Part shown: in pieces, positions 1 through 64,000 of the stretch | How positions within the stretch are numbered: position 1 is the stretch's first letter | How the letters are laid out: each line of letters begins with the position of its first letter | NCBI RefSeq assembly: GCF_036867135.1 | Contig: NZ_JBAJIJ010000002.1 | Location: forward strand, 124,001 to 188,000 | Direction of reading: 5' to 3' | DNA from: Aeromicrobium sp. Sec7.5 | GTDB lineage: Bacteria > Actinomycetota > Actinomycetes > Propionibacteriales > Nocardioidaceae | DNA length: 64,000 nucleotides | The notes under the pieces: model-generated | Told to the model about the DNA's origin: nothing | The model's database searches: none | The model's input: the letters and a program-made list of their open reading frames with translations, nothing else | Made by a program: the position numbers and the translations under genes

Positions 1-69
1 GGCTCGCTCGAGGGCGCTGCACGCTGACCCCAGCGGGCACCGACGACGGCGGCGCGGGACGATGGGTCC

Positions 70-828
70 ATGACCCGCACCCGCACCGCCGTCGTCACCG
101 GAGCCAGCAGTGGGATCGGAGCCGCCACCGCGCGTGAGCTCGCCGCTGCCGGCTTCCACGTGTTCTGCGCCGCGCGCCGCGTCGACCGCCTCGAGGCGCT
201 GGCCGCCGAGATCGGTGGCACCGCCGTCGCCTGCGACGTCACCGACGCCGGCGCCGTCGCACGGCTCGCCGAGACCGTCGGCGACACGCTCGACGTCCTC
301 GTGAACAACGCCGGCGGCGCCCTCGGCGTCGACCCGGTCGCCGAGGCCGACGTCGACCAGTGGCGCCGGATGTACGAGATCAACGTGATCGGCATGGTGC
401 AGGTCACCCAGGCCCTCGTGTCGGCGCTCGACGCCAGCGGGGCGGGCACGGTCGTCAACATCGGGTCGACCGCCGGTCACTGGGTCTACGAGGGCGGTGG
501 CGGGTACGTCGCGGCCAAGCACGCCGTCGCTGCCGCCACCGAGACGCTCCGCCTGGAGCTCAACGGGCGTCCGATCCGGGTCACCGAGATCGCGCCCGGC
601 ATGGTGCAGACCGAGGAGTTCTCCCTGGTGCGCCTGGGCTCGCAGGAACGGGCCGACGCCGTCTACGAAGGCGTCGAGGACCCACTGACGGCCGAGGACA
701 TCGCCCAGACGATCGGGTGGGTCGTCGGACGTCCCGCCCACGTCAACGTCGACCTGCTCGTGGTGCGTCCGCTGGCCCAGGCGAGCAACAAGAAGGTCCA
801 CCGCGGTCCGCTGCTGCGTCGCGGCTGA
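70..828 (+). CDS. SDR family NAD(P)-dependent oxidoreductase
   Basis: A 252-residue classical short-chain dehydrogenase. The cofactor motif TGASSGIG is at residues 10-17, NNAG near 79-82, and the catalytic triad fits S133, Y146 and K150 (YVAAK). This is a soluble Rossmann-fold oxidoreductase. The length and the C-terminal run (VDLLVVRPLAQ, then a basic tail) resemble the YdfG/serine 3-dehydrogenase-like group, but the substrate cannot be told. It ends 3 bases before the convergent YwaF-type gene, so there is no room for a separate terminator. The ATG at 70 is the first in frame and the upstream 69 bases hold no clear gene. Confidence 0.9.
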   Translation: MTRTRTAVVTGASSGIGAATARELAAAGFHVFCAARRVDRLEALAAEIGGTAVACDVTDAGAVARLAETVGDTLDVLVNNAGGALGVDPVAEADVDQWRRMYEINVIGMVQVTQALVSALDASGAGTVVNIGSTAGHWVYEGGGGYVAAKHAVAAATETLRLELNGRPIRVTEIAPGMVQTEEFSLVRLGSQERADAVYEGVEDPLTAEDIAQTIGWVVGRPAHVNVDLLVVRPLAQASNKKVHRGPLLRRG

Positions 829-831
829 CCC

Positions 832-1548
832 TCAGCGCATCGCGGGATCGGGCGCCTCGCTCGGCACCGCGCGGCGGGCCCACGGCAGGACCAGCAGCGC
901 CCACACCGCGGCGAGCAGGACGACCTCCACCGCGAGGTACCAGGGCCACACGGGCAACAGATCGAGCGCCGACGCACGCTGTGGCTTGCGGTTGACGTAG
1001 CCGTAGTTCGTGCCGACCACCACGTTGAAGGCGAACACCGACACCAGCCACACGAGCGTCGCCGCGACGGCCCGGCGGTAGGTGCGCCAGGTCGGCCCGG
1101 TGCCGAGACCCGGGACCAGCAGGAACCCCGCCCAGATGATCAGGACGTGCATCGCCCAGAACATCAGGAAGCGCGGCTCGGGGAACGGCGACGACAGGTC
1201 GGGCGTCAGCATGCCCTGCATCGTCAGCGTGAGTCCCCAGAGCCAGGTGATCGCGGCCGTCGTGCGGTTCCCGGTCCACAGGGCGTGCACCGCAACCATC
1301 CATGCCAGATCGCACAGCTGCAGCGGGAGCGAGGTGTTCAGGTTCCACTCGCCGGGCGTGAACTGCAGGAGCTGCAGCGGGATCGTCACGCCGGCGACCG
1401 CGACCGCGCCGCAGCGAGAGACCACGCGCGCAGTGTCGGTGCCCCGCAGCGCACGCCCGGCGAGCACCGCCAGCACACACCCGATCGCGAAGATCGTCAG
1501 GACGACGAGATGGGAGGAGTCGTAAGCCTCGAACCTCGCCGCTTCCAT
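832..1548 (-). CDS. TIGR02206/YwaF family membrane protein
   Basis: A 238-residue integral membrane protein with about six or seven hydrophobic segments. It resembles the TIGR02206 family (B. subtilis YwaF), recognisable from the N-terminal SSHLVVLTIF stretch, the central LQLCDLAWM and MFWAMHVLIIWAGF segments, and NYGYVNRKPQ before the last membrane pass. The molecular function of the family is unknown. The ATG at 1548 is preceded by a TACCCT -10 hexamer with a 6-base gap, so the transcript is probably leaderless. It converges on the SDR gene with 3 bases between stops. Confidence 0.8.
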   Translation of the reverse strand: MEAARFEAYDSSHLVVLTIFAIGCVLAVLAGRALRGTDTARVVSRCGAVAVAGVTIPLQLLQFTPGEWNLNTSLPLQLCDLAWMVAVHALWTGNRTTAAITWLWGLTLTMQGMLTPDLSSPFPEPRFLMFWAMHVLIIWAGFLLVPGLGTGPTWRTYRRAVAATLVWLVSVFAFNVVVGTNYGYVNRKPQRASALDLLPVWPWYLAVEVVLLAAVWALLVLPWARRAVPSEAPDPAMR

Positions 1549-1554
1549 GGCCGC

Positions 1555-1560
1555 AGGGTA
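1555..1560 (-). promoter_or_regulatory. Leaderless -10 hexamer for the YwaF-type gene
   Basis: On the minus strand the hexamer TACCCT lies exactly 6 bases upstream of the ATG at 1548, placing the predicted transcription start at or next to the start codon. No clear -35 is seen. The same geometry recurs at other genes in this window. Confidence 0.45.
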
Positions 1561-1676
1561 ACCCGCCCGAACGTCTCACCGGTGCGGACGATCGCGCGGG
1601 TGACGTCGTCGCTCGCTGCGCCGACGACACGCACGCACACCGAGCACCTGGTCGAGGAAGCAATGCGCCGCTCCGG

Positions 1677-2639
1677 GTGTTGACTGCTCCCGTGGACCAG
1701 ACGACGACGGCGACGGGGCGGACGCCGGAGGGACGCGTTGACCGGGGCGCCGGGGGCGTCGCATTCGGTGCTGCCGCCTACCTGTGCTGGGGCTTCTTCC
1801 CGCTGTACTGGCCGCTGCTCGACCCCGCCGGGCCGCTCGAGGCCCTGGCCCACCGCGTCGTGTGGTCCCTGGCGTTCGTGGCCCTGTTGCTCACCGTCAC
1901 CGGGCGATGGGGCTCGTTCCTGGCGATCGCACGCCGGCCCCGGATCGTGGCGCTGCTCTTCGCCGCCTCGATCGTGATCGCAATCAACTGGGGCACGTTC
2001 ATCTACGGCGTCACGAACGACCGCGTCATCGAGACGTCGCTCGGGTACTTCATCAACCCCTTGGTCACGGTCATGCTCGGCGTCGTCGTGCTGGGTGAAC
2101 GGCTCCGCCGGCTGCAGTGGACCGCGGTCGCGATCGGCACGGTGGCCGTCGTGGTGCTGACGCTCGACTACGGCCGCCTGCCCCTCGTGGCCCTGTCGGT
2201 CGCGTTCTCGTTCGCGGCGTACGGGTTCCTCAAGAAGAAGGTCGACCTCGGAACGATCGAGGGGCTCGGCATGGAGACCCTCCTGCTGACGCCGTTCGCG
2301 CTGGCCTTCCTCACCTGGCTGGCGTTCAACGGCACCCTGGCCTTCGGCCACGAGGGCACCGGCAACGCCCTGCTGCTGGCCGGCACCGGCGTCGTGACCG
2401 CCATTCCGCTGTTGCTCTTCGGCGCTGCGGCCACCCGACTGAACCTGACGACGATCGGGCTGCTGCAGTACCTGGGCCCGGCGCTGCAGTTCATCTTCGG
2501 GCTGCTGGTCTTCGACGAGACCATGACGCCCGCTCGCTGGGCCGGCTTCGGTCTGGTGTGGCTCGCCCTGGCGCTGTTCACGACCGACGCCCTCCGCAGC
2601 CGCCGGAAGCCGCTCCCCGTGGAGCCGCTGCCGGTGTGA
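1677..2639 (+). CDS. rarD: EamA family transporter RarD
   Basis: A 320-residue DMT-superfamily permease of the RarD group with ten predicted membrane helices in two EamA repeats. Typical RarD signatures are visible: YLCWGFFPLYWPLL near the N-terminus, INWGTFIYGVTND, and ETSLGYFINPLVTVMLGVV. RarD proteins are linked to chloramphenicol sensitivity in Pseudomonas, but their physiological substrate is not established. The GTG at 1677 gives the longest product; GTG at 1692 (starting VDQTTT) is equally plausible, because no good ribosome binding site separates them. It converges on the polyprenyl synthase gene across a repeat-filled gap. Confidence 0.85.
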   Translation: MLTAPVDQTTTATGRTPEGRVDRGAGGVAFGAAAYLCWGFFPLYWPLLDPAGPLEALAHRVVWSLAFVALLLTVTGRWGSFLAIARRPRIVALLFAASIVIAINWGTFIYGVTNDRVIETSLGYFINPLVTVMLGVVVLGERLRRLQWTAVAIGTVAVVVLTLDYGRLPLVALSVAFSFAAYGFLKKKVDLGTIEGLGMETLLLTPFALAFLTWLAFNGTLAFGHEGTGNALLLAGTGVVTAIPLLLFGAAATRLNLTTIGLLQYLGPALQFIFGLLVFDETMTPARWAGFGLVWLALALFTTDALRSRRKPLPVEPLPV

Positions 2640-2658
2640 CGCGCCGTCCGGCAGACAG

Positions 2659-2803
2659 CCGTTGAGTCCACGACCCTTCCCCCGGGACGAGCGGTGAGTC
2701 AGCAACCTTCTGGACGTCGGATGAGGTTGCCTTCCGACCGCCGGCTTCGAGCAGCGGTGACCGAGCAACCTCTGGCCCCCGGGAACGGTTGCTGACTCAC
2801 CGC
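2659..2803. repeat. Intergenic hairpin repeat cluster (family B)
   Basis: Related units alternate in orientation between rarD and the polyprenyl synthase gene. A forward arm GCGGTGAGTCAGCAACC at 2691-2707 is perfectly inverted at 2787-2803 (17 of 17). A degenerate inverted arm lies at 2723-2741, a forward arm at 2754-2772, and a worn forward copy at 2659-2690. The order F, F', R', F', R forms two consecutive hairpins (2691-2741 and 2754-2803), like a bacterial interspersed mosaic element. It may also serve as a bidirectional terminator. The family is not named from memory. Confidence 0.7.
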
Positions 2804-2872
2804 CCCGGCGACCGCGCTCGGTCCGTGGCCGCTCGTCGCGCAGATTCTGCCGAGGCGCGACCAGCCGTGGTG

Positions 2873-2906
2873 TCGAGGCTCGTCGCTGGCGCTCCTCGTG
2901 CCTCGA
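2873..2906. repeat. Constant-arm hairpin repeat, family C copy 1
   Basis: TCGAGGCTCG and CGTGCCTCGA flank a GC-rich variable middle. It lies within 50 bases downstream of the polyprenyl synthase stop codon at 2921. It is one of several family C copies (9.2, 12.0, 18.0 and 43.3 kb) that share arms and differ in the middle. Confidence 0.65.
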
Positions 2907-2920
2907 TCAGCGGGGCTGCG

Positions 2921-3931
2921 TCAGCCGAGGCGGGTCGCGACGGCGTCGCAGAGCTGCTCGAGCGTCGCGCGGGCCGGGATGTCCGGCAGCGTGTGCAGCA
3001 GCGCACGGGCCGCGTCGGCCTCGGCCTGCACGTGGGCGCGGGCCTCGTCCATGGCCGGGTGACGACGCAGCGCCTCGAGCGCCTCGGCGTGCTCGGCGTC
3101 GTCGACCAGCGGCTTCGACAGCAGCTCCTTGAGCCGCGCGTCGGCGGGGTCGTCCGAGGCCAGGGCCAGCAGGACCGGCAGCGTCGGCACACCCTCACGC
3201 AGGTCGGTGCCGGGAGTCTTGCCCGACTCCCCCGTCTCGCTCGCGATGTCGATGATGTCGTCGCGCAGCTGGAAGGCCGCGCCGATGCGCTCGCCGAACT
3301 CCGTGAGCGCCCGCTCGACCTCGACCGGAGCAGCCCCCATCATGGCGCCGAACCGCGCCGCGGTGGCGATGAGCGACCCGGTCTTGTCGGCGACCACGGC
3401 GAGGTAGTGCTGGAGCGGGTCGCCGTCGCCGGGACCGATCGTCTCGCGGATCTGGCCGTGCACCAGCCGGGAGAACGTGCGGGCCTGGATGCGAACGGCC
3501 TCGGGCCCGAGCGAGGCGACGATCTCGGAGGCCCGGGCGAACAGGAAGTCGCCGACGAGGATCGCGAGGGTGTTGTCCCAGCGGGCGTTGGCGCTCAGGG
3601 CCCCGCGCCGCTTGTCGGCCTCGTCCATCACGTCGTCGTGGTACAGCGTGGCCAGGTGGGTCAGCTCGACCACGACGGCCGAGGGAACCACTCCCGGGGC
3701 GGCCGGGTCGCCGAACTCGGCGGCGAGCGTGACGAGCAGCGGACGGAAGCGCTTGCCGCCGGCACGAAGCAGGTGCGTGGCCGCCTCGGCCACGAAGGGC
3801 TCGTCGCTGTGCGCGGCGTCGGCCAGCTGCCGCTCGATCTCGGAGACACCCGCGACGATCCGCGCCTCGAGGGCCGGGTCGGCCACCGCGACGGGCAGGG
3901 CCGACACGGGGGATGACGACGAGGTCTGCAC
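2921..3931 (-). CDS. Long-chain polyprenyl diphosphate synthase
   Basis: A 336-residue trans-isoprenyl diphosphate synthase that elongates allylic diphosphates with isopentenyl diphosphate. Both aspartate-rich motifs are present, DDVMD at residues 99-103 (in LYHDDVMDEADKRRG) and DDIID at 224-228. The chain-length region before the first motif carries alanine and leucine rather than bulky aromatics, consistent with a long product such as the menaquinone side chain. It follows nuoN after 29 bases and is probably the last gene of the nuo transcript, next to menaquinone genes. AGGAGG precedes the ATG at 3931. Heptaprenyl- to nonaprenyl-diphosphate synthase cannot be told apart by eye. Confidence 0.9.
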   Translation of the reverse strand: MQTSSSSPVSALPVAVADPALEARIVAGVSEIERQLADAAHSDEPFVAEAATHLLRAGGKRFRPLLVTLAAEFGDPAAPGVVPSAVVVELTHLATLYHDDVMDEADKRRGALSANARWDNTLAILVGDFLFARASEIVASLGPEAVRIQARTFSRLVHGQIRETIGPGDGDPLQHYLAVVADKTGSLIATAARFGAMMGAAPVEVERALTEFGERIGAAFQLRDDIIDIASETGESGKTPGTDLREGVPTLPVLLALASDDPADARLKELLSKPLVDDAEHAEALEALRRHPAMDEARAHVQAEADAARALLHTLPDIPARATLEQLCDAVATRLG

Positions 3932-3960
3932 GGGTCCTCCTGGTCGATCCGACGGCTTCC

Positions 3961-5469
3961 TCAGGGGATGAGGGAACCGGTCTGCTGCACCAACTCAAGC
4001 ACAGGGCCAGGAGCGATGCCGAGGATCACCGTACCGACGGCGGCCAGCACGACGACACCCGTGGTGACCACGGCCCCCGACGCGACCGCCACGCCGTCGG
4101 GTTCGGCGAAGAACATCAGGGTGATCATGCGGACGTAGAAGAAGGCGGCGACGGCGCTGACGAGGACGCCCACGACGACCACGGCGCCGTATCCGGCAGC
4201 ACCCGCCTCGATGAAGACCGACAGCTTGCCGACGAAGCCGCCGGTCAGCGGGATGCCCGCGAACGACAGCATGAACACCGCGAAGCTGACGCCCAGCACG
4301 GGGTTCTCCCGGCCGAGGCCCGCCCAGCGCGACGAGGCCGTGGCCTCGCCCCCGGCGTCGCGCACCAGCATGACCACGGCGAACGCACCGATCGACGCCA
4401 GGCCGTAGGTGGCCAGGTAGAACAGCACCGCCGCGGCGTCGCTCCCGCCCAGCACACCGGTCAGCAGGAAGCCGGCATGCGCGACGGACGAGTAGGCCAG
4501 CATCCGCTTGACGTCCGTCTGGGCGATCGCCAGCAGCGAGCCGACCACCATCGTGACGACCGCGACGACGGCGATCATCGGCTGCCACTCCGTGTCGGTC
4601 GCCGCGAACAGCACCCGCATCAGGGCGACGAACGCGGCCGCCTTGGTGCCGGCCGCCATGAAGGCGGTGACCGGCGTGGGGGCGCCGACGTAGACGTCGG
4701 GGGTCCAGGTGTGGAACGGGACGGCACCGACCTTGAAGAGCAGGCCTACGGCCATCAGGCCGACCGCCGCGATGCGCAGCTCGTCCTCGCCGTGGGTCTC
4801 GCCCAGCGCGCCGATCGCGAACGAGCCGGAGTAGCCGTACGCCAGCGCGATGCCGTACAGGAAGAAGGCCGAGCTGAACGCCCCGAGCACGAAGTACTTG
4901 AGCGCGGCCTCCTGGCTCAGCAGGCGGCGGCGACGCGCGATGCCACAGAGCAGGTAGAGCGGCAGGCTCAGCACCTCGAGCGCCACGAACATGGTCAGGA
5001 GGTCCGCGCTCGCTGCGAACAGCATCATGCCGAGCAGCGCGAACATCGCGAGCGGGAAGATCTCGGTGTGCTCGACGCGCAGGCGGAGCGCCTCGGCCTC
5101 GGACTCGGAACCGGGGCGGTCGGCCGCGCGGCCCGTGAACGCGCTGAGGCCCGCGTCGAGCTTCCGGTCCGCGAACAGGGCGATGCCCAGGACGGCGAAG
5201 ACCGCGAGCATCATCCAGGTGATGACGGCGGCCTCGTCGGCCACGACCGTGCGGCCGGGCTCGTCGGTCACGCCCAGGTCGGCGCTCGTGTAGACCACGA
5301 TGCTCGAGACCAGGGCCCCCACGGCAGCCAGGCCGGCGAGCGTCGTCTGCACGACGAACCGGGGTCCGCGGGGACAGAAGGCCTCGACCAGCACGCCGGA
5401 CAGCGCCGCCGCGGCGACGATGAGCAGCGGCGTGAGCAGGGCGTAGTCGAGCTCCGGAGCCGGGATCAC
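3961..5469 (-). CDS. nuoN: NADH-quinone oxidoreductase subunit N
   Basis: A 502-residue antiporter-like membrane subunit of complex I (Mrp family), with about 14 helices. The proton-channel signature FKVGAVPFHTWTPDVYVGAPTP contains the conserved Lys and Pro of the broken helix. It belongs to the proton-pumping membrane arm with NuoL and NuoM. Its start overlaps the nuoM stop by 4 bases, so translation is coupled. The polyprenyl synthase gene follows 29 bases later. Family identity is certain from position and sequence. Confidence 0.97.
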   Translation of the reverse strand: MIPAPELDYALLTPLLIVAAAALSGVLVEAFCPRGPRFVVQTTLAGLAAVGALVSSIVVYTSADLGVTDEPGRTVVADEAAVITWMMLAVFAVLGIALFADRKLDAGLSAFTGRAADRPGSESEAEALRLRVEHTEIFPLAMFALLGMMLFAASADLLTMFVALEVLSLPLYLLCGIARRRRLLSQEAALKYFVLGAFSSAFFLYGIALAYGYSGSFAIGALGETHGEDELRIAAVGLMAVGLLFKVGAVPFHTWTPDVYVGAPTPVTAFMAAGTKAAAFVALMRVLFAATDTEWQPMIAVVAVVTMVVGSLLAIAQTDVKRMLAYSSVAHAGFLLTGVLGGSDAAAVLFYLATYGLASIGAFAVVMLVRDAGGEATASSRWAGLGRENPVLGVSFAVFMLSFAGIPLTGGFVGKLSVFIEAGAAGYGAVVVVGVLVSAVAAFFYVRMITLMFFAEPDGVAVASGAVVTTGVVVLAAVGTVILGIAPGPVLELVQQTGSLIP

Positions 5470-6944
5470 GGCAGACCTCCCAGGACGACGGCCACGGCCG
5501 GATTGACGAGGTCGAGCAGGGGCTGCGGGAACAGGCCCAGGCCGATGATGACGACCACGAGGGGCGCGAGCGCCGCGACCTCACGCGTGGTCAGGTCGGT
5601 CACGACCTTCGACTGCTCGGTGAGCGGTCCGGTCACGGTGCGCTGGTAGAGCACCAGCACGTAGACCGCCGCCAGGACGATGCCGAGCGTCGCGATCACC
5701 GCGAGCGGGACGTTGACCGTGAACGTGCCGGCGAGCACGAGGAACTCGCTCACGAACGGCGCCAGGCCCGGCAACGACAGGCTCGACAGACCGGCGATGA
5801 GCAGGATGCCCGACATGACCGGGGCGATCTTCTGCACGCCGCCGAAGGCGGAGATCTCCGCCGAGCCCCGTCGGCTGATCATGATGCCGGTGACGAGGAA
5901 GAGCGCCGCGGTCGAGAGGCCGTGGTTGAACATGTAGAGCACCGACCCCGTGGTCGAGGTCTGCGTGAAGGCGAAGATGCCCAGGATGATGAAGCCGAAG
6001 TGCGAGACCGAGGTGTACGCCACGAGCCGCCGGATGTCGGTCGAGCCGATCGCGGCCAGGGCGCCGTAGACGATGCTCACGACCGCCAGGGCCATGATCG
6101 TGGGCGAGGCCCAGTCGGCCGCCCCGGGGAACAGCTCCAGGCCCCAGCGGATCATGCCGAACGTGCCGACCTTGTCGATCACGCTGACCATCAGCACCGA
6201 GGTCGCCGGCGTGGCCGACGCGGCCGCCTCCGGCAGCCAGGTGTGGAACGGCCACAACGGTGCCTTGACCGCGAACGCCGCCATGAAGCCGAGGAACAGC
6301 AGCTTCTCGGTGTCCTCGGCGAACGGCAGGTTCGCGAGGTCGGCGAGGCGGTAGCTGGCCTCGCCCGCGTCGGACGAGACGACGTACAGGCCGACGATCG
6401 CGGCGAGCATCAGCAGCCCGCCGAGCAGGTTGTAGAGCAGGAACGTGGTCGCGGCCTTCTGCCGGCCCTGACCGCCGTAGCTGCCGATCAGGAAGTAGAT
6501 CGGCACCAGGGTGGCCTCGAAGGCGACGTAGAACAGGAACGCGTCGGTCGCGGTGAAGACGAGGATCGCGAGGCCCTCGAGCACCAGCATCCAGGCGACG
6601 TACGAGTTGGCGCTGCGGTTGCCGGGCAGCTCGTCGCGGTACGCCGCGAGCAGCACGACGGGCGTCAGGACGACGGTCAGCAGCACGAGCGTCAGCCCGA
6701 TGCCGTTGAGGCCCACGGAGTAGTAGGCGCCGAGGGGCTCGATCCAGGAGTGCTCCTGGACCATCTGGTAGCCACCACCGCCCACGTCGAACCGCGCGGC
6801 GATCACGAGCGCCACGACGAGCGCGACGAGGCTGACGCCGAGCGCGACGTGCCGGGCCATGAGCTGCTGCGAGCGCGAGGAGCGCGGCAGGAGGGTGACG
6901 AGGAGGGCACCGACGATCGGCACCAGGGCCAGGAGCGTGATCAT
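5466..6944 (-). CDS. nuoM: NADH-quinone oxidoreductase subunit M
   Basis: A 492-residue antiporter-like proton-pumping subunit of complex I with about 14 membrane helices. Diagnostic segments are [20 protein letters not shown] (with the conserved Glu of helix 5), [17 protein letters not shown] and [13 protein letters not shown]. It overlaps nuoL by 4 bases upstream and nuoN by 4 bases downstream. The length matches actinobacterial NuoM. Confidence 0.97.
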
Positions 6945-8860
6945 CGCCAGATCACCACCAGCAGGCTCAGAGTGACGACCAGCGCACCGGCAAACACCCC
7001 GAGGGCATAGCTGCGGACGAAACCGTTCTGCCAGCTCCGCATCGCCGTGGCTCCCTCACCGATCAGCGTGACGAACCCGGTGATCGCCCGGTGCAGGCCG
7101 AACTGGTCGAACCAGGCGATGCCACGGGCCACCGTGACGGTGGGGCGGACCGCGACCCACTCGTTGATCGTGTCGCCGTAGAGGTCGGCGCGCGCCGCAC
7201 GGGTGAGGAGCGAGACCTTCTCGGGTGTCTCGCCCGCGATCGGCTGGCGGCCGTACGTGAACCAGCCCAGCGCGACGCCGGCGGCCACGACCGCCGTGAC
7301 CATGACCGAGACCGCGATCGGCGGCCACTCGGCCCCGAGGATCACCACGTGCTCGTGCTCGGTGTGGCCCACGACCGGCTCGAGCCAGTCGGTGATCCAG
7401 TCGCCCAGCACGAGGATGCCGCCGAGGACCGAGGCGGCCGCCAGCACGATCAGCGGGACGGTCATGACCCGCGGCGACTCGTGCGGGTGCACGTCGTCGC
7501 GCCAGCGCTTCTCCCCCGCGAACGTCATGGTCATGAGCCGGGTCATGTAGAACGCCGTGATGCCGGCGCCGAGCACGGTCGCCAGGCCGATCCAGACGTT
7601 GTGGGCCAGTGCCGCCTCGATGATCTTGTCCTTGCTGAAGAAGCCGGAGAACCCGGGGAAGCCGATGATCGCGAGGTAGCCGAGTCCGAACGTCGCGAAC
7701 GTGACGGGCAGGGCCTTGCGGAGGGCGCCGTAGTGGCGCATGTTCACGTCGTCGCCCATCGCGTGCATGACCGAGCCCGCGCCGAGGAACATGTTGGCCT
7801 TGAAGAAGCCATGGGTCACGAGGTGGAAGATCGCGAACGCGTAGCCGGCCGGGCCGAGGCCGGCGGCCAGCATCATGTAGCCGATCTGGCTCATCGTCGA
7901 GCCCGCGAGCGCCTTCTTGATGTCGTCCTTCGCGCAACCGATGATCGCGCCGACGATCAGCGTCACGAGGCCCACGACCACGACCGCGGTGCGTGCCGCC
8001 TCCGAGGCGTCGAAGATCGCGTTGCTGCGCACAATCAGGTAGACGCCGGCGGTCACCATCGTGGCCGCGTGGATGAGGGCCGAGACCGGGGTCGGGCCCT
8101 CCATCGCGTCGAGCAGCCAGCTCTGCAGCGGCACCTGGGCGGACTTGCCGCACGCGCCGAGGAGCAGCAGCAGGCCGAGCGCCGTGATGGTGGTGGCCGC
8201 GGTGCCGGCGACCGAGTCACCGACCGCGGCGATCTCGGTCGTGCCGAACTCCTTGAACATCAGCATGATCGCCAGCGCCATGCCGACGTCGCCCACGCGG
8301 TTCACGACGAACGCCTTCTTCGCGGCGGCCGCAGCCGACGGCTTGTGCTGCCAGAACCCGATCAGCAGGTACGAGGCCAGGCCGACGCCCTCCCAGCCGA
8401 GGAACAGCACGAGGTAGTCGCCCGCGAGCACCAGCACCAGCATCGCCGCGATGAAGAGGTTGAGGAACGCGAAGAACCGTCGCCGGCGCTCGTCGTGCTC
8501 CATGTACCCGATCGAGTAGACGTGGATCAGCGTGCCGACGCCGGTGATGAGCAGCACGAAGAGCGCGGCGAGCGGGTCGTAGACGAACGACATCTCGACG
8601 TGGAAGTCGCCCGTGGAGATCCACGTGAACAGCGAGTCGGTGACGGTGCGGTCGTCGGAGTCGCGCGCGAGCAGGCGGATGAACAGCACCAGGCCCCACA
8701 CGAAGGACGCCGCCGACGCAGCGGTGGCGATGAGGTGCCCGTACTTGTCGCTCGTGGGGGTACCTCCCTGCACGAGCTTGCGAGTGCTTGGGGGATTGCC
8801 CCACGTCAGCAGGAGCGCCGCGCCCAGGGCCGGGAACGCGACGAGCAGCCAGACCATCAT
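6941..8860 (-). CDS. nuoL: NADH-quinone oxidoreductase subunit L
   Basis: A 639-residue distal membrane-arm subunit of complex I, with the proton_antipo N and core domains followed by a C-terminal amphipathic lateral helix and final anchor. Conserved pieces include [39 protein letters not shown] and [22 protein letters not shown]. The frame stays open well upstream, but the start is placed at the ATG at 8860 because it overlaps the nuoK stop as ATGA, as at most other junctions of this operon. A second ATG follows immediately at 8857. Confidence 0.96.
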
Positions 8861-9150
8861 CCGCGGACCTGCCTGACCTCGTCGACGCTGATCGATCCCC
8901 GGGACCGGTGGATCGCGATGATGATCGCCAGGCCCACGACGACCTCGGCCGCTGCCACCACCATGACGAGGAAGGCGGCGAGCTGGCCGTCGAGGTTGCC
9001 GTGCTCGCGGGCGAAGGCCACGAAGGCGAGGTTGGTGGCGTTGAGCATGAGCTCGACGCACATGAAGACGATCAGGGCGTTGCGGCGCACGAGGACACCG
9101 ACGGCGCCGATCGTGAACAGGATCATCGACAGGCTCAGGAGGTCGCTCAC
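8857..9150 (-). CDS. nuoK: NADH-quinone oxidoreductase subunit K
   Basis: A 97-residue three-helix subunit of complex I (MrpC-like). It carries the two conserved membrane glutamates, in [10 protein letters not shown] and near [17 protein letters not shown], that lie on the proton path. It overlaps nuoJ and nuoL by 4 bases each. The length is slightly under the usual 99-100 residues. Confidence 0.96.
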
Positions 9151-9959
9151 GAGTGGTCCTCCCCGTCGGTCTTGCCATCGCCGGTCCCTGAGGTGCGAGC
9201 TTGCGAGCCTCGAAGGGCCTCGCCGTTGCCGTCACCCAGCCCGGGGCCCGTGACCGGAGGCCGGATGACCTGGCCGCGCCGCACGAGCGCACCCGGGACC
9301 GAGGACTCCAGCGGCGTGCCGTCGGGCAGCAGGGCCGGCGCGTCGACCGCGTTGTGGCGGGCGTAGACGCCCGGGGTGGGGGCGTTGCCGGGATGCTTGC
9401 CGTCAGTGCCGAAGTCACGGATTCGCTGCGCCGCGAGCTCGGCCTGGCTGGGCTGCGGCGTCAACCGCTCCTGGTGCGCCAGCACCATCGCGCCCAGCAC
9501 AGCCGTCACGAGCAGGGCCGCGGTGAACTGGAAGGCCAGCACGTAGGGCCCGAACATCAGCGCCGCCAGGCCCTCGACGTTCTCGTCCTCGACCGCGGCG
9601 ACCGGCATCGAGAAGCCGTTCGCGACGACCTGGCCGATGCCGACCACCAGCATCGCGCCGAAGCCGAGACCCACGAGGGCTGCCGCGCCGCGGTGTCCGG
9701 GGAGTGGCTCGGTGACCGCCTGGGGGCCGGACTCGACGCCCACGAGCATCACGACGAACAGGAACAGCATCATGATCGCGCCGGTGTAGACGATGATCTG
9801 CACCGCGAACAGGAACGGCGCCCCGTTCGCGGCGTAGAGGACGGCGAGTCCGATCATCACGACGGCCAGCGACAGGGCGGCGTGCACGGCCTTGCGCGCG
9901 AACAGCAGACCGAGCGCGGCGATCACGACGATCGGCGCCACGACCCCGAACGCCGTCAC
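9147..9959 (-). CDS. nuoJ: NADH-quinone oxidoreductase subunit J with long C-terminal tail
   Basis: A 270-residue complex I membrane subunit. About five helices occupy the first 165 residues, including [20 protein letters not shown] and [21 protein letters not shown] with the pi-bulge region of helix 3. A hydrophilic tail of roughly 100 residues follows, as in other actinobacterial NuoJ. The start is GTG 9959: GGAGGG lies about 8 bases upstream, and the 17 extra in-frame residues before it read through repeat-derived sequence. Near the C-terminus the coding sequence contains a family C repeat (9190-9214). NuoK overlaps by 4 bases downstream. Confidence 0.93.
9190..9214. repeat. Family C repeat inside the nuoJ reading frame
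   Basis: The constant arms GAGGTGCGAG (9190-9199) and GAGCCTCGAA (9205-9214) flank a short CTTGC middle. The element is translated as part of the NuoJ tail (about residues 249-257, reading LRGSQARTS), so this copy sits within coding sequence. Elsewhere in the window the same arms are intergenic. Confidence 0.7.
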
Positions 9960-10002
9960 CGGACGCCCTCCGAATGCACGACGGCAGCCCCAGCCACCCG
10001 CG

Positions 10003-10089
10003 CCGACCACGGGCCGAGCGAAGCGAGGCGGGCGCCCGGGCGAAGCCCGGCCGCGACGAAGTCGCGGGAGCGAGCGAAGCGAGCGCGCC
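10003..10089. repeat. Multi-hairpin element, family D copy 1 (nuoI-nuoJ gap)
   Basis: Four consecutive short hairpins capped by GAA between C and G: about 10013-10029; CCGGGC-GAA-GCCCGG at 10036-10050; CGCGAC-GAA-GTCGCG at 10052-10066; and about 10070-10084. The element directly abuts the nuoI stop codon (10090) and ends before the nuoJ ribosome binding site. In the mRNA sense the caps read C-UUC-G. Related copies lie at 43.4 and 62.9 kb. Confidence 0.75.
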
Positions 10090-10650
10090 TCATTCGCCCG
10101 CCTCCACGATCGGGAGCTGCTGGCCGCGGTAGTAGTCCTTGTGGTCGTCGCTGATCAGCATCTCGTGCGGCGGCTCGGTCATGCCGGGCAGCAGGGGCGC
10201 GAGCAGGTCGGACTTCTCGTAGATCAGCGCCTCGCGGTTGTCGTCGGCCAGCTCGTACTCGTTGGTCATCGTGAGCGCGCGGGTCGGGCAGGCCTCGATG
10301 CAGAGCCCGCACAGGATGCAGCGCAGGTAGTTGATCTGGTAGACGCGGCCGTACCGCTCGCCCGGGCTGAACCGGCCGGAGGCGTCCGGGCTGCCGTCGG
10401 GCAGGACGTCGACGTTCGACGCGCCCTCGACGTAGATCGCGTCGGCCGGGCAGGCCCAGGCGCACAGCTCGCAGCCGATGCACTTCTCGAGCCCGTCGGG
10501 CCACCGGTTGAGCTGGTGACGTCCGTGGAAACGCGGGGCCGTCGGAACCTTCTCGAAGGGGTACTGCTCCGTGACGACCTTCTTGAACATCGTCCGGAAC
10601 GTGACGCCGAACCCGGCGACCGGGTCCCACAGGTTGCCCTTGATGCTCAT
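10090..10650 (-). CDS. nuoI: NADH-quinone oxidoreductase subunit I (8Fe ferredoxin)
   Basis: A 186-residue peripheral-arm subunit that carries clusters N6a and N6b between NuoG and NuoB. The two CxxCxxCxxxCP motifs are at C57, C60, C63, C67 ([12 protein letters not shown]) and C111, C114, C117, C121 ([12 protein letters not shown]). The ATG at 10650 is chosen over an in-frame ATG 30 codons upstream because GGGAGGAGG precedes it at correct spacing and the protein then starts [10 protein letters not shown], as in relatives. NuoH lies 79 bases upstream. Confidence 0.96.
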
Positions 10651-10729
10651 CGTGCCTCCTCCCAGGAAAAGCGACGGTAGGTCGGAGCCACGATGACAAG
10701 ACCTCGATGGTTCGCTCGCTGCCGCTCGC

Positions 10730-11956
10730 TCATCGGGCACTCTCCTTCTCGGAGTCGTCGAAGGGCAGGGGCACGGGGTAGCCCTCGTGGGCCGATCCGG
10801 TGGCCTGCTCGGGGCGCTCGGGCGTGGGCTTCTCGCGACGCAGGGCGATGACCGCGATCAGCAGCAGCGCCGCGACGACACCCGCCCAGTTCACGACCGC
10901 CTCGTCGATCGAGCCCTCGTTCTGCAGCTTGCGGAGCACGATGACCACGAAGATCCAGCCCAGCGAGACCGGGATCAGGATCTTCCACCCGAACGCCATG
11001 AACTGGTCGTAGCGCATGCGCGGCAGGGTGCCGCGCAGCCAGATGAAGCCGAAGATGAAGAACAACGTCTTGCCGAGGAACCAGAGCACGGGCCAGTAGC
11101 CCTCGTTGGCGCCCTCCCAGACCTGGGCGATGCCGAACGGCGCCCGCCACCCGCCGAGGAACAGGGTCGTGGCCAGGGCGGAGACCGTGACCATGTTGAT
11201 GTACTCGGCCAGGAAGAACAGCGCGAACTTCAGCGAGCTGTACTCGGTGTGGAAGCCACCGACGAGCTCACCCTCGGCCTCCGGCAGGTCGAACGGCGCG
11301 CGGTTGGTCTCGCCGACCATGGAGATCAGGTAGACCACGAACGACGGCAGCAGCGGCAGGAAGTACCAGAGGTCGGTCTGCGCCGCGACGATCTCGGAGG
11401 TCGACATCGAGCCGGCGTAGAGGAACACCGTGACGAAGCTGAGGCCCATCGCGACCTCGTAGCTGATGACCTGGGCGCTGGAGCGCAGGCCACCGAGCAG
11501 CGCGTAGGTCGAGCCGGACGACCAGCCCGCGAGCACGATGCCGTACACGCCGATCGACGTGACGGCCAGGACGTACAGCACCGCGACCGGCATGTCGGTG
11601 AGCTGCAGCGGCGTCACGGTGTCGGTGAACGGGATCCGGACCTCGGGACCGAACGGGATCACCGACCAGGCGAGGAAGGCCGGGATCGTCGCGAGGATCG
11701 GTGCCAGGACGTAGACGAACTTGTCGGCCGCCTTGACGACGATGTCTTCCTTGAGGGCCAGCTTCACCCCGTCGGCGAGGCTCTGCAGCAGGCCGAACGG
11801 ACCGTGCACGTTGGGGCCGACGCGGTGCTGCATGCGGGCCACGACCCGACGCTCGAGCCAGATGTTGAACAGCGTGTAGACCACGAGGATCACGAAGATC
11901 AGCGTCGCCTTCAGCGCGACGACCCAGAACGGTTCCTGCCCGAAGATCTCACTCAT
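10730..11956 (-). CDS. nuoH: NADH-quinone oxidoreductase subunit H
   Basis: A 408-residue membrane subunit at the quinone-binding junction of complex I, with eight core helices. Signatures include [15 protein letters not shown] in the first cytoplasmic loop, [12 protein letters not shown], and [24 protein letters not shown] in the loop that lines the quinone chamber. A hydrophilic tail of about 40 residues follows the last helix. It starts 186 bases after nuoG across a repeat-filled gap, so it is not translationally coupled to nuoG. Confidence 0.97.
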
Positions 11957-11982
11957 GGGCGTTCACCCCAGTCCGGACGACC

Positions 11983-12125
11983 GCTGGTTGAGGTGCGAGG
12001 GCGCCCAGCGCCCGAGCCTCGAAACCTCGGTCGGCTGAGGTACCCCTTTCGAGGCTCCTCGTTCCGGGTCCTGAGGTGCGAGGAGCGCCAGCGACGAGCC
12101 TCGAAGGGCGTCGCACCTCAAGGGT
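11983..12125. repeat. Family C hairpin repeats (nuoG-nuoH gap)
   Basis: Two full copies with arms GAGGTGCGAG and GAGCCTCGAA lie at 11990-12023 and 12073-12105, plus partial inverted arms around 12048-12062 and 12111-12120. The middles differ (GGCGCCCAGCGCC against GAGCGCCAGCGAC), yet the first is itself self-complementary. They fill most of the 186-base gap after the nuoG stop. Confidence 0.7.
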
Positions 12126-12142
12126 CGGACGGTTGCCGCCGC

Positions 12143-14551
12143 TCATGCGTCATCTCCCGAGGTCGCGGTGGTGACGCTGCCGTGGCCGAGGCCGAGCTCG
12201 CGCAGGTTGACCCCGTTGTTGCCCGGCACCCAGACCACCCCGTCGGGCAGGTCGTCGACCACGGCCGGGAAGACGGCCGAGCCGCCGAGCCGGACCGTGC
12301 CGCCGTCGGTGACGCCGACTGACGACCACGTCGCCGCGCTCGCGCGCGCCACGGCTGGCCGAGCGGTCGCGGAGTACTCGGCCTGTCCGTCCTGGCCTCG
12401 ACCGTCGTCGATCAGCTGACGCCACGCCGACACCACGACGTGCCCGGCGGGCGGACGGGTCTCGGCGGTCGGCGCGGCCGACGGCCCACCGGCCCGGGTG
12501 CCGTCCCAGTGGCCGACCGAGTCGTGGTCGGCCAGGGCGTCGGCGGTCGTGCGGAACCCGATCGGTCGCTCCATCTCCTCGGCGATGCCGGCGAGAACGC
12601 GGGTGTCGGTGACGGAACCGGGCTCGTGCAGCGCGGTGTCGAACGGTCGGCGGCGACCCTCCCAGGTCACGAAGGTGCCGGACTTCTCGACCGGCGGGGC
12701 CACCGGGAGCACGACGTCGGCGAGCTCGGTGACCTCGCTGCGCCGGACCTCGAGACTGATGACCACCTGGGCCGCCGCGAGCGCCGCGCGGGCTCGCGCC
12801 GGGTCGGGCAGGTCGGCGACCTCGACGCCGCCGACCACGAGACCCAGCAGGGCGTGGTCGGCCGCGTCGTCGACGATGCTCACGACGTCGCGGCCGCGGA
12901 TGCCGGGGATGACCGCCACGCCCCAGGCAGCGGCGAGGTCGGCTCGGGCCTCGGCCACGGCGACGGGTCGGGCGCCAGGGAGCAGGTTGGGCAGCAGTCC
13001 GGCCTCCACGGCGGCCCGGTCACCCGCGCGCCGCGGGACCCAGGCGAGCCGGGCGCCCTCGAGCGCGGCCAGGGCCGACAGCAGTCCGGGGACCAGAGCC
13101 GCGCGTTCGCCGACCAGGACGACGTCACCCGATCCGAGATCGAGTCCGGCGAGCGAGGCCACCTCCTGCCCGGGCACGGTGGGGACCAGGGTCGCGGCGA
13201 GCTTCTCGCTGCCGCGGCTGCGGTGGCTGGCGATCGTGACGACCTGGGGGCCGCCGGCCAGCACCGCCTTGCGGAGGCGCAGGAAGATCGTGGCGGCCTC
13301 GTCCTCGGGCTCGAGCGCCACGAGCACGACTCGACGGGCTCGGGCGAGCTCGGCGTAGCTGACTCCCAGCCCGGAGCCGGCCACCTGGGCCGCCAGGAAG
13401 TCGGCTTCCTCGGGTCCGACGGCGCGGGAGCGGAAGTCGACGTCGTTGGTGCCCAGCGCGACCCGCGCGAAGGCCGACCACCCGTGGGCGTCCTCGAGCG
13501 TCAGGCGGCCACCGGGCAGCACGCCGACCGATCCTCGCACCGACTCGAGGAGCCGACCCGCCACGGCGAGGGCGCCGGGCCACGACATCGGCTGCAGCTC
13601 ACCGTGCTCGTCGCGGACCAGCGGGGTGCGCAGGCGGTCGTCCTGCCGCGTCGAGGTGAACGCGAAACGGTCCTTGTCGCTGATCCACTCCTCGTTGACC
13701 TCCGGATCGTCGCCGGCCAGGCGGCGCATGACCGCGCCACGTCGGTGGTCGACGCGGATGGCGGCACCGCAGGCGTCGTGCTCGGCGACCGAGGGCACCG
13801 AGACGAGGTCGAACGGGCGGGAACGGAACCGGTAGTCGGCGCTCGTGAGCGCCCCGACGGGGCAGATCTGGATCGTGTTGCCGGAGAAGTAGGAGTGGAA
13901 CGGTGCGCCCTCGGCGCCGTCGGACGACGGTCCGATGCCCACCTGCTGCTGGGCGCCACGCTCGACCAGCGCGATGAACGGGTCACCAGCCACCTGGTCG
14001 GAGAAGCGCGTGCACCGCGCGCACAGCACGCAACGCTCACGGTCGAGCAGCACCTGGGCCGAGACCGGCACGGGCTTGGCGAAGGTGCGCTTCGTCTCGT
14101 GGAACCGGGACTCGCCCCGGCCGTGGGTCATGGCCTGGTTCTGCAGCGGGCACTCGCCGCCCTTGTCGCAGACGGGGCAGTCGAGCGGGTGGTTGACCAG
14201 CAGGAACTCCATGTTTCCGCGCTGCGCCGTCGCAGCGACCTCCGACGTGAGGTGCGTGCGCACGACCATGCCGGGCGCCGCCTCGATCGTGCACGAGGCC
14301 TGCGGCTTCGGGAAGCCTCGACCGTTGCCCGCGTCGGGGATGTCGACGAGGCACTGGCGGCACGCGCCGACGGGCTCGAGCAGCGGGTGGTCGCAGAAGC
14401 GCGGGATCTCGATGCCGACGACCTCGGCCGCGCGGATCACGAGGGTGCCCTTCGGGACGCTGACGCTGACGTCGTCGATCGTGAGCGTCACGAGCTCGAC
14501 CGGCGCCTGGGTGTCCCCCGCTCCTGATGTGCTCTGGGCTTCGAGGGTCAT
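12143..14551 (-). CDS. nuoG: NADH-quinone oxidoreductase subunit G
   Basis: The 802-residue, iron-sulfur-rich largest peripheral subunit. The N-terminal 2Fe-2S domain has cysteines in RFCDHPLLEPVGACRQCLVD. The HxxxCxxCxxxxxC ligands of N5 are in HPLDCPVCDKGGEC, and those of N4 in CVLCARC plus the later QICPVG. The remainder is a degenerate molybdopterin oxidoreductase domain. Where some relatives have extra N7 cysteines, here only one remains (EHDACGAAIRVDHRRG), so N7 is probably absent. It overlaps nuoF by 4 bases. Confidence 0.95.
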   Translation of the reverse strand: MTLEAQSTSGAGDTQAPVELVTLTIDDVSVSVPKGTLVIRAAEVVGIEIPRFCDHPLLEPVGACRQCLVDIPDAGNGRGFPKPQASCTIEAAPGMVVRTHLTSEVAATAQRGNMEFLLVNHPLDCPVCDKGGECPLQNQAMTHGRGESRFHETKRTFAKPVPVSAQVLLDRERCVLCARCTRFSDQVAGDPFIALVERGAQQQVGIGPSSDGAEGAPFHSYFSGNTIQICPVGALTSADYRFRSRPFDLVSVPSVAEHDACGAAIRVDHRRGAVMRRLAGDDPEVNEEWISDKDRFAFTSTRQDDRLRTPLVRDEHGELQPMSWPGALAVAGRLLESVRGSVGVLPGGRLTLEDAHGWSAFARVALGTNDVDFRSRAVGPEEADFLAAQVAGSGLGVSYAELARARRVVLVALEPEDEAATIFLRLRKAVLAGGPQVVTIASHRSRGSEKLAATLVPTVPGQEVASLAGLDLGSGDVVLVGERAALVPGLLSALAALEGARLAWVPRRAGDRAAVEAGLLPNLLPGARPVAVAEARADLAAAWGVAVIPGIRGRDVVSIVDDAADHALLGLVVGGVEVADLPDPARARAALAAAQVVISLEVRRSEVTELADVVLPVAPPVEKSGTFVTWEGRRRPFDTALHEPGSVTDTRVLAGIAEEMERPIGFRTTADALADHDSVGHWDGTRAGGPSAAPTAETRPPAGHVVVSAWRQLIDDGRGQDGQAEYSATARPAVARASAATWSSVGVTDGGTVRLGGSAVFPAVVDDLPDGVVWVPGNNGVNLRELGLGHGSVTTATSGDDA

Positions 14552-15873
14552 GACGTCAGCTCCGCAGCGAAGAGGGTCGAGGCGATCGGCGGGAAGAGCT
14601 CGCTCGACGGGGTGTGCATCCCGGCCTCGAACTCGTCACGGAAGTGCTGGATCGCCGAGGTGATGGGGCTCGTGGCACCGTCGCCGAGCGCGCAGAACGA
14701 GCGACCCAGGATGTTGCCGCACAGCTCCTGCAGCAGCTCGATGTCGCCCGTGCGCCCCTCACCGGAGTCGAGCCGGCGCAGCACCTGCACGAGCCACCAC
14801 GTGCCCTCGCGGCACGGCGTGCACTTGCCGCACGACTCGTGCTTGTAGAACTCGGTCCAGCGCAGGACGCAGCGCACGACCGAGGTGGTCTGGTCGAAGA
14901 CCTGCAGGGCCTTGGTGCCAAGCATCGAGCCGGCGGCGCCGACGCCCTCGTAGTCGAGCGGCACGTCGAGGTGCTCGGCCGTGAGGATCGGCGTGGAGGA
15001 CCCGCCCGGGGTCCAGAACTTCAGCTCCGCGTCGGTGCCGTCAGGCTTGGCCCGCATGCCGCCACCGAGCTCGAGCAGCTCGCGCAGCGTGATGCCGAGC
15101 GGCGCCTCGTACTGACCGGGACGCTTCACGTGCCCCGAGAGCGAGTAGAGCGTGAACCCCTTGCTCTTCTCGGTGCCCATGGAGCCGAACCACGAGATGC
15201 CGTGCTCGACGATGGCCGGCACCGACGCGATCGACTCGACGTTGTTGATGACCGTGGGCGAGGCGTACAGACCCGCGACCGCCGGGAACGGCGGGCGGAG
15301 GCGGGGCTGACCGCGGCGCCCCTCGAGCGAGTCGAGGAGCGCGGTCTCCTCGCCGCAGATGTAGGCGCCGGCCCCCGCGTGGACGACGACATCGAGGTTC
15401 ATGCCCGAGCCGCCGATGTCGGTACCGAGGTGGCCGGCCGCGTAGGCCTCGCGCACGGCCGCCCGCAGGCGCCGCACGACGTGCAGCACCTCCCCGCGGA
15501 CGTAGATGAACGCCTGCTCCGCCTGGATGGCCCGCGACGCGATGATGACGCCCTCCACGAGCGTGTGCGGGCTCGCCATCATGAGCGGGATGTCCTTGCA
15601 GGTGCCCGGCTCCGACTCGTCGGCGTTGACCACGAGGTACGTGGGGTTGGGGTTGTCCTTCGGGATGAACGACCACTTCATGCCCGTCGGGAAGCCGGCG
15701 CCACCGCGGCCCCGCAGGCCGGACTCCTTGACGAGCTCAATCAGGTCGGCCGGGGTCATCGTGAGGGCCTTGGCGAGCGCGCCGTAGCCGCCGCGGTCGG
15801 TGTAGGCGTCGAGCGTCCACGCGCGGTCGTCGGCCCAGCCGGCGCTCAGCACGGGTGTCAGCGTGTCGGTCAT
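14548..15873 (-). CDS. nuoF: NADH-quinone oxidoreductase subunit F (NADH/FMN binding)
   Basis: A 441-residue subunit that binds NADH, FMN and the 4Fe-4S cluster N3. GRGGAGFPTGMKWSF is the FMN/NADH glycine-rich loop, and ESCGKCTPCREG with the downstream SFCALGD cysteine supplies the N3 ligands. It forms the electron-input module with NuoE and NuoG. It overlaps nuoE and nuoG by 4 bases each. Confidence 0.97.
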   Translation of the reverse strand: MTDTLTPVLSAGWADDRAWTLDAYTDRGGYGALAKALTMTPADLIELVKESGLRGRGGAGFPTGMKWSFIPKDNPNPTYLVVNADESEPGTCKDIPLMMASPHTLVEGVIIASRAIQAEQAFIYVRGEVLHVVRRLRAAVREAYAAGHLGTDIGGSGMNLDVVVHAGAGAYICGEETALLDSLEGRRGQPRLRPPFPAVAGLYASPTVINNVESIASVPAIVEHGISWFGSMGTEKSKGFTLYSLSGHVKRPGQYEAPLGITLRELLELGGGMRAKPDGTDAELKFWTPGGSSTPILTAEHLDVPLDYEGVGAAGSMLGTKALQVFDQTTSVVRCVLRWTEFYKHESCGKCTPCREGTWWLVQVLRRLDSGEGRTGDIELLQELCGNILGRSFCALGDGATSPITSAIQHFRDEFEAGMHTPSSELFPPIASTLFAAELTS

Positions 15874-16637
15874 GTCGCGCCACCTTCCACGTCGGCCTCG
15901 GACTCCTCGGCGACGGTCTCCGACTCAGCACGCGAGGTGTCGGCCTCGGCTGCCGCCTCAGTCTTGCTCTCGTCGGGACTGGCGGCGCCGGCCTCGCTGC
16001 TGGGGGCCGCCCAGCCGCGCTCGTTCGCGATCTCGAGGCCGGCGAGCGAGGCGCCGCTGGCGGCCGGGCCCTCGTCGACGCGACCGTCCTCGAAGCCGGC
16101 GAGCACGCGCTCGGCCTCGCGCCACGACGTGATCGTGGCGCCTCGCGGGGAGGCCACGTCCTCGCCCGCCCGCAGCCGGTCGACCAGGTCGACCGCGCTG
16201 CTCGGGTCCTGGTCGTCGAAGAACTCCCAGTTGACCATCACGACCGGAGCGAAGTCGCAGGCCGCGTTGCACTCGACCCGCTCGAGCGTGACCTGGCCGT
16301 CGGCCGTGGTCTCGTCGTGCCCCACCCCGAGGTGCTCGGACACGCGCTCGAAGATCGCGTCGCCGCCCATCACGGCGCACAGCGTGTTGGTGCAGACGCC
16401 GACGTGGTGCGTGCCCATCGGGCGACGCTTGTACATCGTGTAGAACGTCGCGACGCCCGACACCTCGGCCGCGCTCAGGCCCAGCAGCTCGGCGCACAGC
16501 TCGATGCCCTCGGTCGACACGTGGCCCTCGACCGACTGCACGAGGTGCAGCATCGGCAGCAGCGCCGACCGCGCCTGCGGATACCGCCCCATCAACCCAC
16601 GGAGCTCGTCAATCGTCTCCTCGTCAAACGGGCTCAA
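15870..16637 (-). CDS. nuoE: NADH-quinone oxidoreductase subunit E (2Fe-2S)
   Basis: A 255-residue thioredoxin-fold subunit with cluster N1a. The ligand pattern is CTNTLC followed by CNAAC. Residues after about 165 form an acidic, Ala/Glu/Ser-rich tail of low complexity, as in other long actinobacterial NuoE. ATGA overlaps exist with nuoD upstream and nuoF downstream. Confidence 0.95.
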
Positions 16638-17968
16638 CGGTCAACACCGCCCATGACGGGGTCGATGCTGGCGACGGCCACGATGACGTCGGAGATCATG
16701 CTGCCCTCGCTCATGATCGAGGTGCCCTGCAGGTTGACGAAGGACGGGTCGCGGAAGTGCACGCGGTACGGCCGGGTGCCGCCGTCGGAGACCGCATGGC
16801 ACCCGATCTCGCCGCGGGGCGACTCGATCGCGGTGTAGACCTGTCCGGGCGGCACCCGGAACCCCTCCGTCACGAGCTTGAAGTGGTGGATCAGCGCCTC
16901 CATCGACTCGCCCATGATGTGGGCGATGTGCTCGGCGGAGTTGCCCTGGCCGTCGGACCCGACGGAGAGCTGCGAGGGCCAGGCGATCTTGCGGTCGGCC
17001 ACCATGACCGGGTCGCCCGTGTTGGCCTCCAGGCGCGTGAGGCACTGCTCCACGATGCGCAGCGACTCCCACATCTCGTCGAGGCGCACCCGGAAGCGGC
17101 CGTAGGCATCGGGCTCGTCCCACGTGACCACGTCGAAGTCGTACGTGTCGTAGCCCCAGTAGGGCTGCGTGCGCCGCAGGTCCCAGTCGTAGCCGGTCGC
17201 GCGGAGCACCGGGCCGGTGAGCCCGAGCGCGAGGCAGCCGGAGAGCTCGAGGTGGCCCACGCCCTTGAGGCGACGCTTGAAGATCGGGTTGGCGTTGCAG
17301 AGGGCCGCGTACTCCGGGAGCCGCTTGCGCAGCATGGCCACCGTGTCCCGCACCCGCTGCACGCCGTCCTCGGGCAGGTCGAGCGCAACGCCGCCCGGGC
17401 GGAAGTAGGCGTGGTTCATGCGTAGGCCGGTGATCGCCTCGAAGCAGTCGAGGATCAGCTCACGGTCGCGGAAGCCGCACGTCATGACCGTCAGGGCGCC
17501 GATCTCCATGCCACCCGTGGCGATGCAGACCAGGTGCGAGCTGATGCGATTCAGCTCCAGCATCAGGACTCGGATGTCTTGGGCGCGCTGGGGGATCTGG
17601 TCCTCGATCTGGAGGAGCCGCTCGACCGCCGCGACGTAGGCCGCCTCGTTCGAGAACGGGGCCACGTAGTCCATGCGGGTGCAGAACGTCACGCCCTGCG
17701 TCCAGGTGCGGTACTCCATGTTCTTCTCGATGCCCGTGTGCAGGTACCCGATGCCGGCCCGGGCGTCGGTGACGGACTCGCCGTCGATCTCGAGGACGAG
17801 GCGGAGCACGCCGTGCGTCGACGGGTGCTGCGGGCCCATGTTGACGACGATGTGATCGCCGTCGGCCAGGGACGGGTCGATCGTGTCCCAGTCCTGACCG
17901 GTGACGGTGAAGACCGGGCCGTCGGCCGAGTCGGTCGTGCCCGCGTACGGGTCGTTCGTGGTGGTCAT
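16634..17968 (-). CDS. nuoD: NADH-quinone oxidoreductase subunit D
   Basis: A 444-residue 49-kDa-type subunit that forms the quinone pocket with NuoB. Recognisable blocks are [30 protein letters not shown] and the C-terminal [12 protein letters not shown]. The ATG at 17968 ([10 protein letters not shown]) is chosen over a longer in-frame extension because that extension runs through the family C repeats of the nuoC-nuoD gap. It overlaps nuoE by 4 bases. Confidence 0.96.
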
Positions 17969-17990
17969 GCGTGGGCTCCTTCGCACTGAC

Positions 17991-18090
17991 CGAGGTTGCG
18001 AGGCTCGCGCGCCGGAGCGCACTCGCACCTCGACCACCGGTGGTTGAGGTGCGCCCTTCGAGGCTCGCTCGTTCCTCGCTCGCACCTCAG
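17991..18090. repeat. Family C repeat pair with palindromic centre (nuoC-nuoD gap)
   Basis: Two family C copies in inverted-arm form lie at about 17999-18031 and 18057-18088, each ending CTCGCACCTC. Between them ACCACCGGTGGT (18033-18044) is a perfect palindrome flanked by CACCTC and GAGGTG. The pair fills most of the 151-base gap between nuoC and nuoD. Confidence 0.7.
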
Positions 18091-18119
18091 GGAGCGGTGA
18101 TGGATGCCGACTGCACTCA

Positions 18120-18818
18120 TCAGGAGTACCTCCGACGCTCGTCCGGGGCCGGGATCGTGGCGCCCTTGTACTCGACCGGGATGCCGCCGAGCGGGTAGTC
18201 CTTGCGCTGCGGGTGCCCCGGCCAGTCGTCGGGCATGAGGATGCGGGTCAGGCCCGGGTGGCCGTCGAAGACGATGCCGAACATGTCCCACGCCTCGCGC
18301 TCGTGCCAGTCGGCCGTGGGGTAGACGCCCGTGATGCTCGGCAGGTGCGGATCGGCGTCGGCGACCGAGACCTCGACACGGATGCGGCGGCGAAAGCTCA
18401 TCGAGGTCAGGTGGATCACGACGTGCAGCTCGCGGCCCACCTCGCCGGGGTAGTGCACCGCCGACAACGACGAGCACAGCTCGAAGCGCAGCGTGGGGTC
18501 GTCGCGCAGGTGACGGGCCGTCTCGACGAGCAGCTCGCGGCGGACGTGGAACGTGATCTCGCCTCGGTCGACGACGACCTTCTCGATCGCGCCGGCCACC
18601 CCGTCCTCGAGGTGCTCGGCGACCTCGTCGAACCAGCCGCCGAACGGTGCGGTGCTCGGCGGCGGCATGAGGACCGGTCGGGTCAGGCCGCCGAAGCCGC
18701 TCGTGTCGCCCGTGCCCGTGACGCCGAAGGCGCCCTCACGGACCCCGATGACCTCCAGCTGCTGGGCGTCGCTGGGGACGACGGCCGTCTCGGGCGTCGT
18801 CTGGTCGTCCTGACTCAC
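18120..18818 (-). CDS. nuoC: NADH-quinone oxidoreductase subunit C
   Basis: A 232-residue 30-kDa-type subunit of the peripheral arm. The signature [20 protein letters not shown] and the downstream KDYPLGG are diagnostic. An N-terminal extension of about 75 residues precedes the conserved domain, as is usual in actinobacteria. The start is GTG 18818, which overlaps the nuoB stop as GTGA; a longer reading frame upstream is a shadow of nuoB. NuoD begins 151 bases further on. Confidence 0.95.
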
Positions 18819-19369
18819 CGCAGCAGGCCCTTCTGCGCCAGGGTCGGGGTGGCGGACAGCGCGACGGTCTCGAGCTCGGTGATCTCGTTCTCGCGGTTCA
18901 CGCCGAGCTTGGTGTGCTGGATCTTGTCGTGCAGCTTGAGCACGGCGTCGATCAGCATCTCGGGTCGCGGCGGGCAGCCCGGCAGGTACATGTCGACCGG
19001 CACGACGTGGTCGACGCCCTGCACGATCGCGTAGTTGTTGAACATGCCGCCCGAGCTCGCGCACACGCCCATCGCGAGCACATACTTCGGCTCGGCCATC
19101 TGGTCGTAGATCTGTCGCAGGACGGGGGCCATCTTGTTGCTGACGCGTCCGGCCACGATCATCAGGTCGGCCTGGCGCGGGCTGGGACGGAAGACCTCCA
19201 TGCCGAAGCGCGAGGAGTCGAACCGGGGCGCACCGAACGTCATCATCTCGATCGCGCAGCACGCGAGGCCGAACGTGGCCGGCCAGAACGAGGCCTTGCG
19301 CATGTAGCCCGCGAGGCCCTCGACGGTCGACAGCAGGACTCCGCTGGGAAGCTTCTCCTCAAGACCCAT
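18815..19369 (-). CDS. nuoB: NADH-quinone oxidoreductase subunit B (cluster N2)
   Basis: A 184-residue subunit carrying the terminal 4Fe-4S cluster N2, which passes electrons to quinone. The tandem cysteines of ACCAIEMM, the cysteine of MGVCASSGG and that of [10 protein letters not shown] supply the four ligands. The start at 19369 overlaps the nuoA stop as ATGA. It overlaps nuoC by 4 bases downstream. Confidence 0.97.
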
Positions 19370-19728
19370 CAGGTCCACTCCATTCCACCGCGACGCCACT
19401 CGTAGGCGTAGACGATCGTGAGGTTGACGAGGAACAGCAGCACCGCGAGGACCGCGAACCACGTCAGCTGGTCGAAGGCGACCGCGAAGGGGTACAGGAA
19501 GACGATCTCGATGTCGAAGACGATGAACATCATCGCGGTGAAGAAGTACTTGACGCTGACCTTGCCGCCGCCGTCGGGCAGGGGACTGGGCGAGATGCCG
19601 GACTCGTACCGGTCGAGCTTCGCGCGGTTGTACCGACGCGGGCCGGTGAAGGGGGCGATCGCGATGCTGAAGACGGCAAAGCCCGCCGCAAGAGCGCCCA
19701 GCACCAGGACCGGGGTGTAGGCGTCCAT
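19369..19728 (-). CDS. nuoA: NADH-quinone oxidoreductase subunit A
   Basis: A 119-residue three-helix membrane subunit and the first gene of the operon. [13 protein letters not shown] is the conserved loop near the quinone site, and [15 protein letters not shown]-like sequence ([18 protein letters not shown]) marks the second helix with its acidic residues. GGGAGGTG precedes the ATG at 19728. The upstream 160 bases contain two TGTGA-type dyads and a candidate promoter. Confidence 0.97.
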
Positions 19729-19768
19729 CGCACCTCCCGCAGGGCATTCGGTCGGATGAATGACGGGC

Positions 19769-19784
19769 TGTGAACCGGGTCACA
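19769..19784. promoter_or_regulatory. TGTGA-N6-TCACA dyad upstream of nuoA (Rex- or CRP-type operator)
   Basis: TGTGAACCGGGTCACA is a perfect TGTGA-N6-TCACA dyad 41-56 bases before nuoA. It also matches the remembered Streptomyces Rex operator TGTGAAC-N3-TTCACA with one mismatch, and Rex is known to control nuo there. It lies just downstream of the predicted transcription start, which fits repression. Actinobacterial Crp/GlxR is the alternative reader. Confidence 0.7.
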
Positions 19785-19799
19785 TCCGCGTCGCGGCAC

Positions 19800-19829
19800 A
19801 CGCTACGCCCGCCTGAGAGCCTTGTGTAA
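19800..19829 (-). promoter_or_regulatory. Candidate nuo operon promoter
   Basis: On the minus strand TTACAC (19824-19829) and TAGCGT (19800-19805) are separated by 18 bases, giving a predicted start near 19793 and a leader of about 65 bases. The -35 is weak; the two TGTGA-type dyads flank or overlap this promoter. Confidence 0.4.
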
Positions 19830-19840
19830 CTTAGGTCACA
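19825..19840. promoter_or_regulatory. Second, imperfect TGTGA-type dyad
   Basis: TGTAACTTAGGTCACA differs from the TGTGA-N6-TCACA form at one arm position. It overlaps the candidate -35 of the nuo promoter and lies 40 bases downstream of the first dyad. It is also 53 bases before the divergent P-loop gene. Confidence 0.45.
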
Positions 19841-19892
19841 CTAAGAAGATCGGAGGCGTGGTCCGCCCCGGCGCCTGCGAGAGGATGGACCC

Positions 19893-20429
19893 GTGCCCGC
19901 CGCTCGTCGCATCCTCGTCGCGGGCCGACCCGGCGCTGGGAAGTCGACGCTCGCCCGGCAGGTCGCCGCCGCAGCCGATGTGCCGTACACCGAGCTCGAC
20001 GCGCTGCACCACGGTCCGGACTGGACGCCGCGGCCGCAGTTCGACGACGACGTGCTGGCGCTCGCCACGTCCGAGGCCTGGGTCACGGAGTGGCAGTACC
20101 CGCAGGCTCGTCCCGTGCTGGCGGCCCACGCGGACCTGCTGGTGTGGCTCGACCTGCCGGTGCGGGTCACGATGACGCGACTGACCCGGCGCACCGTGGG
20201 CCGGGTGCGGAACCGCACCGAGCTCTGGGCCGGCAACGTCGAGCCGCCCCTGCGCACGGTCTTCACCGAGCCGAACCACATCGTCCGCTGGGCCTGGCGC
20301 ACGCGCCACGACTACCGCACGCTCGTGCCCGAGGCACGCGCCGCCCACCCCGACCTGGCCCTGGTCCACCTCAGGAGCCAGGCCGACACCGAGGCGTACC
20401 TCCAGGCGCTCCGCGCCCAAGCCCCCTAG
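19893..20429 (+). CDS. P-loop NTPase, adenylate-kinase-like (topology modulation protein type)
   Basis: A 178-residue protein with a Walker A motif GRPGAGKS at residues 11-18 and the FlaR/topology-modulation-protein style continuation YTELDALHHGPDWTPR. LLVWLDLPVRVTMTRLTRRT is the Walker B and lid-like region. Members are small nucleoside or nucleotide kinase-like proteins without assigned substrates. The start is GTG 19893, with AGGATGG upstream. It is divergent from nuo and convergent with menG; its TAG stop is followed after 3 bases by the first 22-bp repeat array. Confidence 0.8.
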   Translation: MPAARRILVAGRPGAGKSTLARQVAAAADVPYTELDALHHGPDWTPRPQFDDDVLALATSEAWVTEWQYPQARPVLAAHADLLVWLDLPVRVTMTRLTRRTVGRVRNRTELWAGNVEPPLRTVFTEPNHIVRWAWRTRHDYRTLVPEARAAHPDLALVHLRSQADTEAYLQALRAQAP

Positions 20430-20432
20430 GTA

Positions 20433-20498
20433 CCGCTCGCGAGAGAGTTTGTTGGTGCCGACGAGAGACTTTGTTGGTGGCCAGGAGAGACTTTGTTG
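20433..20498. repeat. 22-bp periodic repeat array, family A copy 1
   Basis: Three units begin at 20441, 20463 and 20485, an exact 22-base period. The core is GAGAGA(C/G)TTTGTTGGTG, with the last unit truncated to 14 bases. The array opens with CCGCTCGCGAG 3 bases after the TAG stop of the P-loop gene and ends at the menG stop. CTCGCGAG is itself a palindrome. Related arrays lie at 22.5 and 36.2 kb. Confidence 0.8.
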
Positions 20499-20502
20499 CG
20501 AC

Positions 20503-21198
20503 TCAGCCGGGCTTGACCGAGTGGTGCAGCGCCACGATGCCGCCGGAGAGGTTGTGCCACTCGACCCGCCCCCAGCCCGCCTCGACGAACCGCAGCGCGA
20601 GGCCCTTCTGGTCGGGCCAGGCGCGGATCGACTCGGCGAGGTAGACGTACGAGTCGGGGTTCGACGACACCGCACGCGCCACCGGCGGCAGCGTCCGCAT
20701 CAGGTAGTTGACGTAGAGGCCACGGAACGGTGCCCAGGTCGGCGTGCTGAACTCGCACACCACGACGCGCCCGCCGGGGCGGGTGACGCGCAGCAGCTCG
20801 CGCAGGCCCTCGACCGGGTCGTGGATGTTGCGCAGGCCGAACGAGATCGTGACGGCGTCGAAGGAGTCGTCGGCGAAGGGCAGGCGCATCCCGTCGCCAG
20901 CCGTGAACGGCAGGTCGGGAAACTGCTGCTTGCCCACGCGCAGCATGCCGAGCGAGAAGTCGCAGGGCACCACGAGCGCCCCGGCGGCCGCGAAGGGCTC
21001 GCTGGAGGTCCCGGTGCCGGCCGCGAGGTCGAGGATGCGCTCCCCCGGCTGCGGGTCGACGAGGTCGACGACGGCTCGGCGCCAGCGACGGTCCTGCCCG
21101 AGCGAGAGGACGTCGTTCGTGAGGTCGTAGCGATCCGCGACCTGGTCGAACATGCTCGCGACCGCGCGGGGGTCCTTGTCCAATCCGGCTCGACTCAC
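20503..21198 (-). CDS. menG: Demethylmenaquinone methyltransferase
   Basis: A 231-residue class I SAM-dependent methyltransferase of the UbiE/MenG family that makes menaquinone from demethylmenaquinone in the last step of the pathway. The SAM loop DLAAGTGT is at residues 57-64, and [17 protein letters not shown] and [17 protein letters not shown] are family blocks. The start GTG 21198 ([10 protein letters not shown]) is chosen because it gives the normal N-terminus; the frame continues far upstream only as a shadow of menF. It is divergent from menF with 33 bases between starts. Confidence 0.93.
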
Positions 21199-21217
21199 CC
21201 GATCACTCTCCCACGGG

Positions 21218-21223
21218 TATCGT
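21218..21223 (+). promoter_or_regulatory. Leaderless -10 hexamer for menF
   Basis: TATCGT lies 8 bases upstream of the menF GTG at 21232, consistent with a leaderless or near-leaderless transcript from the short menG-menF divergent gap. Confidence 0.4.
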
Positions 21224-21231
21224 GGATCGTC

Positions 21232-22488
21232 GTGACCAACCCCGCCGGACCTGCCGCCTCGGACGCCCCCGTGCGTCTCCTGGTCCGCACCCGCGAGGTC
21301 GAGGTCGACGACCTGCTGGCCCTGGTCCCCTCGCACGACTTCCTCGCCTGGGTGCACGACGGCGACGGCCTCGTGGGGTGGGGACGCGCCGCCACGTACG
21401 ACGTCACCGGCACCGACCGCTTCGCCGAGGCCTCCCGCTGGTGGGACACCGTGCGGCGCCAGGCCGTCGTGCGCGACGAGGTCGGCGCGCCCGGCTCGGG
21501 CCTCGTGGCGTTCGGCACGTTCGACTTCGCCGCCGACGGGGCCGGGCACCTCACCGTGCCCGAGGTCGTGGTGGGCCGGCGCGACGGACGCACCTGGGTC
21601 TCGACGATCGGCGCCGCCCTCACCCCGGTTCCCGACCTGCGACCCACCGACCGACCGGCGCCGCCCGGGCCGGTCACGTTCGACGACGGCGACGTCGAGG
21701 CGTGGACCGCCACCGTCGCCGCGGCCGTGCAGCGCATCGACGACGACGAGCTCGACAAGGTCGTGCTCGCGCGGGCCAGCCGAGCTCAGTTCGAGCACCC
21801 GCTGGACGTCCGGTGGCCGCTGGCCCGCCTCGCCCGCGACTACCCGGCCTGCTGGACGTTCCACGTCGACGGATTCTTCGGGTCGACGCCCGAGATGCTG
21901 GTGCGGCTCGACAGCGGCCTGGTGACCTCGCGCGTGCTCGCCGGCACGATCCGCCGCACCGGCGACGACGCGCACGACGCCGCCCTGGCGGGTTCGCTCG
22001 CCCGGTCGAGCAAGGACCTCGAGGAGCACGAGTACGCGGTGCGCTCGGTCGCCGACGCGCTGCACAGCCACTGCTCGGCGGTGCAGCGCTCGGAGTCGCC
22101 GTTCGTGCTGCACCTGCCCAACGTCATGCACCTCGCCACCGACGTCGCGGGCGTCGTGCCCGCCGGCACCTCGGTGCTGTCCGTGGTCGCCGACCTGCAC
22201 CCGTCAGCCGCCGTCGGCGGTACCCCCACGGCCGACGCCATCGCGCTGATCGCGCAGATCGAGGGACTCGACCGCGGCCGCTACGCCGGTCCGGTCGGCT
22301 GGATCGACGGCAACGGCGACGGCGAGTGGGGCATCGGCCTGCGGTCGGCCGAGCTCGCGCCCGACGCCCGCTCGGCCCGGCTTTTCGCCGGCTGCGGCAT
22401 CGTCGCCGGATCAGTTCCCGCCGACGAGCTCGCCGAGTCCGACGCCAAGCTCATCCCGGTCCGCGCCGCCCTCTCCCCCCGCGACTGA
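21232..22488 (+). CDS. menF: Isochorismate synthase
   Basis: A 418-residue chorismate-binding enzyme that converts chorismate to isochorismate for menaquinone. Family blocks include [64 protein letters not shown] and [23 protein letters not shown]. Entry of isochorismate to menaquinone rather than a siderophore is inferred from the menG, menD and menC neighbours. The start is GTG 21232. A worn family A repeat begins 8 bases after the stop. Confidence 0.9.
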
Positions 22489-22496
22489 ACGTTCCC

Positions 22497-22634
22497 CTCG
22501 CGAGGGGGCTTGGTGGTGCCGGCGAGAGCGTGGGCGCGTCGCGCCTCGAGGTCGTCCACCACGAAGCGCAACAAAGTCGCTCGTGACCACCAACAAAGTC
22601 GCTCCTGACCACCAACAAAGTCTCTCGCGAGCGG
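22497..22634. repeat. 22-bp periodic repeat array, family A copy 2
   Basis: A worn forward copy lies at 22497-22530 (CTCGCGAG, then GGCTTGGTGGTGCC). Inverted units lie at 22569-22582 (14-base partial), 22583-22604 and 22605-22626, again exactly 22 bases apart. The array closes with CTCGCGAGCGG (22624-22634), 4 bases before the SGNH hydrolase stop on the minus strand. Forward and inverted ends can pair through CTCGCGAG. Confidence 0.75.
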
Positions 22635-22638
22635 AACG

Positions 22639-23397
22639 TCAGGTGGGGGTGACGGGCGTGGGGAAGCGCGGGGCGAGGGTGTCGCCGGAGGACGTGCCGC
22701 GGAGGCGGCGGCCGATCCAGGGGCCGGCGTGCTCGCGGGCCCAGGCCACGTTGGCCGACCGGCGCTCGGCCGGTGACCGGGGCGGGGGCGGCGGCAGCAC
22801 CGGCGGCTGGAGGTCGTGGTCGACGCCGAGCGCGTCGAGCACCGCGATCGCCATGCGCTCGTGGCCGGCCCGCGACATGTGCATGCGATCGATGTCCCAG
22901 TAGCGGTCGTCGCGGTACTCGCGCAGCCGCCAGAAGTCGACGAGGGTCGCCCCGTGCCGCTCGGCGACCTCCCGCACGAGCTCGTTGTAGATCGCGAACC
23001 GGCCCCGCAGGAACGCGAAGACCGGCGCCTCGCCCGGGTCGTAGGCCGTGAACATCACGACGTGCGCCCGCTCCGACAGCCGCGCCACCGCGGTGTCGTA
23101 CTCCGCCACGAGGGCGTCGATGTCGATCCGCGGCCGCAGCACGTCGTTCGCACCGCCGTAGATCGAGACGAGGTCCGGCTCCAGCGCCAGCGCCGGGGCG
23201 ACCTGCTCGGCCAGGATCGGCCGCAGCTTGCGACCTCGGATCGCCAAGTTCGCGTAGGTCAGTGCGGGATCGCGCTGCGCGAGGGCGGCGGCACATCGGT
23301 CGGCCCATCCGTGAACCCCGTTGGGTCGGCCGGGATCGGCGTCGCCGACGCCTTCGGTGAAGGAGTCTCCGAGGGCGACGTAACGGCGGAATCGCAT
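22639..23397 (-). CDS. SGNH/GDSL hydrolase (first paralogue)
   Basis: A 252-residue SGNH-fold esterase or lipase. The nucleophile block is ALGDSFTEG (S12), the oxyanion block GGANDVL, and the catalytic DxxH is in WDIDRMHMSRAGH. There is no signal peptide, so it is probably cytoplasmic; the substrate is unknown. It is a tandem paralogue of the next gene and its first 139 bases overlap that gene's 3' end in another frame. TAGCCT lies 6 bases before its ATG, giving it its own leaderless promoter inside the upstream paralogue. Confidence 0.85.
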   Translation of the reverse strand: MRFRRYVALGDSFTEGVGDADPGRPNGVHGWADRCAAALAQRDPALTYANLAIRGRKLRPILAEQVAPALALEPDLVSIYGGANDVLRPRIDIDALVAEYDTAVARLSERAHVVMFTAYDPGEAPVFAFLRGRFAIYNELVREVAERHGATLVDFWRLREYRDDRYWDIDRMHMSRAGHERMAIAVLDALGVDHDLQPPVLPPPPPRSPAERRSANVAWAREHAGPWIGRRLRGTSSGDTLAPRFPTPVTPT

Positions 23398-24206
23398 GCC
23401 TGAAGGCTAGACGGCGACGTCGCACCCACGACCGGGGCACCGGACAGCACCGGCGGCGTCAGTGCCGGGTAGCGCGGCGCGAGGCCGTCGCCCAGCGAGC
23501 GCCCCCGCACACGGCGCAGGACCCACGGGACGGCGTGGCGCGCGAGCCACGCCAGGCGGTGACGGCGTCCGCGTGAGGCGGCGCGCAGCTCCGGCTCGAC
23601 CGACGCGGTGGGCGCGAGTCCGATCGCCGCGCAGACCGCGCCGGCCACGACCGCGTGGCCGGATGCAGCCAGGTGGAGGCGGTCGTCGCCCCACAACCGG
23701 CGATCGCCCAGGTCGAGCACGTCCCAGAGGTCGACGACGGTGGCGTCGTGGCGGCGCGCGATGCGACGCACGAGCTCGTTGTAGATCGCGATGCGCCCAC
23801 GGAACGGACGGAAGACCCACACGGGCTCGGGATCGCTGATCGTGAACAGCAGCACGCGGGCCCCGGTGGCGCGGACCGCGACCACGACGTCCTCGTAGGC
23901 CGCCATGAGCTCGTCCATGCGCACGCGTAGGCGCATCAGGTCGTTGACCCCGGCGAACAGGGCCACCAGGTCCGGGCGCAGCGCGAGCGCCGGACCGAGC
24001 TGCTCCGCCACGACCTGCTCGAGCCGCTTGCCGCGGATCGCGAGGTTGGCGTACTGCACGCCCGGCGTCGCGACCGACATCTGCTCGGCGACCCGGTCGG
24101 CCCAGCCGCGCACCCCGTTCGGGCGCTGCGGATCGGGGTCGCCCATCCCCTCGGTGAAGGAGTCGCCGAGGGCGACAAACCGCCGGTGGATGATCCGCCT
24201 CGTCAC
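23259..24206 (-). CDS. SGNH/GDSL hydrolase (second paralogue) with read-out C-terminus
   Basis: A 315-residue SGNH hydrolase with ALGDSFTEG (S16), AGVNDLM and a catalytic GDDRLHLAASGH. It aligns along its length with the downstream paralogue. Homology ends around YPALTPPVLSG; the last 60 or so residues are Ser/Pro/Thr-rich and the final 46 are encoded by bases that also encode the start of the next gene in a different frame. This suggests an ancestral stop was lost or frameshifted. GTG 24206 is preceded by TAGCCT at 6 bases. Substrate unknown. Confidence 0.8.
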   Translation of the reverse strand: MTRRIIHRRFVALGDSFTEGMGDPDPQRPNGVRGWADRVAEQMSVATPGVQYANLAIRGKRLEQVVAEQLGPALALRPDLVALFAGVNDLMRLRVRMDELMAAYEDVVVAVRATGARVLLFTISDPEPVWVFRPFRGRIAIYNELVRRIARRHDATVVDLWDVLDLGDRRLWGDDRLHLAASGHAVVAGAVCAAIGLAPTASVEPELRAASRGRRHRLAWLARHAVPWVLRRVRGRSLGDGLAPRYPALTPPVLSGAPVVGATSPSSLQACDSAVTSPSETPSPKASATPIPADPTGFTDGPTDVPPPSRSAIPH

Positions 24207-24259
24207 CCCTGCAGGCTACGGGGACCACGGCGGCCACCGGTCAGGCGGCCGGTGAACGA

Positions 24260-24300
24260 CACGTGACCCGCCGGGCAACTCTCGCCCGGCGGGTCACGTG
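24260..24300. terminator. Hairpin terminator between SGNH and aldehyde dehydrogenase genes
   Basis: CACGTGACCCGCCGGGC (24260-24276) is perfectly inverted at 24284-24300 around a 7-base loop, giving a 17-bp stem without a U-tract. It is 28 bases downstream of the aldehyde dehydrogenase stop. Confidence 0.75.
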
Positions 24301-24328
24301 GGGTGCTGCTGACGGAGTCAGAGCTGGG

Positions 24329-25891
24329 TCAGCGCAGGGTCTTGCGGCCGCCGTACAGCAGGTTGATCAGCAGGGCGGCGTTCTTGTCGGTCGACTCGTC
24401 GCGCTGCATCGACGTGAGGTTGAGCAGCGGCTTGAAGCGCTGACGCGTGATCGCCTTGGCGTACGTGAACTCGCGCAGGCCATCGGGGCCGTGGATCCGG
24501 CCGAAGCCGGACTGGCCGACACCACCGAACGGCAGGGACGGGACCCCGGCGAACATCGCCACGGCGTTGATCGAGGTCATGCCCGACCGGACCCGCTCGG
24601 CGATCGAGACCGCGCGCCGCTTGCCGTAGACCGAGCCGGCGAGCCCGTACTCCGTGGCGTTGGTGAGCTGCACGGCCTCGTCCATGTCGTCGACCGGGTT
24701 GACGACGAGCGTCGGGCCGAAGGTCTCCTCCGTGACGGCCTGGGAGTCCTCCGGGACGTGGGTGATGATCGTGGGCTGCACGAAGCGCTCGCCGACCGCG
24801 TCGGAGCCACCCAGCACGACCCGGCCACCCTTGGCGATCGCGTCGTCGATGTGACGCTGGATGATCGGCAGCTGCGACGGCATCGTGATGGGGCCGATCA
24901 GCGAGTCGGGGGCGGCGTGTGCCGTGACCGCGCGGGCCTGCTCGAGCAGCTCGGCCATGAACGGCTCGAAGATCGCGCGGTGCACGTAGACCCGCTCGGC
25001 GCCGATGCACGTCTGACCGGCGTTGGACATGCTCGACCAGAGCGCACCCTCGGCGGCGGCGGCGATGTCGGCGTCCTCGTCGACGATGACGGAGTCCTTC
25101 CCGCCGGCCTCGATCACGACGGGCACGAGGTTCTCGGCGCACGCGGCCATGACGCGCTTGCCGGTGTTGGCCGAGCCCGTGAACGCGACCTTGTCGACGC
25201 CGGCGCGGCACAGCGCCGCACCTGTCTCGCCGTAGCCCGTGACGAGCTGCAGGACCGGGCGTCCGCCGACGACCTCGGTGAAGGTGTCGACGAGCCAGCG
25301 GCCCACGCCGGGCGTGTACTCACTGGGCTTGAAGACGACGCCGTTGCCCGCCGCGAGCGCGTAGGTGATCGAGCCGAGCGGCGTGAAGACCGGGTAGTTC
25401 CAGGGGCCGATCACGCCGACGACGCCGAGCGGGTTGTACCGCACCGACGACGCGTGGTTGATCGCGAAGACGCCCGACGACACCGACGAGGCGCCCAGGA
25501 CCTTCTTGGCGTTCTTGGCCGCCCAGTTGACGTGGTCGATCGCGAGCCCGATCTCGAGCTGCGCGTCGCCGTGGGGCTTGCCCGTCTCGAGGTGCACGAG
25601 GTGCGAGAGCTGCGCGAGCCGGCGCGTGATGACACTGCGCCACTGCAGCAGGAACTCCTTGCGACCCTCGAAGCCGATGTCGCGCCACCAGATCGCGGCG
25701 AGGCGGGCCTTCTCGACGGCGGCCTCGACCTCCTCGGCGCTGTGGATCGCGTGCTCGCCGACGACGTCACCCGTGCGGGGGTCGAGCGACTCGAACGTGG
25801 GGCCCTCGCGGACCGGGAGGGACGACACGGGCGGCTCGCCGGCGCCGAACAGCGGACCGGACATCTCGGGGCCGGTAGGACTAACGCTCAT
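24329..25891 (-). CDS. Aldehyde dehydrogenase, succinate-semialdehyde dehydrogenase-like
   Basis: A 520-residue NAD(P)-dependent aldehyde dehydrogenase. The proton-abstracting Glu is in VIEAGGKDS, the catalytic Cys in SNAGQTCIGAERV, and EETFGP and the FAGVPSLPFGGVGQSGFGR block complete the family set. It resembles the GabD2/SSADH branch of actinobacteria; the true substrate is uncertain. ATG 25891 overlaps the stop of the GMC oxidoreductase as ATGA, so it probably oxidises the aldehyde that enzyme makes. A strong hairpin follows the stop. Confidence 0.87.
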   Translation of the reverse strand: MSVSPTGPEMSGPLFGAGEPPVSSLPVREGPTFESLDPRTGDVVGEHAIHSAEEVEAAVEKARLAAIWWRDIGFEGRKEFLLQWRSVITRRLAQLSHLVHLETGKPHGDAQLEIGLAIDHVNWAAKNAKKVLGASSVSSGVFAINHASSVRYNPLGVVGVIGPWNYPVFTPLGSITYALAAGNGVVFKPSEYTPGVGRWLVDTFTEVVGGRPVLQLVTGYGETGAALCRAGVDKVAFTGSANTGKRVMAACAENLVPVVIEAGGKDSVIVDEDADIAAAAEGALWSSMSNAGQTCIGAERVYVHRAIFEPFMAELLEQARAVTAHAAPDSLIGPITMPSQLPIIQRHIDDAIAKGGRVVLGGSDAVGERFVQPTIITHVPEDSQAVTEETFGPTLVVNPVDDMDEAVQLTNATEYGLAGSVYGKRRAVSIAERVRSGMTSINAVAMFAGVPSLPFGGVGQSGFGRIHGPDGLREFTYAKAITRQRFKPLLNLTSMQRDESTDKNAALLINLLYGGRKTLR

Positions 25892-27465
25892 GCAGACTCC
25901 TTGATGAGGTCGGCGGCCTTCTCGCCGATCATGATGGTGGGGGCGTTGGTGTTGCCGCGCGGGACGCGGGGCATGACGGAGGCGTCGGCGACGCGCAGGC
26001 CATCGACGCCCATGACCCGCAGGTCGGCGTCGACGACCTTGCCCAGCGAGCAGGTGCCCACCGGGTGGTACACGGTCTGGCCCAGGCGGGAGACCGTGGC
26101 GACGATCTCGTCGTCGGTGGGGTTCCAGCTGCTGGGCGTCCAGGGGCGGTCGACGTAGCGGGTCAAGGCCCCGGTGGAGGCGACCTCGAAGGCCTTGCGC
26201 ATGCCCACGATGATGCGGTCCATGTCCGACGGCTCCGAGTAGTACGCGGGGTCGATCTCGGGGTGCCAGGTCGGATCGGCCGAGCGGAGCGTGATCTGGC
26301 CGACGCTCTCGACCCGCACGAGGGTGGGCGCGATGACCAGGCCGCGCTTGGTGACCTCGTGCAGGCCGTTGTCCCAGAAGCCCGTGGGCAGGACGTGCAG
26401 CTGCAGGTCGGGCGCCGGCTGGTCCTCGCTGGACTTGAAGAACGCCCCCGACTCGGCGACGTTCGAGCTCAGCGGACCGCGCCCCAGCTTCTGCGCCTTC
26501 AGGAGGTTCAGCAGGTTCAGGTTCTCGGACAGGTCGGACGTGTTCTTGGTGTCGAACAGCACCGCCGTGATCGGGTGGTCCTGCAGGTTGCGGCCCACCT
26601 CCGGGGAGTCGACCGCGACGTCGATCCCGTGCTCGCGCAGCTGCGCGCCCGGACCGATGCCCGAGAGCATCAGCAGCTGCGGGCTGTTGACGGCGCCGCC
26701 GGAGAGGACGATCTCGGCCTCGGCCCTGACCGTCTCGGTGACCCCGTGGCGCCGGTAGGTGACACCGGTGGCGCGCGTGCCGTCGAGCTCGATCTTGGTG
26801 ACGAACGCCTCGGTGCGCACCGTCAGGTTCGGACGGTCCATCGCGGGCCGGATGAAGGCGTCGGCGACCGACCAGCGGCGGCCCTTGCGACACGTGACCT
26901 GGTAGAGCCCGGCACCCTCCTGCTCGGCGCCGTTGAAGTCGTCGGTGGGCTTGAAGCCGGAGGCGACCGCGGAGTCGACGAAGGCGTGCGTGAGCTCGTG
27001 GTTGTAGCGACGGTCCTCGACCCACAGCGGGCCGTCGGACCCGTGGTACTCGCCGCCGAGACGCTGATTGCCCTCGGAGCGCTTGAAGTAGGGCAGGACG
27101 TCGTCGTAGCCCCAGCCCTCTGCACCGTAGGCGTCACGCCACTCGTCGTAGTCGGCCCGGTTGCCGCGGATGTAGATCATGGCGTTCATCGACGTGCAGC
27201 CGCCGAGCGCCTTCATGCGCGGCCAGTCGGAGCGGCGTCCGGACAGCATCTTCTGCGGCGTGGTGCGGTACGCCCAGTCCCACTTGGTGCGGAACAGCGT
27301 CGAGAACCCGGCCGGCAGATGGATCATGTCGTCGTCGTCCATCGGCCCTGCCTCGAGCAGCAGCACGTTGACCTGGGGGTCCTCGCTCAGCCGGGCGGCG
27401 ATGACGCCGCCCGCGCTTCCGGACCCGATGATGACGTAGTCGAAGACCTCAGCGTTGTGACCCAC
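25888..27465 (-). CDS. GMC family FAD-dependent oxidoreductase (choline dehydrogenase-like)
   Basis: A 525-residue glucose-methanol-choline oxidoreductase. The FAD loop IIGSGSAGGVIAARLSE is near residue 12, and the C-terminal HPVGTCSLG block carries the active-site His. The closest general match is choline or alcohol dehydrogenase (BetA-like), oxidising an alcohol to an aldehyde. It is coupled to the aldehyde dehydrogenase downstream, which gives an alcohol-to-acid pathway; betaine synthesis is one possibility but is not shown. The start GTG 27465 is chosen for length; an open frame upstream overlaps menD. Confidence 0.85.
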   Translation of the reverse strand: MGHNAEVFDYVIIGSGSAGGVIAARLSEDPQVNVLLLEAGPMDDDDMIHLPAGFSTLFRTKWDWAYRTTPQKMLSGRRSDWPRMKALGGCTSMNAMIYIRGNRADYDEWRDAYGAEGWGYDDVLPYFKRSEGNQRLGGEYHGSDGPLWVEDRRYNHELTHAFVDSAVASGFKPTDDFNGAEQEGAGLYQVTCRKGRRWSVADAFIRPAMDRPNLTVRTEAFVTKIELDGTRATGVTYRRHGVTETVRAEAEIVLSGGAVNSPQLLMLSGIGPGAQLREHGIDVAVDSPEVGRNLQDHPITAVLFDTKNTSDLSENLNLLNLLKAQKLGRGPLSSNVAESGAFFKSSEDQPAPDLQLHVLPTGFWDNGLHEVTKRGLVIAPTLVRVESVGQITLRSADPTWHPEIDPAYYSEPSDMDRIIVGMRKAFEVASTGALTRYVDRPWTPSSWNPTDDEIVATVSRLGQTVYHPVGTCSLGKVVDADLRVMGVDGLRVADASVMPRVPRGNTNAPTIMIGEKAADLIKESA

Positions 27466-27509
27466 GCCACCACCGTACTCCCGGTCGGTTGACCGTGCCA
27501 GTGGCACTG

Positions 27510-29051
27510 TCAGAATGCGGCCCGGACCGCTGCCGCGACCGCCACGGAGTCGGCCCGGCGGGTCGTGCGGTCGAGCGGCACCTCGACCACGGATAGCCCC
27601 TCGGGTGCGGTCGCCAGCACCGCAGCGAGGTCGTCGACGTCGACCAGCCGGTGGCCCGCTCCGTACGCCCGGCAGAGGGCTGCGAGGTCGGCGCCCGTCG
27701 GGGTGCCGTAGATCCGCTCGAACGCGTCGGCGTACGTCGGAGCACCCTGCTCCAGCAGCGAGAAGATCGCTCCCCCGTCGTCCGACGCCACCACGACGCG
27801 CAGGTCGGGCCGAGGCTCTCGGGGGCCGATCAGGAGCCCGTTCGCGCCGTGGAGGAACGTGAGGTCGCCCATCACGACGGTGGTGGGTCGGCCCGTCGCG
27901 AGCGCGACACCGACGGCGGTGGAGACCGTGCCGTCGATCCCGGCGAGTCCGCGGTTGGCCACCACGACGTCCGGCCCCGGGCCGGGAGTCACCAAATCGA
28001 GGTCGCGGACGACGCTCGAGGAGCCGACGACCAGCACACCCCCCGCAGTCGCGCGCCACACCGCCTCGGCGAGCCGGTGCGCGGGCGGGGCCACCGCGTC
28101 GATCGCGGTGCGGGCGAGCTGGTCCGCCTCGCGCCACGCGTCGAACCAGTCGGTGTCGTCGGGCTCGTCGACGTCGATCCACGAGGCGAACCGGACGTTC
28201 GACCCCGCCGGACCGGGGAACGTGGAAGGACCCCCGACGTGGACCACGTCGAGATCGGCGCGCATCAGCAGGGCCGTCACGGACCGCGACAGCGTGGGGT
28301 GCCCGCAGGAGACGACCCGCTCGATCCGTGCGGTGAGCGGGTGCGAGGCCAGGAGCAGGTGGTACGCACCGAGGGCCCGGTCGTCACGCGCGCCCGAGCT
28401 CGGCTCCGCCAGGAGCGGCCATCCCCCGGCCTCGGCGATCTCGCGCGCTGTCGGGCCGGCACCGTCACCGGCGACGACGACGGTCCGCGGACCGGCGGTG
28501 AGGCGCTCCCCCGGTGCGGGCATGGGGTGCGGCGGAGCGAGCCGCTCCACACGGAAGTCCCACGCCACCTGCTCGACCAGGGGCTCGTCGAGCTCGAGGT
28601 TGAGGTGCACGGGTCCGCCGATCGGTGCGAGGTCGGCGACGGCCGAGACGAAGCGCACGCGCGGGAAGATCGCGCGCTGGTCGGTGGTCTGGCTCGCCCC
28701 GGTGCCCCGCATGCGCGCCGGCCGATCGGCCGTGACCGCGACGACCCGGGCGCCGGTGTGCCACGCCTCGAGCATCGCGGGATGCAGGTTGGCGACCGCG
28801 GTGCCCGACGTCGTGACGACCGGCACCGGCTGCCGCAGACTCTTCGACAGGCCCAGCGCGAGGAAGCCGGCCTCGCGCTCGTCGACCCTGACGTGCAGGC
28901 GGAGGAGCCCTTGCGAGTCGGCCGCGTGCAGGGCCAACGCCAGCGGCCCGGACCGCGAGCCGGGCGCCAGGACCGCCTCGCTGGCACCCAGGGCCAGGAG
29001 TCGCTCGACGAGGTGGCGGGCCGTCTCCACGGCGGTGGGGCGCGGGGTCAC
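27510..29051 (-). CDS. menD: 2-succinyl-5-enolpyruvyl-6-hydroxy-3-cyclohexene-1-carboxylate synthase
   Basis: A 513-residue thiamine diphosphate enzyme that joins isochorismate and 2-oxoglutarate in menaquinone synthesis. The N-terminal block VLAPGSRSGPLALAL, RVDEREAGFLALGLSK, TTSGTAVANLHPAMLEAW and TDQRAIFP are MenD-specific, and the ThDP/metal motif is MGDLTFLHGANGLL. The start GTG 29051 overlaps the menC stop as GTGA. It is 44 bases upstream of the GMC oxidoreductase start. Confidence 0.95.
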   Translation of the reverse strand: MTPRPTAVETARHLVERLLALGASEAVLAPGSRSGPLALALHAADSQGLLRLHVRVDEREAGFLALGLSKSLRQPVPVVTTSGTAVANLHPAMLEAWHTGARVVAVTADRPARMRGTGASQTTDQRAIFPRVRFVSAVADLAPIGGPVHLNLELDEPLVEQVAWDFRVERLAPPHPMPAPGERLTAGPRTVVVAGDGAGPTAREIAEAGGWPLLAEPSSGARDDRALGAYHLLLASHPLTARIERVVSCGHPTLSRSVTALLMRADLDVVHVGGPSTFPGPAGSNVRFASWIDVDEPDDTDWFDAWREADQLARTAIDAVAPPAHRLAEAVWRATAGGVLVVGSSSVVRDLDLVTPGPGPDVVVANRGLAGIDGTVSTAVGVALATGRPTTVVMGDLTFLHGANGLLIGPREPRPDLRVVVASDDGGAIFSLLEQGAPTYADAFERIYGTPTGADLAALCRAYGAGHRLVDVDDLAAVLATAPEGLSVVEVPLDRTTRRADSVAVAAAVRAAF

Positions 29052-30010
29052 GCCGGACCGCCCGCGAGCGCCTCGACCCGCGCGAGCCGGTCGAGCCACC
29101 ACGCCGTGCGCTCCTCGTCGGCGCGGACCCCCTCGAGGAGCTCGGGGTCGATCGGGGGACGACGCATCGCCAGCATCCCGTCGACCGGCGCCAGGACGTC
29201 GGCGACCACGTCGGCCTCGAGCAGCGCCTGGGTGCCGAGACCGCACGCGTACGGCAGCTCCGGCAGCGCCGCGGCGAGGGCGAGTCCGGCGGCGAGCCCC
29301 ACGGAGGAGTCGACGGCGCTGGAGACCACGATCGGCAGTCCGATCTGCTCCGCGATCGTCAGGCAGGCGCGGACACCGCCCAGCGGGGCCACCTTCAGCA
29401 CCGCGATGTCGGCGGCCTCGAGCTCGGCGACGCGGTACGGGTCGTCCGCCTTGCGGATCGACTCGTCGGCCGCGACCAGCACCCCCGTCTCGCGCCGGAC
29501 GCGCGCGAGGTCCTCGACCCGCATGCAGGGCTGCTCGACGTACTCGAGCCCGACCTCGTCGTCGAGCGCCAGCACGGCGACGAACGCCTCGGTCGCACCC
29601 CAGCCGCCGTTCGCGTCGACGCGGATGCGCCCGTCCGGGCCCAGTGCCTCGCGCACCGCGGCCACCCGGGCGAGGTCGTCGGCGAGGTCCTGACCCTGCT
29701 CGGCGACCTTGACCTTCGCCGTGCGACATCCTGACGCCCGCACGATCTCGGCGGCGCGCTCCGGCGTGACGGCCGGCACGATGCAGTTGACCGGAACGTG
29801 GTCGCGCACCGGATCGGGCCACCCGAGCCGGGCTGCCTCGTGCGCCGCGGACCACCACGGGACGGCCTCCGCGTCGTCGTACTCGAGGAAGGGCGCGAAC
29901 TCGCCCCAGCCCGACGGCCCCTCGAGCAGGACACCCTCGCGGTGCGTGATGCCGCGGAACCGGTCACGCAGCGGCAGCGAGAACACGATCGGCGTCACAC
30001 GGGGGTCCAC
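29048..30010 (-). CDS. menC: o-Succinylbenzoate synthase
   Basis: A 320-residue enolase-superfamily enzyme that dehydrates SHCHC to o-succinylbenzoate. Catalytic lysine AKVKV, metal ligands DANGGWG, EQP and ADES, and the second lysine in LKVAPLGG are all in place. The start is GTG 30010, 8 bases after a TAGGCT -10 on the minus strand. It is translationally coupled to menD. It is divergent from the NAD-binding protein gene. Confidence 0.93.
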   Translation of the reverse strand: MDPRVTPIVFSLPLRDRFRGITHREGVLLEGPSGWGEFAPFLEYDDAEAVPWWSAAHEAARLGWPDPVRDHVPVNCIVPAVTPERAAEIVRASGCRTAKVKVAEQGQDLADDLARVAAVREALGPDGRIRVDANGGWGATEAFVAVLALDDEVGLEYVEQPCMRVEDLARVRRETGVLVAADESIRKADDPYRVAELEAADIAVLKVAPLGGVRACLTIAEQIGLPIVVSSAVDSSVGLAAGLALAAALPELPYACGLGTQALLEADVVADVLAPVDGMLAMRRPPIDPELLEGVRADEERTAWWLDRLARVEALAGGPA

Positions 30011-30018
30011 ACTCAGGG

Positions 30019-30046
30019 AGCCTAGTCACCCGAGCGACCGTAGGCT
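30019..30046. promoter_or_regulatory. Divergent leaderless promoters (menC and NAD-binding protein gene)
   Basis: AGCCTA at 30019-30024 (TAGGCT on the minus strand) is 8 bases from the menC start, and TAGGCT at 30041-30046 is exactly 6 bases before the ATG at 30053. The two -10 elements face away from each other within a 42-base gap. Both transcripts are predicted to be leaderless or nearly so. Confidence 0.5.
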
Positions 30047-30052
30047 CGAGAC

Positions 30053-30721
30053 ATGGCCACCATCGCAATTGTCGGAGGGGCGGGCCAGATCGCTCGCCTC
30101 CTCCATCCCAAGCTCATCCATGCCGGGCACAAGCCCCGCGCCCTCGTCCGTCGCCAGGAGCAGGCTGACGAGCTCGAGCAGGCCGGCGTCGAGGCCCGCC
30201 TGTTCGACATCGAGAAGGACGACGACGAGGCGTTCCGCGCCGCGCTCGAGGGCGCCGACGCCGTCGTCTTCGCCGCTGGAGGCGGACCCGACGGGGACGC
30301 CGCCCGCAAGCGAACCGTCGACCTCGAGGGGTCCATCCGGTCCGCGCAGGCGGCCGAGACGCTGGGCATCGCCCGCTTCGTGCAGGTCTCGGCGATCGGT
30401 GTCGACGAGCCGCTCGGCGACGACGTCGAGCCCGTCTGGCGCGTCTACGTCGAGGCGAAGCGTGATGCCGACGCCCACCTGCGGGAGTCGTCGCTGTCCT
30501 GGACGATCCTGCGTCCGGGTGGTCTCACCGACGATCCCGGCACCGGGCAGATCACGCTCGGCGTCGACGTAGCGAGGGGCGAGATCAGCCGCGAGGACGT
30601 CGCCTCCGCGATCGCCGCGGTCGTCGACGACGGCCGTTCGGTCCGCCAGCAGTGGGACGTCGTGGGCGGCACCACCCCCGTGCTCGAGGCCGTCACCCAG
30701 GCGACCGCCGGCCATCACTGA
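30053..30721 (+). CDS. NAD(P)-binding protein, atypical SDR
   Basis: A 222-residue extended/atypical SDR protein of the NAD(P)H-binding (NmrA/YwnB-like) type. The nucleotide loop IVGGAGQIARLL starts at residue 5; VFAAGG and FVQVSAIGVDEP follow, then LRPGGLTDDPGTGQITLG, which is typical of this family. No SDR catalytic Tyr-Lys pair is evident, so it may be a redox sensor or an epimerase-like protein. The function is unassigned. Its transcript is predicted to be leaderless. Confidence 0.85.
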   Translation: MATIAIVGGAGQIARLLHPKLIHAGHKPRALVRRQEQADELEQAGVEARLFDIEKDDDEAFRAALEGADAVVFAAGGGPDGDAARKRTVDLEGSIRSAQAAETLGIARFVQVSAIGVDEPLGDDVEPVWRVYVEAKRDADAHLRESSLSWTILRPGGLTDDPGTGQITLGVDVARGEISREDVASAIAAVVDDGRSVRQQWDVVGGTTPVLEAVTQATAGHH

Positions 30722-30737
30722 CAGGGACCCGCTCCCC

Positions 30738-30775
30738 CGAGACGTCTGCACCCCGGCCGGGGTGCAGACGTCTCG
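30738..30775. terminator. Perfect 38-bp palindrome between convergent genes
   Basis: The half-site CGAGACGTCTGCACCCCGG (30738-30756) is followed immediately by its exact complement, with no unpaired loop base. It lies between the convergent NAD-binding protein and ABC permease stops and probably terminates transcription in both directions. Confidence 0.7.
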
Positions 30776-30794
30776 TGCGTGATCGGCCCTCCGC

Positions 30795-33242
30795 TCAGTC
30801 GGCGACGAGCCCCTCAGCCGGAGCGATGCGACCCGCTCGTCGCGCCGGCAGGACGCAGGCCAGGAGCCCGGCCACCGCAGCGGCCAGGACGACGAGGGAC
30901 AGCTGGCCGAACGGCACCACCATCGTGGCGTCGGGCACCGCGACGTCGATCACGGTCCTGACACCGGCCCACGCGTACCCGATACCGAGCACCGTGCCGA
31001 GCAGGCCGGCCGCCGCGGCCAGCAGCAGGCCCTCCACCCCCAGCGACCGCCTCAGCTGACCGCGGGTCAGCCCCAGCGCGCGAATCAGGGCGTTCTCACG
31101 GCCACGCTCCAGGACCGACAGACCGAGCGTGTTGCCGATGCCGGCGAGCGCGATCAGGACCGCGATGCCGAGCAGGCCGACGACCGCACCCACCAGGACG
31201 TCGAGCTGCAGGTCGACCCTGGCTCTCCGGTCGAGCTGGTTGGTCAGCTCGAGGCCGCTCTCGCGAGCGATCAGACCGAGGCTCCCGCCGAGCTCGTCGC
31301 CGTCCGCGCCCACCTCGGCCCGGGCCCACACCGCCTGCAGCTCGGGCTCGGGCGTGAGCCGCTGGAGGGTGGCAGGCGAGACGACGTACGCGCCACCGAA
31401 CCGCGCCGGCACGACGCGGGTCGCGACCTCGACGACTCCCGCAGGACCGGTCAGCGTCAGCCGCTCCGGAATCCCGACGTCGCCCAGGCCAGCGGCGTCG
31501 TACGGCACCAGCACCTCCTCGCGACCGACGTCCAGCGCCGCGCCGCCGTCCCGCGTGGCTGCAGCGGCCGAGTCGCCGGGCGCCAGCACCACCACCTCCC
31601 CGAGATCACCCACGGTCGCGGTCGTCCCCGGCACCCCGACCGCGCGTTCGACGCCCTGCGTGCTCTCGACCTTCGCGAGCACCTCGTCGGACGCGGCCCT
31701 CGCGGACGAGAGCGCCAGGTCGATCGGGTACTCCTGGTCCATCTGGGCCTGCATCGCGCCGCGTCCCGTCGCCATGACGGTCAGCACGGTCGCCGTGAGC
31801 GTGACGCCGACGAGCAACGACGCGGTGGTCGCCGCCGTGCGGCGCGGGTTGCGGACCGCGTTGTCGACCGCGAGGCGGGCCGGCGCCCCAGCCCGACCGA
31901 GCAACCGGCCGATGAGCCGGATCACGGCCGGCATCACGACGGGGCCGAGCACCAGCACCCCGACGAACGTCGCGAAGCACCCGAGGATCGCCAGTGCGAG
32001 GTGCATCGTCGCGACCCCGAGGCCGAGCGGCACGGCTCCGACGGCGGCGACGGCCGTGCCGAGCACGATGCGCCGGCGTCCGACCGCGCTGCGCGCGTGC
32101 GTCGGCTCCTCCGGACGCAGGGCGGCCAACGGGCTGATGCGCACGACCGACCGGGTCGGCCACCAGGAGGCCACGACCGTGACCAGCACGCCGCCGACGA
32201 AGGCCGCGACCCACCAGCCGGGCGACCACGAGACCGCACCGATGCGCTCGGGCCCCGCGACGGCTCGGACGGCCGCCGTGATCCCGAGGCCGCCGAGAAC
32301 GCCGGCCACAAGGCCGAGGGTCGAGGCGAGCAGGCCGATCACCAGCGCCTCCACGCGCACGGCGCGCAGGAGCTGCTTGCGGCGCGCGCCCACGGCGCGG
32401 AGCAGCGCGAGGTCACGCGCGCGCTGGGCGAACAGGATCGTGAAGGTGTTGGCCACGACCAGGACCGCCACGAACGCTGCCACCGCCGCGAACACGAGCA
32501 CCAGGTACGAGACGACGTCGATGCCGTTGTTGACCTGGGTCCGGCGCTCGTCGACGAAGTCCGCCGTCGGGCGGACCGAGGTCCCCACCGCACCCGCCAG
32601 GTCGGCGGTCAAGGAGTCGACGTCGGCGCCCGACCCTCCCGCGGCGGCCAGGACGACGTCCGGCTGCGCCCCGGGCAGCGCCCGGAGCGCGTCCCACGGG
32701 ACATAGATCGTCGACGACAGGTACGACGTCGGGGCCGCGAGACCCACGACGGTCATCTCGAGCACGTCGGACCCGGACCCGATCGTCAGGGTGTCACCGA
32801 CCTCGATGCCCCGCGAGGCGGCCGCACGCTCGTCGACCAACGCCTCGTCGTCATCGGTCGGCGCGCGACCCGCCGCGACCTCCTGCCAGCGGAACGCCTC
32901 GTCGGTCGAGACCGTGCCGACCGAGGTCTCGGCGTCGAGCTGGCGCCCGTCCTCGGACGTGAGCTGCTCCCACGCCCGACCGATCGTGGCGGTCGAGCCG
33001 CCCGCGTCGCGGACCGCCTCGACCGCCCGCGCCTCGTCGTCGAGCGAGGTCCCGTAGGACTCGCCGACCACGAGGTCCGCTCCTGCATAGGGCGCGCCGA
33101 CACCGGCGTTGAGCCCCGACCGTGCGGCCGACGACAGGGCGTCGGTCGCGACGACGAAGGCGACCGCCAGTCCGACCGCCAGCAGTGCGGCGACGTAGCG
33201 CCGCGTGTGGACCCGGAGGGAGGCGAGCAGCACGGTCCTCAT
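30795..33242 (-). CDS. ABC transporter permease, FtsX/MacB-type with duplicated core
   Basis: An 815-residue permease with two FtsX domains. An N-terminal helix at about residues 15-35 is followed by a large extracytoplasmic MacB-PCD-like domain (about 40-230), three helices, a linker with another membrane block near 400-440, a second extracytoplasmic domain (500-680) and three final helices ending VLACVLPARRAGRIAP. It pairs with the overlapping ATPase (ATGA). Such two-domain exporters handle antimicrobial peptides or envelope lipids. The adjacent two-component system is the likely regulator. Confidence 0.87.
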   Translation of the reverse strand: MRTVLLASLRVHTRRYVAALLAVGLAVAFVVATDALSSAARSGLNAGVGAPYAGADLVVGESYGTSLDDEARAVEAVRDAGGSTATIGRAWEQLTSEDGRQLDAETSVGTVSTDEAFRWQEVAAGRAPTDDDEALVDERAAASRGIEVGDTLTIGSGSDVLEMTVVGLAAPTSYLSSTIYVPWDALRALPGAQPDVVLAAAGGSGADVDSLTADLAGAVGTSVRPTADFVDERRTQVNNGIDVVSYLVLVFAAVAAFVAVLVVANTFTILFAQRARDLALLRAVGARRKQLLRAVRVEALVIGLLASTLGLVAGVLGGLGITAAVRAVAGPERIGAVSWSPGWWVAAFVGGVLVTVVASWWPTRSVVRISPLAALRPEEPTHARSAVGRRRIVLGTAVAAVGAVPLGLGVATMHLALAILGCFATFVGVLVLGPVVMPAVIRLIGRLLGRAGAPARLAVDNAVRNPRRTAATTASLLVGVTLTATVLTVMATGRGAMQAQMDQEYPIDLALSSARAASDEVLAKVESTQGVERAVGVPGTTATVGDLGEVVVLAPGDSAAAATRDGGAALDVGREEVLVPYDAAGLGDVGIPERLTLTGPAGVVEVATRVVPARFGGAYVVSPATLQRLTPEPELQAVWARAEVGADGDELGGSLGLIARESGLELTNQLDRRARVDLQLDVLVGAVVGLLGIAVLIALAGIGNTLGLSVLERGRENALIRALGLTRGQLRRSLGVEGLLLAAAAGLLGTVLGIGYAWAGVRTVIDVAVPDATMVVPFGQLSLVVLAAAVAGLLACVLPARRAGRIAPAEGLVAD

Positions 33243-34048
33243 CGCGCACCTCCGACGGGCGCACCGAGCGCCGAGCCGTGCAGGGCCTGCACGACGGTCT
33301 CGGCGTCCGGCGAGATCAGGTGCTCGCGCACGCGACCGTCGGCCAGCACCACGACGTCATCGGCATGGGCCGCGGCCTCGAGCTCGTGGGTCACCATCAC
33401 GACGGTCTGCCCCAGCTCGTGCACCCCGCGGCGCAGCAGGCCGAGGACCTCGGCCGAGGTCTCGCTGTCGAGGTTGCCGGTCGGCTCGTCGGCGAACACC
33501 AGGTCGGGCTCGCTCACCAGTGCCCGGGCGATCGCGACGCGCTGCTGCTGACCGCCGGAGAGCTCACCGGGCCGGTGGTCGAGGCGATCGCCGAGGTCGA
33601 GCACCCGGGCGACGTGGTCGAGCCGCGCCCGCACGTCACGGTCGACACGATGCCCACCGAGCTCGAGCGGAAGCAGCACGTTCTGGCGGGCGGTGAGCAT
33701 CGGCAGCAGGTTGAAGGCCTGGAACACGAAGCCGAGGTGATCGCGCCGGAAGCGCGTCAGGTCGTCGTCGCCGAGACCCGTGATCGTGGTGCCGGCGATC
33801 GTGACCGTGCCGGCGCTCGGCTGGTCGAGGCCCGCGAGGCAGTGCATCAAGGTCGACTTCCCGGACCCCGAGCGACCCATGATCGCGGTGAACCGCCCCC
33901 GTGGCAGGTCGAGGTCGACCTCGCGCAGGGCATGGACCGCGGTCGGGCCGGACCCGTAGGTGCGCGACAGTCCGCGGGCCGCGGCGGCAGTGTCCGGGTC
34001 CGGCGACGGGGCGGGCGGGGACGGGTGGGTCGAGGTCGTCTGGTTCAT
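33239..34048 (-). CDS. ABC transporter ATP-binding protein (LolD/MacB class)
   Basis: A 269-residue ATPase. Walker A is GRSGSGKST, the Q-loop GFVFQAFNLLP, the signature LSGGQQQR, Walker B DLVFADEP, and the H-loop THE. Residues 1-25 are a disordered Pro/Thr/Ser-rich tail. NLDSETSAEVLGLLRR after Walker B is typical of the LolD/MacB/Bce branch. It couples to the FtsX permease downstream and lies 100 bases after the response regulator gene. Confidence 0.92.
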   Translation of the reverse strand: MNQTTSTHPSPPAPSPDPDTAAAARGLSRTYGSGPTAVHALREVDLDLPRGRFTAIMGRSGSGKSTLMHCLAGLDQPSAGTVTIAGTTITGLGDDDLTRFRRDHLGFVFQAFNLLPMLTARQNVLLPLELGGHRVDRDVRARLDHVARVLDLGDRLDHRPGELSGGQQQRVAIARALVSEPDLVFADEPTGNLDSETSAEVLGLLRRGVHELGQTVVMVTHELEAAAHADDVVVLADGRVREHLISPDAETVVQALHGSALGAPVGGAR

Positions 34049-34148
34049 GTCGACAACGCTAGGAAGATCACGCCCCGCGATCGTCTGCCCGCAGGACGGT
34101 CTCGGCCGGTCGCGGGTCCACCCCTGGTCGTACCCACGACCTCGGGGA

Positions 34149-34880
34149 TCAGCGGCCCGTCAGACCCACGTCGTACGCCAGCACCACGAGCTGCACCCGG
34201 TCGCGCGACCCGGTCTTGGCCAGGAGCCGGCTCACGTGGGTCTTGACCGTGGCCTCGGCCACGACGAGGTCGGCCGCGATCTCGGTGTTCGAGCGCCCCG
34301 CGGCCACGAGCTGCAGGACCTCGCGCTCGCGCTCGGTCAGGGCCGCGAGACGTGCGTGCGTCTCCGCCGGGACGGCAGGTCCGGCGGACGACGAACCGCC
34401 CTCCGGTGCACCTCGCACGAAGTGCTCCAGCAGGCGACGCGTCGTCGACGGCGCCACCACGGCATCGCCCGCGTGCACCGAGCGGATCGAGCCGAGGAGC
34501 TCCGGCGGCGCGGCATCCTTGAGCAGGAACGCCGACGCCCCTGCCCGCAGCGCCGCGAACGCGTACTCGTCGAGGTCGAACGTCGTCAGCACGATGACCC
34601 GGGGGGCGGTCTCGGCCTCGGCAGTCCGGTCCAGCAGCGCACGGGTGGCCTCGACGCCGTCGAGTCGGGGCATGCGGACGTCCATCAGCACGACGTCGGC
34701 CGTCGTGACGGCGAGCCGCTCGAGCGCCTCGCCGCCGTCGCCGGCCTCCCCCACCACGACCATGTCGGCCTGGCTCTCCACGAGCATGCGGAACCCGGCG
34801 CGGACCATCTGCTGGTCGTCGACGACGAAGACCCGGATCGGGCCCGTGGTCGGGATCACGGAGCGGGGTGGGGACGTCAT
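34149..34880 (-). CDS. LuxR/NarL-family response regulator
   Basis: A 243-residue response regulator with an N-terminal receiver domain (acidic pocket DD at 21-22, phosphoacceptor D67 in LMDVRMP, lysine in LKDAAPP) and a C-terminal LuxR helix-turn-helix (EREVLQLVAAGRSNTEIAADL, then ATVKTHVSRLL). The start at ATG 34880 overlaps the histidine kinase stop as ATGA; an ATG three codons upstream is less likely. It probably controls the ABC exporter genes downstream. Confidence 0.93.
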   Translation of the reverse strand: MTSPPRSVIPTTGPIRVFVVDDQQMVRAGFRMLVESQADMVVVGEAGDGGEALERLAVTTADVVLMDVRMPRLDGVEATRALLDRTAEAETAPRVIVLTTFDLDEYAFAALRAGASAFLLKDAAPPELLGSIRSVHAGDAVVAPSTTRRLLEHFVRGAPEGGSSSAGPAVPAETHARLAALTEREREVLQLVAAGRSNTEIAADLVVAEATVKTHVSRLLAKTGSRDRVQLVVLAYDVGLTGR

Positions 34881-36085
34881 CGCGTCCACCGTGCCCGCAC
34901 GACCCAGCCGCCGTCCACCCCGGGGCCGGCCGTGAGCTCACCGCCGTGCACGGCGACCCGCTCCCCCATCCCGAGGAGCCCGAGCCCGCGCTCGTCGCCG
35001 CCGGGGGCGAGGGGCCGCCCGCCGCTGCCCGTGTCGGAGACGGTGACGTCGACCTCGTGGCCGACGTGCACCGAGATCGCGACCGATGCGTCGGGACCGG
35101 CGTGCTTGCGGACGTTGGTGAGCGACTCCTGCACGATCCGGTACACCGTGAGCCCGTCCCCCTCGGAAAGCTCGAGGTGCTCCGCGGGGAGCCGGGCGGT
35201 CACGCGCGTGCCGGACCCGCGCGCGAGGTCGATCAGGTCGTCCAGCTGCGGGAGGCCGGGCTGCGGCGCGCGTTCGGCCTGCTCGCCGGTGCGGAGGAGG
35301 CCGAGCAACCGTCGCATGTCGGCCAGGGAGGCGCGGCCGGTCGCTGCCACGGTCTCCAGCGTGCGCACCGCGACGTCGGGATCCTGGGCGGCGGCGTACC
35401 GGGCGCCGTCGGCCTGCACGACGATGACCGAGAGGCCGTGGGCCACGACGTCGTGCATCTCCCGGGCGATACGGGCCCGCTCGTCGCCGGCCGCCAGCAG
35501 GACACGCTGCTCCGCCTCCACGACCCTCCGCTCGCCCTGCTCGAGGATCGCCGCGACGTACGACTCGCGCACCCGGCTCAGCGTGCCGAGGGCCCAGGCC
35601 ACGACGACGATCGCGCCCACCGTGAACGCGTACGGGACGTAGTCGGCCCAGACCCGCTCGACGTACGGCGGTCGATACCCCTCGACCCACACGACCGAGG
35701 CGACGACGGCGCCGGCGAGGCCCACCCCCAGGCCGATCGCGCCCGCGAGCGGACCACGGTGACGGGCCAGGTTGTAGAGCGCCACGGGATAGGCGAGCTG
35801 ACTGACGATGGGGATGTCGACCACGAGGGCCTGCACCGCACTCGCGCCGGCGACCACCGCGTAGACCATGCCGGCATGGCTCCTGCGCCAGATGAGCGGC
35901 ACGGTCTGGGCGAGGCCGAGCAGGAGCCACCACCGGTCGCCGGACTGGACGCCCACGAGCACGACCACCAGGGCGAGGACGCCCACCGGTGCGACATCGA
36001 GCAGTCGGCGCAGCCGGGGTCCCGGTCGCCACGGCGCCCGCACCCCCGTCTCGCGCTCCGCCTGCGCCCGCGTCCCTTCCAGCAC
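34877..36085 (-). CDS. Sensor histidine kinase, HisKA_3 family
   Basis: A 402-residue membrane kinase. About five helices fill residues 30-170 with almost no extracytoplasmic loop, so it may sense a membrane signal. The phosphoacceptor H211 is in AREMHDVVAHGLSVIVVQ, and the ATPase domain ends with GLGLLGMGERV. A frame is open to GTG 36112, but GTG 36085 is chosen because TAGGGT lies 7 bases upstream, matching the leaderless pattern of this window. It pairs with the overlapping response regulator. Confidence 0.87.
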   Translation of the reverse strand: MLEGTRAQAERETGVRAPWRPGPRLRRLLDVAPVGVLALVVVLVGVQSGDRWWLLLGLAQTVPLIWRRSHAGMVYAVVAGASAVQALVVDIPIVSQLAYPVALYNLARHRGPLAGAIGLGVGLAGAVVASVVWVEGYRPPYVERVWADYVPYAFTVGAIVVVAWALGTLSRVRESYVAAILEQGERRVVEAEQRVLLAAGDERARIAREMHDVVAHGLSVIVVQADGARYAAAQDPDVAVRTLETVAATGRASLADMRRLLGLLRTGEQAERAPQPGLPQLDDLIDLARGSGTRVTARLPAEHLELSEGDGLTVYRIVQESLTNVRKHAGPDASVAISVHVGHEVDVTVSDTGSGGRPLAPGGDERGLGLLGMGERVAVHGGELTAGPGVDGGWVVRARWTR

Positions 36086-36140
36086 GTCCTCGACCCTAGG
36101 CGAGCCGCACACCCCCGTCGTCCACCCGCAGGATGACGTC

Positions 36141-36261
36141 CCGCTCGCGAGAGAGTTTGTTGGTGGTCACGAGCGACTTTGTTGGTGGTCAGGAGAGATT
36201 TTGTTGGTCCGCGGCAGCAACAAAGTCTCTCCTGTGCACACACAAAGTCTCTCGCGAGCGG
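36141..36261. repeat. 22-bp periodic repeat array, family A copy 3 (inverted pair)
   Basis: Forward units start at 36149, 36171 and 36193 (22-base period). A short centre is followed by inverted units at 36218-36231 and 36232-36253. Both outer ends carry CTCGCGAG with CGG, so the ends can pair over about 17 bases. The right end is 3 bases from the menE stop codon (36265) and the left end lies near the histidine kinase start. Confidence 0.8.
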
Positions 36262-36264
36262 CAC

Positions 36265-37257
36265 TCAGGAGAAGAGGGCGCGAGCGGCCAGGCGGTCGGG
36301 CTTGCCGTTCGGGAGCAGCGGGATCGCGTCGACCAGGGCGATGGCGCGCGGTCCCCAGGTGCGGGGGTGGCCCGCCTCCTCGACGGCATCGCGGAGGCGC
36401 TCGGCCGACAGGCCCTCGAGGCACACCGCGTTGGCGGGCACCACGAGCGCGACGACGCGCTGCCCCCACTCCGGGTCGTCGACCCCCACCGCTAGCGCGT
36501 CGGCGACGCCCGCGGCGTCCTGCAGGGCCGCCGTGACCGCGGGCAGCGGCACGTTGACACCGCCGCTCAGCACGACGTCGTCGAGGCGGCCCACGACCCG
36601 CAGCTCACCGTTCGTGATCTCGCCCCGGTCGTTCGTCGCGAACCACTCGTCCGTACGGGGCGCGTCGACGTAGCCGTCGAACAGGACGTCTCCCGCCACC
36701 ATGACCTGGCCGTCGTCGATCCGCAGCCGCACGCCGTCAAGCGCGAACCCGTCGTAGACGCACCCGCCACAGGTCTCCGACATGCCGTAGGTGCGCACGA
36801 CGCTGATCCCGGCGTCCTGCGCCCGTTCGACGAGCGACGCCCGGACCGGACCGCCACCGACGAGCACTGCGTCCAAGGCGGCCCACGGCCCGGCCCGACC
36901 CGCCTCGAGCAGCCGGTGCAGCTGGGTGGGCACGAGCGAGGCATACCGGCGCTCCGCCGTGTACGAGTCCAGGGACGTGACGGGATCGATGCCGGTCAGC
37001 AGCGACCGCACCACGACCTGCAGTCCCGCGACCCCGGTCGGGGGCACCGCCAGCAGCCACTGCCCCGGACCCCCGAGACGGGCGTGCGTCGCGGCAGCCG
37101 ACGCGCGCACGGCATGCGGTGACAGCACGACGTCCTTCGGTCGTCCCGTGCTGCCGCTGGTGCGGATCCAGAGGGGCTCCTCGCCCTCGATCCAGGTGCG
37201 CAGCAGCGGGACGAGCTCGTCAGCCGTTCCCGACACCGGACGGAGCGACGCCGTCAT
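36265..37257 (-). CDS. menE: o-Succinylbenzoate-CoA ligase
   Basis: A 330-residue member of the ANL adenylating family, short like other actinobacterial MenE. The P-loop is IRTSGSTGRPKDVVLS, with TYGMSETCGGCVYDG (A5), DRGEITNGELRVVGRLDDVVLSGG and the catalytic Lys in LPNGKPDRLA. It activates o-succinylbenzoate with CoA for naphthoate ring closure. The start at 37257 (MTASLRPVSG) is 4 bases downstream of the small membrane protein gene. menA lies just beyond, divergent. Confidence 0.9.
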   Translation of the reverse strand: MTASLRPVSGTADELVPLLRTWIEGEEPLWIRTSGSTGRPKDVVLSPHAVRASAAATHARLGGPGQWLLAVPPTGVAGLQVVVRSLLTGIDPVTSLDSYTAERRYASLVPTQLHRLLEAGRAGPWAALDAVLVGGGPVRASLVERAQDAGISVVRTYGMSETCGGCVYDGFALDGVRLRIDDGQVMVAGDVLFDGYVDAPRTDEWFATNDRGEITNGELRVVGRLDDVVLSGGVNVPLPAVTAALQDAAGVADALAVGVDDPEWGQRVVALVVPANAVCLEGLSAERLRDAVEEAGHPRTWGPRAIALVDAIPLLPNGKPDRLAARALFS

Positions 37258-37261
37258 CGGT

Positions 37262-37483
37262 TCAGGCCCCGTCCCACGGGTCGGGGGCGTCCTCCTCGGC
37301 CGCACGTCGCTTCGCGTCGGCGCGGGCCTTGTCGCGCTGGGTGATCTGATAGGCCAGCGCACCGGCCACGACGACGACAGCGACCAGGCCGCCGTACCGC
37401 ACCCAGCCGTCCTCGAGCGACAGCGTGCCCCAGCCCAGCAGCACACCGATGACGAGCAGGCCCCACGGGAATGGACGGTCCAC
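37262..37483 (-). CDS. Small two-helix membrane protein
   Basis: A 73-residue protein with two hydrophobic segments (about 6-22 and 28-45) and a charged C-terminal tail (KARADAKRRAAEEDAPDPWDGA). It starts at GTG 37483 and is 4 bases upstream of menE, probably in the same transcript. No family is recognised. Its place between menA and menE suggests a link with the membrane steps of menaquinone synthesis, but this rests on position only. Confidence 0.65.
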   Translation of the reverse strand: MDRPFPWGLLVIGVLLGWGTLSLEDGWVRYGGLVAVVVVAGALAYQITQRDKARADAKRRAAEEDAPDPWDGA

Positions 37484-37525
37484 CCCTCCACCGTACCGAT
37501 CAGGGGGCTGGCAGACTCATCGTCC

Positions 37526-38434
37526 ATGACCGCCGGCCCCACGCCCCCCACGTCGCAGACGCCGCACGGCCTCGCCCTGTGGCTCGCGGGCGCGCGGCCC
37601 CGCACCCTGCCCGCCGCCGTCGCCCCGGTCGCGGCCGGCACCGGTGCGGCCGTGCTGGCCGACGGCTTCGTCTGGTGGAAGGCCCTGCTCGCGCTCGGCG
37701 TCTCGCTGGCGCTCCAGGTCGGCGTCAACTACGCCAACGACTACTCCGACGGCGTGCGCGGCACCGACGACGACCGCGTGGGTCCCCTGCGGCTCGTCGG
37801 CTCCGGACTCGTCCCGGCTGCTCGGGTCAAGGCGGCGGCGCTCGGGTTCCTGGCCCTCGGCGGCGTCCTCGGGCTCGTCCTGGCCGCGACCACGACCTGG
37901 TGGCTGCTGCTCGTCGGCGCCGCGGCCCTCGGCGCCGCGTGGACCTACACGGGGGGCCCGTCGCCCTACGGCTACCGTGCGCTCGGCGAGGTCAGCGTGT
38001 TCCTGTTCTTCGGCCTCGTCGCGGTCGTCGGCACGACCTTCGTGCAGGTCGAGGAGGTCACGTGGGCCAGCGTGCTGGCCGGCGTCGGAGTCGGGGCGCT
38101 GGCGTGCGCGATCCTCGTGGCCAACAACCTGCGCGACATCGCCACCGACACGGTCGCGGGCAAGCGGACCCTGGCGGTCCTGCTGGGCGACCGGCGCACC
38201 CGCGGGTTCTACGTCGCGCTCGTGCTCGTGGCCGTGGCCACGGCCGTCGGTCTCGCCGTGACCGAGACCCCCTGGGCGCTGCTGGCGCTGCTGTTCGCCC
38301 CCCTGGCCGTGCGCGGGGTGCGCGTCGTGACCTCGGGCGCCACGGGTCCGGCGCTGATCCCCGTGCTCCAGTCGACGGGCGTGGCCGAGCTCGTCTTCGC
38401 CCTCGGTCTCACCGTCGGCCTCTGCCTCGCCTGA
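37526..38434 (+). CDS. menA: 1,4-Dihydroxy-2-naphthoate polyprenyltransferase
   Basis: A 302-residue UbiA-superfamily membrane prenyltransferase with about nine helices. The first Asp-rich motif is in NYANDYSDGVRGTDDDRVGP and the second in NNLRDIATDTVAGKRTLAVLLG. It attaches the polyprenyl tail to dihydroxynaphthoate to form demethylmenaquinone, the substrate of MenG. The start at ATG 37526 (MTAGPTPPTS) is the first that avoids overlap with the divergent gene. The stop lies inside the stem of a hairpin shared with the convergent Cds1-like gene. Confidence 0.95.
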   Translation: MTAGPTPPTSQTPHGLALWLAGARPRTLPAAVAPVAAGTGAAVLADGFVWWKALLALGVSLALQVGVNYANDYSDGVRGTDDDRVGPLRLVGSGLVPAARVKAAALGFLALGGVLGLVLAATTTWWLLLVGAAALGAAWTYTGGPSPYGYRALGEVSVFLFFGLVAVVGTTFVQVEEVTWASVLAGVGVGALACAILVANNLRDIATDTVAGKRTLAVLLGDRRTRGFYVALVLVAVATAVGLAVTETPWALLALLFAPLAVRGVRVVTSGATGPALIPVLQSTGVAELVFALGLTVGLCLA

Positions 38435-38467
38435 CCCCCGGCACACCCCGCCGGCCGGGGGGGGTCA
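38431..38467. terminator. Hairpin overlapping the stops of menA and the Cds1-like gene
   Basis: CTGACCCCCGGC (38431-38442) pairs with a G-rich arm ending GTCAG near 38467, with a G8 run in the right arm. The menA stop (38432-38434) and the convergent gene's stop (38465-38467) both lie in the stem. It is probably a bidirectional terminator. Confidence 0.6.
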
Positions 38468-39541
38468 GGCCAGGCGGCCGGTCGCGTCGTACGCGTCGAG
38501 CTGCGCGGCGAACGGCGCCGGGTCGATGCCCTGCTCGGTGACCCAGGCCGGGTCGGCGTGGCTCGCGCGGTAGCGCTCCCCGCCGTCGCACAGCAGCGAC
38601 ACGATGCTCCCCGGCTCCCCCGCGTCGGCCATGCGTGTGGCCAGCGTGAGCGCCGCCCACACGTTGGTGCCCGTCGAGGGTCCGACGTCACGACCGAGGC
38701 GGTGGGAGGTCCAGGCCATCGCGGCGAGCGAGGCGCCGTCGGGCACCTCCAGCATGTCGTCGATGACACCTCCGACGAACGAGGGCTCGATCCGCGGGCG
38801 ACCGATCCCCTCGATCCGCGACGTCGTGCCGGTGACGACGTCGGAGGAGTCCGTGGTCCAGCCCTCGAGGAACGCCGACCCCTCGGGATCGGCCACCAGC
38901 ACGCGGGTGTCGTGCCGGCGGTACCGCACGTAGCGACCGATCGTGGCCGACGTGCCGCCGGTGCCTGCCCCGACGACGATCCAGCTCGGCACGGGATGCG
39001 GCTCGGCCGCCATCTGCTCGAAGATCGACTCGGCGATGTTGTTGTTGCCCCGCCAGTCGGTGGCGCGCTCGGCGAACGTGAACTGGTCCATGTAGTGCCC
39101 GCCGCACTCGGCGGCGAGGCGGCGCGCCTCGTCGTAGGTGTGGGAGGACGACTCGACAAAGTGGCAGCGTCCGCCGTGCCACTCGATGAGCGCGACCTTC
39201 TCCCGGCTCGTGGTCCGCGGCATGACGGCCACGAACGGCAGGCCGATGAGCCGCGCGAAGTACGCCTCGCTGACGGCGGTCGACCCGCTCGACGCCTCGA
39301 CGACGGTGGAGTCGGGTCCGAGCCAGCCGTTGCAGATCGCGTACAGGAACAGGGACCGGGCGAGCCGGTGCTTCAGGCTGCCGGTCGGGTGGACCGACTC
39401 GTCCTTGAGGTAGAGGCCCACGCCCGGGGTCGGCAGGTCCAGGACGTGCAGGTGCGTGTCGGCGCTGCGGTTGGCGTCGGCCTCGACGATGCGGACCGCC
39501 TCGGCGATCCAGGCCCGCTGCTCAGTCGACGTCTTCGGCAC
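38465..39541 (-). CDS. PLP-dependent cysteine synthase-fold protein, Cds1-like L-cysteine desulfhydrase
   Basis: A 358-residue fold-type II PLP enzyme. The PLP lysine K57 is in [13 protein letters not shown], the substrate loop is [15 protein letters not shown], and the phosphate-binding loop is [14 protein letters not shown]. The sequence resembles mycobacterial Cds1, which releases sulfide and pyruvate from cysteine; a cysteine synthase or cystathionine synthase role is the alternative. The gene overlaps the DUF4229 gene by 20 bases upstream and converges on menA. Confidence 0.8.
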
Positions 39542-39794
39542 TGCGGGACTCCTCGATGCGGGCGGAGATCTTCTCCGCGCGCTCCTGGACCTGCAGGGCC
39601 AGGGCCTCGCGCTGCTGGCTCAGGAGCACGAAACCGATGGCCGACGAGATGACCATCGCGGCGAACAGGACGATCAGGTTGGTCAGCTCGCTGAACTCGA
39701 GCAGGCCGAACCCGAAGCCCACGCCGGCGAGGACCGCGTACGTGGCGGCGAGGAGTCCGAGGCGGGAGAGCGTGTAGGTCCAGAACGGCGACAT
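39522..39794 (-). CDS. DUF4229-type small membrane protein
   Basis: A 90-residue protein with two helices (about 8-28 and 38-58) and an alpha-helical charged tail rich in Gln, Glu and Arg ([17 protein letters not shown]). This matches the DUF4229 family of actinobacteria, often next to menaquinone genes; the function is unknown. The ATG at 39794 has TACGCT 6 bases upstream, consistent with a leaderless transcript. The 3' end overlaps the Cds1-like gene start by 20 bases. Confidence 0.75.
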
Positions 39795-39859
39795 GACTCC
39801 AGCGTAGTCAGCAGACGTGCAGCAGCCGAATCGCTGGGCCCGTTCGCTACGGTGTGGCC

Positions 39860-40114
39860 ATGGGCAAGGCCATCCTCGTCGGCATCGCCGTCGTGCTCGT
39901 GATCTACGCGTTCTTCGACGCCATCGCCACACCGCGCCAGCAGGTCAAGCTCCTGCCGAAGCCGGCGTGGCTGATCGTGATCCTGCTGATCCCCGTCTTC
40001 GGTGCCTTGGCCTGGATCTTCGCGGGCACGAAGCGCATGCGTCCCGGCCCCCGTCGCGGTCCGCGGCCGCCCCGCGGCCCCGACGACGACCCCGACTACC
40101 TACGCGGCATCTGA
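39860..40114 (+). CDS. PLD nuclease N-terminal domain-type small membrane protein
   Basis: An 84-residue protein with two helices separated by a short linker (KLLPKPAWL), matching the PLDc_N domain: about IAVVLVIYAFFDAI, then LIVILLIPVFGALAWIFAG. A Pro/Arg/Asp-rich tail follows. Stand-alone copies are common in actinobacteria next to menaquinone genes and their role is unknown. ATG 39860 is preferred to GTG 39854 because TACGGT lies exactly 6 bases before the ATG. Confidence 0.75.
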   Translation: MGKAILVGIAVVLVIYAFFDAIATPRQQVKLLPKPAWLIVILLIPVFGALAWIFAGTKRMRPGPRRGPRPPRGPDDDPDYLRGI

Positions 40115-40118
40115 GACC

Positions 40119-40163
40119 GTCAGCGTCGAGGCCCGCGAGCTGCTGCCCGGCGCCGACGCTGAC
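40119..40163. terminator. Hairpin between PLDc_N and dipeptidase genes
   Basis: GTCAGCGTCG (40119-40128) is perfectly inverted at 40154-40163 around a 25-base loop that is itself GC-rich. It sits 4 bases after the PLDc_N stop and serves two convergent genes. Confidence 0.45.
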
Positions 40164-40211
40164 GCGCAGCCATGACGCCGGCACCCGTTCGCGGGTGGGC
40201 GAGCGCGCTGG

Positions 40212-41168
40212 TCACCAGACGGCCTCGGCCACGCGCCGGAAGTTTCCGGACACGACCGCGTCGACGTCGCGCTGGGACCAGCCGCGAGCCAGGAGAACGT
40301 CGTCGAGCGTCACGAAGAGCTCCGGCGACACCCACTGGAGCGGCCCCCAGCGCGTGTAGCTCTCGTCGAACAGATCGGGGTTCGTCGCCAGCTCGGCGTG
40401 GAAGTCGGCCTGGTCGAAGGAGTGGTCGGTGCTGACGCCCACGTGGTCGATGCCGACGAGCTCGACCGCGGCCTCGAGGTGCCGCGCCATGGCGTCGAGC
40501 GTGGGGGTGTTGGGCCCCAGGAAGATGCCGACCCCCGTGATGCCGACGACCCCGCCCGTCTCGGCACAGGCCACGGCCTGGTCGTCGGTGATGTTGCGCG
40601 GGTGGTCCCACACCGACGTAAGGCAGGAGTGGCTGTAGACGACGGGCTTCTCCGAGATGGCGCACAGGTCCAGGCCGGTCCGCTCGCTGCAGTGCGAGCC
40701 GTCCGCGACCATGCCGGCCGCGTTCATCTCACGCACGAGGTCGACACCCCACCGGGTCAGGCCCGTGTCGTGGGTGTCCAGACACCCGCAGCCCGCGGCG
40801 TTCGCGTGGTTGTACGTCGGCAGCAGGGTGCGCACGCCAGCCTCGACGAAGGCCCGCACGTTCCCCAGGTCACCGTCGAGAGGCGCGGAGTCCTCCAGGT
40901 CGAACGCCACACCGATCAGCCCGGCCCCGCGGGCCGCCGCGAGCTCGGGCAGCGTCGTCGCCAGGCTCAGCCGGGGCCGCGCCTCGACGCCGCGCCGGAA
41001 CGCCGCCACGAGCGCCCGCGCGTCGTCACCGGTCTGCGGCGCGTAGCCCACGTTGACCGACACGAACCCGCCGCCGGGTCGGTCGTACCGATCGAGCACG
41101 CTCACGTCGGCGTCGGGCTTCAGCGGCAGGCAGGCGTGCTGGTCCCACGTCCACGAGGAACCACTCAC
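40212..41168 (-). CDS. Membrane dipeptidase-family protein (peptidase M19)
   Basis: A 318-residue TIM-barrel metallopeptidase related to renal dipeptidase. Family blocks are GVAFDLEDSAPL (metal Glu region), MVADGSHCSERTGLDL and PVVYSHSC (metal His residues), and LVGIDHVGVSTDH near the C-terminus. The N-terminal HxD metal pair of the family is not obvious; WDQHACLPL occupies its position. No signal peptide is visible, so it is probably cytoplasmic. It starts with GTG 8 bases after the ABC permease stop and may share that operon. Confidence 0.8.
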   Translation of the reverse strand: MSGSSWTWDQHACLPLKPDADVSVLDRYDRPGGGFVSVNVGYAPQTGDDARALVAAFRRGVEARPRLSLATTLPELAAARGAGLIGVAFDLEDSAPLDGDLGNVRAFVEAGVRTLLPTYNHANAAGCGCLDTHDTGLTRWGVDLVREMNAAGMVADGSHCSERTGLDLCAISEKPVVYSHSCLTSVWDHPRNITDDQAVACAETGGVVGITGVGIFLGPNTPTLDAMARHLEAAVELVGIDHVGVSTDHSFDQADFHAELATNPDLFDESYTRWGPLQWVSPELFVTLDDVLLARGWSQRDVDAVVSGNFRRVAEAVW

Positions 41169-41175
41169 GTGAGCC

Positions 41176-42351
41176 TCACGCCTCCCAGCGGAACAGGCGC
41201 GCCGAGACCGTGGCGAACACGGCGGCGAAGCCCAGGAGGATGAGGATCGGCAGCACGATCGCCGACGGCCCCTGCTCGCGCACCATGACGTCGAGCATGC
41301 CTTGGTTGAGGTGCTTGAGCGGCAGGCAGTTGCTGACGACCTGCAGCCAGGTCGGCGCCCCGTCGAGGGGGAAGAACGAGCCGGACAGGAAGGCCATCGG
41401 CAGCACGACGAAGTTCGCCAGCCCGATGGCCCCCTCCTCGGTCTTGGACACGGCGCCCGCGAGCATGCCGATCGAGAGGAACGCCAGCGTGCCGGTCAGC
41501 AGCAGCGGCACGACGAGCGGCCACCAGCCCGAGAGCTGCAGCCCGAACGCCCCGACGCCGAGTCCGACGAAGATGACCGCCTGGACGAGCGCGATGACGA
41601 GGCTGACGCCGACCCGGGCCAGCACGACCGAGCTGGTGCGCACCGGCGCCAGGCGCAAGCGGCGCAGCAGGCCGCTCTTGCGCCACATCACGAGGTTGGC
41701 GGCGGCGCCGAACGTGGCACTCATCGCGACGGCCCAGCCGAGCAGGCTCGGCGTGACGTACTGGATCTGCTCCAGCGACTCGTCCTCGACCTGGCTCGAG
41801 GCGAACGTGAAGGCCGGTGCCTCCCCCGTCGTCTGCTGGTAGACGGCGGTGTTGGCCTGCTGCACGATCGCCTGCACGACGCTCTGGATCTGGGCACCCG
41901 CGACCGGGTCGGCCGCCGAGTAGCGCACCGTCACCTCACCGCCCTCCTCGGTGAGGACGGCGTCGGCGTCTCCCTCGCGGACCTGCTCGAGCGCGGCGTC
42001 GAGGTCGTCGGAGCGGGTGATGTCGACCGACTGGTCGATGGACTCCCGCGCCTCGTCGGGTGCGTCGTCGATGACCGAGACGTCGCCCACCACGACGACC
42101 TCGGCCGGGTCCAGGTCGCCCTGGCTCGTGAAGATGCCGCCGAAGAGGACCAAGAACATCAGCGGGAAGGCGATGGCCCAGAACAGCGTCATGCGATCGC
42201 GCACGAAGCCCTTGAACATCGCGACGGTGAGGGCCTTGAGCGGGCGGGCCGCCTTCGCGTCGCCGGCACCCGTCGACGGCTCGGTCCGGCTGCCGGGCCC
42301 GGCGCTGGTCCCCGTGCTCGTGCTCGTGCTGGTGCTGGTGCTGGTGCTCAT
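41176..42351 (-). CDS. ABC-2 type transporter permease
   Basis: A 391-residue ABC-2 permease. Helix 1 (about 58-77) is followed by an extracytoplasmic domain of about 130 residues with an acidic profile, then five helices in the C-terminal half (GWAVAMSATFGAAANLV and VLPMAFLSGSFFPLDGAPTW are family-like). The N-terminus is a low-complexity Ser-Thr repeat of about 12 residues, encoded by a hexameric DNA repeat. ATG 42351 overlaps the ATPase stop as ATGA. The substrate is unknown; drugs or lipids are usual. Confidence 0.87.
   Translation of the reverse strand: MSTSTSTSTSTSTGTSAGPGSRTEPSTGAGDAKAARPLKALTVAMFKGFVRDRMTLFWAIAFPLMFLVLFGGIFTSQGDLDPAEVVVVGDVSVIDDAPDEARESIDQSVDITRSDDLDAALEQVREGDADAVLTEEGGEVTVRYSAADPVAGAQIQSVVQAIVQQANTAVYQQTTGEAPAFTFASSQVEDESLEQIQYVTPSLLGWAVAMSATFGAAANLVMWRKSGLLRRLRLAPVRTSSVVLARVGVSLVIALVQAVIFVGLGVGAFGLQLSGWWPLVVPLLLTGTLAFLSIGMLAGAVSKTEEGAIGLANFVVLPMAFLSGSFFPLDGAPTWLQVVSNCLPLKHLNQGMLDVMVREQGPSAIVLPILILLGFAAVFATVSARLFRWEA
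42313..42350. repeat. Hexanucleotide microsatellite in the ABC permease 5' end
   Basis: Tandem GTGCTC and GTGCTG units run over 38 bases and encode the Ser-Thr stretch at residues 2-13. Whole-unit slippage would change the protein length by two residues and stay in frame. Confidence 0.7.
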
Positions 42352-43250
42352 GCGCGGTACTCCCGTCCGGTCAGGTCGAGGAAGACGTCCTCGAGCGTGC
42401 CCTTGCTGACGCTGAGTCCCTCGAGCGCCTCGCGGCGACCGAGCTCGGCCAGCACCGTCGCGGGCTCGCGCGTCTCGATCACGAGGCCGGAGCCGCCCAG
42501 CGTGACCGAGTCCGCGCCCGGGAGCGCCCGCGCGTCGTCGATCGTGATCGTCTCGACCGCCAGCCCGATGCGGGTCGCGGCGTCGAGCTGGCGGATCAGC
42601 GCGCCCGGGGTGTCGATCTCGAGGAGGCTTCCGTGGTCGACGATCGCGACGCGGTCGCAGAGCTCCTCGGCCTCCTCCATGTAGTGCGTCGTGAGGACGA
42701 CGGTGCGGCCGGAGTCGTTGATGCCGCGCAGGACGTCCCACAGGTTTCGCCGTGCCTGCGGGTCGAGCGCCGCGGTGGGCTCGTCGAGGAAGACGACGTC
42801 GGGATCGTGCACCAGCGCGCAGGCGATCGAGAGCCGCTGCTTCTGACCACCGGAGAGGTCCTGGACCTGGGCGCTGGCCTTCTCCGTGAGGCCCACCTGC
42901 TCGAGCAGGTCGTCGAGGCGCGAGGTCGGGACCCCGTAGATGGCCCCGAAGGTCTGCAGCTGCTCGACGGCCGTGAGTCGCTCGAAGAACGCCGACGACT
43001 GCAGCTGCACGCCGATGCGGCGCTGCAGGTCGGGCTCCCGCTTGCCCGGGTCGCGACCGTCGACCGAGACCCGGCCGCTCGTGGGGCTACGTAGGCCCTC
43101 GATCGTCTCGAGCGTCGTGGTCTTGCCCGCCCCGTTGGGTCCGAGCAGGCCGAAGAACTCGCCCGGTGCGACCGTGAAGCTGATGTCCTCGACCGCGGTG
43201 ACGGCGCCGTAGCGCATCGTCAGGTGATCGACCTCGATCTGTACCCCCAT
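42348..43250 (-). CDS. ABC transporter ATP-binding protein, DrrA-type
   Basis: A 300-residue ATPase with Walker A GPNGAGKTT, signature LSGGQKQR, Walker B DVVFLDEP and switch THYMEEAEELCDR. A C-terminal extension of about 80 residues after the core, ending in LEDVFLDLTGREYRA, matches the daunorubicin-resistance group. It forms an exporter with the downstream permease. The ATG at 43250 has TAGCGT 7 bases upstream, which suggests a leaderless transcript. Confidence 0.92.
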   Translation of the reverse strand: MGVQIEVDHLTMRYGAVTAVEDISFTVAPGEFFGLLGPNGAGKTTTLETIEGLRSPTSGRVSVDGRDPGKREPDLQRRIGVQLQSSAFFERLTAVEQLQTFGAIYGVPTSRLDDLLEQVGLTEKASAQVQDLSGGQKQRLSIACALVHDPDVVFLDEPTAALDPQARRNLWDVLRGINDSGRTVVLTTHYMEEAEELCDRVAIVDHGSLLEIDTPGALIRQLDAATRIGLAVETITIDDARALPGADSVTLGGSGLVIETREPATVLAELGRREALEGLSVSKGTLEDVFLDLTGREYRA

Positions 43251-43337
43251 GGGCCCGACGCTAGTGGCTCAGGACCCCGGTCCGCGTCCGCCGAAAGTCG
43301 GAGATCGGGGCTCCCCTCCCCGTCAGGTGCACGGGGT

Positions 43338-43480
43338 TTCGAGGCTCGCGCCGCAGGCGGCACTCACACCTCAACCACCGGTGGTGACCACGGGCCGAGC
43401 GAAGCGAGGCGGGCGCCCGGGCGCAGCCCGGCACCGGTGAGGAACGAACCGGTGGAGCGGCGACGAAGGAGCCGCGCGCC
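43338..43480. repeat. Composite repeat: family C copy joined to family D copy 2
   Basis: A family C unit (TTCGAGGCTC at 43338-43347, CTCACACCTC at 43363-43372) runs into the shared ACCACCGGTGGT palindrome and then a family D element. Family D here carries CCGGGC-GCA-GCCCGG, a CACCGGT/ACCGGTG hairpin and a GCGGC/GCCGC hairpin. It abuts the ccsB stop at 43481 with GCGCGCC, exactly as copy 1 abuts nuoI. Confidence 0.7.
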
Positions 43481-44425
43481 TCACTTGGCGTAGGAGTGCA
43501 GGCCCGGGACGAAGATGTTGACGCCGTAGTAGCTGAACAGGAACGTGGCGAAGCCGAGCAGCGCGATGATCGCAGCGCGGCGGCCCTTCCAGCCAGCGGT
43601 CGCGCGGGCGTGCAGGTAGCCGGCGTAGACGACCCACGTGACGAAGGCCCAGACCTCCTTGGGGTCCCAGCCCCAGTACCGGCCCCACGCGTAGTGCGCC
43701 CAGATCGGGCCGGCGATCAGTGCGCCGAAGGTCCAGAGCACGAAGCCGACCGCGTGCGTGCGGTACGCCAGGCGGTCCATCGCGGCGATCGTCGGCACGC
43801 GCCGCAGGATCGGCCCGACCGAACCGCGGTTCTCGGCCCGCTCCTTGAGCAGGTACAGCAGCGAGGCGGAGGCACCGACCAGGAACAGGGCACCGGCGAT
43901 CATGACGGCCGCGACGTGGATCACGAGCCAGTACGAGTGCAGCGCGGGCACCAGCGGACCGGCCGGGACGTACGCCGACCAGGCCAGGCCGAGGATCGCC
44001 AGGCCGAAGCCCGTGACGAGCGGCGCGATCCACTGCACCGAGGTGATGCGGACGAGCACGAGGTAGACGACCAGGGCGATCGAGACGCCCGTGAGGCCGA
44101 ACTCGTACATGTTGCCCCACGGGACCCGCTCGGACGCGAGCGCACGGGAGACGACACCGGCCACGAGCAGGCCGGTCGCGACGACCGTCAGCGCGATGCC
44201 GATGCGACTCAGGACCGCGCTGCGCGGGGGGACCTCGTCGTCGTCGGGCGTCGCGACGGCGACCGAGCCCTGGGCACCGGCACCGACCGTGGCGGCGACG
44301 GGCTCGACGGCCTCCTGGCGGACGAACAGCAGCTCGGCCAGGTGGGCGAGGAAGGCGAGCGCGAGCACGACGGTGCCCGACGCGACGGCGTAGTTCGAGA
44401 ACTCGGCGAAGTCGGCGAGGGTCAT
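43481..44425 (-). CDS. ccsB: Cytochrome c biogenesis protein CcsB (CcsA-type heme channel)
   Basis: A 314-residue integral membrane protein of the system II cytochrome c synthetase. The tryptophan-rich WWD-type segment is AHYAWGRYWGWDPKEVWAFVTW, with flanking conserved histidines (HSYWLVIHVAA and YRTHAVGF). With ResB it moves heme across the membrane and ligates it to apocytochromes. It overlaps the resB stop by 4 bases. It is the last gene of the hemL-side operon. Confidence 0.93.
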   Translation of the reverse strand: MTLADFAEFSNYAVASGTVVLALAFLAHLAELLFVRQEAVEPVAATVGAGAQGSVAVATPDDDEVPPRSAVLSRIGIALTVVATGLLVAGVVSRALASERVPWGNMYEFGLTGVSIALVVYLVLVRITSVQWIAPLVTGFGLAILGLAWSAYVPAGPLVPALHSYWLVIHVAAVMIAGALFLVGASASLLYLLKERAENRGSVGPILRRVPTIAAMDRLAYRTHAVGFVLWTFGALIAGPIWAHYAWGRYWGWDPKEVWAFVTWVVYAGYLHARATAGWKGRRAAIIALLGFATFLFSYYGVNIFVPGLHSYAK

Positions 44426-46035
44426 GGGGTCTTCTTCTCCTGGGGCTCGAGCGCTTCACGCAGACGGTCGACGAAGGACGTGAGGTCGTCCGGGAGGTCG
44501 TCGCGCGGGACGCGGTCGAGCGCGGCTGCCTCCACCACGGTACGTGAGCCGTCCGAGACGGCACGGACCCACGTGCGACGAGGGCGGACGAACAGCGAGA
44601 GAATCAGGCCTCCGAGACCGACCGCGACGCCGCCCAGCGGCAGACCGGCGAGCGGCGAGGAGCTGATCTGGAACCGGGCGAACTGCTTCAGCTCGGTGAA
44701 CTCCACGACCGTCCCGTCGGGCAGGGTGCTCGACTGGCCGGGCTGCAGCTCGATCCGGAACGGGTTGCCGTCCTCGTCGAGTACCTGCGTCATCTTGCTC
44801 GTGTCGAGGACGTACACCGACTGCGGCGTGCCGTCGTCGAGGCCGAGGTCGCCGGTCCACGCCTGCAGGGCGATGTAGGGGTTGGCCGCCGCCGGGAAGA
44901 GCGAGATCGACGCCTCGTCCTCGGCCGTGCGGGCGGCGGTGGGCAGGAAGAACCCCTGCATCCCGAGCTGCTCCGGACCGGTGTCGGGCACCTTCACGAC
45001 ACCGCCGGAGGTGTAGGTGGCGTCCTCGGGCAGGAACGGGACGGCCTCGTCGAACACGACCGTGCCGTCGGGATCGGTGACCTTGATGCCCGGGGAGTAC
45101 CCCTGGCCCACCAGGAAGATGTCGGTCGACCCGATCGAGAGCGGGTGGTTGACGCGGATCGAGTAGTCGTCCTGATCGCCGTCGAGACCCTCGACGAACG
45201 TGCCGTCGGCCTCGAACAGGCGAGGAGCGCCACGCTGGGGCCCGTCGCTGATGTCGAACTCGGCGACGAGGTCGTCGAGCTCCAGCGAGAACGGCGGCAG
45301 GCTGTCGGGGTCGAACCACGTGCCCGACGTGAACTCGTCGTACTGCGTGAGGACGTTGGAGAACCGGTCTCCCTCGGTCACGATCACGGCGCCGCGGTAG
45401 CCCAGGAGGGAGCCGACGGCGACACCGATCAGCACCACGACGACGCTCACGTGGAACACGAGGTTGCCGAACTCGCGCAGGTAGCCGCGCTCGGAGCGCA
45501 GCTCGCCACGGGCGCCGTCGTCCTCGGTCACGACGTCGATGCGCGCGCGCCCGACGACGCGGCGTGCCGCGACGAGCACGGTCTCGACGTCGGCCGTGGT
45601 CTCGAACGTGCCGGAGGCCGGGAGGCGGTCGAAGCGGCGGGGGGCCTTCGGCGGACGTGCCCGCAGAGCGCGCCAGTACACCCGCGATCGCGGCAGGATG
45701 CAGCCGATCAGCGAGACCATGAGCAGCAGGTAGATCGCGCTGAACCACGGTGACGCGTAGACGTTGAACGCGCCGAGCTTCTCGAGCACCGGTGACAGGT
45801 CGGGGTGGCGCAGGCGGAACGCCTCGACCGCGCGCGCGTCGACCCCTCGCTGCGGCACGAAGGACCCGGGCAGTGACGCCACCGCGAGCAGCAGCAGGAG
45901 CAGCAGCGCGGTACGCATCGATGTCAGCTGCGTCCACATCCAGCGCAGGAACTCCCAGCTGTTCAGAGCCGGTGCGGCTCCCCGCTTCCGGTCGCGCCGG
46001 GGGATCGTGCCGTCGGTGTCGCGGTCGTTGCTCAC
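44422..46035 (-). CDS. resB: Cytochrome c biogenesis protein ResB
   Basis: A 537-residue ResB protein, the partner of CcsB in system II. Helices lie near residues 42-60, 100-118, 192-212 and 478-500, with a large extracytoplasmic domain between the last two. The start WEFLRWMWTQLTSMRTALLLLLLLA and the ELRSERGYLREFGNLVFH block are typical. GTG 46035 overlaps the ccdA stop as GTGA. Confidence 0.93.
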   Translation of the reverse strand: MSNDRDTDGTIPRRDRKRGAAPALNSWEFLRWMWTQLTSMRTALLLLLLLAVASLPGSFVPQRGVDARAVEAFRLRHPDLSPVLEKLGAFNVYASPWFSAIYLLLMVSLIGCILPRSRVYWRALRARPPKAPRRFDRLPASGTFETTADVETVLVAARRVVGRARIDVVTEDDGARGELRSERGYLREFGNLVFHVSVVVVLIGVAVGSLLGYRGAVIVTEGDRFSNVLTQYDEFTSGTWFDPDSLPPFSLELDDLVAEFDISDGPQRGAPRLFEADGTFVEGLDGDQDDYSIRVNHPLSIGSTDIFLVGQGYSPGIKVTDPDGTVVFDEAVPFLPEDATYTSGGVVKVPDTGPEQLGMQGFFLPTAARTAEDEASISLFPAAANPYIALQAWTGDLGLDDGTPQSVYVLDTSKMTQVLDEDGNPFRIELQPGQSSTLPDGTVVEFTELKQFARFQISSSPLAGLPLGGVAVGLGGLILSLFVRPRRTWVRAVSDGSRTVVEAAALDRVPRDDLPDDLTSFVDRLREALEPQEKKTP

Positions 46036-46781
46036 AGGGGGGCCCCGAATCCGCCGGCCCAGCTCTGCAGGTCCCGGATGAGGTAGTCCCACCACCCGGT
46101 GACGAGCAGGACGCCGACGACCAGGAGCAGGACCCCACCAGCGACCTGGATCGCTCGCTGGTGCTTGCGGACCCAGCCGGTCGCTCGGGTGAAGCGGGCG
46201 AAACCGAGCGCCGCCAGCACGAACGGGACGCCGAGACCCAGGCAGTAGACCGCGGTCAGGGCGGCACCGCGGACGGCCGTGGCCTCGTTGCTGGCCAGGG
46301 CCAGCACGGCCCCGAGCGTCGGCCCGACGCACGGCAGCCATCCCAGACCGAAGAACACCCCGAGGACCGGCGCGATCGCCAGACCGACGGTGGGCACGGC
46401 GTGGATGCGGAACTCACGCTGCAGGCGAGAGCCCACCCCGAGGAACAGCAGCGCGAGGAGGATCACCAGGACGCCCGCGACGACGGAGAAGGTGCGCTGG
46501 TGCTCCGCGAGCCGCAGACCGAAGGCCCCGAACAGCGCACCACCGGCCACGTAGATCGTCGAGAACCCGAGCACGAACAGGACGGCGCCCAGCACGATGC
46601 GGGGCCGGCCACCCTCTCGGTCGAGGTCCTGCACTCCCACCCCGGAGACGTACGAGAGGTAGCCCGGCACGAGCGGCAGCACGCACGGCGAGAAGAAGGA
46701 GACCAGGCCCGCCAGGACGGCCACGGGAACCGCGAGCAGCAGGGAGCCGCTGAAGGCCGTCTCCCTGAGCCACTCGTTCAC
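46032..46781 (-). CDS. ccdA: Cytochrome c biogenesis protein CcdA
   Basis: A 249-residue membrane thiol-disulfide transporter of the CcdA/DsbD family with six helices. The two functional cysteines are in SFFSPCVLPLVPGYLSYVSG and GLGWLPCVGPTLGAVLALA. It passes electrons from cytoplasmic thioredoxin to the extracytoplasmic TlpA for heme-ligation thiols. GTG 46781 overlaps the tlpA stop as GTGA. Confidence 0.95.
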   Translation of the reverse strand: MNEWLRETAFSGSLLLAVPVAVLAGLVSFFSPCVLPLVPGYLSYVSGVGVQDLDREGGRPRIVLGAVLFVLGFSTIYVAGGALFGAFGLRLAEHQRTFSVVAGVLVILLALLFLGVGSRLQREFRIHAVPTVGLAIAPVLGVFFGLGWLPCVGPTLGAVLALASNEATAVRGAALTAVYCLGLGVPFVLAALGFARFTRATGWVRKHQRAIQVAGGVLLLVVGVLLVTGWWDYLIRDLQSWAGGFGAPL

Positions 46782-47368
46782 GAGCCGCCCTCGCCGGTCC
46801 CGCTGCCCGACTCGGCCAGGAGGTCGTCGATGATGCCGCCGAGCGTGGAGGCGTCGACCTCGTCGAGGATGCGGGCCGCGACCCGTCCCTCGGTGTCGAT
46901 GACCCACGTGGTGGGGATGGCCTGCGACGGCAACGAGTCGACGAAGCGGAGCTCCAGGCTGCCGCCCTCGTCGGAGAAGCTCGGGTAGGTGATGCCGTAG
47001 GTCTGGTTGAACGCCGTGGCAGCCGCGTCCTTGCTGCGGTTGACGATGCCGAGGAACTGGACGTCGTCGGCGTAGCTGTCGGACAGCTCCTTCAGCACCG
47101 GCGCCTCAGCCCGGCACGGCGGGCACCACGAGCCCCACACGTTGACGACCATGACGGTTCCGGCGAAGTCGTCGGTCGAGAGCGGTTCCCCGTCGAGGTC
47201 GACGCCCACGAGATCGGGGGCCGTCTCACGGTCCTTGGGGTCGACGATCGTGACGGTGCCGTCGGAGCTGACGTAACCGCCCGTCGACCCGCTGTTGCCG
47301 GCGCCGCCGCACCCAGCCACGACGGCGAGGCAGGCGAGCACCGCGACGAGGGGACGCAGGAGACTCAT
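46778..47368 (-). CDS. TlpA/ResA-type thioredoxin-like lipoprotein
   Basis: A 196-residue exported thioredoxin-fold reductase. The N-terminus is a lipoprotein signal with lipobox Cys at residue 20 (LAVVAGCGG). The active site is WGSWCPPC (C82, C85), and the cis-Pro block is QAIPTTWVID. It reduces apocytochrome c cysteines with electrons from CcdA. It overlaps the phosphatase gene upstream and ccdA downstream by 4 bases each. Confidence 0.92.
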   Translation of the reverse strand: MSLLRPLVAVLACLAVVAGCGGAGNSGSTGGYVSSDGTVTIVDPKDRETAPDLVGVDLDGEPLSTDDFAGTVMVVNVWGSWCPPCRAEAPVLKELSDSYADDVQFLGIVNRSKDAAATAFNQTYGITYPSFSDEGGSLELRFVDSLPSQAIPTTWVIDTEGRVAARILDEVDASTLGGIIDDLLAESGSGTGEGGS

Positions 47369-48015
47369 GCGCCGCCGACGAACTTGCCCTTGAGCGCCTC
47401 GGGGAGCAGGTCGCCGGCCGGCTCGGCGTAGGCGAACCCGGCGTAGTCGTCGCCGTCGAACGTCAGGCTGGTGATGCTGGCCAGCGTGCACTGCCGCTTG
47501 CGGGGGTCGTGCAGGAACGAGTTGCCCTCGTAGGCCTGGCGCGCGATCCAGACCGGGAGCTGGTGCGACACGATGACGGCCTCGTGGCCCCGAGCGGCGT
47601 CGCGCGCATCGGCGACGGCCGCCTGCATGCGCGCCGCGATCTCCTTGTACGGCTCGCCCCAGGACGGGCGCCACGGGTTGCGGAGCATCCACCAGTTCTT
47701 GGGGTGGCGGAACGCCTTCGGCCCGGCGCCGACCGTGCGGCCCTCGAACAGGTTGTCGGCCTCGATCACGCGGTCGTCGGTGGTGATCGGCGCGTCGAGG
47801 ATCTTCGACAGCGGCGCAGCGGTCTGCTGCGCGCGCTCCAACGGCGACGCCACGACGTGCACGATCTCGTTCTTGGCCAGGAAGTCGGCGGCGCGCTCGG
47901 CCATCTGGTGGCCCAGGTCGCTCAGGTAGAACTCCGGGAGGCGGCCGTACAGGACGCCTCCGGGGTTCTCGACCTCGCCGTGTCGCATCAGGTGCACGAT
48001 CGTTCGGGTGCTCAT
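47365..48015 (-). CDS. Histidine phosphatase family protein
   Basis: A 216-residue phosphoglycerate-mutase-like phosphatase with the phospho-histidine motif LMRHGEVENP at the N-terminus and the second His block VIVSHQLPVW. Such genes often sit between hemL and the cytochrome c genes in actinobacteria; the physiological substrate is unknown. It starts at ATG 48015, 38 bases after hemL, and overlaps tlpA by 4 bases. Confidence 0.88.
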   Translation of the reverse strand: MSTRTIVHLMRHGEVENPGGVLYGRLPEFYLSDLGHQMAERAADFLAKNEIVHVVASPLERAQQTAAPLSKILDAPITTDDRVIEADNLFEGRTVGAGPKAFRHPKNWWMLRNPWRPSWGEPYKEIAARMQAAVADARDAARGHEAVIVSHQLPVWIARQAYEGNSFLHDPRKRQCTLASITSLTFDGDDYAGFAYAEPAGDLLPEALKGKFVGGA

Positions 48016-48053
48016 GGTGTCCTCGGTGCTCGCTGTTCGGTGCTGGGGTCGGT

Positions 48054-49364
48054 TCAGGCCGGCTGGGCGGCGGCAGCGGCCCGGGCAGCGGCGGGCAGTG
48101 CCTCGATGATTCTAGAGAGGGCGTCCTCGTCGTGGGCCGCCGAGACGAACCACGACTCGAAGGCGCTCGGCGGGAGGTACACGCCCGCGTCGAGCATCGC
48201 GTGGAAGAACGGCGGGTACCGCCAGGTCTCCTGGGCCTGCGCACCGGCGAAGTCGCGCACCTCGTCGACGCCCCAGAAGACACTGAACATCGTGCCGGTG
48301 CGCTGCACGGTGTGCCGCACCCCCGCCTCGGTGAGGGCCTGTCCGACCGCGAGCTGCAGCTGGTCTGACACGGCGAGGAGGTGCGTGTAGACCTCGGGGG
48401 TCGCGAGGCGCAGGGTCGTGAGGCCCGCCGTGGTGGCGACGGGGTTCCCCGACAGCGTGCCGGCCTGGTAGACCGGGCCGACCGGCGCCAGCAGGTCCAT
48501 GAGATCGCGTCGTCCACCGAACGCCGCGGCCGGGAAGCCGCCGCCCATGACCTTGCCGAACGTCATGAGGTCGGGGGCCCACCCCTCGACGGCTCCGTCG
48601 AGGCCCCACTGCCCGTGCCGACTGGCGCGGAACCCGGTCATGACCTCGTCGCTGATGAGCAGCGCGCCGTGCTGACGGCAGGTGGCGGAGAGGAACGCGT
48701 TGAACCCGGGTTCCGGGGGGACGACACCCATGTTGCCCGGTGCCGCCTCGGTGATGACGCAGGCGATGCGGTCGCCGAGCTCGGCGAAGGCGGCGGTCAC
48801 GGCCTCGCGGTCGTTGTAGGGCAGCACCACCGTGTCGGCGGTGACGTGGGCCGGGACGCCCGGCGTGCCCGGGATGCCGAGGGTCACGACGCCCGAGCCG
48901 GCCTCGGCCAGGAGGGCATCGACGTGGCCGTGGTAGCAGCCGGAGAACTTGACGATCGTGTCGCGACCGGTGGCGCCTCGGGCCAGGCGGATGGCCGACA
49001 TCGTCGCCTCGGTGCCCGACGACACGAGCCGGACGCTCTCGACGGGCGTGCGGCCCACGATCTCCTCCGCGAGCGCCACCTCGGGCTCGCTGGGGGTGCC
49101 GAAGGACGTGCCCCGCGACACCGCGTCGGCGACCGCAGCGAGCACCTCGGGATGGGCGTGGCCCAGCAGCATGGGCCCCCAGGAGCCCACGAGGTCGACG
49201 TACGTGGCCCCGTCGACGTCGGTCAGGATCGCCCCGGACCCCGACCGCATGAAGCGGGGGGCGCCGCCCACGGCGCGGAATGCGCGCACCGGTGAGTTCA
49301 CCCCACCCGGCGAGACGTCGAGGGCACGGCGGAAGAGCTCGCGGGAGTTGGTCGTGTCGGTCAC
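48054..49364 (-). CDS. hemL: Glutamate-1-semialdehyde 2,1-aminomutase
   Basis: A 436-residue PLP enzyme that makes 5-aminolevulinate, following HemA in the C5 heme pathway. The PLP lysine is in [12 protein letters not shown], with [16 protein letters not shown] and [10 protein letters not shown] as family blocks. The start GTG 49364 is chosen for length (about 430 residues is usual). GGAGGG lies nearly adjacent to it, closer than normal. It heads a run ending at ccsB, which ties heme supply to cytochrome c assembly. Confidence 0.93.
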
Positions 49365-49471
49365 CCCTCCAGTGTCCCAGCCGCTCCGAGCGCGCAGCGG
49401 CCGTGGCCCCTGACCAAGGGCGACGCCTCCCCGCGCGGGTGGAAGACGTCCTCCCGGATGTGGGCGAGCGG

Positions 49472-49499
49472 CGTAACCCAGGTCACGTACCATCGTTGT
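49472..49499 (+). promoter_or_regulatory. BldN-class ECF sigma promoter before the lytic transglycosylase
   Basis: CGTAAC (49472-49477) and CGTTGT (49494-49499) are separated by 16 bases. This matches the remembered sigma-BldN consensus CGTAAC-N16-CGTTGA in 11 of 12 positions. The predicted start is about 90 bases before the ATG at 49597. A BldN-like sigma factor is encoded at 61.0 kb. Confidence 0.65.
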
Positions 49500-49596
49500 A
49501 CGAATGCCGCTCCCGTGGCGCTCGGACGTCACGTCCAGTTACCATGCGGGGCGGGGGAGCCTCGAACGTCGAGGTCGCAGGACCGGAGGGAATTCG

Positions 49597-50802
49597 ATGC
49601 GGTCAGGAAAGTTGACTCGGTGGCAGAAGGCCGGGGCCTTGGTGCCGATGGCACTTCTCGTCGGCGCCTGGGGTGTGGCGCTCGCCAACTCCGGTCTCGC
49701 GTCGGCCACCGACGGCGCAGACCCGAGCGACGTCCCCTCGGTGCCCAGCACCGCGTTCGACGACCCGGCCAGCGTCCAGGAAGCTCCCGCGGGCATCGAT
49801 CCGCGCGCGGGCACCGACGGCACCGTCGCGACCCTGTCGACCGACGGCATCCCCAACGCCGCCCTGTCCGCCTACAAGCGTGCCGAGACCCTCCTCGCCC
49901 AGGCCGACGCCTCGTGCCGTCTGCCCTGGAACCTCGTCGCCGCGATCGGCCGTGTCGAGTCCAACCACGGACGCACGGGCGGCAACCAGCTCGACGGCCG
50001 GGGCACCGCGACGCCCGGCATCTTCGGCCCGCAGCTCGACGGCAGCAACGGCACCGCGAAGATCTCCGACACCGACGCCGGCGCGCTCGACCAGGACCCG
50101 GTGTTCGACCGGGCCGTGGGGCCGATGCAGTTCATCCCCGGCACCTGGAAGTCGGTCGGCGTCGACGCCGACAACGACGGCGTGAAGAACCCGCAGAACA
50201 TCAGCGACGCCGCCACCTCGGCCGGCATCTACCTGTGCGCCGGTCCGGGCGACCTCAGCAACCCGACCGACCTGCGGTCCTCGGTGCTGCGCTACAACCG
50301 CTCCAGCTCGTACGCCGACACGGTCATGGCGATCTCCGCCGCGTACGCCCAGGGCAACTTCACGCAGTCCCCCAACAACCTGAGCTCCTCGAGCCCGCTC
50401 GTGCAGCGCAGCGTCGACCAGTCGACGACCCAGGCGCAGCGTGACGCGGCCGTGCAGGAGGAGACGGCGGCGACCACCCCGGCCGCACCGGGTGGCACTG
50501 CTCCCGGTACGCCGGGCTCCACGCCCGGCGGTGGCACCAGCACCCCCGGTGGCGGAGGCTCCACCGGGGGTGGCGGAGGCGGAGGCAGCACTCCGGCGCC
50601 TCCCAAGACTGGTGTCAGCGGACTCGTCGGCGGGCTCGCCAGCGACCTCACGGGCCAGCCGACGCCCGGCTCGACCACGCCGTCCGCTCCGCTCGGCAAC
50701 ACGATGAGTTGGCTCGACGCCAACCTGAAGTGCCTGGCGACCGGCATCTCGGCGCTCGACGTGGCCGCGCTGTCGACCTGCATCGCCAACCTGCTGCGCT
50801 AG
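49597..50802 (+). CDS. Secreted lytic murein transglycosylase
   Basis: A 401-residue secreted peptidoglycan lyase of the MltB/SLT-like type. An N-terminal signal or anchor helix (about 12-32) is followed by the catalytic domain, with the general acid E121 in GRVESNHG and the GPMQFIPGTW block. A Gly/Pro/Thr-rich linker (about 300-355) precedes a C-terminal region with a pair of cysteines (LKCLATGISALDVAALSTC). GGAGGG precedes the ATG at 49597. It likely opens cell wall for growth or division. A BldN-type promoter lies upstream and a strong terminator downstream. Confidence 0.88.
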   Translation: MRSGKLTRWQKAGALVPMALLVGAWGVALANSGLASATDGADPSDVPSVPSTAFDDPASVQEAPAGIDPRAGTDGTVATLSTDGIPNAALSAYKRAETLLAQADASCRLPWNLVAAIGRVESNHGRTGGNQLDGRGTATPGIFGPQLDGSNGTAKISDTDAGALDQDPVFDRAVGPMQFIPGTWKSVGVDADNDGVKNPQNISDAATSAGIYLCAGPGDLSNPTDLRSSVLRYNRSSSYADTVMAISAAYAQGNFTQSPNNLSSSSPLVQRSVDQSTTQAQRDAAVQEETAATTPAAPGGTAPGTPGSTPGGGTSTPGGGGSTGGGGGGGSTPAPPKTGVSGLVGGLASDLTGQPTPGSTTPSAPLGNTMSWLDANLKCLATGISALDVAALSTCIANLLR

Positions 50803-50816
50803 GGGCTGGCCCGGCC

Positions 50817-50857
50817 CGACGAGGCCCCCACCGGATGATCCGGTGGGGGCCTCGTCG
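50817..50857. terminator. Bidirectional hairpin terminator
   Basis: CGACGAGGCCCCCACCGGAT (50817-50836) is perfectly inverted at 50838-50857 around a single loop base (20-bp arms). It lies between the convergent transglycosylase and LysR genes. No U-tract is present. Confidence 0.8.
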
Positions 50858-50869
50858 CGTCAGGACACC

Positions 50870-51766
50870 TCACGACTCCAGGCCCCCGCCGACCGCGACG
50901 AGGTGCTCGACCACGGTCCTCACCGCCAGCCTGGCCTGGCGGTCGGGACGACTCAGGGCCACGATGCTGCGCACCGCGCGCACCCCCTCCAGCGGCCGCA
51001 GGACGACCCCCGGGCGCGGCCGGGTCGTGTAGCGCGGCAGCAGCGCCAGGCCCACGCCCGTCGCGACCAGGGCCTCGACCAGGTGGTTGTCGCGCAGCCG
51101 GACCCGACGCTCGAGCCGCTCCCCCGTGACGTTCTCCACCGCCGTGAGGATCGTGTCGAACGGGTATCCCTCGGGAACCCCGATCCAGACGGTACCGGCG
51201 AGGTCGTCGGCGTGGATCTGGTCGCGGTCGGCGAGCGGATGCGTGCTGGGCAGGGCCACGTCGATCGGCTCGCCCACCAGTCGCGTGCAGATCAGGCCCT
51301 CGGCGCCGTGGGGCACGTCGCCCGCGACGCTGTGGGCGATCACGAGGTCGACGTCCATCGCGCGAGCGGCGTAGTCGGTCTCCGCGAGGTCGAAGTCGTC
51401 GAGCCTCAGCTCGATCGCCGAGCCCTCGAGGCGCTCGACGAGGCCCGGCAGCAGGGCCTCCCCCGCACTCGGCAGCGTGCCGATCGAGACGGGGCCGCTG
51501 GGCTCACCGAGACTCGCGTCCAGCCGCGCCCGGACCTCGGCGAGGGCGGTGCCCACGACCTCGGAGCCGTCGGCCAGGATCCGTCCGGCCGAGGTCAGAC
51601 GCACCCCCCGGGAGAACGGCTCGACGAGCACGACCCCGAGGTCGCGCTCCGCCGTGCGCAGCTGCTGGGAGACGGCCGACGGCGTCCGGTGGGTCGCCGC
51701 CGCGACCGCTGCCAGGGTCCCGCGGTCCCGGAGCTCCCGGAGCAGCTCGAGATGTCGAACATCCAT
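50870..51766 (-). CDS. LysR-family transcriptional regulator
   Basis: A 298-residue LTTR. The winged helix-turn-helix is at residues 1-60 (GTLAAVAAATHRTPSAVSQQLRTAERDLG), followed by the periplasmic-binding-like effector domain. It is divergent from an EamA transporter with 71 bases between starts, so it probably controls that gene. TAGGCT lies 6 bases before its ATG. CCATGAAG near its start is mirrored by CTTCATGG at 51808-51815, a possible operator pair. Confidence 0.9.
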   Translation of the reverse strand: MDVRHLELLRELRDRGTLAAVAAATHRTPSAVSQQLRTAERDLGVVLVEPFSRGVRLTSAGRILADGSEVVGTALAEVRARLDASLGEPSGPVSIGTLPSAGEALLPGLVERLEGSAIELRLDDFDLAETDYAARAMDVDLVIAHSVAGDVPHGAEGLICTRLVGEPIDVALPSTHPLADRDQIHADDLAGTVWIGVPEGYPFDTILTAVENVTGERLERRVRLRDNHLVEALVATGVGLALLPRYTTRPRPGVVLRPLEGVRAVRSIVALSRPDRQARLAVRTVVEHLVAVGGGLES

Positions 51767-51772
51767 GAAGGG

Positions 51773-51778
51773 AGCCTA
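51773..51778 (-). promoter_or_regulatory. Leaderless -10 hexamer for the LysR gene
   Basis: TAGGCT on the minus strand is exactly 6 bases from the ATG at 51766. It lies in the divergent LysR/EamA control region. Confidence 0.5.
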
Positions 51779-51837
51779 ATGGGTGAAGTCACAACTCTTC
51801 GCTGGTGCTTCATGGCCAGATCTCCCACACTCGATCC

Positions 51838-52764
51838 GTGCCCCCTCGCCACATCGCGCTCGCCTGCCTCGTCGCCGCCCTCTGGGGCGTCAACTTCCTC
51901 GCGATCCACGCCTCCCTGCAGCAGTTCCCGCCGATCTTCCTCGTGGCGCTGCGGTTCGCGCTGCTGGCCGTGCCGACGCTGCTGTTCGTGCCACGGCCGG
52001 ACGTGCCGACGCGCTGGCTGCTGGGCTACGGCGTCGGGTTCGGCATCGTGCAGTTCCTGGGGCTCTACCTGGGCATGGAGGCCGGGTTCCCGACGGGACT
52101 GGCCTCGCTCGTGCTGCAGGCCTCGGCCCCGTTCACCGTGGTGCTCGGTGCCGTGCTCCTGCGCGAGACGCTGACCGCCCGGCGCCTCGCCGGCATCGCG
52201 GTCGCGGTCGCCGGCCTGGGCCTGGTCGGCCTCTCCCGCGGTGGTGCCGACGGATGGTGGCCGTTCTGGCTCGTCGTGCTCGGCGCCCTCGGGTGGGCGT
52301 TCGGCAACGTCTCGACCCGCCTGGCGGCACCGGAGCGTCCCCTCCACCTGATCTGCTGGATGGCCGTCGTGCCGCCGCTGCCGATGCTGGCCCTGTCGCT
52401 GGTCGTCGAGGGCCCGGCCCGCATCGGCGACGCGTGGTCGACGGCCGGCAGCGCGGCAGCGCTCCCCGCATGGCTGGGCCTGGCCTACACCGTGGTCCTG
52501 GGCACCGTCGTCGGGTCCGGCATCTGGGTCTGGCTCATGAAGCGCCACCCCGCGGGCGTCGTCGCCCCGTTCTCAATGCTCGTCCCGGTCGTCGGGCTCC
52601 TGACCGCCGCGATCGTCCTGGACGAGCACCCGTCAGGGCTCGAGGTCGTGGGTGGGGCCCTCGTGGTGGTCGGCGTCGTCTGGTCCGGCCGGCTGCCGCG
52701 CGTGCCCGACCTCGCCGGCACCCGCCGTCAGCGCAGGCGCGCGGCGAGCTCGGCCGCCCAGTAG
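51838..52764 (+). CDS. EamA/DMT family transporter
   Basis: A 308-residue ten-helix DMT permease with two EamA repeats; [19 protein letters not shown] in helix 1 is typical of the YdcZ/RhaT-like metabolite exporters (O-acetylserine or amino-acid efflux type). The start GTG 51838 is preferred to GTG 51805 because the shorter product starts directly at helix 1 and its context resembles the leaderless genes here. The last 37 bases overlap the 3' end of hemB on the opposite strand. Confidence 0.85.
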
Positions 52765-53702
52765 GTCAGCACGATGTCGGCTCCGGCCCGTCGGATCGAC
52801 AGGACCGTCTCGTCGATCGCCCGCTCGCGATCGATCCAGCCCTGCGCGGCCGCCGCCTCGACCATCGCGTACTCCCCGGACACGTTGTAGGCCGCCACGG
52901 GGACGTCGGTGCGCTCGCGGACCTTCGCCACGAGGTCGAGGTAGCCGAGCGCGGGCTTGACCATCACGACGTCGGCCCCCTCGGCGAGGTCGAGCCCCAG
53001 CTCGCGCAGCGCCTCCCGGGCGTTGGCCGGGTCCTGCTGGTACGTGCGGCGATCGCCCTGGAGCGAGGAGTCCACGGCCTCGCGGAACGGGCCGTAGAAG
53101 GCCGAGGCGTACTTCGCGGTGTAGGCCATGATCGCGACGTCGGTGTGGCCCGCGGCGTCGAGCGCGGCACGCACGACCCCGACCTGGCCGTCCATCATGC
53201 CGCTGGGACCCACCCAGTGGGCGCCGGCATCGGCCTGGGCCACCCCCATGGCCGCGTAGACCTCGAGGGTCGCGTCGTTGTCGACCCGGCCCCGCGCATC
53301 GAGCACGCCACAGTGACCGTGGTCGGTGAACTCGTCGAGGCAGAGGTCGCTCATGACCAGCAGGTCGTCACCGACCTCGGCCCGCGCGTCGGCGATCGCC
53401 AGGTTCAGGATGCCGTCGGGGTCGAGCGCCCCGGACCCCGTGGCGTCCTTCGACGCCGGGACGCCGAACAGCATGACGCCGCCGAGCCCCAGCTCGGCCG
53501 CCTCGCGGTAGGCCTTCTTCGCCGACTCCCGGGTGTGCTGCACGACGCCCGGCATGCTCGCGATGGGCCGCGGCTCGTCCAGGCCCTCGGCGACGAACAT
53601 CGGCAGCACGAGCTGCGACGCGACGGTGTGGGTCTCGCGGACGATCCGTCGCGTGGCCGGCGAGGAACGCAGGCGACGCGGGCGGTGCGGCAGGTTCGTC
53701 AT
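52728..53702 (-). CDS. hemB: Delta-aminolevulinic acid dehydratase (porphobilinogen synthase)
   Basis: A 324-residue enzyme that condenses two 5-aminolevulinates to porphobilinogen. The two active-site lysines are in [15 protein letters not shown] and [14 protein letters not shown]. In the metal loop, [14 protein letters not shown] keeps two of the three zinc cysteines and has Asp at the middle one, a mixed zinc/magnesium-type site. The start is ATG 53702 with TAGGCT 7 bases upstream. It is separated from the rest of the hem genes by repeats and a terminator. Confidence 0.95.
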
Positions 53703-53709
53703 GGGATCG

Positions 53710-53715
53710 AGCCTA
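53710..53715 (-). promoter_or_regulatory. Leaderless -10 hexamer for hemB
   Basis: TAGGCT on the minus strand is 7 bases from the hemB ATG, suggesting that hemB has its own near-leaderless promoter rather than relying on readthrough from cobA-hemD. Confidence 0.5.
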
Positions 53716-53737
53716 GTCCGGCCGCTGGCGGACTGAC

Positions 53738-53842
53738 GATGATGCACCCCGGCAGCCAGGGCGACCCGCATGCATCATCGGTCGTTCGCGAGACATCACG
53801 GATGATGCACCTCGGCAGCCGGGACTACCCAGATGCATCATC
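53738..53842. repeat. Tandem 42-bp hairpin repeat (family E)
   Basis: Two 42-base units (53738-53779 and 53801-53842) lie 63 bases apart. Each starts GATGATGCA and ends with its inverse TGCATCATC. The loops share CGGCAGCC and differ elsewhere. A 21-base spacer separates them. They lie upstream of the hemB promoter and downstream of cobA-hemD. Confidence 0.75.
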
Positions 53843-53922
53843 CTCGGTCCCCGTGGGAACGGGGCGGCTGACCGCGGCCGCCCCAACCGCGCTCTGGTCC
53901 ATGCCGCTGTTCCGCGGCCACC

Positions 53923-53972
53923 AACGACCAAGGGGTCGTGGCCGCCGGAGCGACCACGACCCCTTGGTCGTT
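53923..53972. terminator. Hairpin terminator after cobA-hemD
   Basis: AACGACCAAGGGGTCGTGG (53923-53941) is perfectly inverted at 53954-53972 around a 12-base loop. It lies 13 bases beyond the cobA-hemD stop and should end the hemA-hemC-hemD transcript. No U-tract. Confidence 0.75.
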
Positions 53973-53985
53973 CTCGAACCTGTCG

Positions 53986-55617
53986 TCAGGCTTTGCGCCG
54001 GGTGGACGGGCGGCGCTGGGACGGCTTGGTGACCGGCTCGCCGGCCTCCAAGAACGCGACGCGACGAGCCGCGCCGAACGCGGCCAGCGCGTCGGCCAGG
54101 ACCTCGACGGACGGCGACTCGGCCATGACGTCGACCCGCAGGCCGTGCTCCTCGGCGGTCTTGGCCGTGGCCGGACCGATGCACGCGATGATCGTCGACG
54201 GATGCGGCTTGCCCGCGATGCCGACGAGGTTGCGCACCGTCGAGCTCGACGTGAACAGGACCGCGTCGAACTTGCCGGTCTTGATCGCGTCGCGGATCGG
54301 CGCCGGCGGCGGCGCCGCCCGCACCGTGCGGTAGGCCGTGACGTCGTCGACCTCCCAGCCGAGGTCGATCAGCCCCGCGACGAGGGTCTCGGTCGCGATG
54401 TCGGCGCGCGGGAGGAAGACCCGGTTGATCGGGTCGAGCGTCTCGTCGTACGGCGGCCATTCCTCGACCAGACCGCGAGCGCTCTGCTCACCGGTGGGCA
54501 CCAGGTCGGGACGGATGCCCCACGTGGCGATGGCCTCGGCGGTCTTCTCACCGACCGCGGCGATCTTGAGACCCGAGAAGGCGCGGGCATCGAGCCCGTA
54601 CTCCTCGAACTTCTCGCGGACCGCCTTGACGGCGTTGACGCTCGTGAACGCGACCCACTCGTAGCGGCCCTCCACGAGGCCGCGCACGGCCTTGTCCATC
54701 TGCTGCGGGTTGCGCGGCGGCTCGACCGAGATGGTGGGGACCTCCTCGGACACCGCCCCGTACCCGCGCAGGCGCGACGCCAGGCTGGCCGACTGCTCCT
54801 TCGTGCGGGGCACGAGGATGCGCCAGCCGTACAGCGGCTTGGTCTCGAACCACGACAGCGCGTCGCGCATCTGCACGACCTCGCCGACGACCGTGATGGC
54901 CGGCGCGGTCATGCCCGCCGCCTTCGCGTCGGCGGCGATGCCCTCGAGCGTCGAGACGATCGTGCTCTGCTCGGTCGTGGTGCCGACCCGCGTCATCGCG
55001 ACGGGGGTCTGCGGCGAGCGCCCGGCGGCGATGAGGCCGTCGGCCGCCTCGCCGATCCGCGCGACGGCGGAGAGCAGCACCAAGGTGTCGTCGCTGCCGA
55101 GCTCCTCCCACGCGACCTGGGTGTCGCCGACGCTCACGACGCGGAACTCGCGGTGCTGACGGTTGGTGAGCGGCACCCCGGCGTACGCCGGGACGGCCTG
55201 CACCGACGAGATGCCGGGGACGATCTCGAACTCGATGCCGGCCTTGGCGCACGCGGCGGCCTCCTCCGGGCCCGTGGCGTACGTGAAGGGGTCGCCGCTG
55301 ATGAGCCGGACGACGTGGGCGCCGGTCTTCGCGTGGCGGACGACGAGCCGGGCGCGAGCCGCGTGCGTGAGCAGCGCGCCGTCCTCACCCAGTCCGCCGT
55401 CGACGATCTCGGCGTCGCCCGGGACGAGGGCGATCTGCTCGGGGAGCTCGGTGATGACGACATCGGCCTGGAGCAGGAGCTCGGCCGCGCGGACCGTGAG
55501 CAGGCTGGCGTCGCCCGGGCCGGCGCCGACGAAGCTGACGCGTCCGAGCTTCTTGGCCGGCTTGCTGGCACGAGACGGCACGGACGTGGCGTCCGGCGTC
55601 GCGGTGGTGGTGGTCAC
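53986..55617 (-). CDS. Fused uroporphyrinogen-III C-methyltransferase / uroporphyrinogen-III synthase
   Basis: A 543-residue CobA-HemD fusion. Residues 27-265 are a SUMT methylase (VGAGPGDASLLTVRAAELL, then ISGDPFTYATGPEEA and VVPGISSVQAVPAYAGVPLT), which diverts uroporphyrinogen III to precorrin-2. Residues 275-530 are a uroporphyrinogen-III synthase domain (WVAFTSVNAVKAVRE and VLFTSSSTVRNLVG) that closes the macrocycle. The start is GTG 55617, with AAGGAAG about 9 bases upstream. It is 58 bases after hemC. Such fusions are normal in actinobacteria. Confidence 0.93.
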   Translation of the reverse strand: MTTTTATPDATSVPSRASKPAKKLGRVSFVGAGPGDASLLTVRAAELLLQADVVITELPEQIALVPGDAEIVDGGLGEDGALLTHAARARLVVRHAKTGAHVVRLISGDPFTYATGPEEAAACAKAGIEFEIVPGISSVQAVPAYAGVPLTNRQHREFRVVSVGDTQVAWEELGSDDTLVLLSAVARIGEAADGLIAAGRSPQTPVAMTRVGTTTEQSTIVSTLEGIAADAKAAGMTAPAITVVGEVVQMRDALSWFETKPLYGWRILVPRTKEQSASLASRLRGYGAVSEEVPTISVEPPRNPQQMDKAVRGLVEGRYEWVAFTSVNAVKAVREKFEEYGLDARAFSGLKIAAVGEKTAEAIATWGIRPDLVPTGEQSARGLVEEWPPYDETLDPINRVFLPRADIATETLVAGLIDLGWEVDDVTAYRTVRAAPPPAPIRDAIKTGKFDAVLFTSSSTVRNLVGIAGKPHPSTIIACIGPATAKTAEEHGLRVDVMAESPSVEVLADALAAFGAARRVAFLEAGEPVTKPSQRRPSTRRKA

Positions 55618-55675
55618 GTGGGTACTTCCTTCTGGTGCAGACGGGGTCTGCGGGTGGTCGGGTCGGATCGACCGA

Positions 55676-56602
55676 TCAGGCGACGGGAGCCATGATCTGG
55701 TCGGCACCCTCGGCCAGCATCTCGGTGGCGAGACGGAGGCCGAGCGCGGCGGCGCCGGAGGGCACGCCGATCGCGGACAGGCGGATGGATGGACTTCCGG
55801 ACGGGTCGGCCACGACGGCGCGCAGCCAGAGCTCATCGCCGTCGTCGCCCCAGGCGACCTCGGCCAAGGCTCCGACGGGCGCGCTGCAGCCGGCCTCCAA
55901 GGTGGCGAGCAACGTGCGCTCGGCCGTGATGGTGGCACGGGTGTCGGGGTCGTCGAGCACCCCGAGCAGATCGATGAGGTCGGTCCGGTCGGAGCGGCAC
56001 TCGACGGCGAGCGCACCCTGACCGGGAGCGGGCAGTACCTGGATCGGGTCGAGCACCTCGGTGGCCTCGTCCGCGCGGCCGAGGCGCAGCAGCCCGGCAC
56101 GGGCCAGGACGACGGCGTCGACCTCGCCCGAGCGCACCTTGCCCAGTCGGGTGTCGACGTTGCCCCGGATCGGGACGACCTCCACGCCGAGGCCGAGCGC
56201 GTTGATCTGCGCGGCACGTCGCGGCGATCCGGTGCCGATGCGGGAGCCCGGGGGCAGCTCGCCGAGGGTCAGGCCGTCGCGGGCCACGAGGGCGTCGCGG
56301 ACGTCCTCGCGCGGCGGGACCGCGGCGAGCACGAGGCGCGGGTCGTCAGCCGTGGGGAGGTCCTTGAGCGAGTGCACCGCGAAGTCGACGTCGCCGGCGA
56401 CGAGTGCATCACGCAGCGCGGCCACGAACACCCCGGTGCCGCCCATCTGGTCGAGCGGGGCCGAGGAACGATCGCCCTCGGTGCTGATCGTGACGAGCTC
56501 GACCTCGCGGCCGGTGAGCTCGCGGACGCGGTCGGCGACGTGGCCGGACTGCGTGCGCGCGAGCTCGCTGGCACGCGTGCCGAGGCGCAGGGGCTCAGTC
56601 AT
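55676..56602 (-). CDS. hemC: Hydroxymethylbilane synthase (porphobilinogen deaminase)
   Basis: A 308-residue enzyme that polymerises four porphobilinogens. The dipyrromethane cofactor cysteine is C239 in [20 protein letters not shown] and [10 protein letters not shown] are conserved cofactor and substrate-binding blocks. The start overlaps the hemA stop by 8 bases, so the two are translationally coupled. Confidence 0.96.
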
Positions 56603-57962
56603 TGGCAGCCCCCTCCCCCACGGCGGAGACGCGGTCGACCGCGGACGGGTCGAGCGCGAAGAGGTCGGCGAGAGCGTCGGCGTACGTCAGCCCGGCGGGC
56701 CCGTCGACGAGCTGCTGCACCCGCACGGTGGGCTGGTGCAAGAGCTTGTCGGAGACCCGGCGCAGCGCCCGGCGGATCTCGGCCCGCTGCACGTCGGAGA
56801 GATCTCCGAGGCGAGCCTCGAGGCGCTCGGTCTCGGACTCCACGATCTCGACCGCCATGCCGCGCAGGGCGACGACGGTCGGCGTGACGCGCGAGGCGGA
56901 CTTGGCGGCCAGGAACGTGCCGACCTCGCCATCGACGATCGCGCGCACCGCGGCGACGTCCGAGACGACCTCGGAGTCGGCCGCACGCTCGCCGAGGACC
57001 TGCATGTCGATGAGGGTCGTGTTGGGCAGCTGGGTGACGTCGGCGGCGATGTCGCGCGGGAGCGCGAGATCGACCAGGGTCATGGGCCGGCCGTCCTGCG
57101 TGGCCCGCGCGATGCGCTCCTGGTCGAACACGACGCCGGTCGCGCCGGTGCAGCTGATGAGGACGTCGGCGCCCTGCAGCTCGACGTCGAGGGACTCCCA
57201 GCGCACCGCTCCGACACCGAACGTGGCCACGAACTCCGCGGCGCGCTGGTAGGTGCGGTTCGTGAGCATGATGCTCTCGGGCGCGACGCCACGCTCGACG
57301 AGTGTGCGCACCGCGAGGCTCGCCATGGTGCCGGCGCCGGCCACGAGGTACCGGGTCTCGGCACCGATCTGCCGCCCGTCGCCCGGCACCCCGTGCCGAT
57401 CTTGCCGCCCGTCGCCCGGCACCCACGCCGCCATGGCCTCGCCGGCGGCGTCGAGCGCGGCCGTGACGACCGAGGGCGCGAGGCGGTCGATGCCGGTCTC
57501 GGCGTGGCCGCGCTTGCCGATACGCAACGCCTGCTGGAACAGCGCGTTGAGCGCCGGGCCGACGGTGGACTCGGCCTGCGCCGACTGCAGCGACAGACGG
57601 ACCTGGCCCAGGATCTGGCTCTCGCCCAGGATCATCGAGTCGAGCCCGGCCGCGACCGAGAAGAGGTGGGCCACCGCGGCGTCGTCGTAGTGCACGTAGA
57701 GGTGGTGCACCAGCTCCTCACGCCCGAGCCCGGCGTGGTCGGCGAAGAGGCGCGACAGCTCCTCGATGGCCCCGTGGAAGCGCTCGGCCTCGACGTACAC
57801 CTCGACGCGGTTGCACGTGGAGATCACGACGGACTCGCTGATGTGCGGGGACTCGAGGACCTTGTGCGACAGCTTGACGCCGTCGTCGGTGTCGAGGGAC
57901 GCGCGCTCGAGGACCTCGATCGGGGCGGTGCGGTGGGACATGCCCAGCACGAGCACACTCAC
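56595..57962 (-). CDS. hemA: Glutamyl-tRNA reductase with internal duplication
   Basis: A 455-residue C5-pathway enzyme that reduces glutamyl-tRNA to glutamate-1-semialdehyde. The catalytic Cys is C50 in STCNRVEVY, the NADPH domain starts [15 protein letters not shown] near residue 206, and a C-terminal dimerisation domain follows. Residues of about 180-200 contain two copies of VPGDGRQ encoded by a 33-base tandem duplication, between the catalytic and NADPH domains. The start is GTG 57962. The predicted leader is over 100 bases and contains a hairpin. Confidence 0.94.
57364..57424. repeat. 33-bp tandem duplication within hemA
   Basis: The core GCCGCCCGTCGCCCGGCACC occurs at 57371 and again at 57404, exactly 33 bases (11 codons) apart, with flanking CCGATCT in both copies. 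The duplication is in frame and adds about 11 residues to a linker. Confidence 0.8.
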
Positions 57963-58008
57963 GGAACGCTCACCGCCGAGTCATCGGAGTCCAGATCACG
58001 GAAGAAGG

Positions 58009-58038
58009 GGTGCAGAATCGTCACAGTTCTCCTGCACC
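58009..58038. promoter_or_regulatory. Hairpin in the hemA leader
   Basis: GGTGCAG (58009-58015) is inverted as CTGCACC at 58032-58038 in the transcribed leader of hemA, 47 bases upstream of the GTG. Extra pairing inside the loop is possible. It could be an attenuator or a protein site; nothing identifies which. Confidence 0.35.
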
Positions 58039-58085
58039 GCGAACCTCGGGATTTCCCTGACGGGACAGGCCTGCGGCGCCCCCAC

Positions 58086-58132
58086 AGTCTACGATCGGTG
58101 CTCGTCGTTCACCAAATCGTCACGATGTGACG
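58086..58132 (-). promoter_or_regulatory. Candidate hemA promoter and adjacent inverted repeat
   Basis: On the minus strand TTGGTG (58110-58115) and TAGACT (58086-58091) are 18 bases apart and give a start about 115 bases before hemA. Immediately upstream, CGTCAC-GAT-GTGACG (58118-58132) is a perfect 15-base inverted repeat that touches the -35 region and lies 8 bases from the glutaredoxin stop. It could be an operator or a terminator remnant. Confidence 0.4.
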
Positions 58133-58140
58133 TCGCCGTG

Positions 58141-58422
58141 TCAGCCCGCGAGAGCTGCGCGGAGCCGCTGCGGGTCCACCCGCCAGAAGTCGTGCTGCCG
58201 CCCGTCGACGAACGTCACGGGCACCTCGTCGTTCCACTGCTCCGCGAGGGCGGGATCGGTGTCGACGTCCACCGTGGTCCACGTGTCGCCGGTCTCCTGG
58301 GTCACCGACTCGACCACAGCAGTGGCCACCTCGCACAGGTGACAGCCGTCACGCACCAGGAGCACCACGCGCGCCGAGCCCAGGACCTCGGACGAGGCGC
58401 CGGCGGACGGACCCGAGGTCAT
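58141..58422 (-). CDS. Glutaredoxin family protein
   Basis: A 93-residue thioredoxin-fold protein of the DUF836/glutaredoxin-like type with the CxxC redox pair at C27 and C30 (RDGCHLCEVA) and a cis-Pro block EVPVTFVDG. It is probably a cytoplasmic thiol reductant. ATG 58422 overlaps the acyl-CoA-ligase-like stop as ATGA. It lies upstream of hemA, where some actinobacteria also carry the redox regulator Rex; none is present here. Confidence 0.85.
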   Translation of the reverse strand: MTSGPSAGASSEVLGSARVVLLVRDGCHLCEVATAVVESVTQETGDTWTTVDVDTDPALAEQWNDEVPVTFVDGRQHDFWRVDPQRLRAALAG

Positions 58423-59984
58423 CGCAGCCCCAGGTCCGATCCCCGGGCGAGCGCCCGGAGCCGGCCCTTGGCGACCTTGCCCGTGGGCGAGTACGGGAGT
58501 CCCTGGACGATCTCGATCGTGGTGGGCTGCTTGAACCGCGCCAGCCGGGTGCGGCACGCGGCCGCCACTGCGGCCACCACCTCACCTTCGTCGGTGCCGG
58601 GCAGCGGCACGACGAACGCGAGCACCTGCTCGCCGGTCTCCTCGTGCGGCAGGCCCACCACGGCGACCTGGTCGACGCCCGGGGCCTCGGCGATGACGTC
58701 CTCGACCTCACGGGGGTAGACGTTGAAGCCGGACACGATCACGAGCTCGCGCAGCCGGTCGACGAGCGTGAGGTCACCGTCGTCGTCGAGCAGGCCCACG
58801 TCACCGGTGGGGTACCAGCCGTCCGCGTCCGGTCCGTCGCTGCCGTCGGGCCAGTAGCCCGTGAGCAGGTTGTCGCCCCGCACCCAGATCTCGGCGGGGT
58901 CGCCGGGGGACGCCTCACGCCCCGCGACGGTCTCGACGACGCGGACCTCGATGCCCGGCAGGACGGCGCCGACCGAGTACGGCTTCGGCGCACCGTCGGC
59001 GTCGCGGGAAGACCCGATCGTGACCGCCACGACCGGCGAGGCCTCGGTGAGGCCGTACCCCTGCTCGATGACGTGCCCCGACGAGTCGCGAAAGTCGCGG
59101 GCGAGGTCCGGATCCAGTGCCGAGGCGCCCGACACGACGACCCGGACCGAGGCCAGCTTCTCGCGCAGGTCGGTCCGTCCCGACCACGCGGCGACGACCG
59201 GCGGAGCCACGGCGAGGTAGGTCAGGCCCTCGCGGACGACGAGGTCGAGCAGGGCGTCGGGGTCGAAGCCGTCGACCAGGACGAGCGGCGCACCTTGGTG
59301 GACCGCCTGCCCCAGGACGCAGTTGAGGCCGTAGATGTGGAACATCGGCAGCAGGCCGAGGCATACGTCGTCGGCCGAGACGACGTCGAGCGTGGCGACC
59401 TGCTCGATGTTGGCGAGCAGGGCCCGGTGGGACAACATGACGCCGCGGGGGCGTCCGCTCGTGCCGGACGTGTAGAGGATGACCGCGAGCGCCTCGGGAT
59501 CGGCCGGCGCAGCCGGGGGCGACGGCACGGCGGCGTCCAGGAACGCCGTGAACGCGACCTCGCCGCCCTCGGGCGACGGACCGTCGACGACGACGGTGAG
59601 GTTCTCGAGGCCCGAGGCCGCCGCGCGGACCGCGTCGACGGCGGTCCCGTCGGCGAGGACGACCCGGGCTCCGGAGTCGGTGATCATGCGCTCGACCTCG
59701 GCGGGGGTCGAGCGCGGGTTGATGGGGACAGCGACCATGCCCCCACGCAGGATGGCGAAGTACGCGATGACCAGGTCGATGCGGTTGGCCATCACCAGCG
59801 CGACGCGGTGACCGGCCCGGAGCCCCCGGGCGCTGAGACCGCGGGCGACGGCGTCGGCCGCGTGGTCCAGCTCGGCCCAGGTGACGGCTCGACGTTCCTC
59901 GCGGGCCTCGACCAGGGCGGTGCCCTCCGGGTCACGGCGCGCGGCGACGGCGAGGATCTCGCTGACGTTCACGGTCACGGTCAC
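58419..59984 (-). CDS. AMP-dependent acyl-CoA synthetase/ligase
   Basis: A 521-residue ANL-superfamily enzyme. The P-loop is LYTSGTSGRPRGVMLSH, the A5 block GYGLTEASP, the A8 hinge GWYPTGDVGLLDDDGDLTLVDRLREL, and the A10 lysine PYSPTGKVAKGRL. It likely activates a carboxylic acid (fatty or aromatic) to the acyl-CoA; the substrate is not determinable. The start GTG 59984 is the first of three closely spaced GTG codons (VTVTVNVSEIL). It shares a transcript with the glutaredoxin. Confidence 0.87.
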   Translation of the reverse strand: MTVTVNVSEILAVAARRDPEGTALVEAREERRAVTWAELDHAADAVARGLSARGLRAGHRVALVMANRIDLVIAYFAILRGGMVAVPINPRSTPAEVERMITDSGARVVLADGTAVDAVRAAASGLENLTVVVDGPSPEGGEVAFTAFLDAAVPSPPAAPADPEALAVILYTSGTSGRPRGVMLSHRALLANIEQVATLDVVSADDVCLGLLPMFHIYGLNCVLGQAVHQGAPLVLVDGFDPDALLDLVVREGLTYLAVAPPVVAAWSGRTDLREKLASVRVVVSGASALDPDLARDFRDSSGHVIEQGYGLTEASPVVAVTIGSSRDADGAPKPYSVGAVLPGIEVRVVETVAGREASPGDPAEIWVRGDNLLTGYWPDGSDGPDADGWYPTGDVGLLDDDGDLTLVDRLRELVIVSGFNVYPREVEDVIAEAPGVDQVAVVGLPHEETGEQVLAFVVPLPGTDEGEVVAAVAAACRTRLARFKQPTTIEIVQGLPYSPTGKVAKGRLRALARGSDLGLR

Positions 59985-60052
59985 GCGGCAACTCTTCCAC
60001 ACCGCTCCCCCGGTTCGCCTCCGAACACCCGCCCGGGCCCCACGGCGCGCGG

Positions 60053-60058
60053 TAGCCT
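60053..60058 (+). promoter_or_regulatory. Leaderless -10 hexamer for the HAD phosphatase gene
   Basis: TAGCCT lies exactly 6 bases before the ATG at 60065, in the short divergent gap with the acyl-CoA ligase gene. Confidence 0.5.
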
Positions 60059-60064
60059 CACCGC

Positions 60065-60961
60065 ATGAGCCGCCCGCCGTCCGTCCCCCGGCCCGTGTCG
60101 CCGGCCGATCGGCGGCGCAACCTCAAGTCGCGATCAGTGCTGGCGGGCCAGGCCGCCGCAGCGGCGGCGGAGGTCGAGATCGCGCTCGCACCCGAGGCCG
60201 ACCCGCGGGCCGCCGCCTTCTTCGACGTCGACAACACCATCATGCAGGGCGCTTCGATCTTCCATCTCGCCCGTGGTCTCTACCGGCGCGACTTCTTCTC
60301 GGCCCGCGACCTCGCCGGCGCCGTGTGGCAGCAGGCCTACTTCCGGATCTCCGGCATCGAGGACCCAGAACACATCGCGAAGGCCCGCAGCTCGGCCCTG
60401 TCGTTCATCGCCGGGCACAGCGTGACCGAGCTCGAGGAGATCGGCGAGGAGATCTTCGACGAGCACATGGCGCACAAGATCTGGCCGGGCACCCGCGCGA
60501 TCGCGCAGGCCCACCTCGACCGCGGCCAACGGGTCTGGCTCGTCACGGCGGCACCGGTCGAGATCGCTCAGGTCATCGCCCGGCGGCTCGGCCTGACCGG
60601 GGCGCTGGGCACGGTCGCGGAGCACGTCGACGGCGTCTACACCGGCCAGCTGGTGGGCGAGATGCTGCACGGCGAGGGCAAGGCCGTCGCCGTGCGGGCC
60701 ATCGCGGAGCGCGAACGCCTCGACCTGTCGCGATGCTCGGCGTACTCCGACTCCAGCAACGACCTGCCGATGTTGTCACTCGTCGGACACCCGTGCGCGG
60801 TCAATCCCGACACGACCCTGCGCTCCCACGCACGGGCCAACGACTGGGAGATCCGCGACTACCGCACCGGTCGTCGCGTGGCGCTGGCCGGGGCCCGTAC
60901 GGCTGGCATGGCCGGGGCTGGAGTGGCGGCCTGGCAGGTCGCTCGCCGCCTGCGTCGCTGA
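60065..60961 (+). CDS. HAD-IB family hydrolase (SerB-like phosphatase)
   Basis: A 298-residue HAD phosphatase. The nucleophile and acid are D54 and D56 in AFFDVDNTIMQGAS; motif II is VTAAPVEIAQ and motif IV is YSDSSNDLPML. It matches the actinobacterial group related to phosphoserine phosphatases that sits beside BldN-type sigma genes. A C-terminal Ala/Gly-rich hydrophobic stretch (about 275-292) could be membrane-associated. Its own leaderless promoter is predicted. The substrate is unknown. Confidence 0.87.
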   Translation: MSRPPSVPRPVSPADRRRNLKSRSVLAGQAAAAAAEVEIALAPEADPRAAAFFDVDNTIMQGASIFHLARGLYRRDFFSARDLAGAVWQQAYFRISGIEDPEHIAKARSSALSFIAGHSVTELEEIGEEIFDEHMAHKIWPGTRAIAQAHLDRGQRVWLVTAAPVEIAQVIARRLGLTGALGTVAEHVDGVYTGQLVGEMLHGEGKAVAVRAIAERERLDLSRCSAYSDSSNDLPMLSLVGHPCAVNPDTTLRSHARANDWEIRDYRTGRRVALAGARTAGMAGAGVAAWQVARRLRR

Positions 60962-61038
60962 CTCCCTCCCGCCAATTTCTCGAAATCTCTGGGCGAACGG
61001 GCTCCCGGCGGATAGGCTCAGACTGATCTGGGAGGGTC

Positions 61039-61743
61039 ATGCGGGAGAATCTGGTAGGACTTCGCGGGGTGCTGGCCGTGGCCGGTGCTCACGTCGACGA
61101 CCGCGGTCTGCTCGCCGCCCTGGCCCACGTCGACTCCACGCCCAGCCCCGGTTCCGGCTCCGGCGGCAGTGACCCCGAGCCGCACCTGGACGCCGAGGGG
61201 CTGCGTCTGCGGGCCCTCGTGGATCTGGCAGTCGAGGGCGATGCCGAGGCGTTCGGCCAGCTCTACGACCACTACGTCGGCGGCATCTACCGCTTCGTCT
61301 ACTACCGGGTCGGCTCCGCGCAGCTCGCCGAGGACCTGACGAGCGAGACCTTCGTCCGCGGCCTCCGCGCGATCAGCCGTTTCAGCTGGCAGGGCAAGGA
61401 CTTCGGCGCGTGGCTCACCACGATCGCCCGCAACCTGATCACCGACCACTTCAAGTCCAGCCGCGCCCGACTCGAGATCGTGTCCGACTCCGTCCCGGAG
61501 ACGCGCTCGAGCCCGCCGACCCCCGAGGACGAGGTGCTGAACCTCGTCTCGAACGCGATGCTCCTCGAGGCGGTCAACGCGCTCCCGGAGGAGCAGCGCG
61601 ACTGCATCCTGATGCGCTTCATGCAGGGACTCTCGATCGCCCAGACCGCGGCGGCCCTCGGCCGGAGCGAAGGAGCCGTCAAGCAGCTCCAGCTGCGGGC
61701 GGTCCGACGACTCGCCAAGAACGTGACGGAGGACGTCCGATGA
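61039..61743 (+). CDS. ECF RNA polymerase sigma factor, BldN-like
   Basis: A 234-residue ECF sigma factor. After an unusual N-terminal extension of about 55 residues comes region 2 (LYDHYVGGIYRFVYYRVGSAQLAEDLTSETFVRGLRA) and region 4 (EEQRDCILMRFMQGLSIAQTAAALGRSEGAVKQLQLRAV). Order, extension and neighbours match sigma-BldN of Streptomyces, which is made with an N-terminal pro-sequence and drives development genes. It is followed by a membrane DUF5667 protein, the likely anti-sigma partner. TAGGCT at 61013 is a possible -10. Confidence 0.87.
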   Translation: MRENLVGLRGVLAVAGAHVDDRGLLAALAHVDSTPSPGSGSGGSDPEPHLDAEGLRLRALVDLAVEGDAEAFGQLYDHYVGGIYRFVYYRVGSAQLAEDLTSETFVRGLRAISRFSWQGKDFGAWLTTIARNLITDHFKSSRARLEIVSDSVPETRSSPPTPEDEVLNLVSNAMLLEAVNALPEEQRDCILMRFMQGLSIAQTAAALGRSEGAVKQLQLRAVRRLAKNVTEDVR

Positions 61744-61772
61744 CATTGACCCGTCCGTTCCGCGTCATGATT

Positions 61773-61801
61773 CGTAACTCCCGCCGTCTCATGGTCGTTC
61801 G
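61773..61801 (+). promoter_or_regulatory. BldN-class promoter before the DUF5667 gene
   Basis: CGTAAC (61773-61778) and CGTTCG (61796-61801) are 17 bases apart. The -35 is a full match to the remembered sigma-BldN consensus, and the -10 matches four of six. In Streptomyces the anti-sigma gene after bldN is itself a BldN target, so this would be a feedback loop. Confidence 0.5.
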
Positions 61802-61837
61802 GTACTGTGACCACCCGATGGCTTCAAGGCAGGAATC

Positions 61838-62881
61838 ATGACGAGCCACAAGCGCGAGGCTGATGCATTCGAGGCCGCTCTCCGCGGCGCGCCCGCTGAC
61901 GCGGCCGTCACCGAGCTGGTCCGGCACGCCGAGATCCTGTGCGCCCGCGCCGCCACCGTGGCCCCGTCCGACGACTTCCGCCTGGCCCTGCGCGAGCGCC
62001 TCATGGCCGAGGCCCCCGAGCTGCTGACCGCCCACCCCCGTCCGGCCGCCACGGCCGTGGCGGCGCCGCGCACGAGCGGCCTCCGCCGCCGCGTCGCCCG
62101 ACTCAGCGCCGCCGCGCTCGTCGCGGTCGGTGGCGTCGGCATCGTCGCCTCCAGCGCGCAGGCCGTCCCGGGCGACATGCTCTACGGCGTCAAGCGCAGT
62201 GTCGAGTCGGTCGAGCTCGCCCTGCACCGGACCGACGAGGCACGCGGCACGTTCCAGCTCGAGCAGGCGCGCGAGCGCCTCGCCGAGGCCGAGCACCTGG
62301 CCGACGAGGGCGACCTCGAACGTTCCGCCACGGCCCTGGCTGACTTCCGCAACCAGGCCGACGCCGGCACGGCCGACCTGTTCACGGACTACGAGGCCGA
62401 AGGCCAGAGCGCCTCGGTCGAGTCGGTCAACGACTTCGCTGTCGAGTCCGCCGGCACGTTGACCGATCTGGCCGAGCAGTTCCCGTCCACGTCCACGTCC
62501 ACGTCGTCGGACCCGGTCGAGCTCGCGATGAACACGGTGCGCGACATCGCCACGCAGGCCAGCGCGCTCTGCCTCGAGTGCGGCCCGATCACGCTGCCCG
62601 AGCTCCAGGCCATCGCCAGCCCCACGGACGGCACCACGACCTCCGCCGCACCCAGCGCTGGTCCCGCGCCGACGCCCACCAAGTCATCGCCCTCGGCCAC
62701 CGGCGCGCCGGCCCCCACGCCCTCCAAGACCCCCCTGCTCACGCAGCCGACCACCCCGGCCCCCTCGTCGACGCCGTCCCCTGCGCCTCAGGTCCCGATC
62801 GTCACCCCGCTCGTCGATAGCCTGCTGGGTGAGGAAGGCCTGGTGCCGTCGCTCCTCGGCGGGTTGCTGGGTCAGAAGTAG
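61838..62881 (+). CDS. DUF5667 membrane protein, presumed anti-sigma factor
   Basis: A 347-residue single-pass membrane protein. The N-terminal 80 residues are cytoplasmic and helical and a helix lies at about 87-107 (LSAAALVAVGGVGIVASSAQA). The DUF5667 segment PGDMLYGVKRSVESVELALH follows, then a coiled region rich in Glu and Arg. The C-terminal 120 residues are Thr/Pro/Ser-rich and extracytoplasmic. Position after a BldN-like sigma gene and the topology match RsbN-like anti-sigma factors. A short TCCACG repeat encodes Ser-Thr near residue 220. AGGAAT precedes the ATG. Confidence 0.75.
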   Translation: MTSHKREADAFEAALRGAPADAAVTELVRHAEILCARAATVAPSDDFRLALRERLMAEAPELLTAHPRPAATAVAAPRTSGLRRRVARLSAAALVAVGGVGIVASSAQAVPGDMLYGVKRSVESVELALHRTDEARGTFQLEQARERLAEAEHLADEGDLERSATALADFRNQADAGTADLFTDYEAEGQSASVESVNDFAVESAGTLTDLAEQFPSTSTSTSSDPVELAMNTVRDIATQASALCLECGPITLPELQAIASPTDGTTTSAAPSAGPAPTPTKSSPSATGAPAPTPSKTPLLTQPTTPAPSSTPSPAPQVPIVTPLVDSLLGEEGLVPSLLGGLLGQK

Positions 62882-62990
62882 AGCGCGCGACTCGTACCTC
62901 GTCGCATCACCGGCTCGTTCCTCGCCGGTGCCGGACTTCGTCCGGGCGCTTGCCTCGCCTTCGGCTCGGCCCATGGTCACCACGGGTGGC
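62882..62990. repeat. Multi-hairpin element, family D copy 3
   Basis: In the opposite orientation to copies 1 and 2, it starts directly at the stop of the DUF5667 gene with AGCGCGC. Hairpins include ACCGGC/GCCGGT and CCGGAC-TTC-GTCCGG (mRNA sense), then GCC-TTCGGC and the shared ATGGTCACCAC end. Between it and the acyltransferase stop, CAGCCGT-AGCC-ACGGCTG (63020-63037) is a small extra hairpin. The rest of the 209-base gap holds nothing recognisable. Confidence 0.65.
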
Positions 62991-63090
62991 TGACGCAGTC
63001 TGTAGGCTCACCGCTTCTCCAGCCGTAGCCACGGCTGTCGTCCATGCCGCTTGTCTGATCTGGCGGGATACCCGCAGAACGAATTGACCC

Positions 63091-64000
63091 TCAGAAGAAG
63101 GCGCTGCCTCGGTCGACGAGGAGGGTGTAGAGCGTCTGCTGGATCGTCTCGCGCACCTGGTCGGTCACGTTGAACAGCAGCATCGGGTCGTCGGCCGCCT
63201 CCGGCTCGTACGCGTCGGTGCGGATCGGCTCGCCGAACTCGATGATCCACTTGCTCGGCAACGGCACCAGGCCGAGTGGACCGAGCAGCGGGAAGAACGG
63301 CGTGATCGGCAGGTAGGGCACGCCCATCAGGCGGGCGAGGGACGGGACGTTGCCGATCAGGGGATAGATCTCCTCGGCGCCCACGATCGAGACCGGGACG
63401 ATCGGCACCTGCGCGCGCATGGCCGACGACACGAATCCACCGCGACCGAATCGCTGCAGCTTGTACCGCTCCGCGTACGGCTTGCCGATGCCCTTGAAGC
63501 CTTCCGGCCAGACACCGGCGAGCTCGCCGTTGCTCAGCAGTCGCTCGGCATCCTCGGTGCAGGCCAGCGTGGCGCCGAGCTTGCGGGCCAGCTGGCTCAC
63601 GAACGGCAGCTGGAAGACCAGGTCGGCGCCCAGCGGGCGCAGGTTGCGCTGCGCGTACTTCTTGACGGCGTAACCGACCATCACCCCGTCGATGGGCACC
63701 GTGCCGGAGTGGTTCGAGACGAGCAGCGCGCCCCCCTCGGTGGGGATGTTCTCGACGCCGCGCACCTCGAGCCGGAACCACTTCTCGGCGAGCGGCTCGA
63801 CGGCCCCGACGAGGATCTCGGTGATCTGCGGGTCGAAGCCGAACTCGTCGACCGCGTACTCGCCACCGATGCGGCGGCGGAGCCCCGCGAACAGCGTGGC
63901 GAGCCGGGTGTCCCAGTCCGAGCCGAGGACGCGCTGTGCGGCCTGGATCACGGCCGCGACGATCTCGTCGATCGGGATGCCCGCCGCGGCCGGGGTGGCA
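63091..64000 (-). CDS. Lysophospholipid acyltransferase family protein (5' end outside window)
   Basis: At least 302 residues; the frame is still open at the window edge, so the start lies beyond 64000. A GTG at 63951 gives 286 residues but relatives are longer at the N-terminus. The acyltransferase motif is SNHSGTVPIDG (His and Asp six apart, rather than the usual four), with block III WPEGFKGIGKPY and block IV VPIVPVSIVGAEE. It probably acylates glycerolipids at the membrane. It converges on the DUF5667 gene across a family D repeat. Confidence 0.85.
   Translation of the reverse strand, partial: ATPAAAGIPIDEIVAAVIQAAQRVLGSDWDTRLATLFAGLRRRIGGEYAVDEFGFDPQITEILVGAVEPLAEKWFRLEVRGVENIPTEGGALLVSNHSGTVPIDGVMVGYAVKKYAQRNLRPLGADLVFQLPFVSQLARKLGATLACTEDAERLLSNGELAGVWPEGFKGIGKPYAERYKLQRFGRGGFVSSAMRAQVPIVPVSIVGAEEIYPLIGNVPSLARLMGVPYLPITPFFPLLGPLGLVPLPSKWIIEFGEPIRTDAYEPEAADDPMLLFNVTDQVRETIQQTLYTLLVDRGSAFF

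Follow-up and report, generated by a model that had tools for sequence, protein, structure and literature searches.

The window, by which is meant the whole 64-kb stretch of DNA analysed here, contains three copies of a repeated element, each beginning at the first base after the stop codon of a protein-coding gene. The host genes are assigned by family models to NuoI (NF004537), CcsB (TIGR03144) and DUF5667; a family-model match to Oxidored_q3 (NuoJ) adjoins NuoI.

10003..10089, minus strand: copy 1, flush with the nuoI stop, inside the nuoI-nuoJ junction (family-model match 10007-10089, E 1.2e-7)
10090..10092, minus strand: TGA, the stop of nuoI, immediately 5' of copy 1
43386..43480, minus strand: copy 2, flush with the ccsB stop (family-model match 43388-43480, E 7.9e-14)
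43481..43483, minus strand: TGA, the stop of ccsB, immediately 5' of copy 2
62879..62881, plus strand: TAG, the stop of the DUF5667 gene, immediately 5' of copy 3
62882..62980, plus strand: copy 3, best family-model match of the three (62882-62976, E 6.1e-16)

The initial annotation had placed the three copies, and their contact with the stop codons, correctly. The GCGCGC that it set beside the stop is present at all three junctions but starts one base after it (nuoI, TGA-G-GCGCGC; ccsB, TGA-G-GCGCGC; DUF5667 gene, TAG-A-GCGCGC). The next-best match to the covariance model in the 64-kb window has an E-value of 0.38, and copy 1, an arm variant, scores lowest of the three. Copy 1 interrupts the nuo operon by separating nuoI from nuoJ, two genes that overlap in many relatives; its ortholog in genome G054 also lies between them. 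The nuoI/nuoJ junction of genome G014 carries an insertion of another family (type C) with a 22-nt duplication. The organism's own genome holds 24-25 copies of the element. Rfam gives 0 matches in the window and none in six loci with E-values of up to 1 allowed, and a literature search found no report of this repeat family.

A covarying cloverleaf

The family fold is a closed cloverleaf, an outer stem with three arms, followed by one further hairpin, the fourth, and by a tail with CCRTGG; the element is non-coding and about 87-105 nt long. The family covariance models (95 and 94 positions) are likewise multi-arm. The parts of copy 3 are listed below, the paired ones placed by folding and by family pair counts.

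62882..62886, plus strand: 5' half of the outer stem, AGCGC, pairing with GCGCT at 62946-62950
62887..62905, plus strand: arm 1, GCGAC-TC-G-TAC-C-TC-GTCGC
62908..62930, plus strand: arm 2, CACCGGC-TC-G-TTC-C-TC-GCCGGTG
62931..62945, plus strand: arm 3, CCGGAC-TTC-GTCCGG
62952..62970, plus strand: hairpin 4, outside the cloverleaf, GCC-TC-GCC-TTC-GGC-TC-GGC
62971..62980, plus strand: tail CCATGGTCAC, of which CCRTGG is conserved; how far the element reaches outward is not fixed

The short hairpins described at the outset are real, but instead of a plain chain they make up the arms of a single closed cloverleaf, with a fourth hairpin outside it. C-UUC-G caps occur in some loops, but arms 1 and 2 of most copies read stem-TC-N-TNC-N-TC-stem: across 103 rows TC occupies 517 of 618 half-loop positions, and TNC loops are found in at least 74, 83 and 97 rows for arms 1, 2 and 3. 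A shared distal end survives as hairpin 4 and CCRTGG, but the letters beyond vary (TCACC, TCGG, ATCC and others). Folding as DNA predicts the cloverleaf on both strands. Single-sequence RNA folding gives z-scores of -0.05, 0.07 and -1.86 for copies 1, 2 and 3; as RNA, copies 2 and 3 fold best into the cloverleaf, copy 1 into another structure.

That stems vary while pairing is kept, first seen as CCGGGC/GCCCGG in copy 1 and CCGGAC/GTCCGG in copy 3, is borne out by the family. Covariation, a test set beforehand, lies far beyond chance: in an alignment of 103 matches drawn from 100 of the 108 loci, 29 of 31 pairs show changes in both partners, and 338 cells carry such two-sided change versus 68 in shuffles. 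Within the organism's own genome (14 copies) 13 of the 31 pairs do so. Comparison of orthologous copies, using 43 of 44 listed pairs that share genomes and hence are not independent, yields 140 compensated versus 58 one-sided changes. The first set in this comparison excludes copies longer than 112 nt; the later set excludes copies longer than 115 nt, those whose upstream peptide could not be read and 9 of 56 later loci. Single changes that are left uncompensated occur in two of the closest pairs (three in L165/L385, one in L177/L344).

Placement and distribution

In 48 of 108 copies the element boundary coincides exactly with a coding stop, and in 64 the stop is within 8 nt. The later-fetched copies (56 among the matches listed, one dropped for too short a flank) repeat this, with 27 of 55 exact and 41 within 8 nt. 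Exact placement in 44 of 62 compares with 5.75 expected under uniform placement. With covariation and stop-codon excess, the two points whose absence was to have refuted it, both confirmed, the proposal that a folded RNA or DNA is under selection therefore stands.

The 5' end of the element, that is, the end toward the upstream gene, abuts T-purine-N (T-R-N) without spacing, and this triplet is most often a stop codon. A purine occupies -2 in 106 of 108 copies and 53 of 55 in the later set, T occupies -3 in 83 of 108 and 43 of 55, and the last base of the tag is free; G is found at -4 in 28 of 58 stop copies. TAG is enriched among the stops (33/64 vs 68/221, p 0.003). Some copies stand at T-R-N sites that are not stops, including sites inside other repeats. 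The distance from the right end to the next gene call ranges from overlap to more than 1000 nt. Among the 60 near-flush copies having a downstream call, 33 are followed by a convergent frame, and 19 by a co-directional open frame (a frame, not a mapped start) within 150 nt past the element end. At most of the compared sites, among those listed, the host stop is at the same place in relatives; the exception is L029, whose gene ends one codon later in two of three relatives. A second repeat family is never flush with stop codons. In eight single-contig genomes, with the origin placed at dnaA and the terminus assumed opposite, 40 elements are co-directional with replication and 11 head-on; because the elements follow host-gene orientation, a separate replication-strand rule is not claimed.

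The family occurs in 25 of 49 genomes of the genus, the organism's own included, and shows no copy in the other 24; a search outside the genus found none. Presence and absence at orthologous sites, a trait of transposable elements, is evident in three sister genomes: the element is missing from 45 of the 53 matching sites, and 8 carry a copy at or near the site, although an absence may be a loss rather than a gain. The element and another repeat family are found nested, each inside the other, and there are tandem copies; orthologous copies persist with compensated stems. Overall there is no target-site duplication, the flanks of a copy being no more alike than swapped flanks (64 copies, p 0.57); some mobile elements make none. 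What resembles a duplication near GVFRL* genes falls within the coding sequence behind the element and seems coincidental. Copy 3 has no match in a plasmid or phage collection searched in distant mode, and a plasmid or phage origin was set aside.

Strand, mobility and competing explanations

The first reading of these elements was in the mRNA sense; as an mRNA 3'-end structure, the element would be a transcription terminator or a barrier to 3' exonucleases. Their position after stops in the transcribed direction, their strong hairpins, the cloverleaf RNA fold of copies 2 and 3 and the frequency of convergent downstream frames are all consistent with it. However, none of 108 copies has TTTT in the stretch that begins 8 nt ahead of the element end and runs to 25 nt beyond it, so that the T-run of an intrinsic terminator is missing; co-directional frames often follow closely; copy 1 and its G054 ortholog sit at a nuoI-nuoJ junction that is an overlap in many relatives; and Rfam has no match. 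The G.U tolerance typical of mRNA structure is also wanting: mRNA-sense G.U pairs fill 28 of 3030 cells (0.9%) in the first set and 7 of 1619 (0.4%) in the later rows, versus 10 of 147 pairs (6.8%) in seven tRNAs from the fetched loci, some of them from other genera. The invariant unpaired TC/TC and TNC would be weak in mRNA; on the opposite strand they become tandem G.A mismatches and GNA triloops. With G.U below 1%, no T-run, an interrupted nuo operon, and mismatches and loops that fit the other strand, the mRNA reading is weakened, and an mRNA 3'-end element is now quite unlikely; judged from sequence, these conserved unpaired features indicate the non-mRNA strand.

DNA folding energies favour this bottom strand in 90 of the 98 copies compared (of 103 rows). 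Wobbles are rare on both strands; in the later rows 27 are on the bottom strand versus 7 on the mRNA strand, the first set alone does not reach significance (A.C 43 vs G.U 28, p 0.10), and the A.C excess comes largely from two pairs (32 of 70 cells). Shuffle z-scores for the mRNA/opposite strand (-2.30/-1.84, -3.03/-3.04, -1.82/-1.58 and -0.24/-0.58) do not separate the strands, and copy 1 stands out on neither.

We favour, with moderate confidence, a mobile DNA element of REP-like character, specific to this genus, that inserts after T-R-N (in most cases a stop codon) and adopts its fold through the strand opposite the mRNA. Placement and distribution together suggest a mobile element guided to gene ends or mainly kept there. 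The functional fold would be single-stranded DNA complementary to the mRNA, with tandem G.A mismatches and GNA triloops in its arms; a putative nuclease or recombinase acting in trans would recognise that fold and join the element 3' of T-R-N, and insertions directly behind a stop codon would be those favoured or tolerated. Against this reading, the genus genomes gave no match to the Y1_Tnp transposase model and the copies no target-site duplication. T-R-N by itself leaves the in-frame stop codon unexplained, and orthologous copies stay paired despite differing stems, as a dead mobile copy would not. Since retained copies stay paired, they probably do something at the gene end too.

REPINs (PMC3116915) and the GTAG/CGTC REPs are among the nearest known repeats. 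The GTAG/CGTC REPs (PMC3733652) are like the present element in being extragenic palindromes that recur close to the 3' ends of genes, do not code for protein and have stems in which alternative complementary letters are found. They differ in being single hairpins of 20-40 bp with an unpaired GTAG at the foot, where the present element is an 87-105-nt cloverleaf behind a T-R-N tag; GT pairing is often observed in their stems according to the same paper, whereas wobbles are rare here. A new family of that type, moved by a diverged RAYT missed by the Y1_Tnp model, is improbable. A palindrome does adjoin an unpaired tag, and the enrichment of TAG recalls the statement, in that paper, that GTAG REP termini often provide TAG to the neighbouring ORF. 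But the tag is not GTAG, the element stands with zero spacing behind the host's own stop, which at most of the compared sites listed is ancestral rather than element-supplied, and the Y1_Tnp model, the only one used, has no match in the organism's own genome or in the 49 genus genomes, whereas 5 of 14 control genomes matched. In IS200/IS605-type elements the hairpin ends are single-stranded DNA that folds next to a short target in the host, much as would hold here; the differences are the Y1 transposase, not found in the genus, and the absence of a clear replication-strand rule beyond gene orientation. The target of MIRU is DTGA. These short, apparently mobile repeats of mycobacteria insert at start codons with a -4 overlap, and so at stop/start junctions, and their internal ORF couples to the gene (PMC12548453). 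The nuoI copy interrupts such a stop/start overlap; the ccsB junction has no overlap in relatives, and the present element differs in being a palindromic cloverleaf at the ends of many kinds of genes, often behind TAG.

Might the flush spacing be a functional requirement and not a property of insertion? Host selection for a cis-acting element, either at the DNA level (a supercoil or cruciform sink, or a protein site) or as a stop-proximal structure slowing terminating ribosomes, is possible but on balance doubtful. Zero spacing on the stop side only, with right ends widely scattered, and the persistence of compensated orthologs speak for it. E. coli REPs offer a parallel, a structured repeat close to the stop with a possible termination effect: in PMC12306157, 446 of 4,072 E. 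coli REPs fall within 15 nt of a stop codon, and those less than 16 nt away are reported to lower translation; the commonest spacing of the present element, by contrast, is exactly 0. The genomes and sister sites without a copy, and the copies at non-stop T-R-N sites, argue against such selection. Rather unlikely, too, is an insertion machinery that finds stop codons themselves, for example through a DNA or RNA state at translation end, although zero spacing, fixed orientation and the many kinds of host genes would suit it. Neutral palindromes kept perfect by replication template switching, and thereby covarying without selection, are very improbable. Template switching has been described as giving rise to compensatory changes of several bases in hairpins (PMC8794818), and wobble intermediates are rare, but copying of arm from arm would erase the conserved TC/TC mismatches, two of the closest ortholog pairs contain single uncompensated changes, and the process is silent on stop codons.

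One caution would follow for genomes of this kind: covariation beside stops in GC-rich genomes need not imply a functional mRNA. If the favoured mobile-element reading is right, the position of a repeat relative to the reading frames of unrelated genes is base-exact in about half of its copies, a regularity repeated in the later-fetched set; either DNA insertion would be steered to stop codons, or selection would prune insertions to that one position.

A cloverleaf element that often begins right behind a stop codon

The three copies of a hairpin repeat lie where the initial annotation had placed them, and each follows a stop codon with no base in between:

10003-10089, minus strand: copy 1, behind the gene for NuoI (NuoJ downstream)
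43386-43480, minus strand: copy 2, behind the gene for CcsB
62882-62980, plus strand: copy 3, behind the gene for a DUF5667 protein

DNA searches found further family members elsewhere in the genome, and the 14 full copies aligned from it share one fold, with the following consensus:

cloverleaf: outer stem GGCGC/GCGCC, enclosing three arms
3' of the cloverleaf: one unpaired base, then hairpin 4, GCCTCGC-TTC-GCTCGGC, then CCRTGG

Host bases join the outer stem in a few copies (e.g., GGCTGA with CAGCC, GTGAC with GTCAC). A different cloverleaf-like body, GAGCCGGCGCG...CGGCTC, repeats at a single place with a period of about 218 nt (loci L051-L055; G000:C2:507187-507926 and others) and carries the same hairpin 4 and GTGG tail, so that the parts look modular.

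The suggested excess next to stop codons is borne out. In 108 copies scored by a simple coding-frame test, 48 have the upstream stop exactly at the element boundary and 64 have it no more than 8 nt away; of 62 copies flanked by calls on either side, 44 are placed exactly, against 5.75 expected under uniform placement in the spacer, and the element's right end has no comparable peak. In type C, a different hairpin repeat family that serves as control, the upstream stop is within 200 nt in 11 of 26 matches and never closer than 9 nt. Later copies from ten genomes are exact in 27/55 and within 8 nt in 41/55, the two sets not being fully independent because the sister genome G054 is among the ten. 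With stop and non-stop sites taken together, position -2 is a purine (106/108 and 53/55 copies) and position -3 is usually T (83/108 and 43/55). The commonest non-stop sites are TGC, TGG, TAC, TGT and AGC, some of them within other repeats (CTTGAGGTGC). TAG is enriched among adjacent stops (33/64, versus 68/221 background stops that include operon-internal ones; p 0.003).

Three non-stop copies (L058, L069, L070) adjoin a motif that recurs, CATCCGGGTTG (CCGGGTTG in L023), and that may mark a promoter region. Elsewhere, three tandem copies stand behind one gene (L370 701-978, genome G062). The element is not a strong terminator, because it has no T-run, a copy lies within the nuo operon, and a co-directional frame follows closely behind 19/60 near-flush copies.

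Covariation and the folding strand

Among the 14 own copies, both-sided changes are seen in 13 of 31 pairs, versus 3.9 in shuffles. A covariance model gathered 24 own-genome copies at E up to 0.01 and 84 from 12 further genomes of the genus; over 103 model-aligned matches 29/31 pairs have changed on both sides, which upholds the compensatory changes first noticed in the window. Paired cells amount to 97.3%, and both-sided cells number 338, compared with 68 in shuffles and at most 33 in slid structures. Both this alignment and the later one of 55 rows were fitted to the structure; the later rows, none of which went into covariance model R2, behave alike (Watson-Crick in 1571/1619 cells).

The element is common to several orthologous loci, with arms altered in pairs. 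In 43 ortholog pairs, which are not independent of one another, compensation is seen at 140 stem pairs, against 58 broken on one side and 7 on two. Two of the closest ortholog pairs have single uncompensated changes alone and more distant ones have compensated changes, a pattern that suits mutation followed by compensation. Template switching, described in PMC8794818 as able to produce compensatory change without selection, would erase the element's conserved mismatches.

The cloverleaf is the DNA fold on both strands for copies 1-3 and L010, with z similar on the two strands (from -0.2 in copy 1 to -3.0 in copy 3) and a lower minimum energy for the bottom strand, complementary to the mRNA, in 4/4. 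RNA folding of copies 1, 2 and 3 as mRNA gives z of -0.05, 0.07 and -1.86, and the best mRNA fold is the cloverleaf for copies 2 and 3. In the first set, 2920 of 3030 cells are Watson-Crick; 28 are G.U when read as mRNA, 43 are A.C, which would be wobbles on the opposite strand, and the other 39 are mismatches of other kinds. The later rows add 7 G.U, 27 A.C and 14 others. Seven tRNAs found in the fetched loci, not all of them from this genus, show 10 G.U and 0 A.C in 147 cells, by which measure wobbles are rare on both strands of the element, as would be more typical of DNA than of RNA. The bottom-strand wobble excess has p 0.0008 in the later rows and p 0.10, not significant, in the first set, and two pairs supply 32 of its 70 cells.

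The unpaired letters are telling, and appear to favor the bottom strand. Arms 1 and 2 and hairpin 4 have TC opposite TC around a short inner stem (517/618 half-loops, 103 rows), with loops mainly TTC, TCC, TGC or TAC. Read on the complement, these become tandem GA/GA mismatches and GNA triloops, motifs known for their high stability in DNA minihairpins, d(GCGAAGC) being one; the mRNA counterpart would have UC/UC mismatches and UNC loops with one isolated base pair in between, and that pair still covaries (columns 20-75 are GC in 54 rows, CG in 33). In 90/98 copies, nearest-neighbour DNA parameters make the bottom strand the more stable one.

Turnover and neighboring repeats

The element occurs in 25/49 genomes of the genus, own included, and was not found in any of 36 other genera sampled from the order, where only 17 candidates were scored per genome and weak relatives could thus be missed. 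The nuoI site has a copy in the own genome and G054; at most of the 30 loci read, nuoI and nuoJ instead share a stop/start overlap, GTGA or ATGA. The ccsB site has none in the three closest relatives, G002, G054 and G004, and has one in G020, G021, G048, G043 and G013. Left flanks of 20 own copies (18, plus those at ccsB and nuoI) were traced in these three genomes: of 53 loci, 8 had a copy on or close to the site and 45 no match at E up to 0.1; 13/20 own copies lack a counterpart in all three. At leuS, G002 retains what appear to be both ends of a copy. Some copies behind the same gene resemble each other no better than random copies do; independent arrivals or exchange of arms therefore occur as well.

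Other repeats are nearby. A 22-bp unit that contains ACTTTGTTG forms arrays, oriented both ways, at 20408-20520, 22566-22641 and 36116-36264, with GTGGTCAC also within the unit. A type C repeat (TTGAGGTGTGAG...CTCGAAACC; about 43335-43385) immediately follows the tail of copy 2, and a similar hairpin is found inside arm 2 of L039, L166, L378 and L391. At the nuoI/nuoJ junction of L275 (G014), 22 nt of the gene boundary are directly duplicated on either side of a type C insertion.

Probably a mobile DNA read as a folded single strand

The element may work much as REP elements do, although it does not match the GTAG REP/RAYT family in the transposase, tag and size tested. The terminus of GTAG REPs often supplies the TAG stop of flanking ORFs, according to PMC3733652, whereas the stop beside this element belongs to the host at most of the sites compared. 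The closest precedent for an insertion that depends on the reading frame is the MIRU, described in PMC12548453 as a mobile repeat inserting at start codons with the -4 overlap.

The element has one fold, a site rule, zero spacing and turnover, and is most likely a mobile DNA recognized as a folded bottom single strand. That strand, complementary to the mRNA, would be recognized and joined behind T-R-N; the single-stranded intermediate and the enzyme are inferences of ours, as is the reason for the placement at stop codons. PMC12306157 reports that REPs of E. coli stall ribosomes when they lie within 15 nt of a stop, a possible effect of resident copies here too. Persistent pairing at orthologous sites argues that resident copies serve some purpose as well, or else undergo continual renewal.
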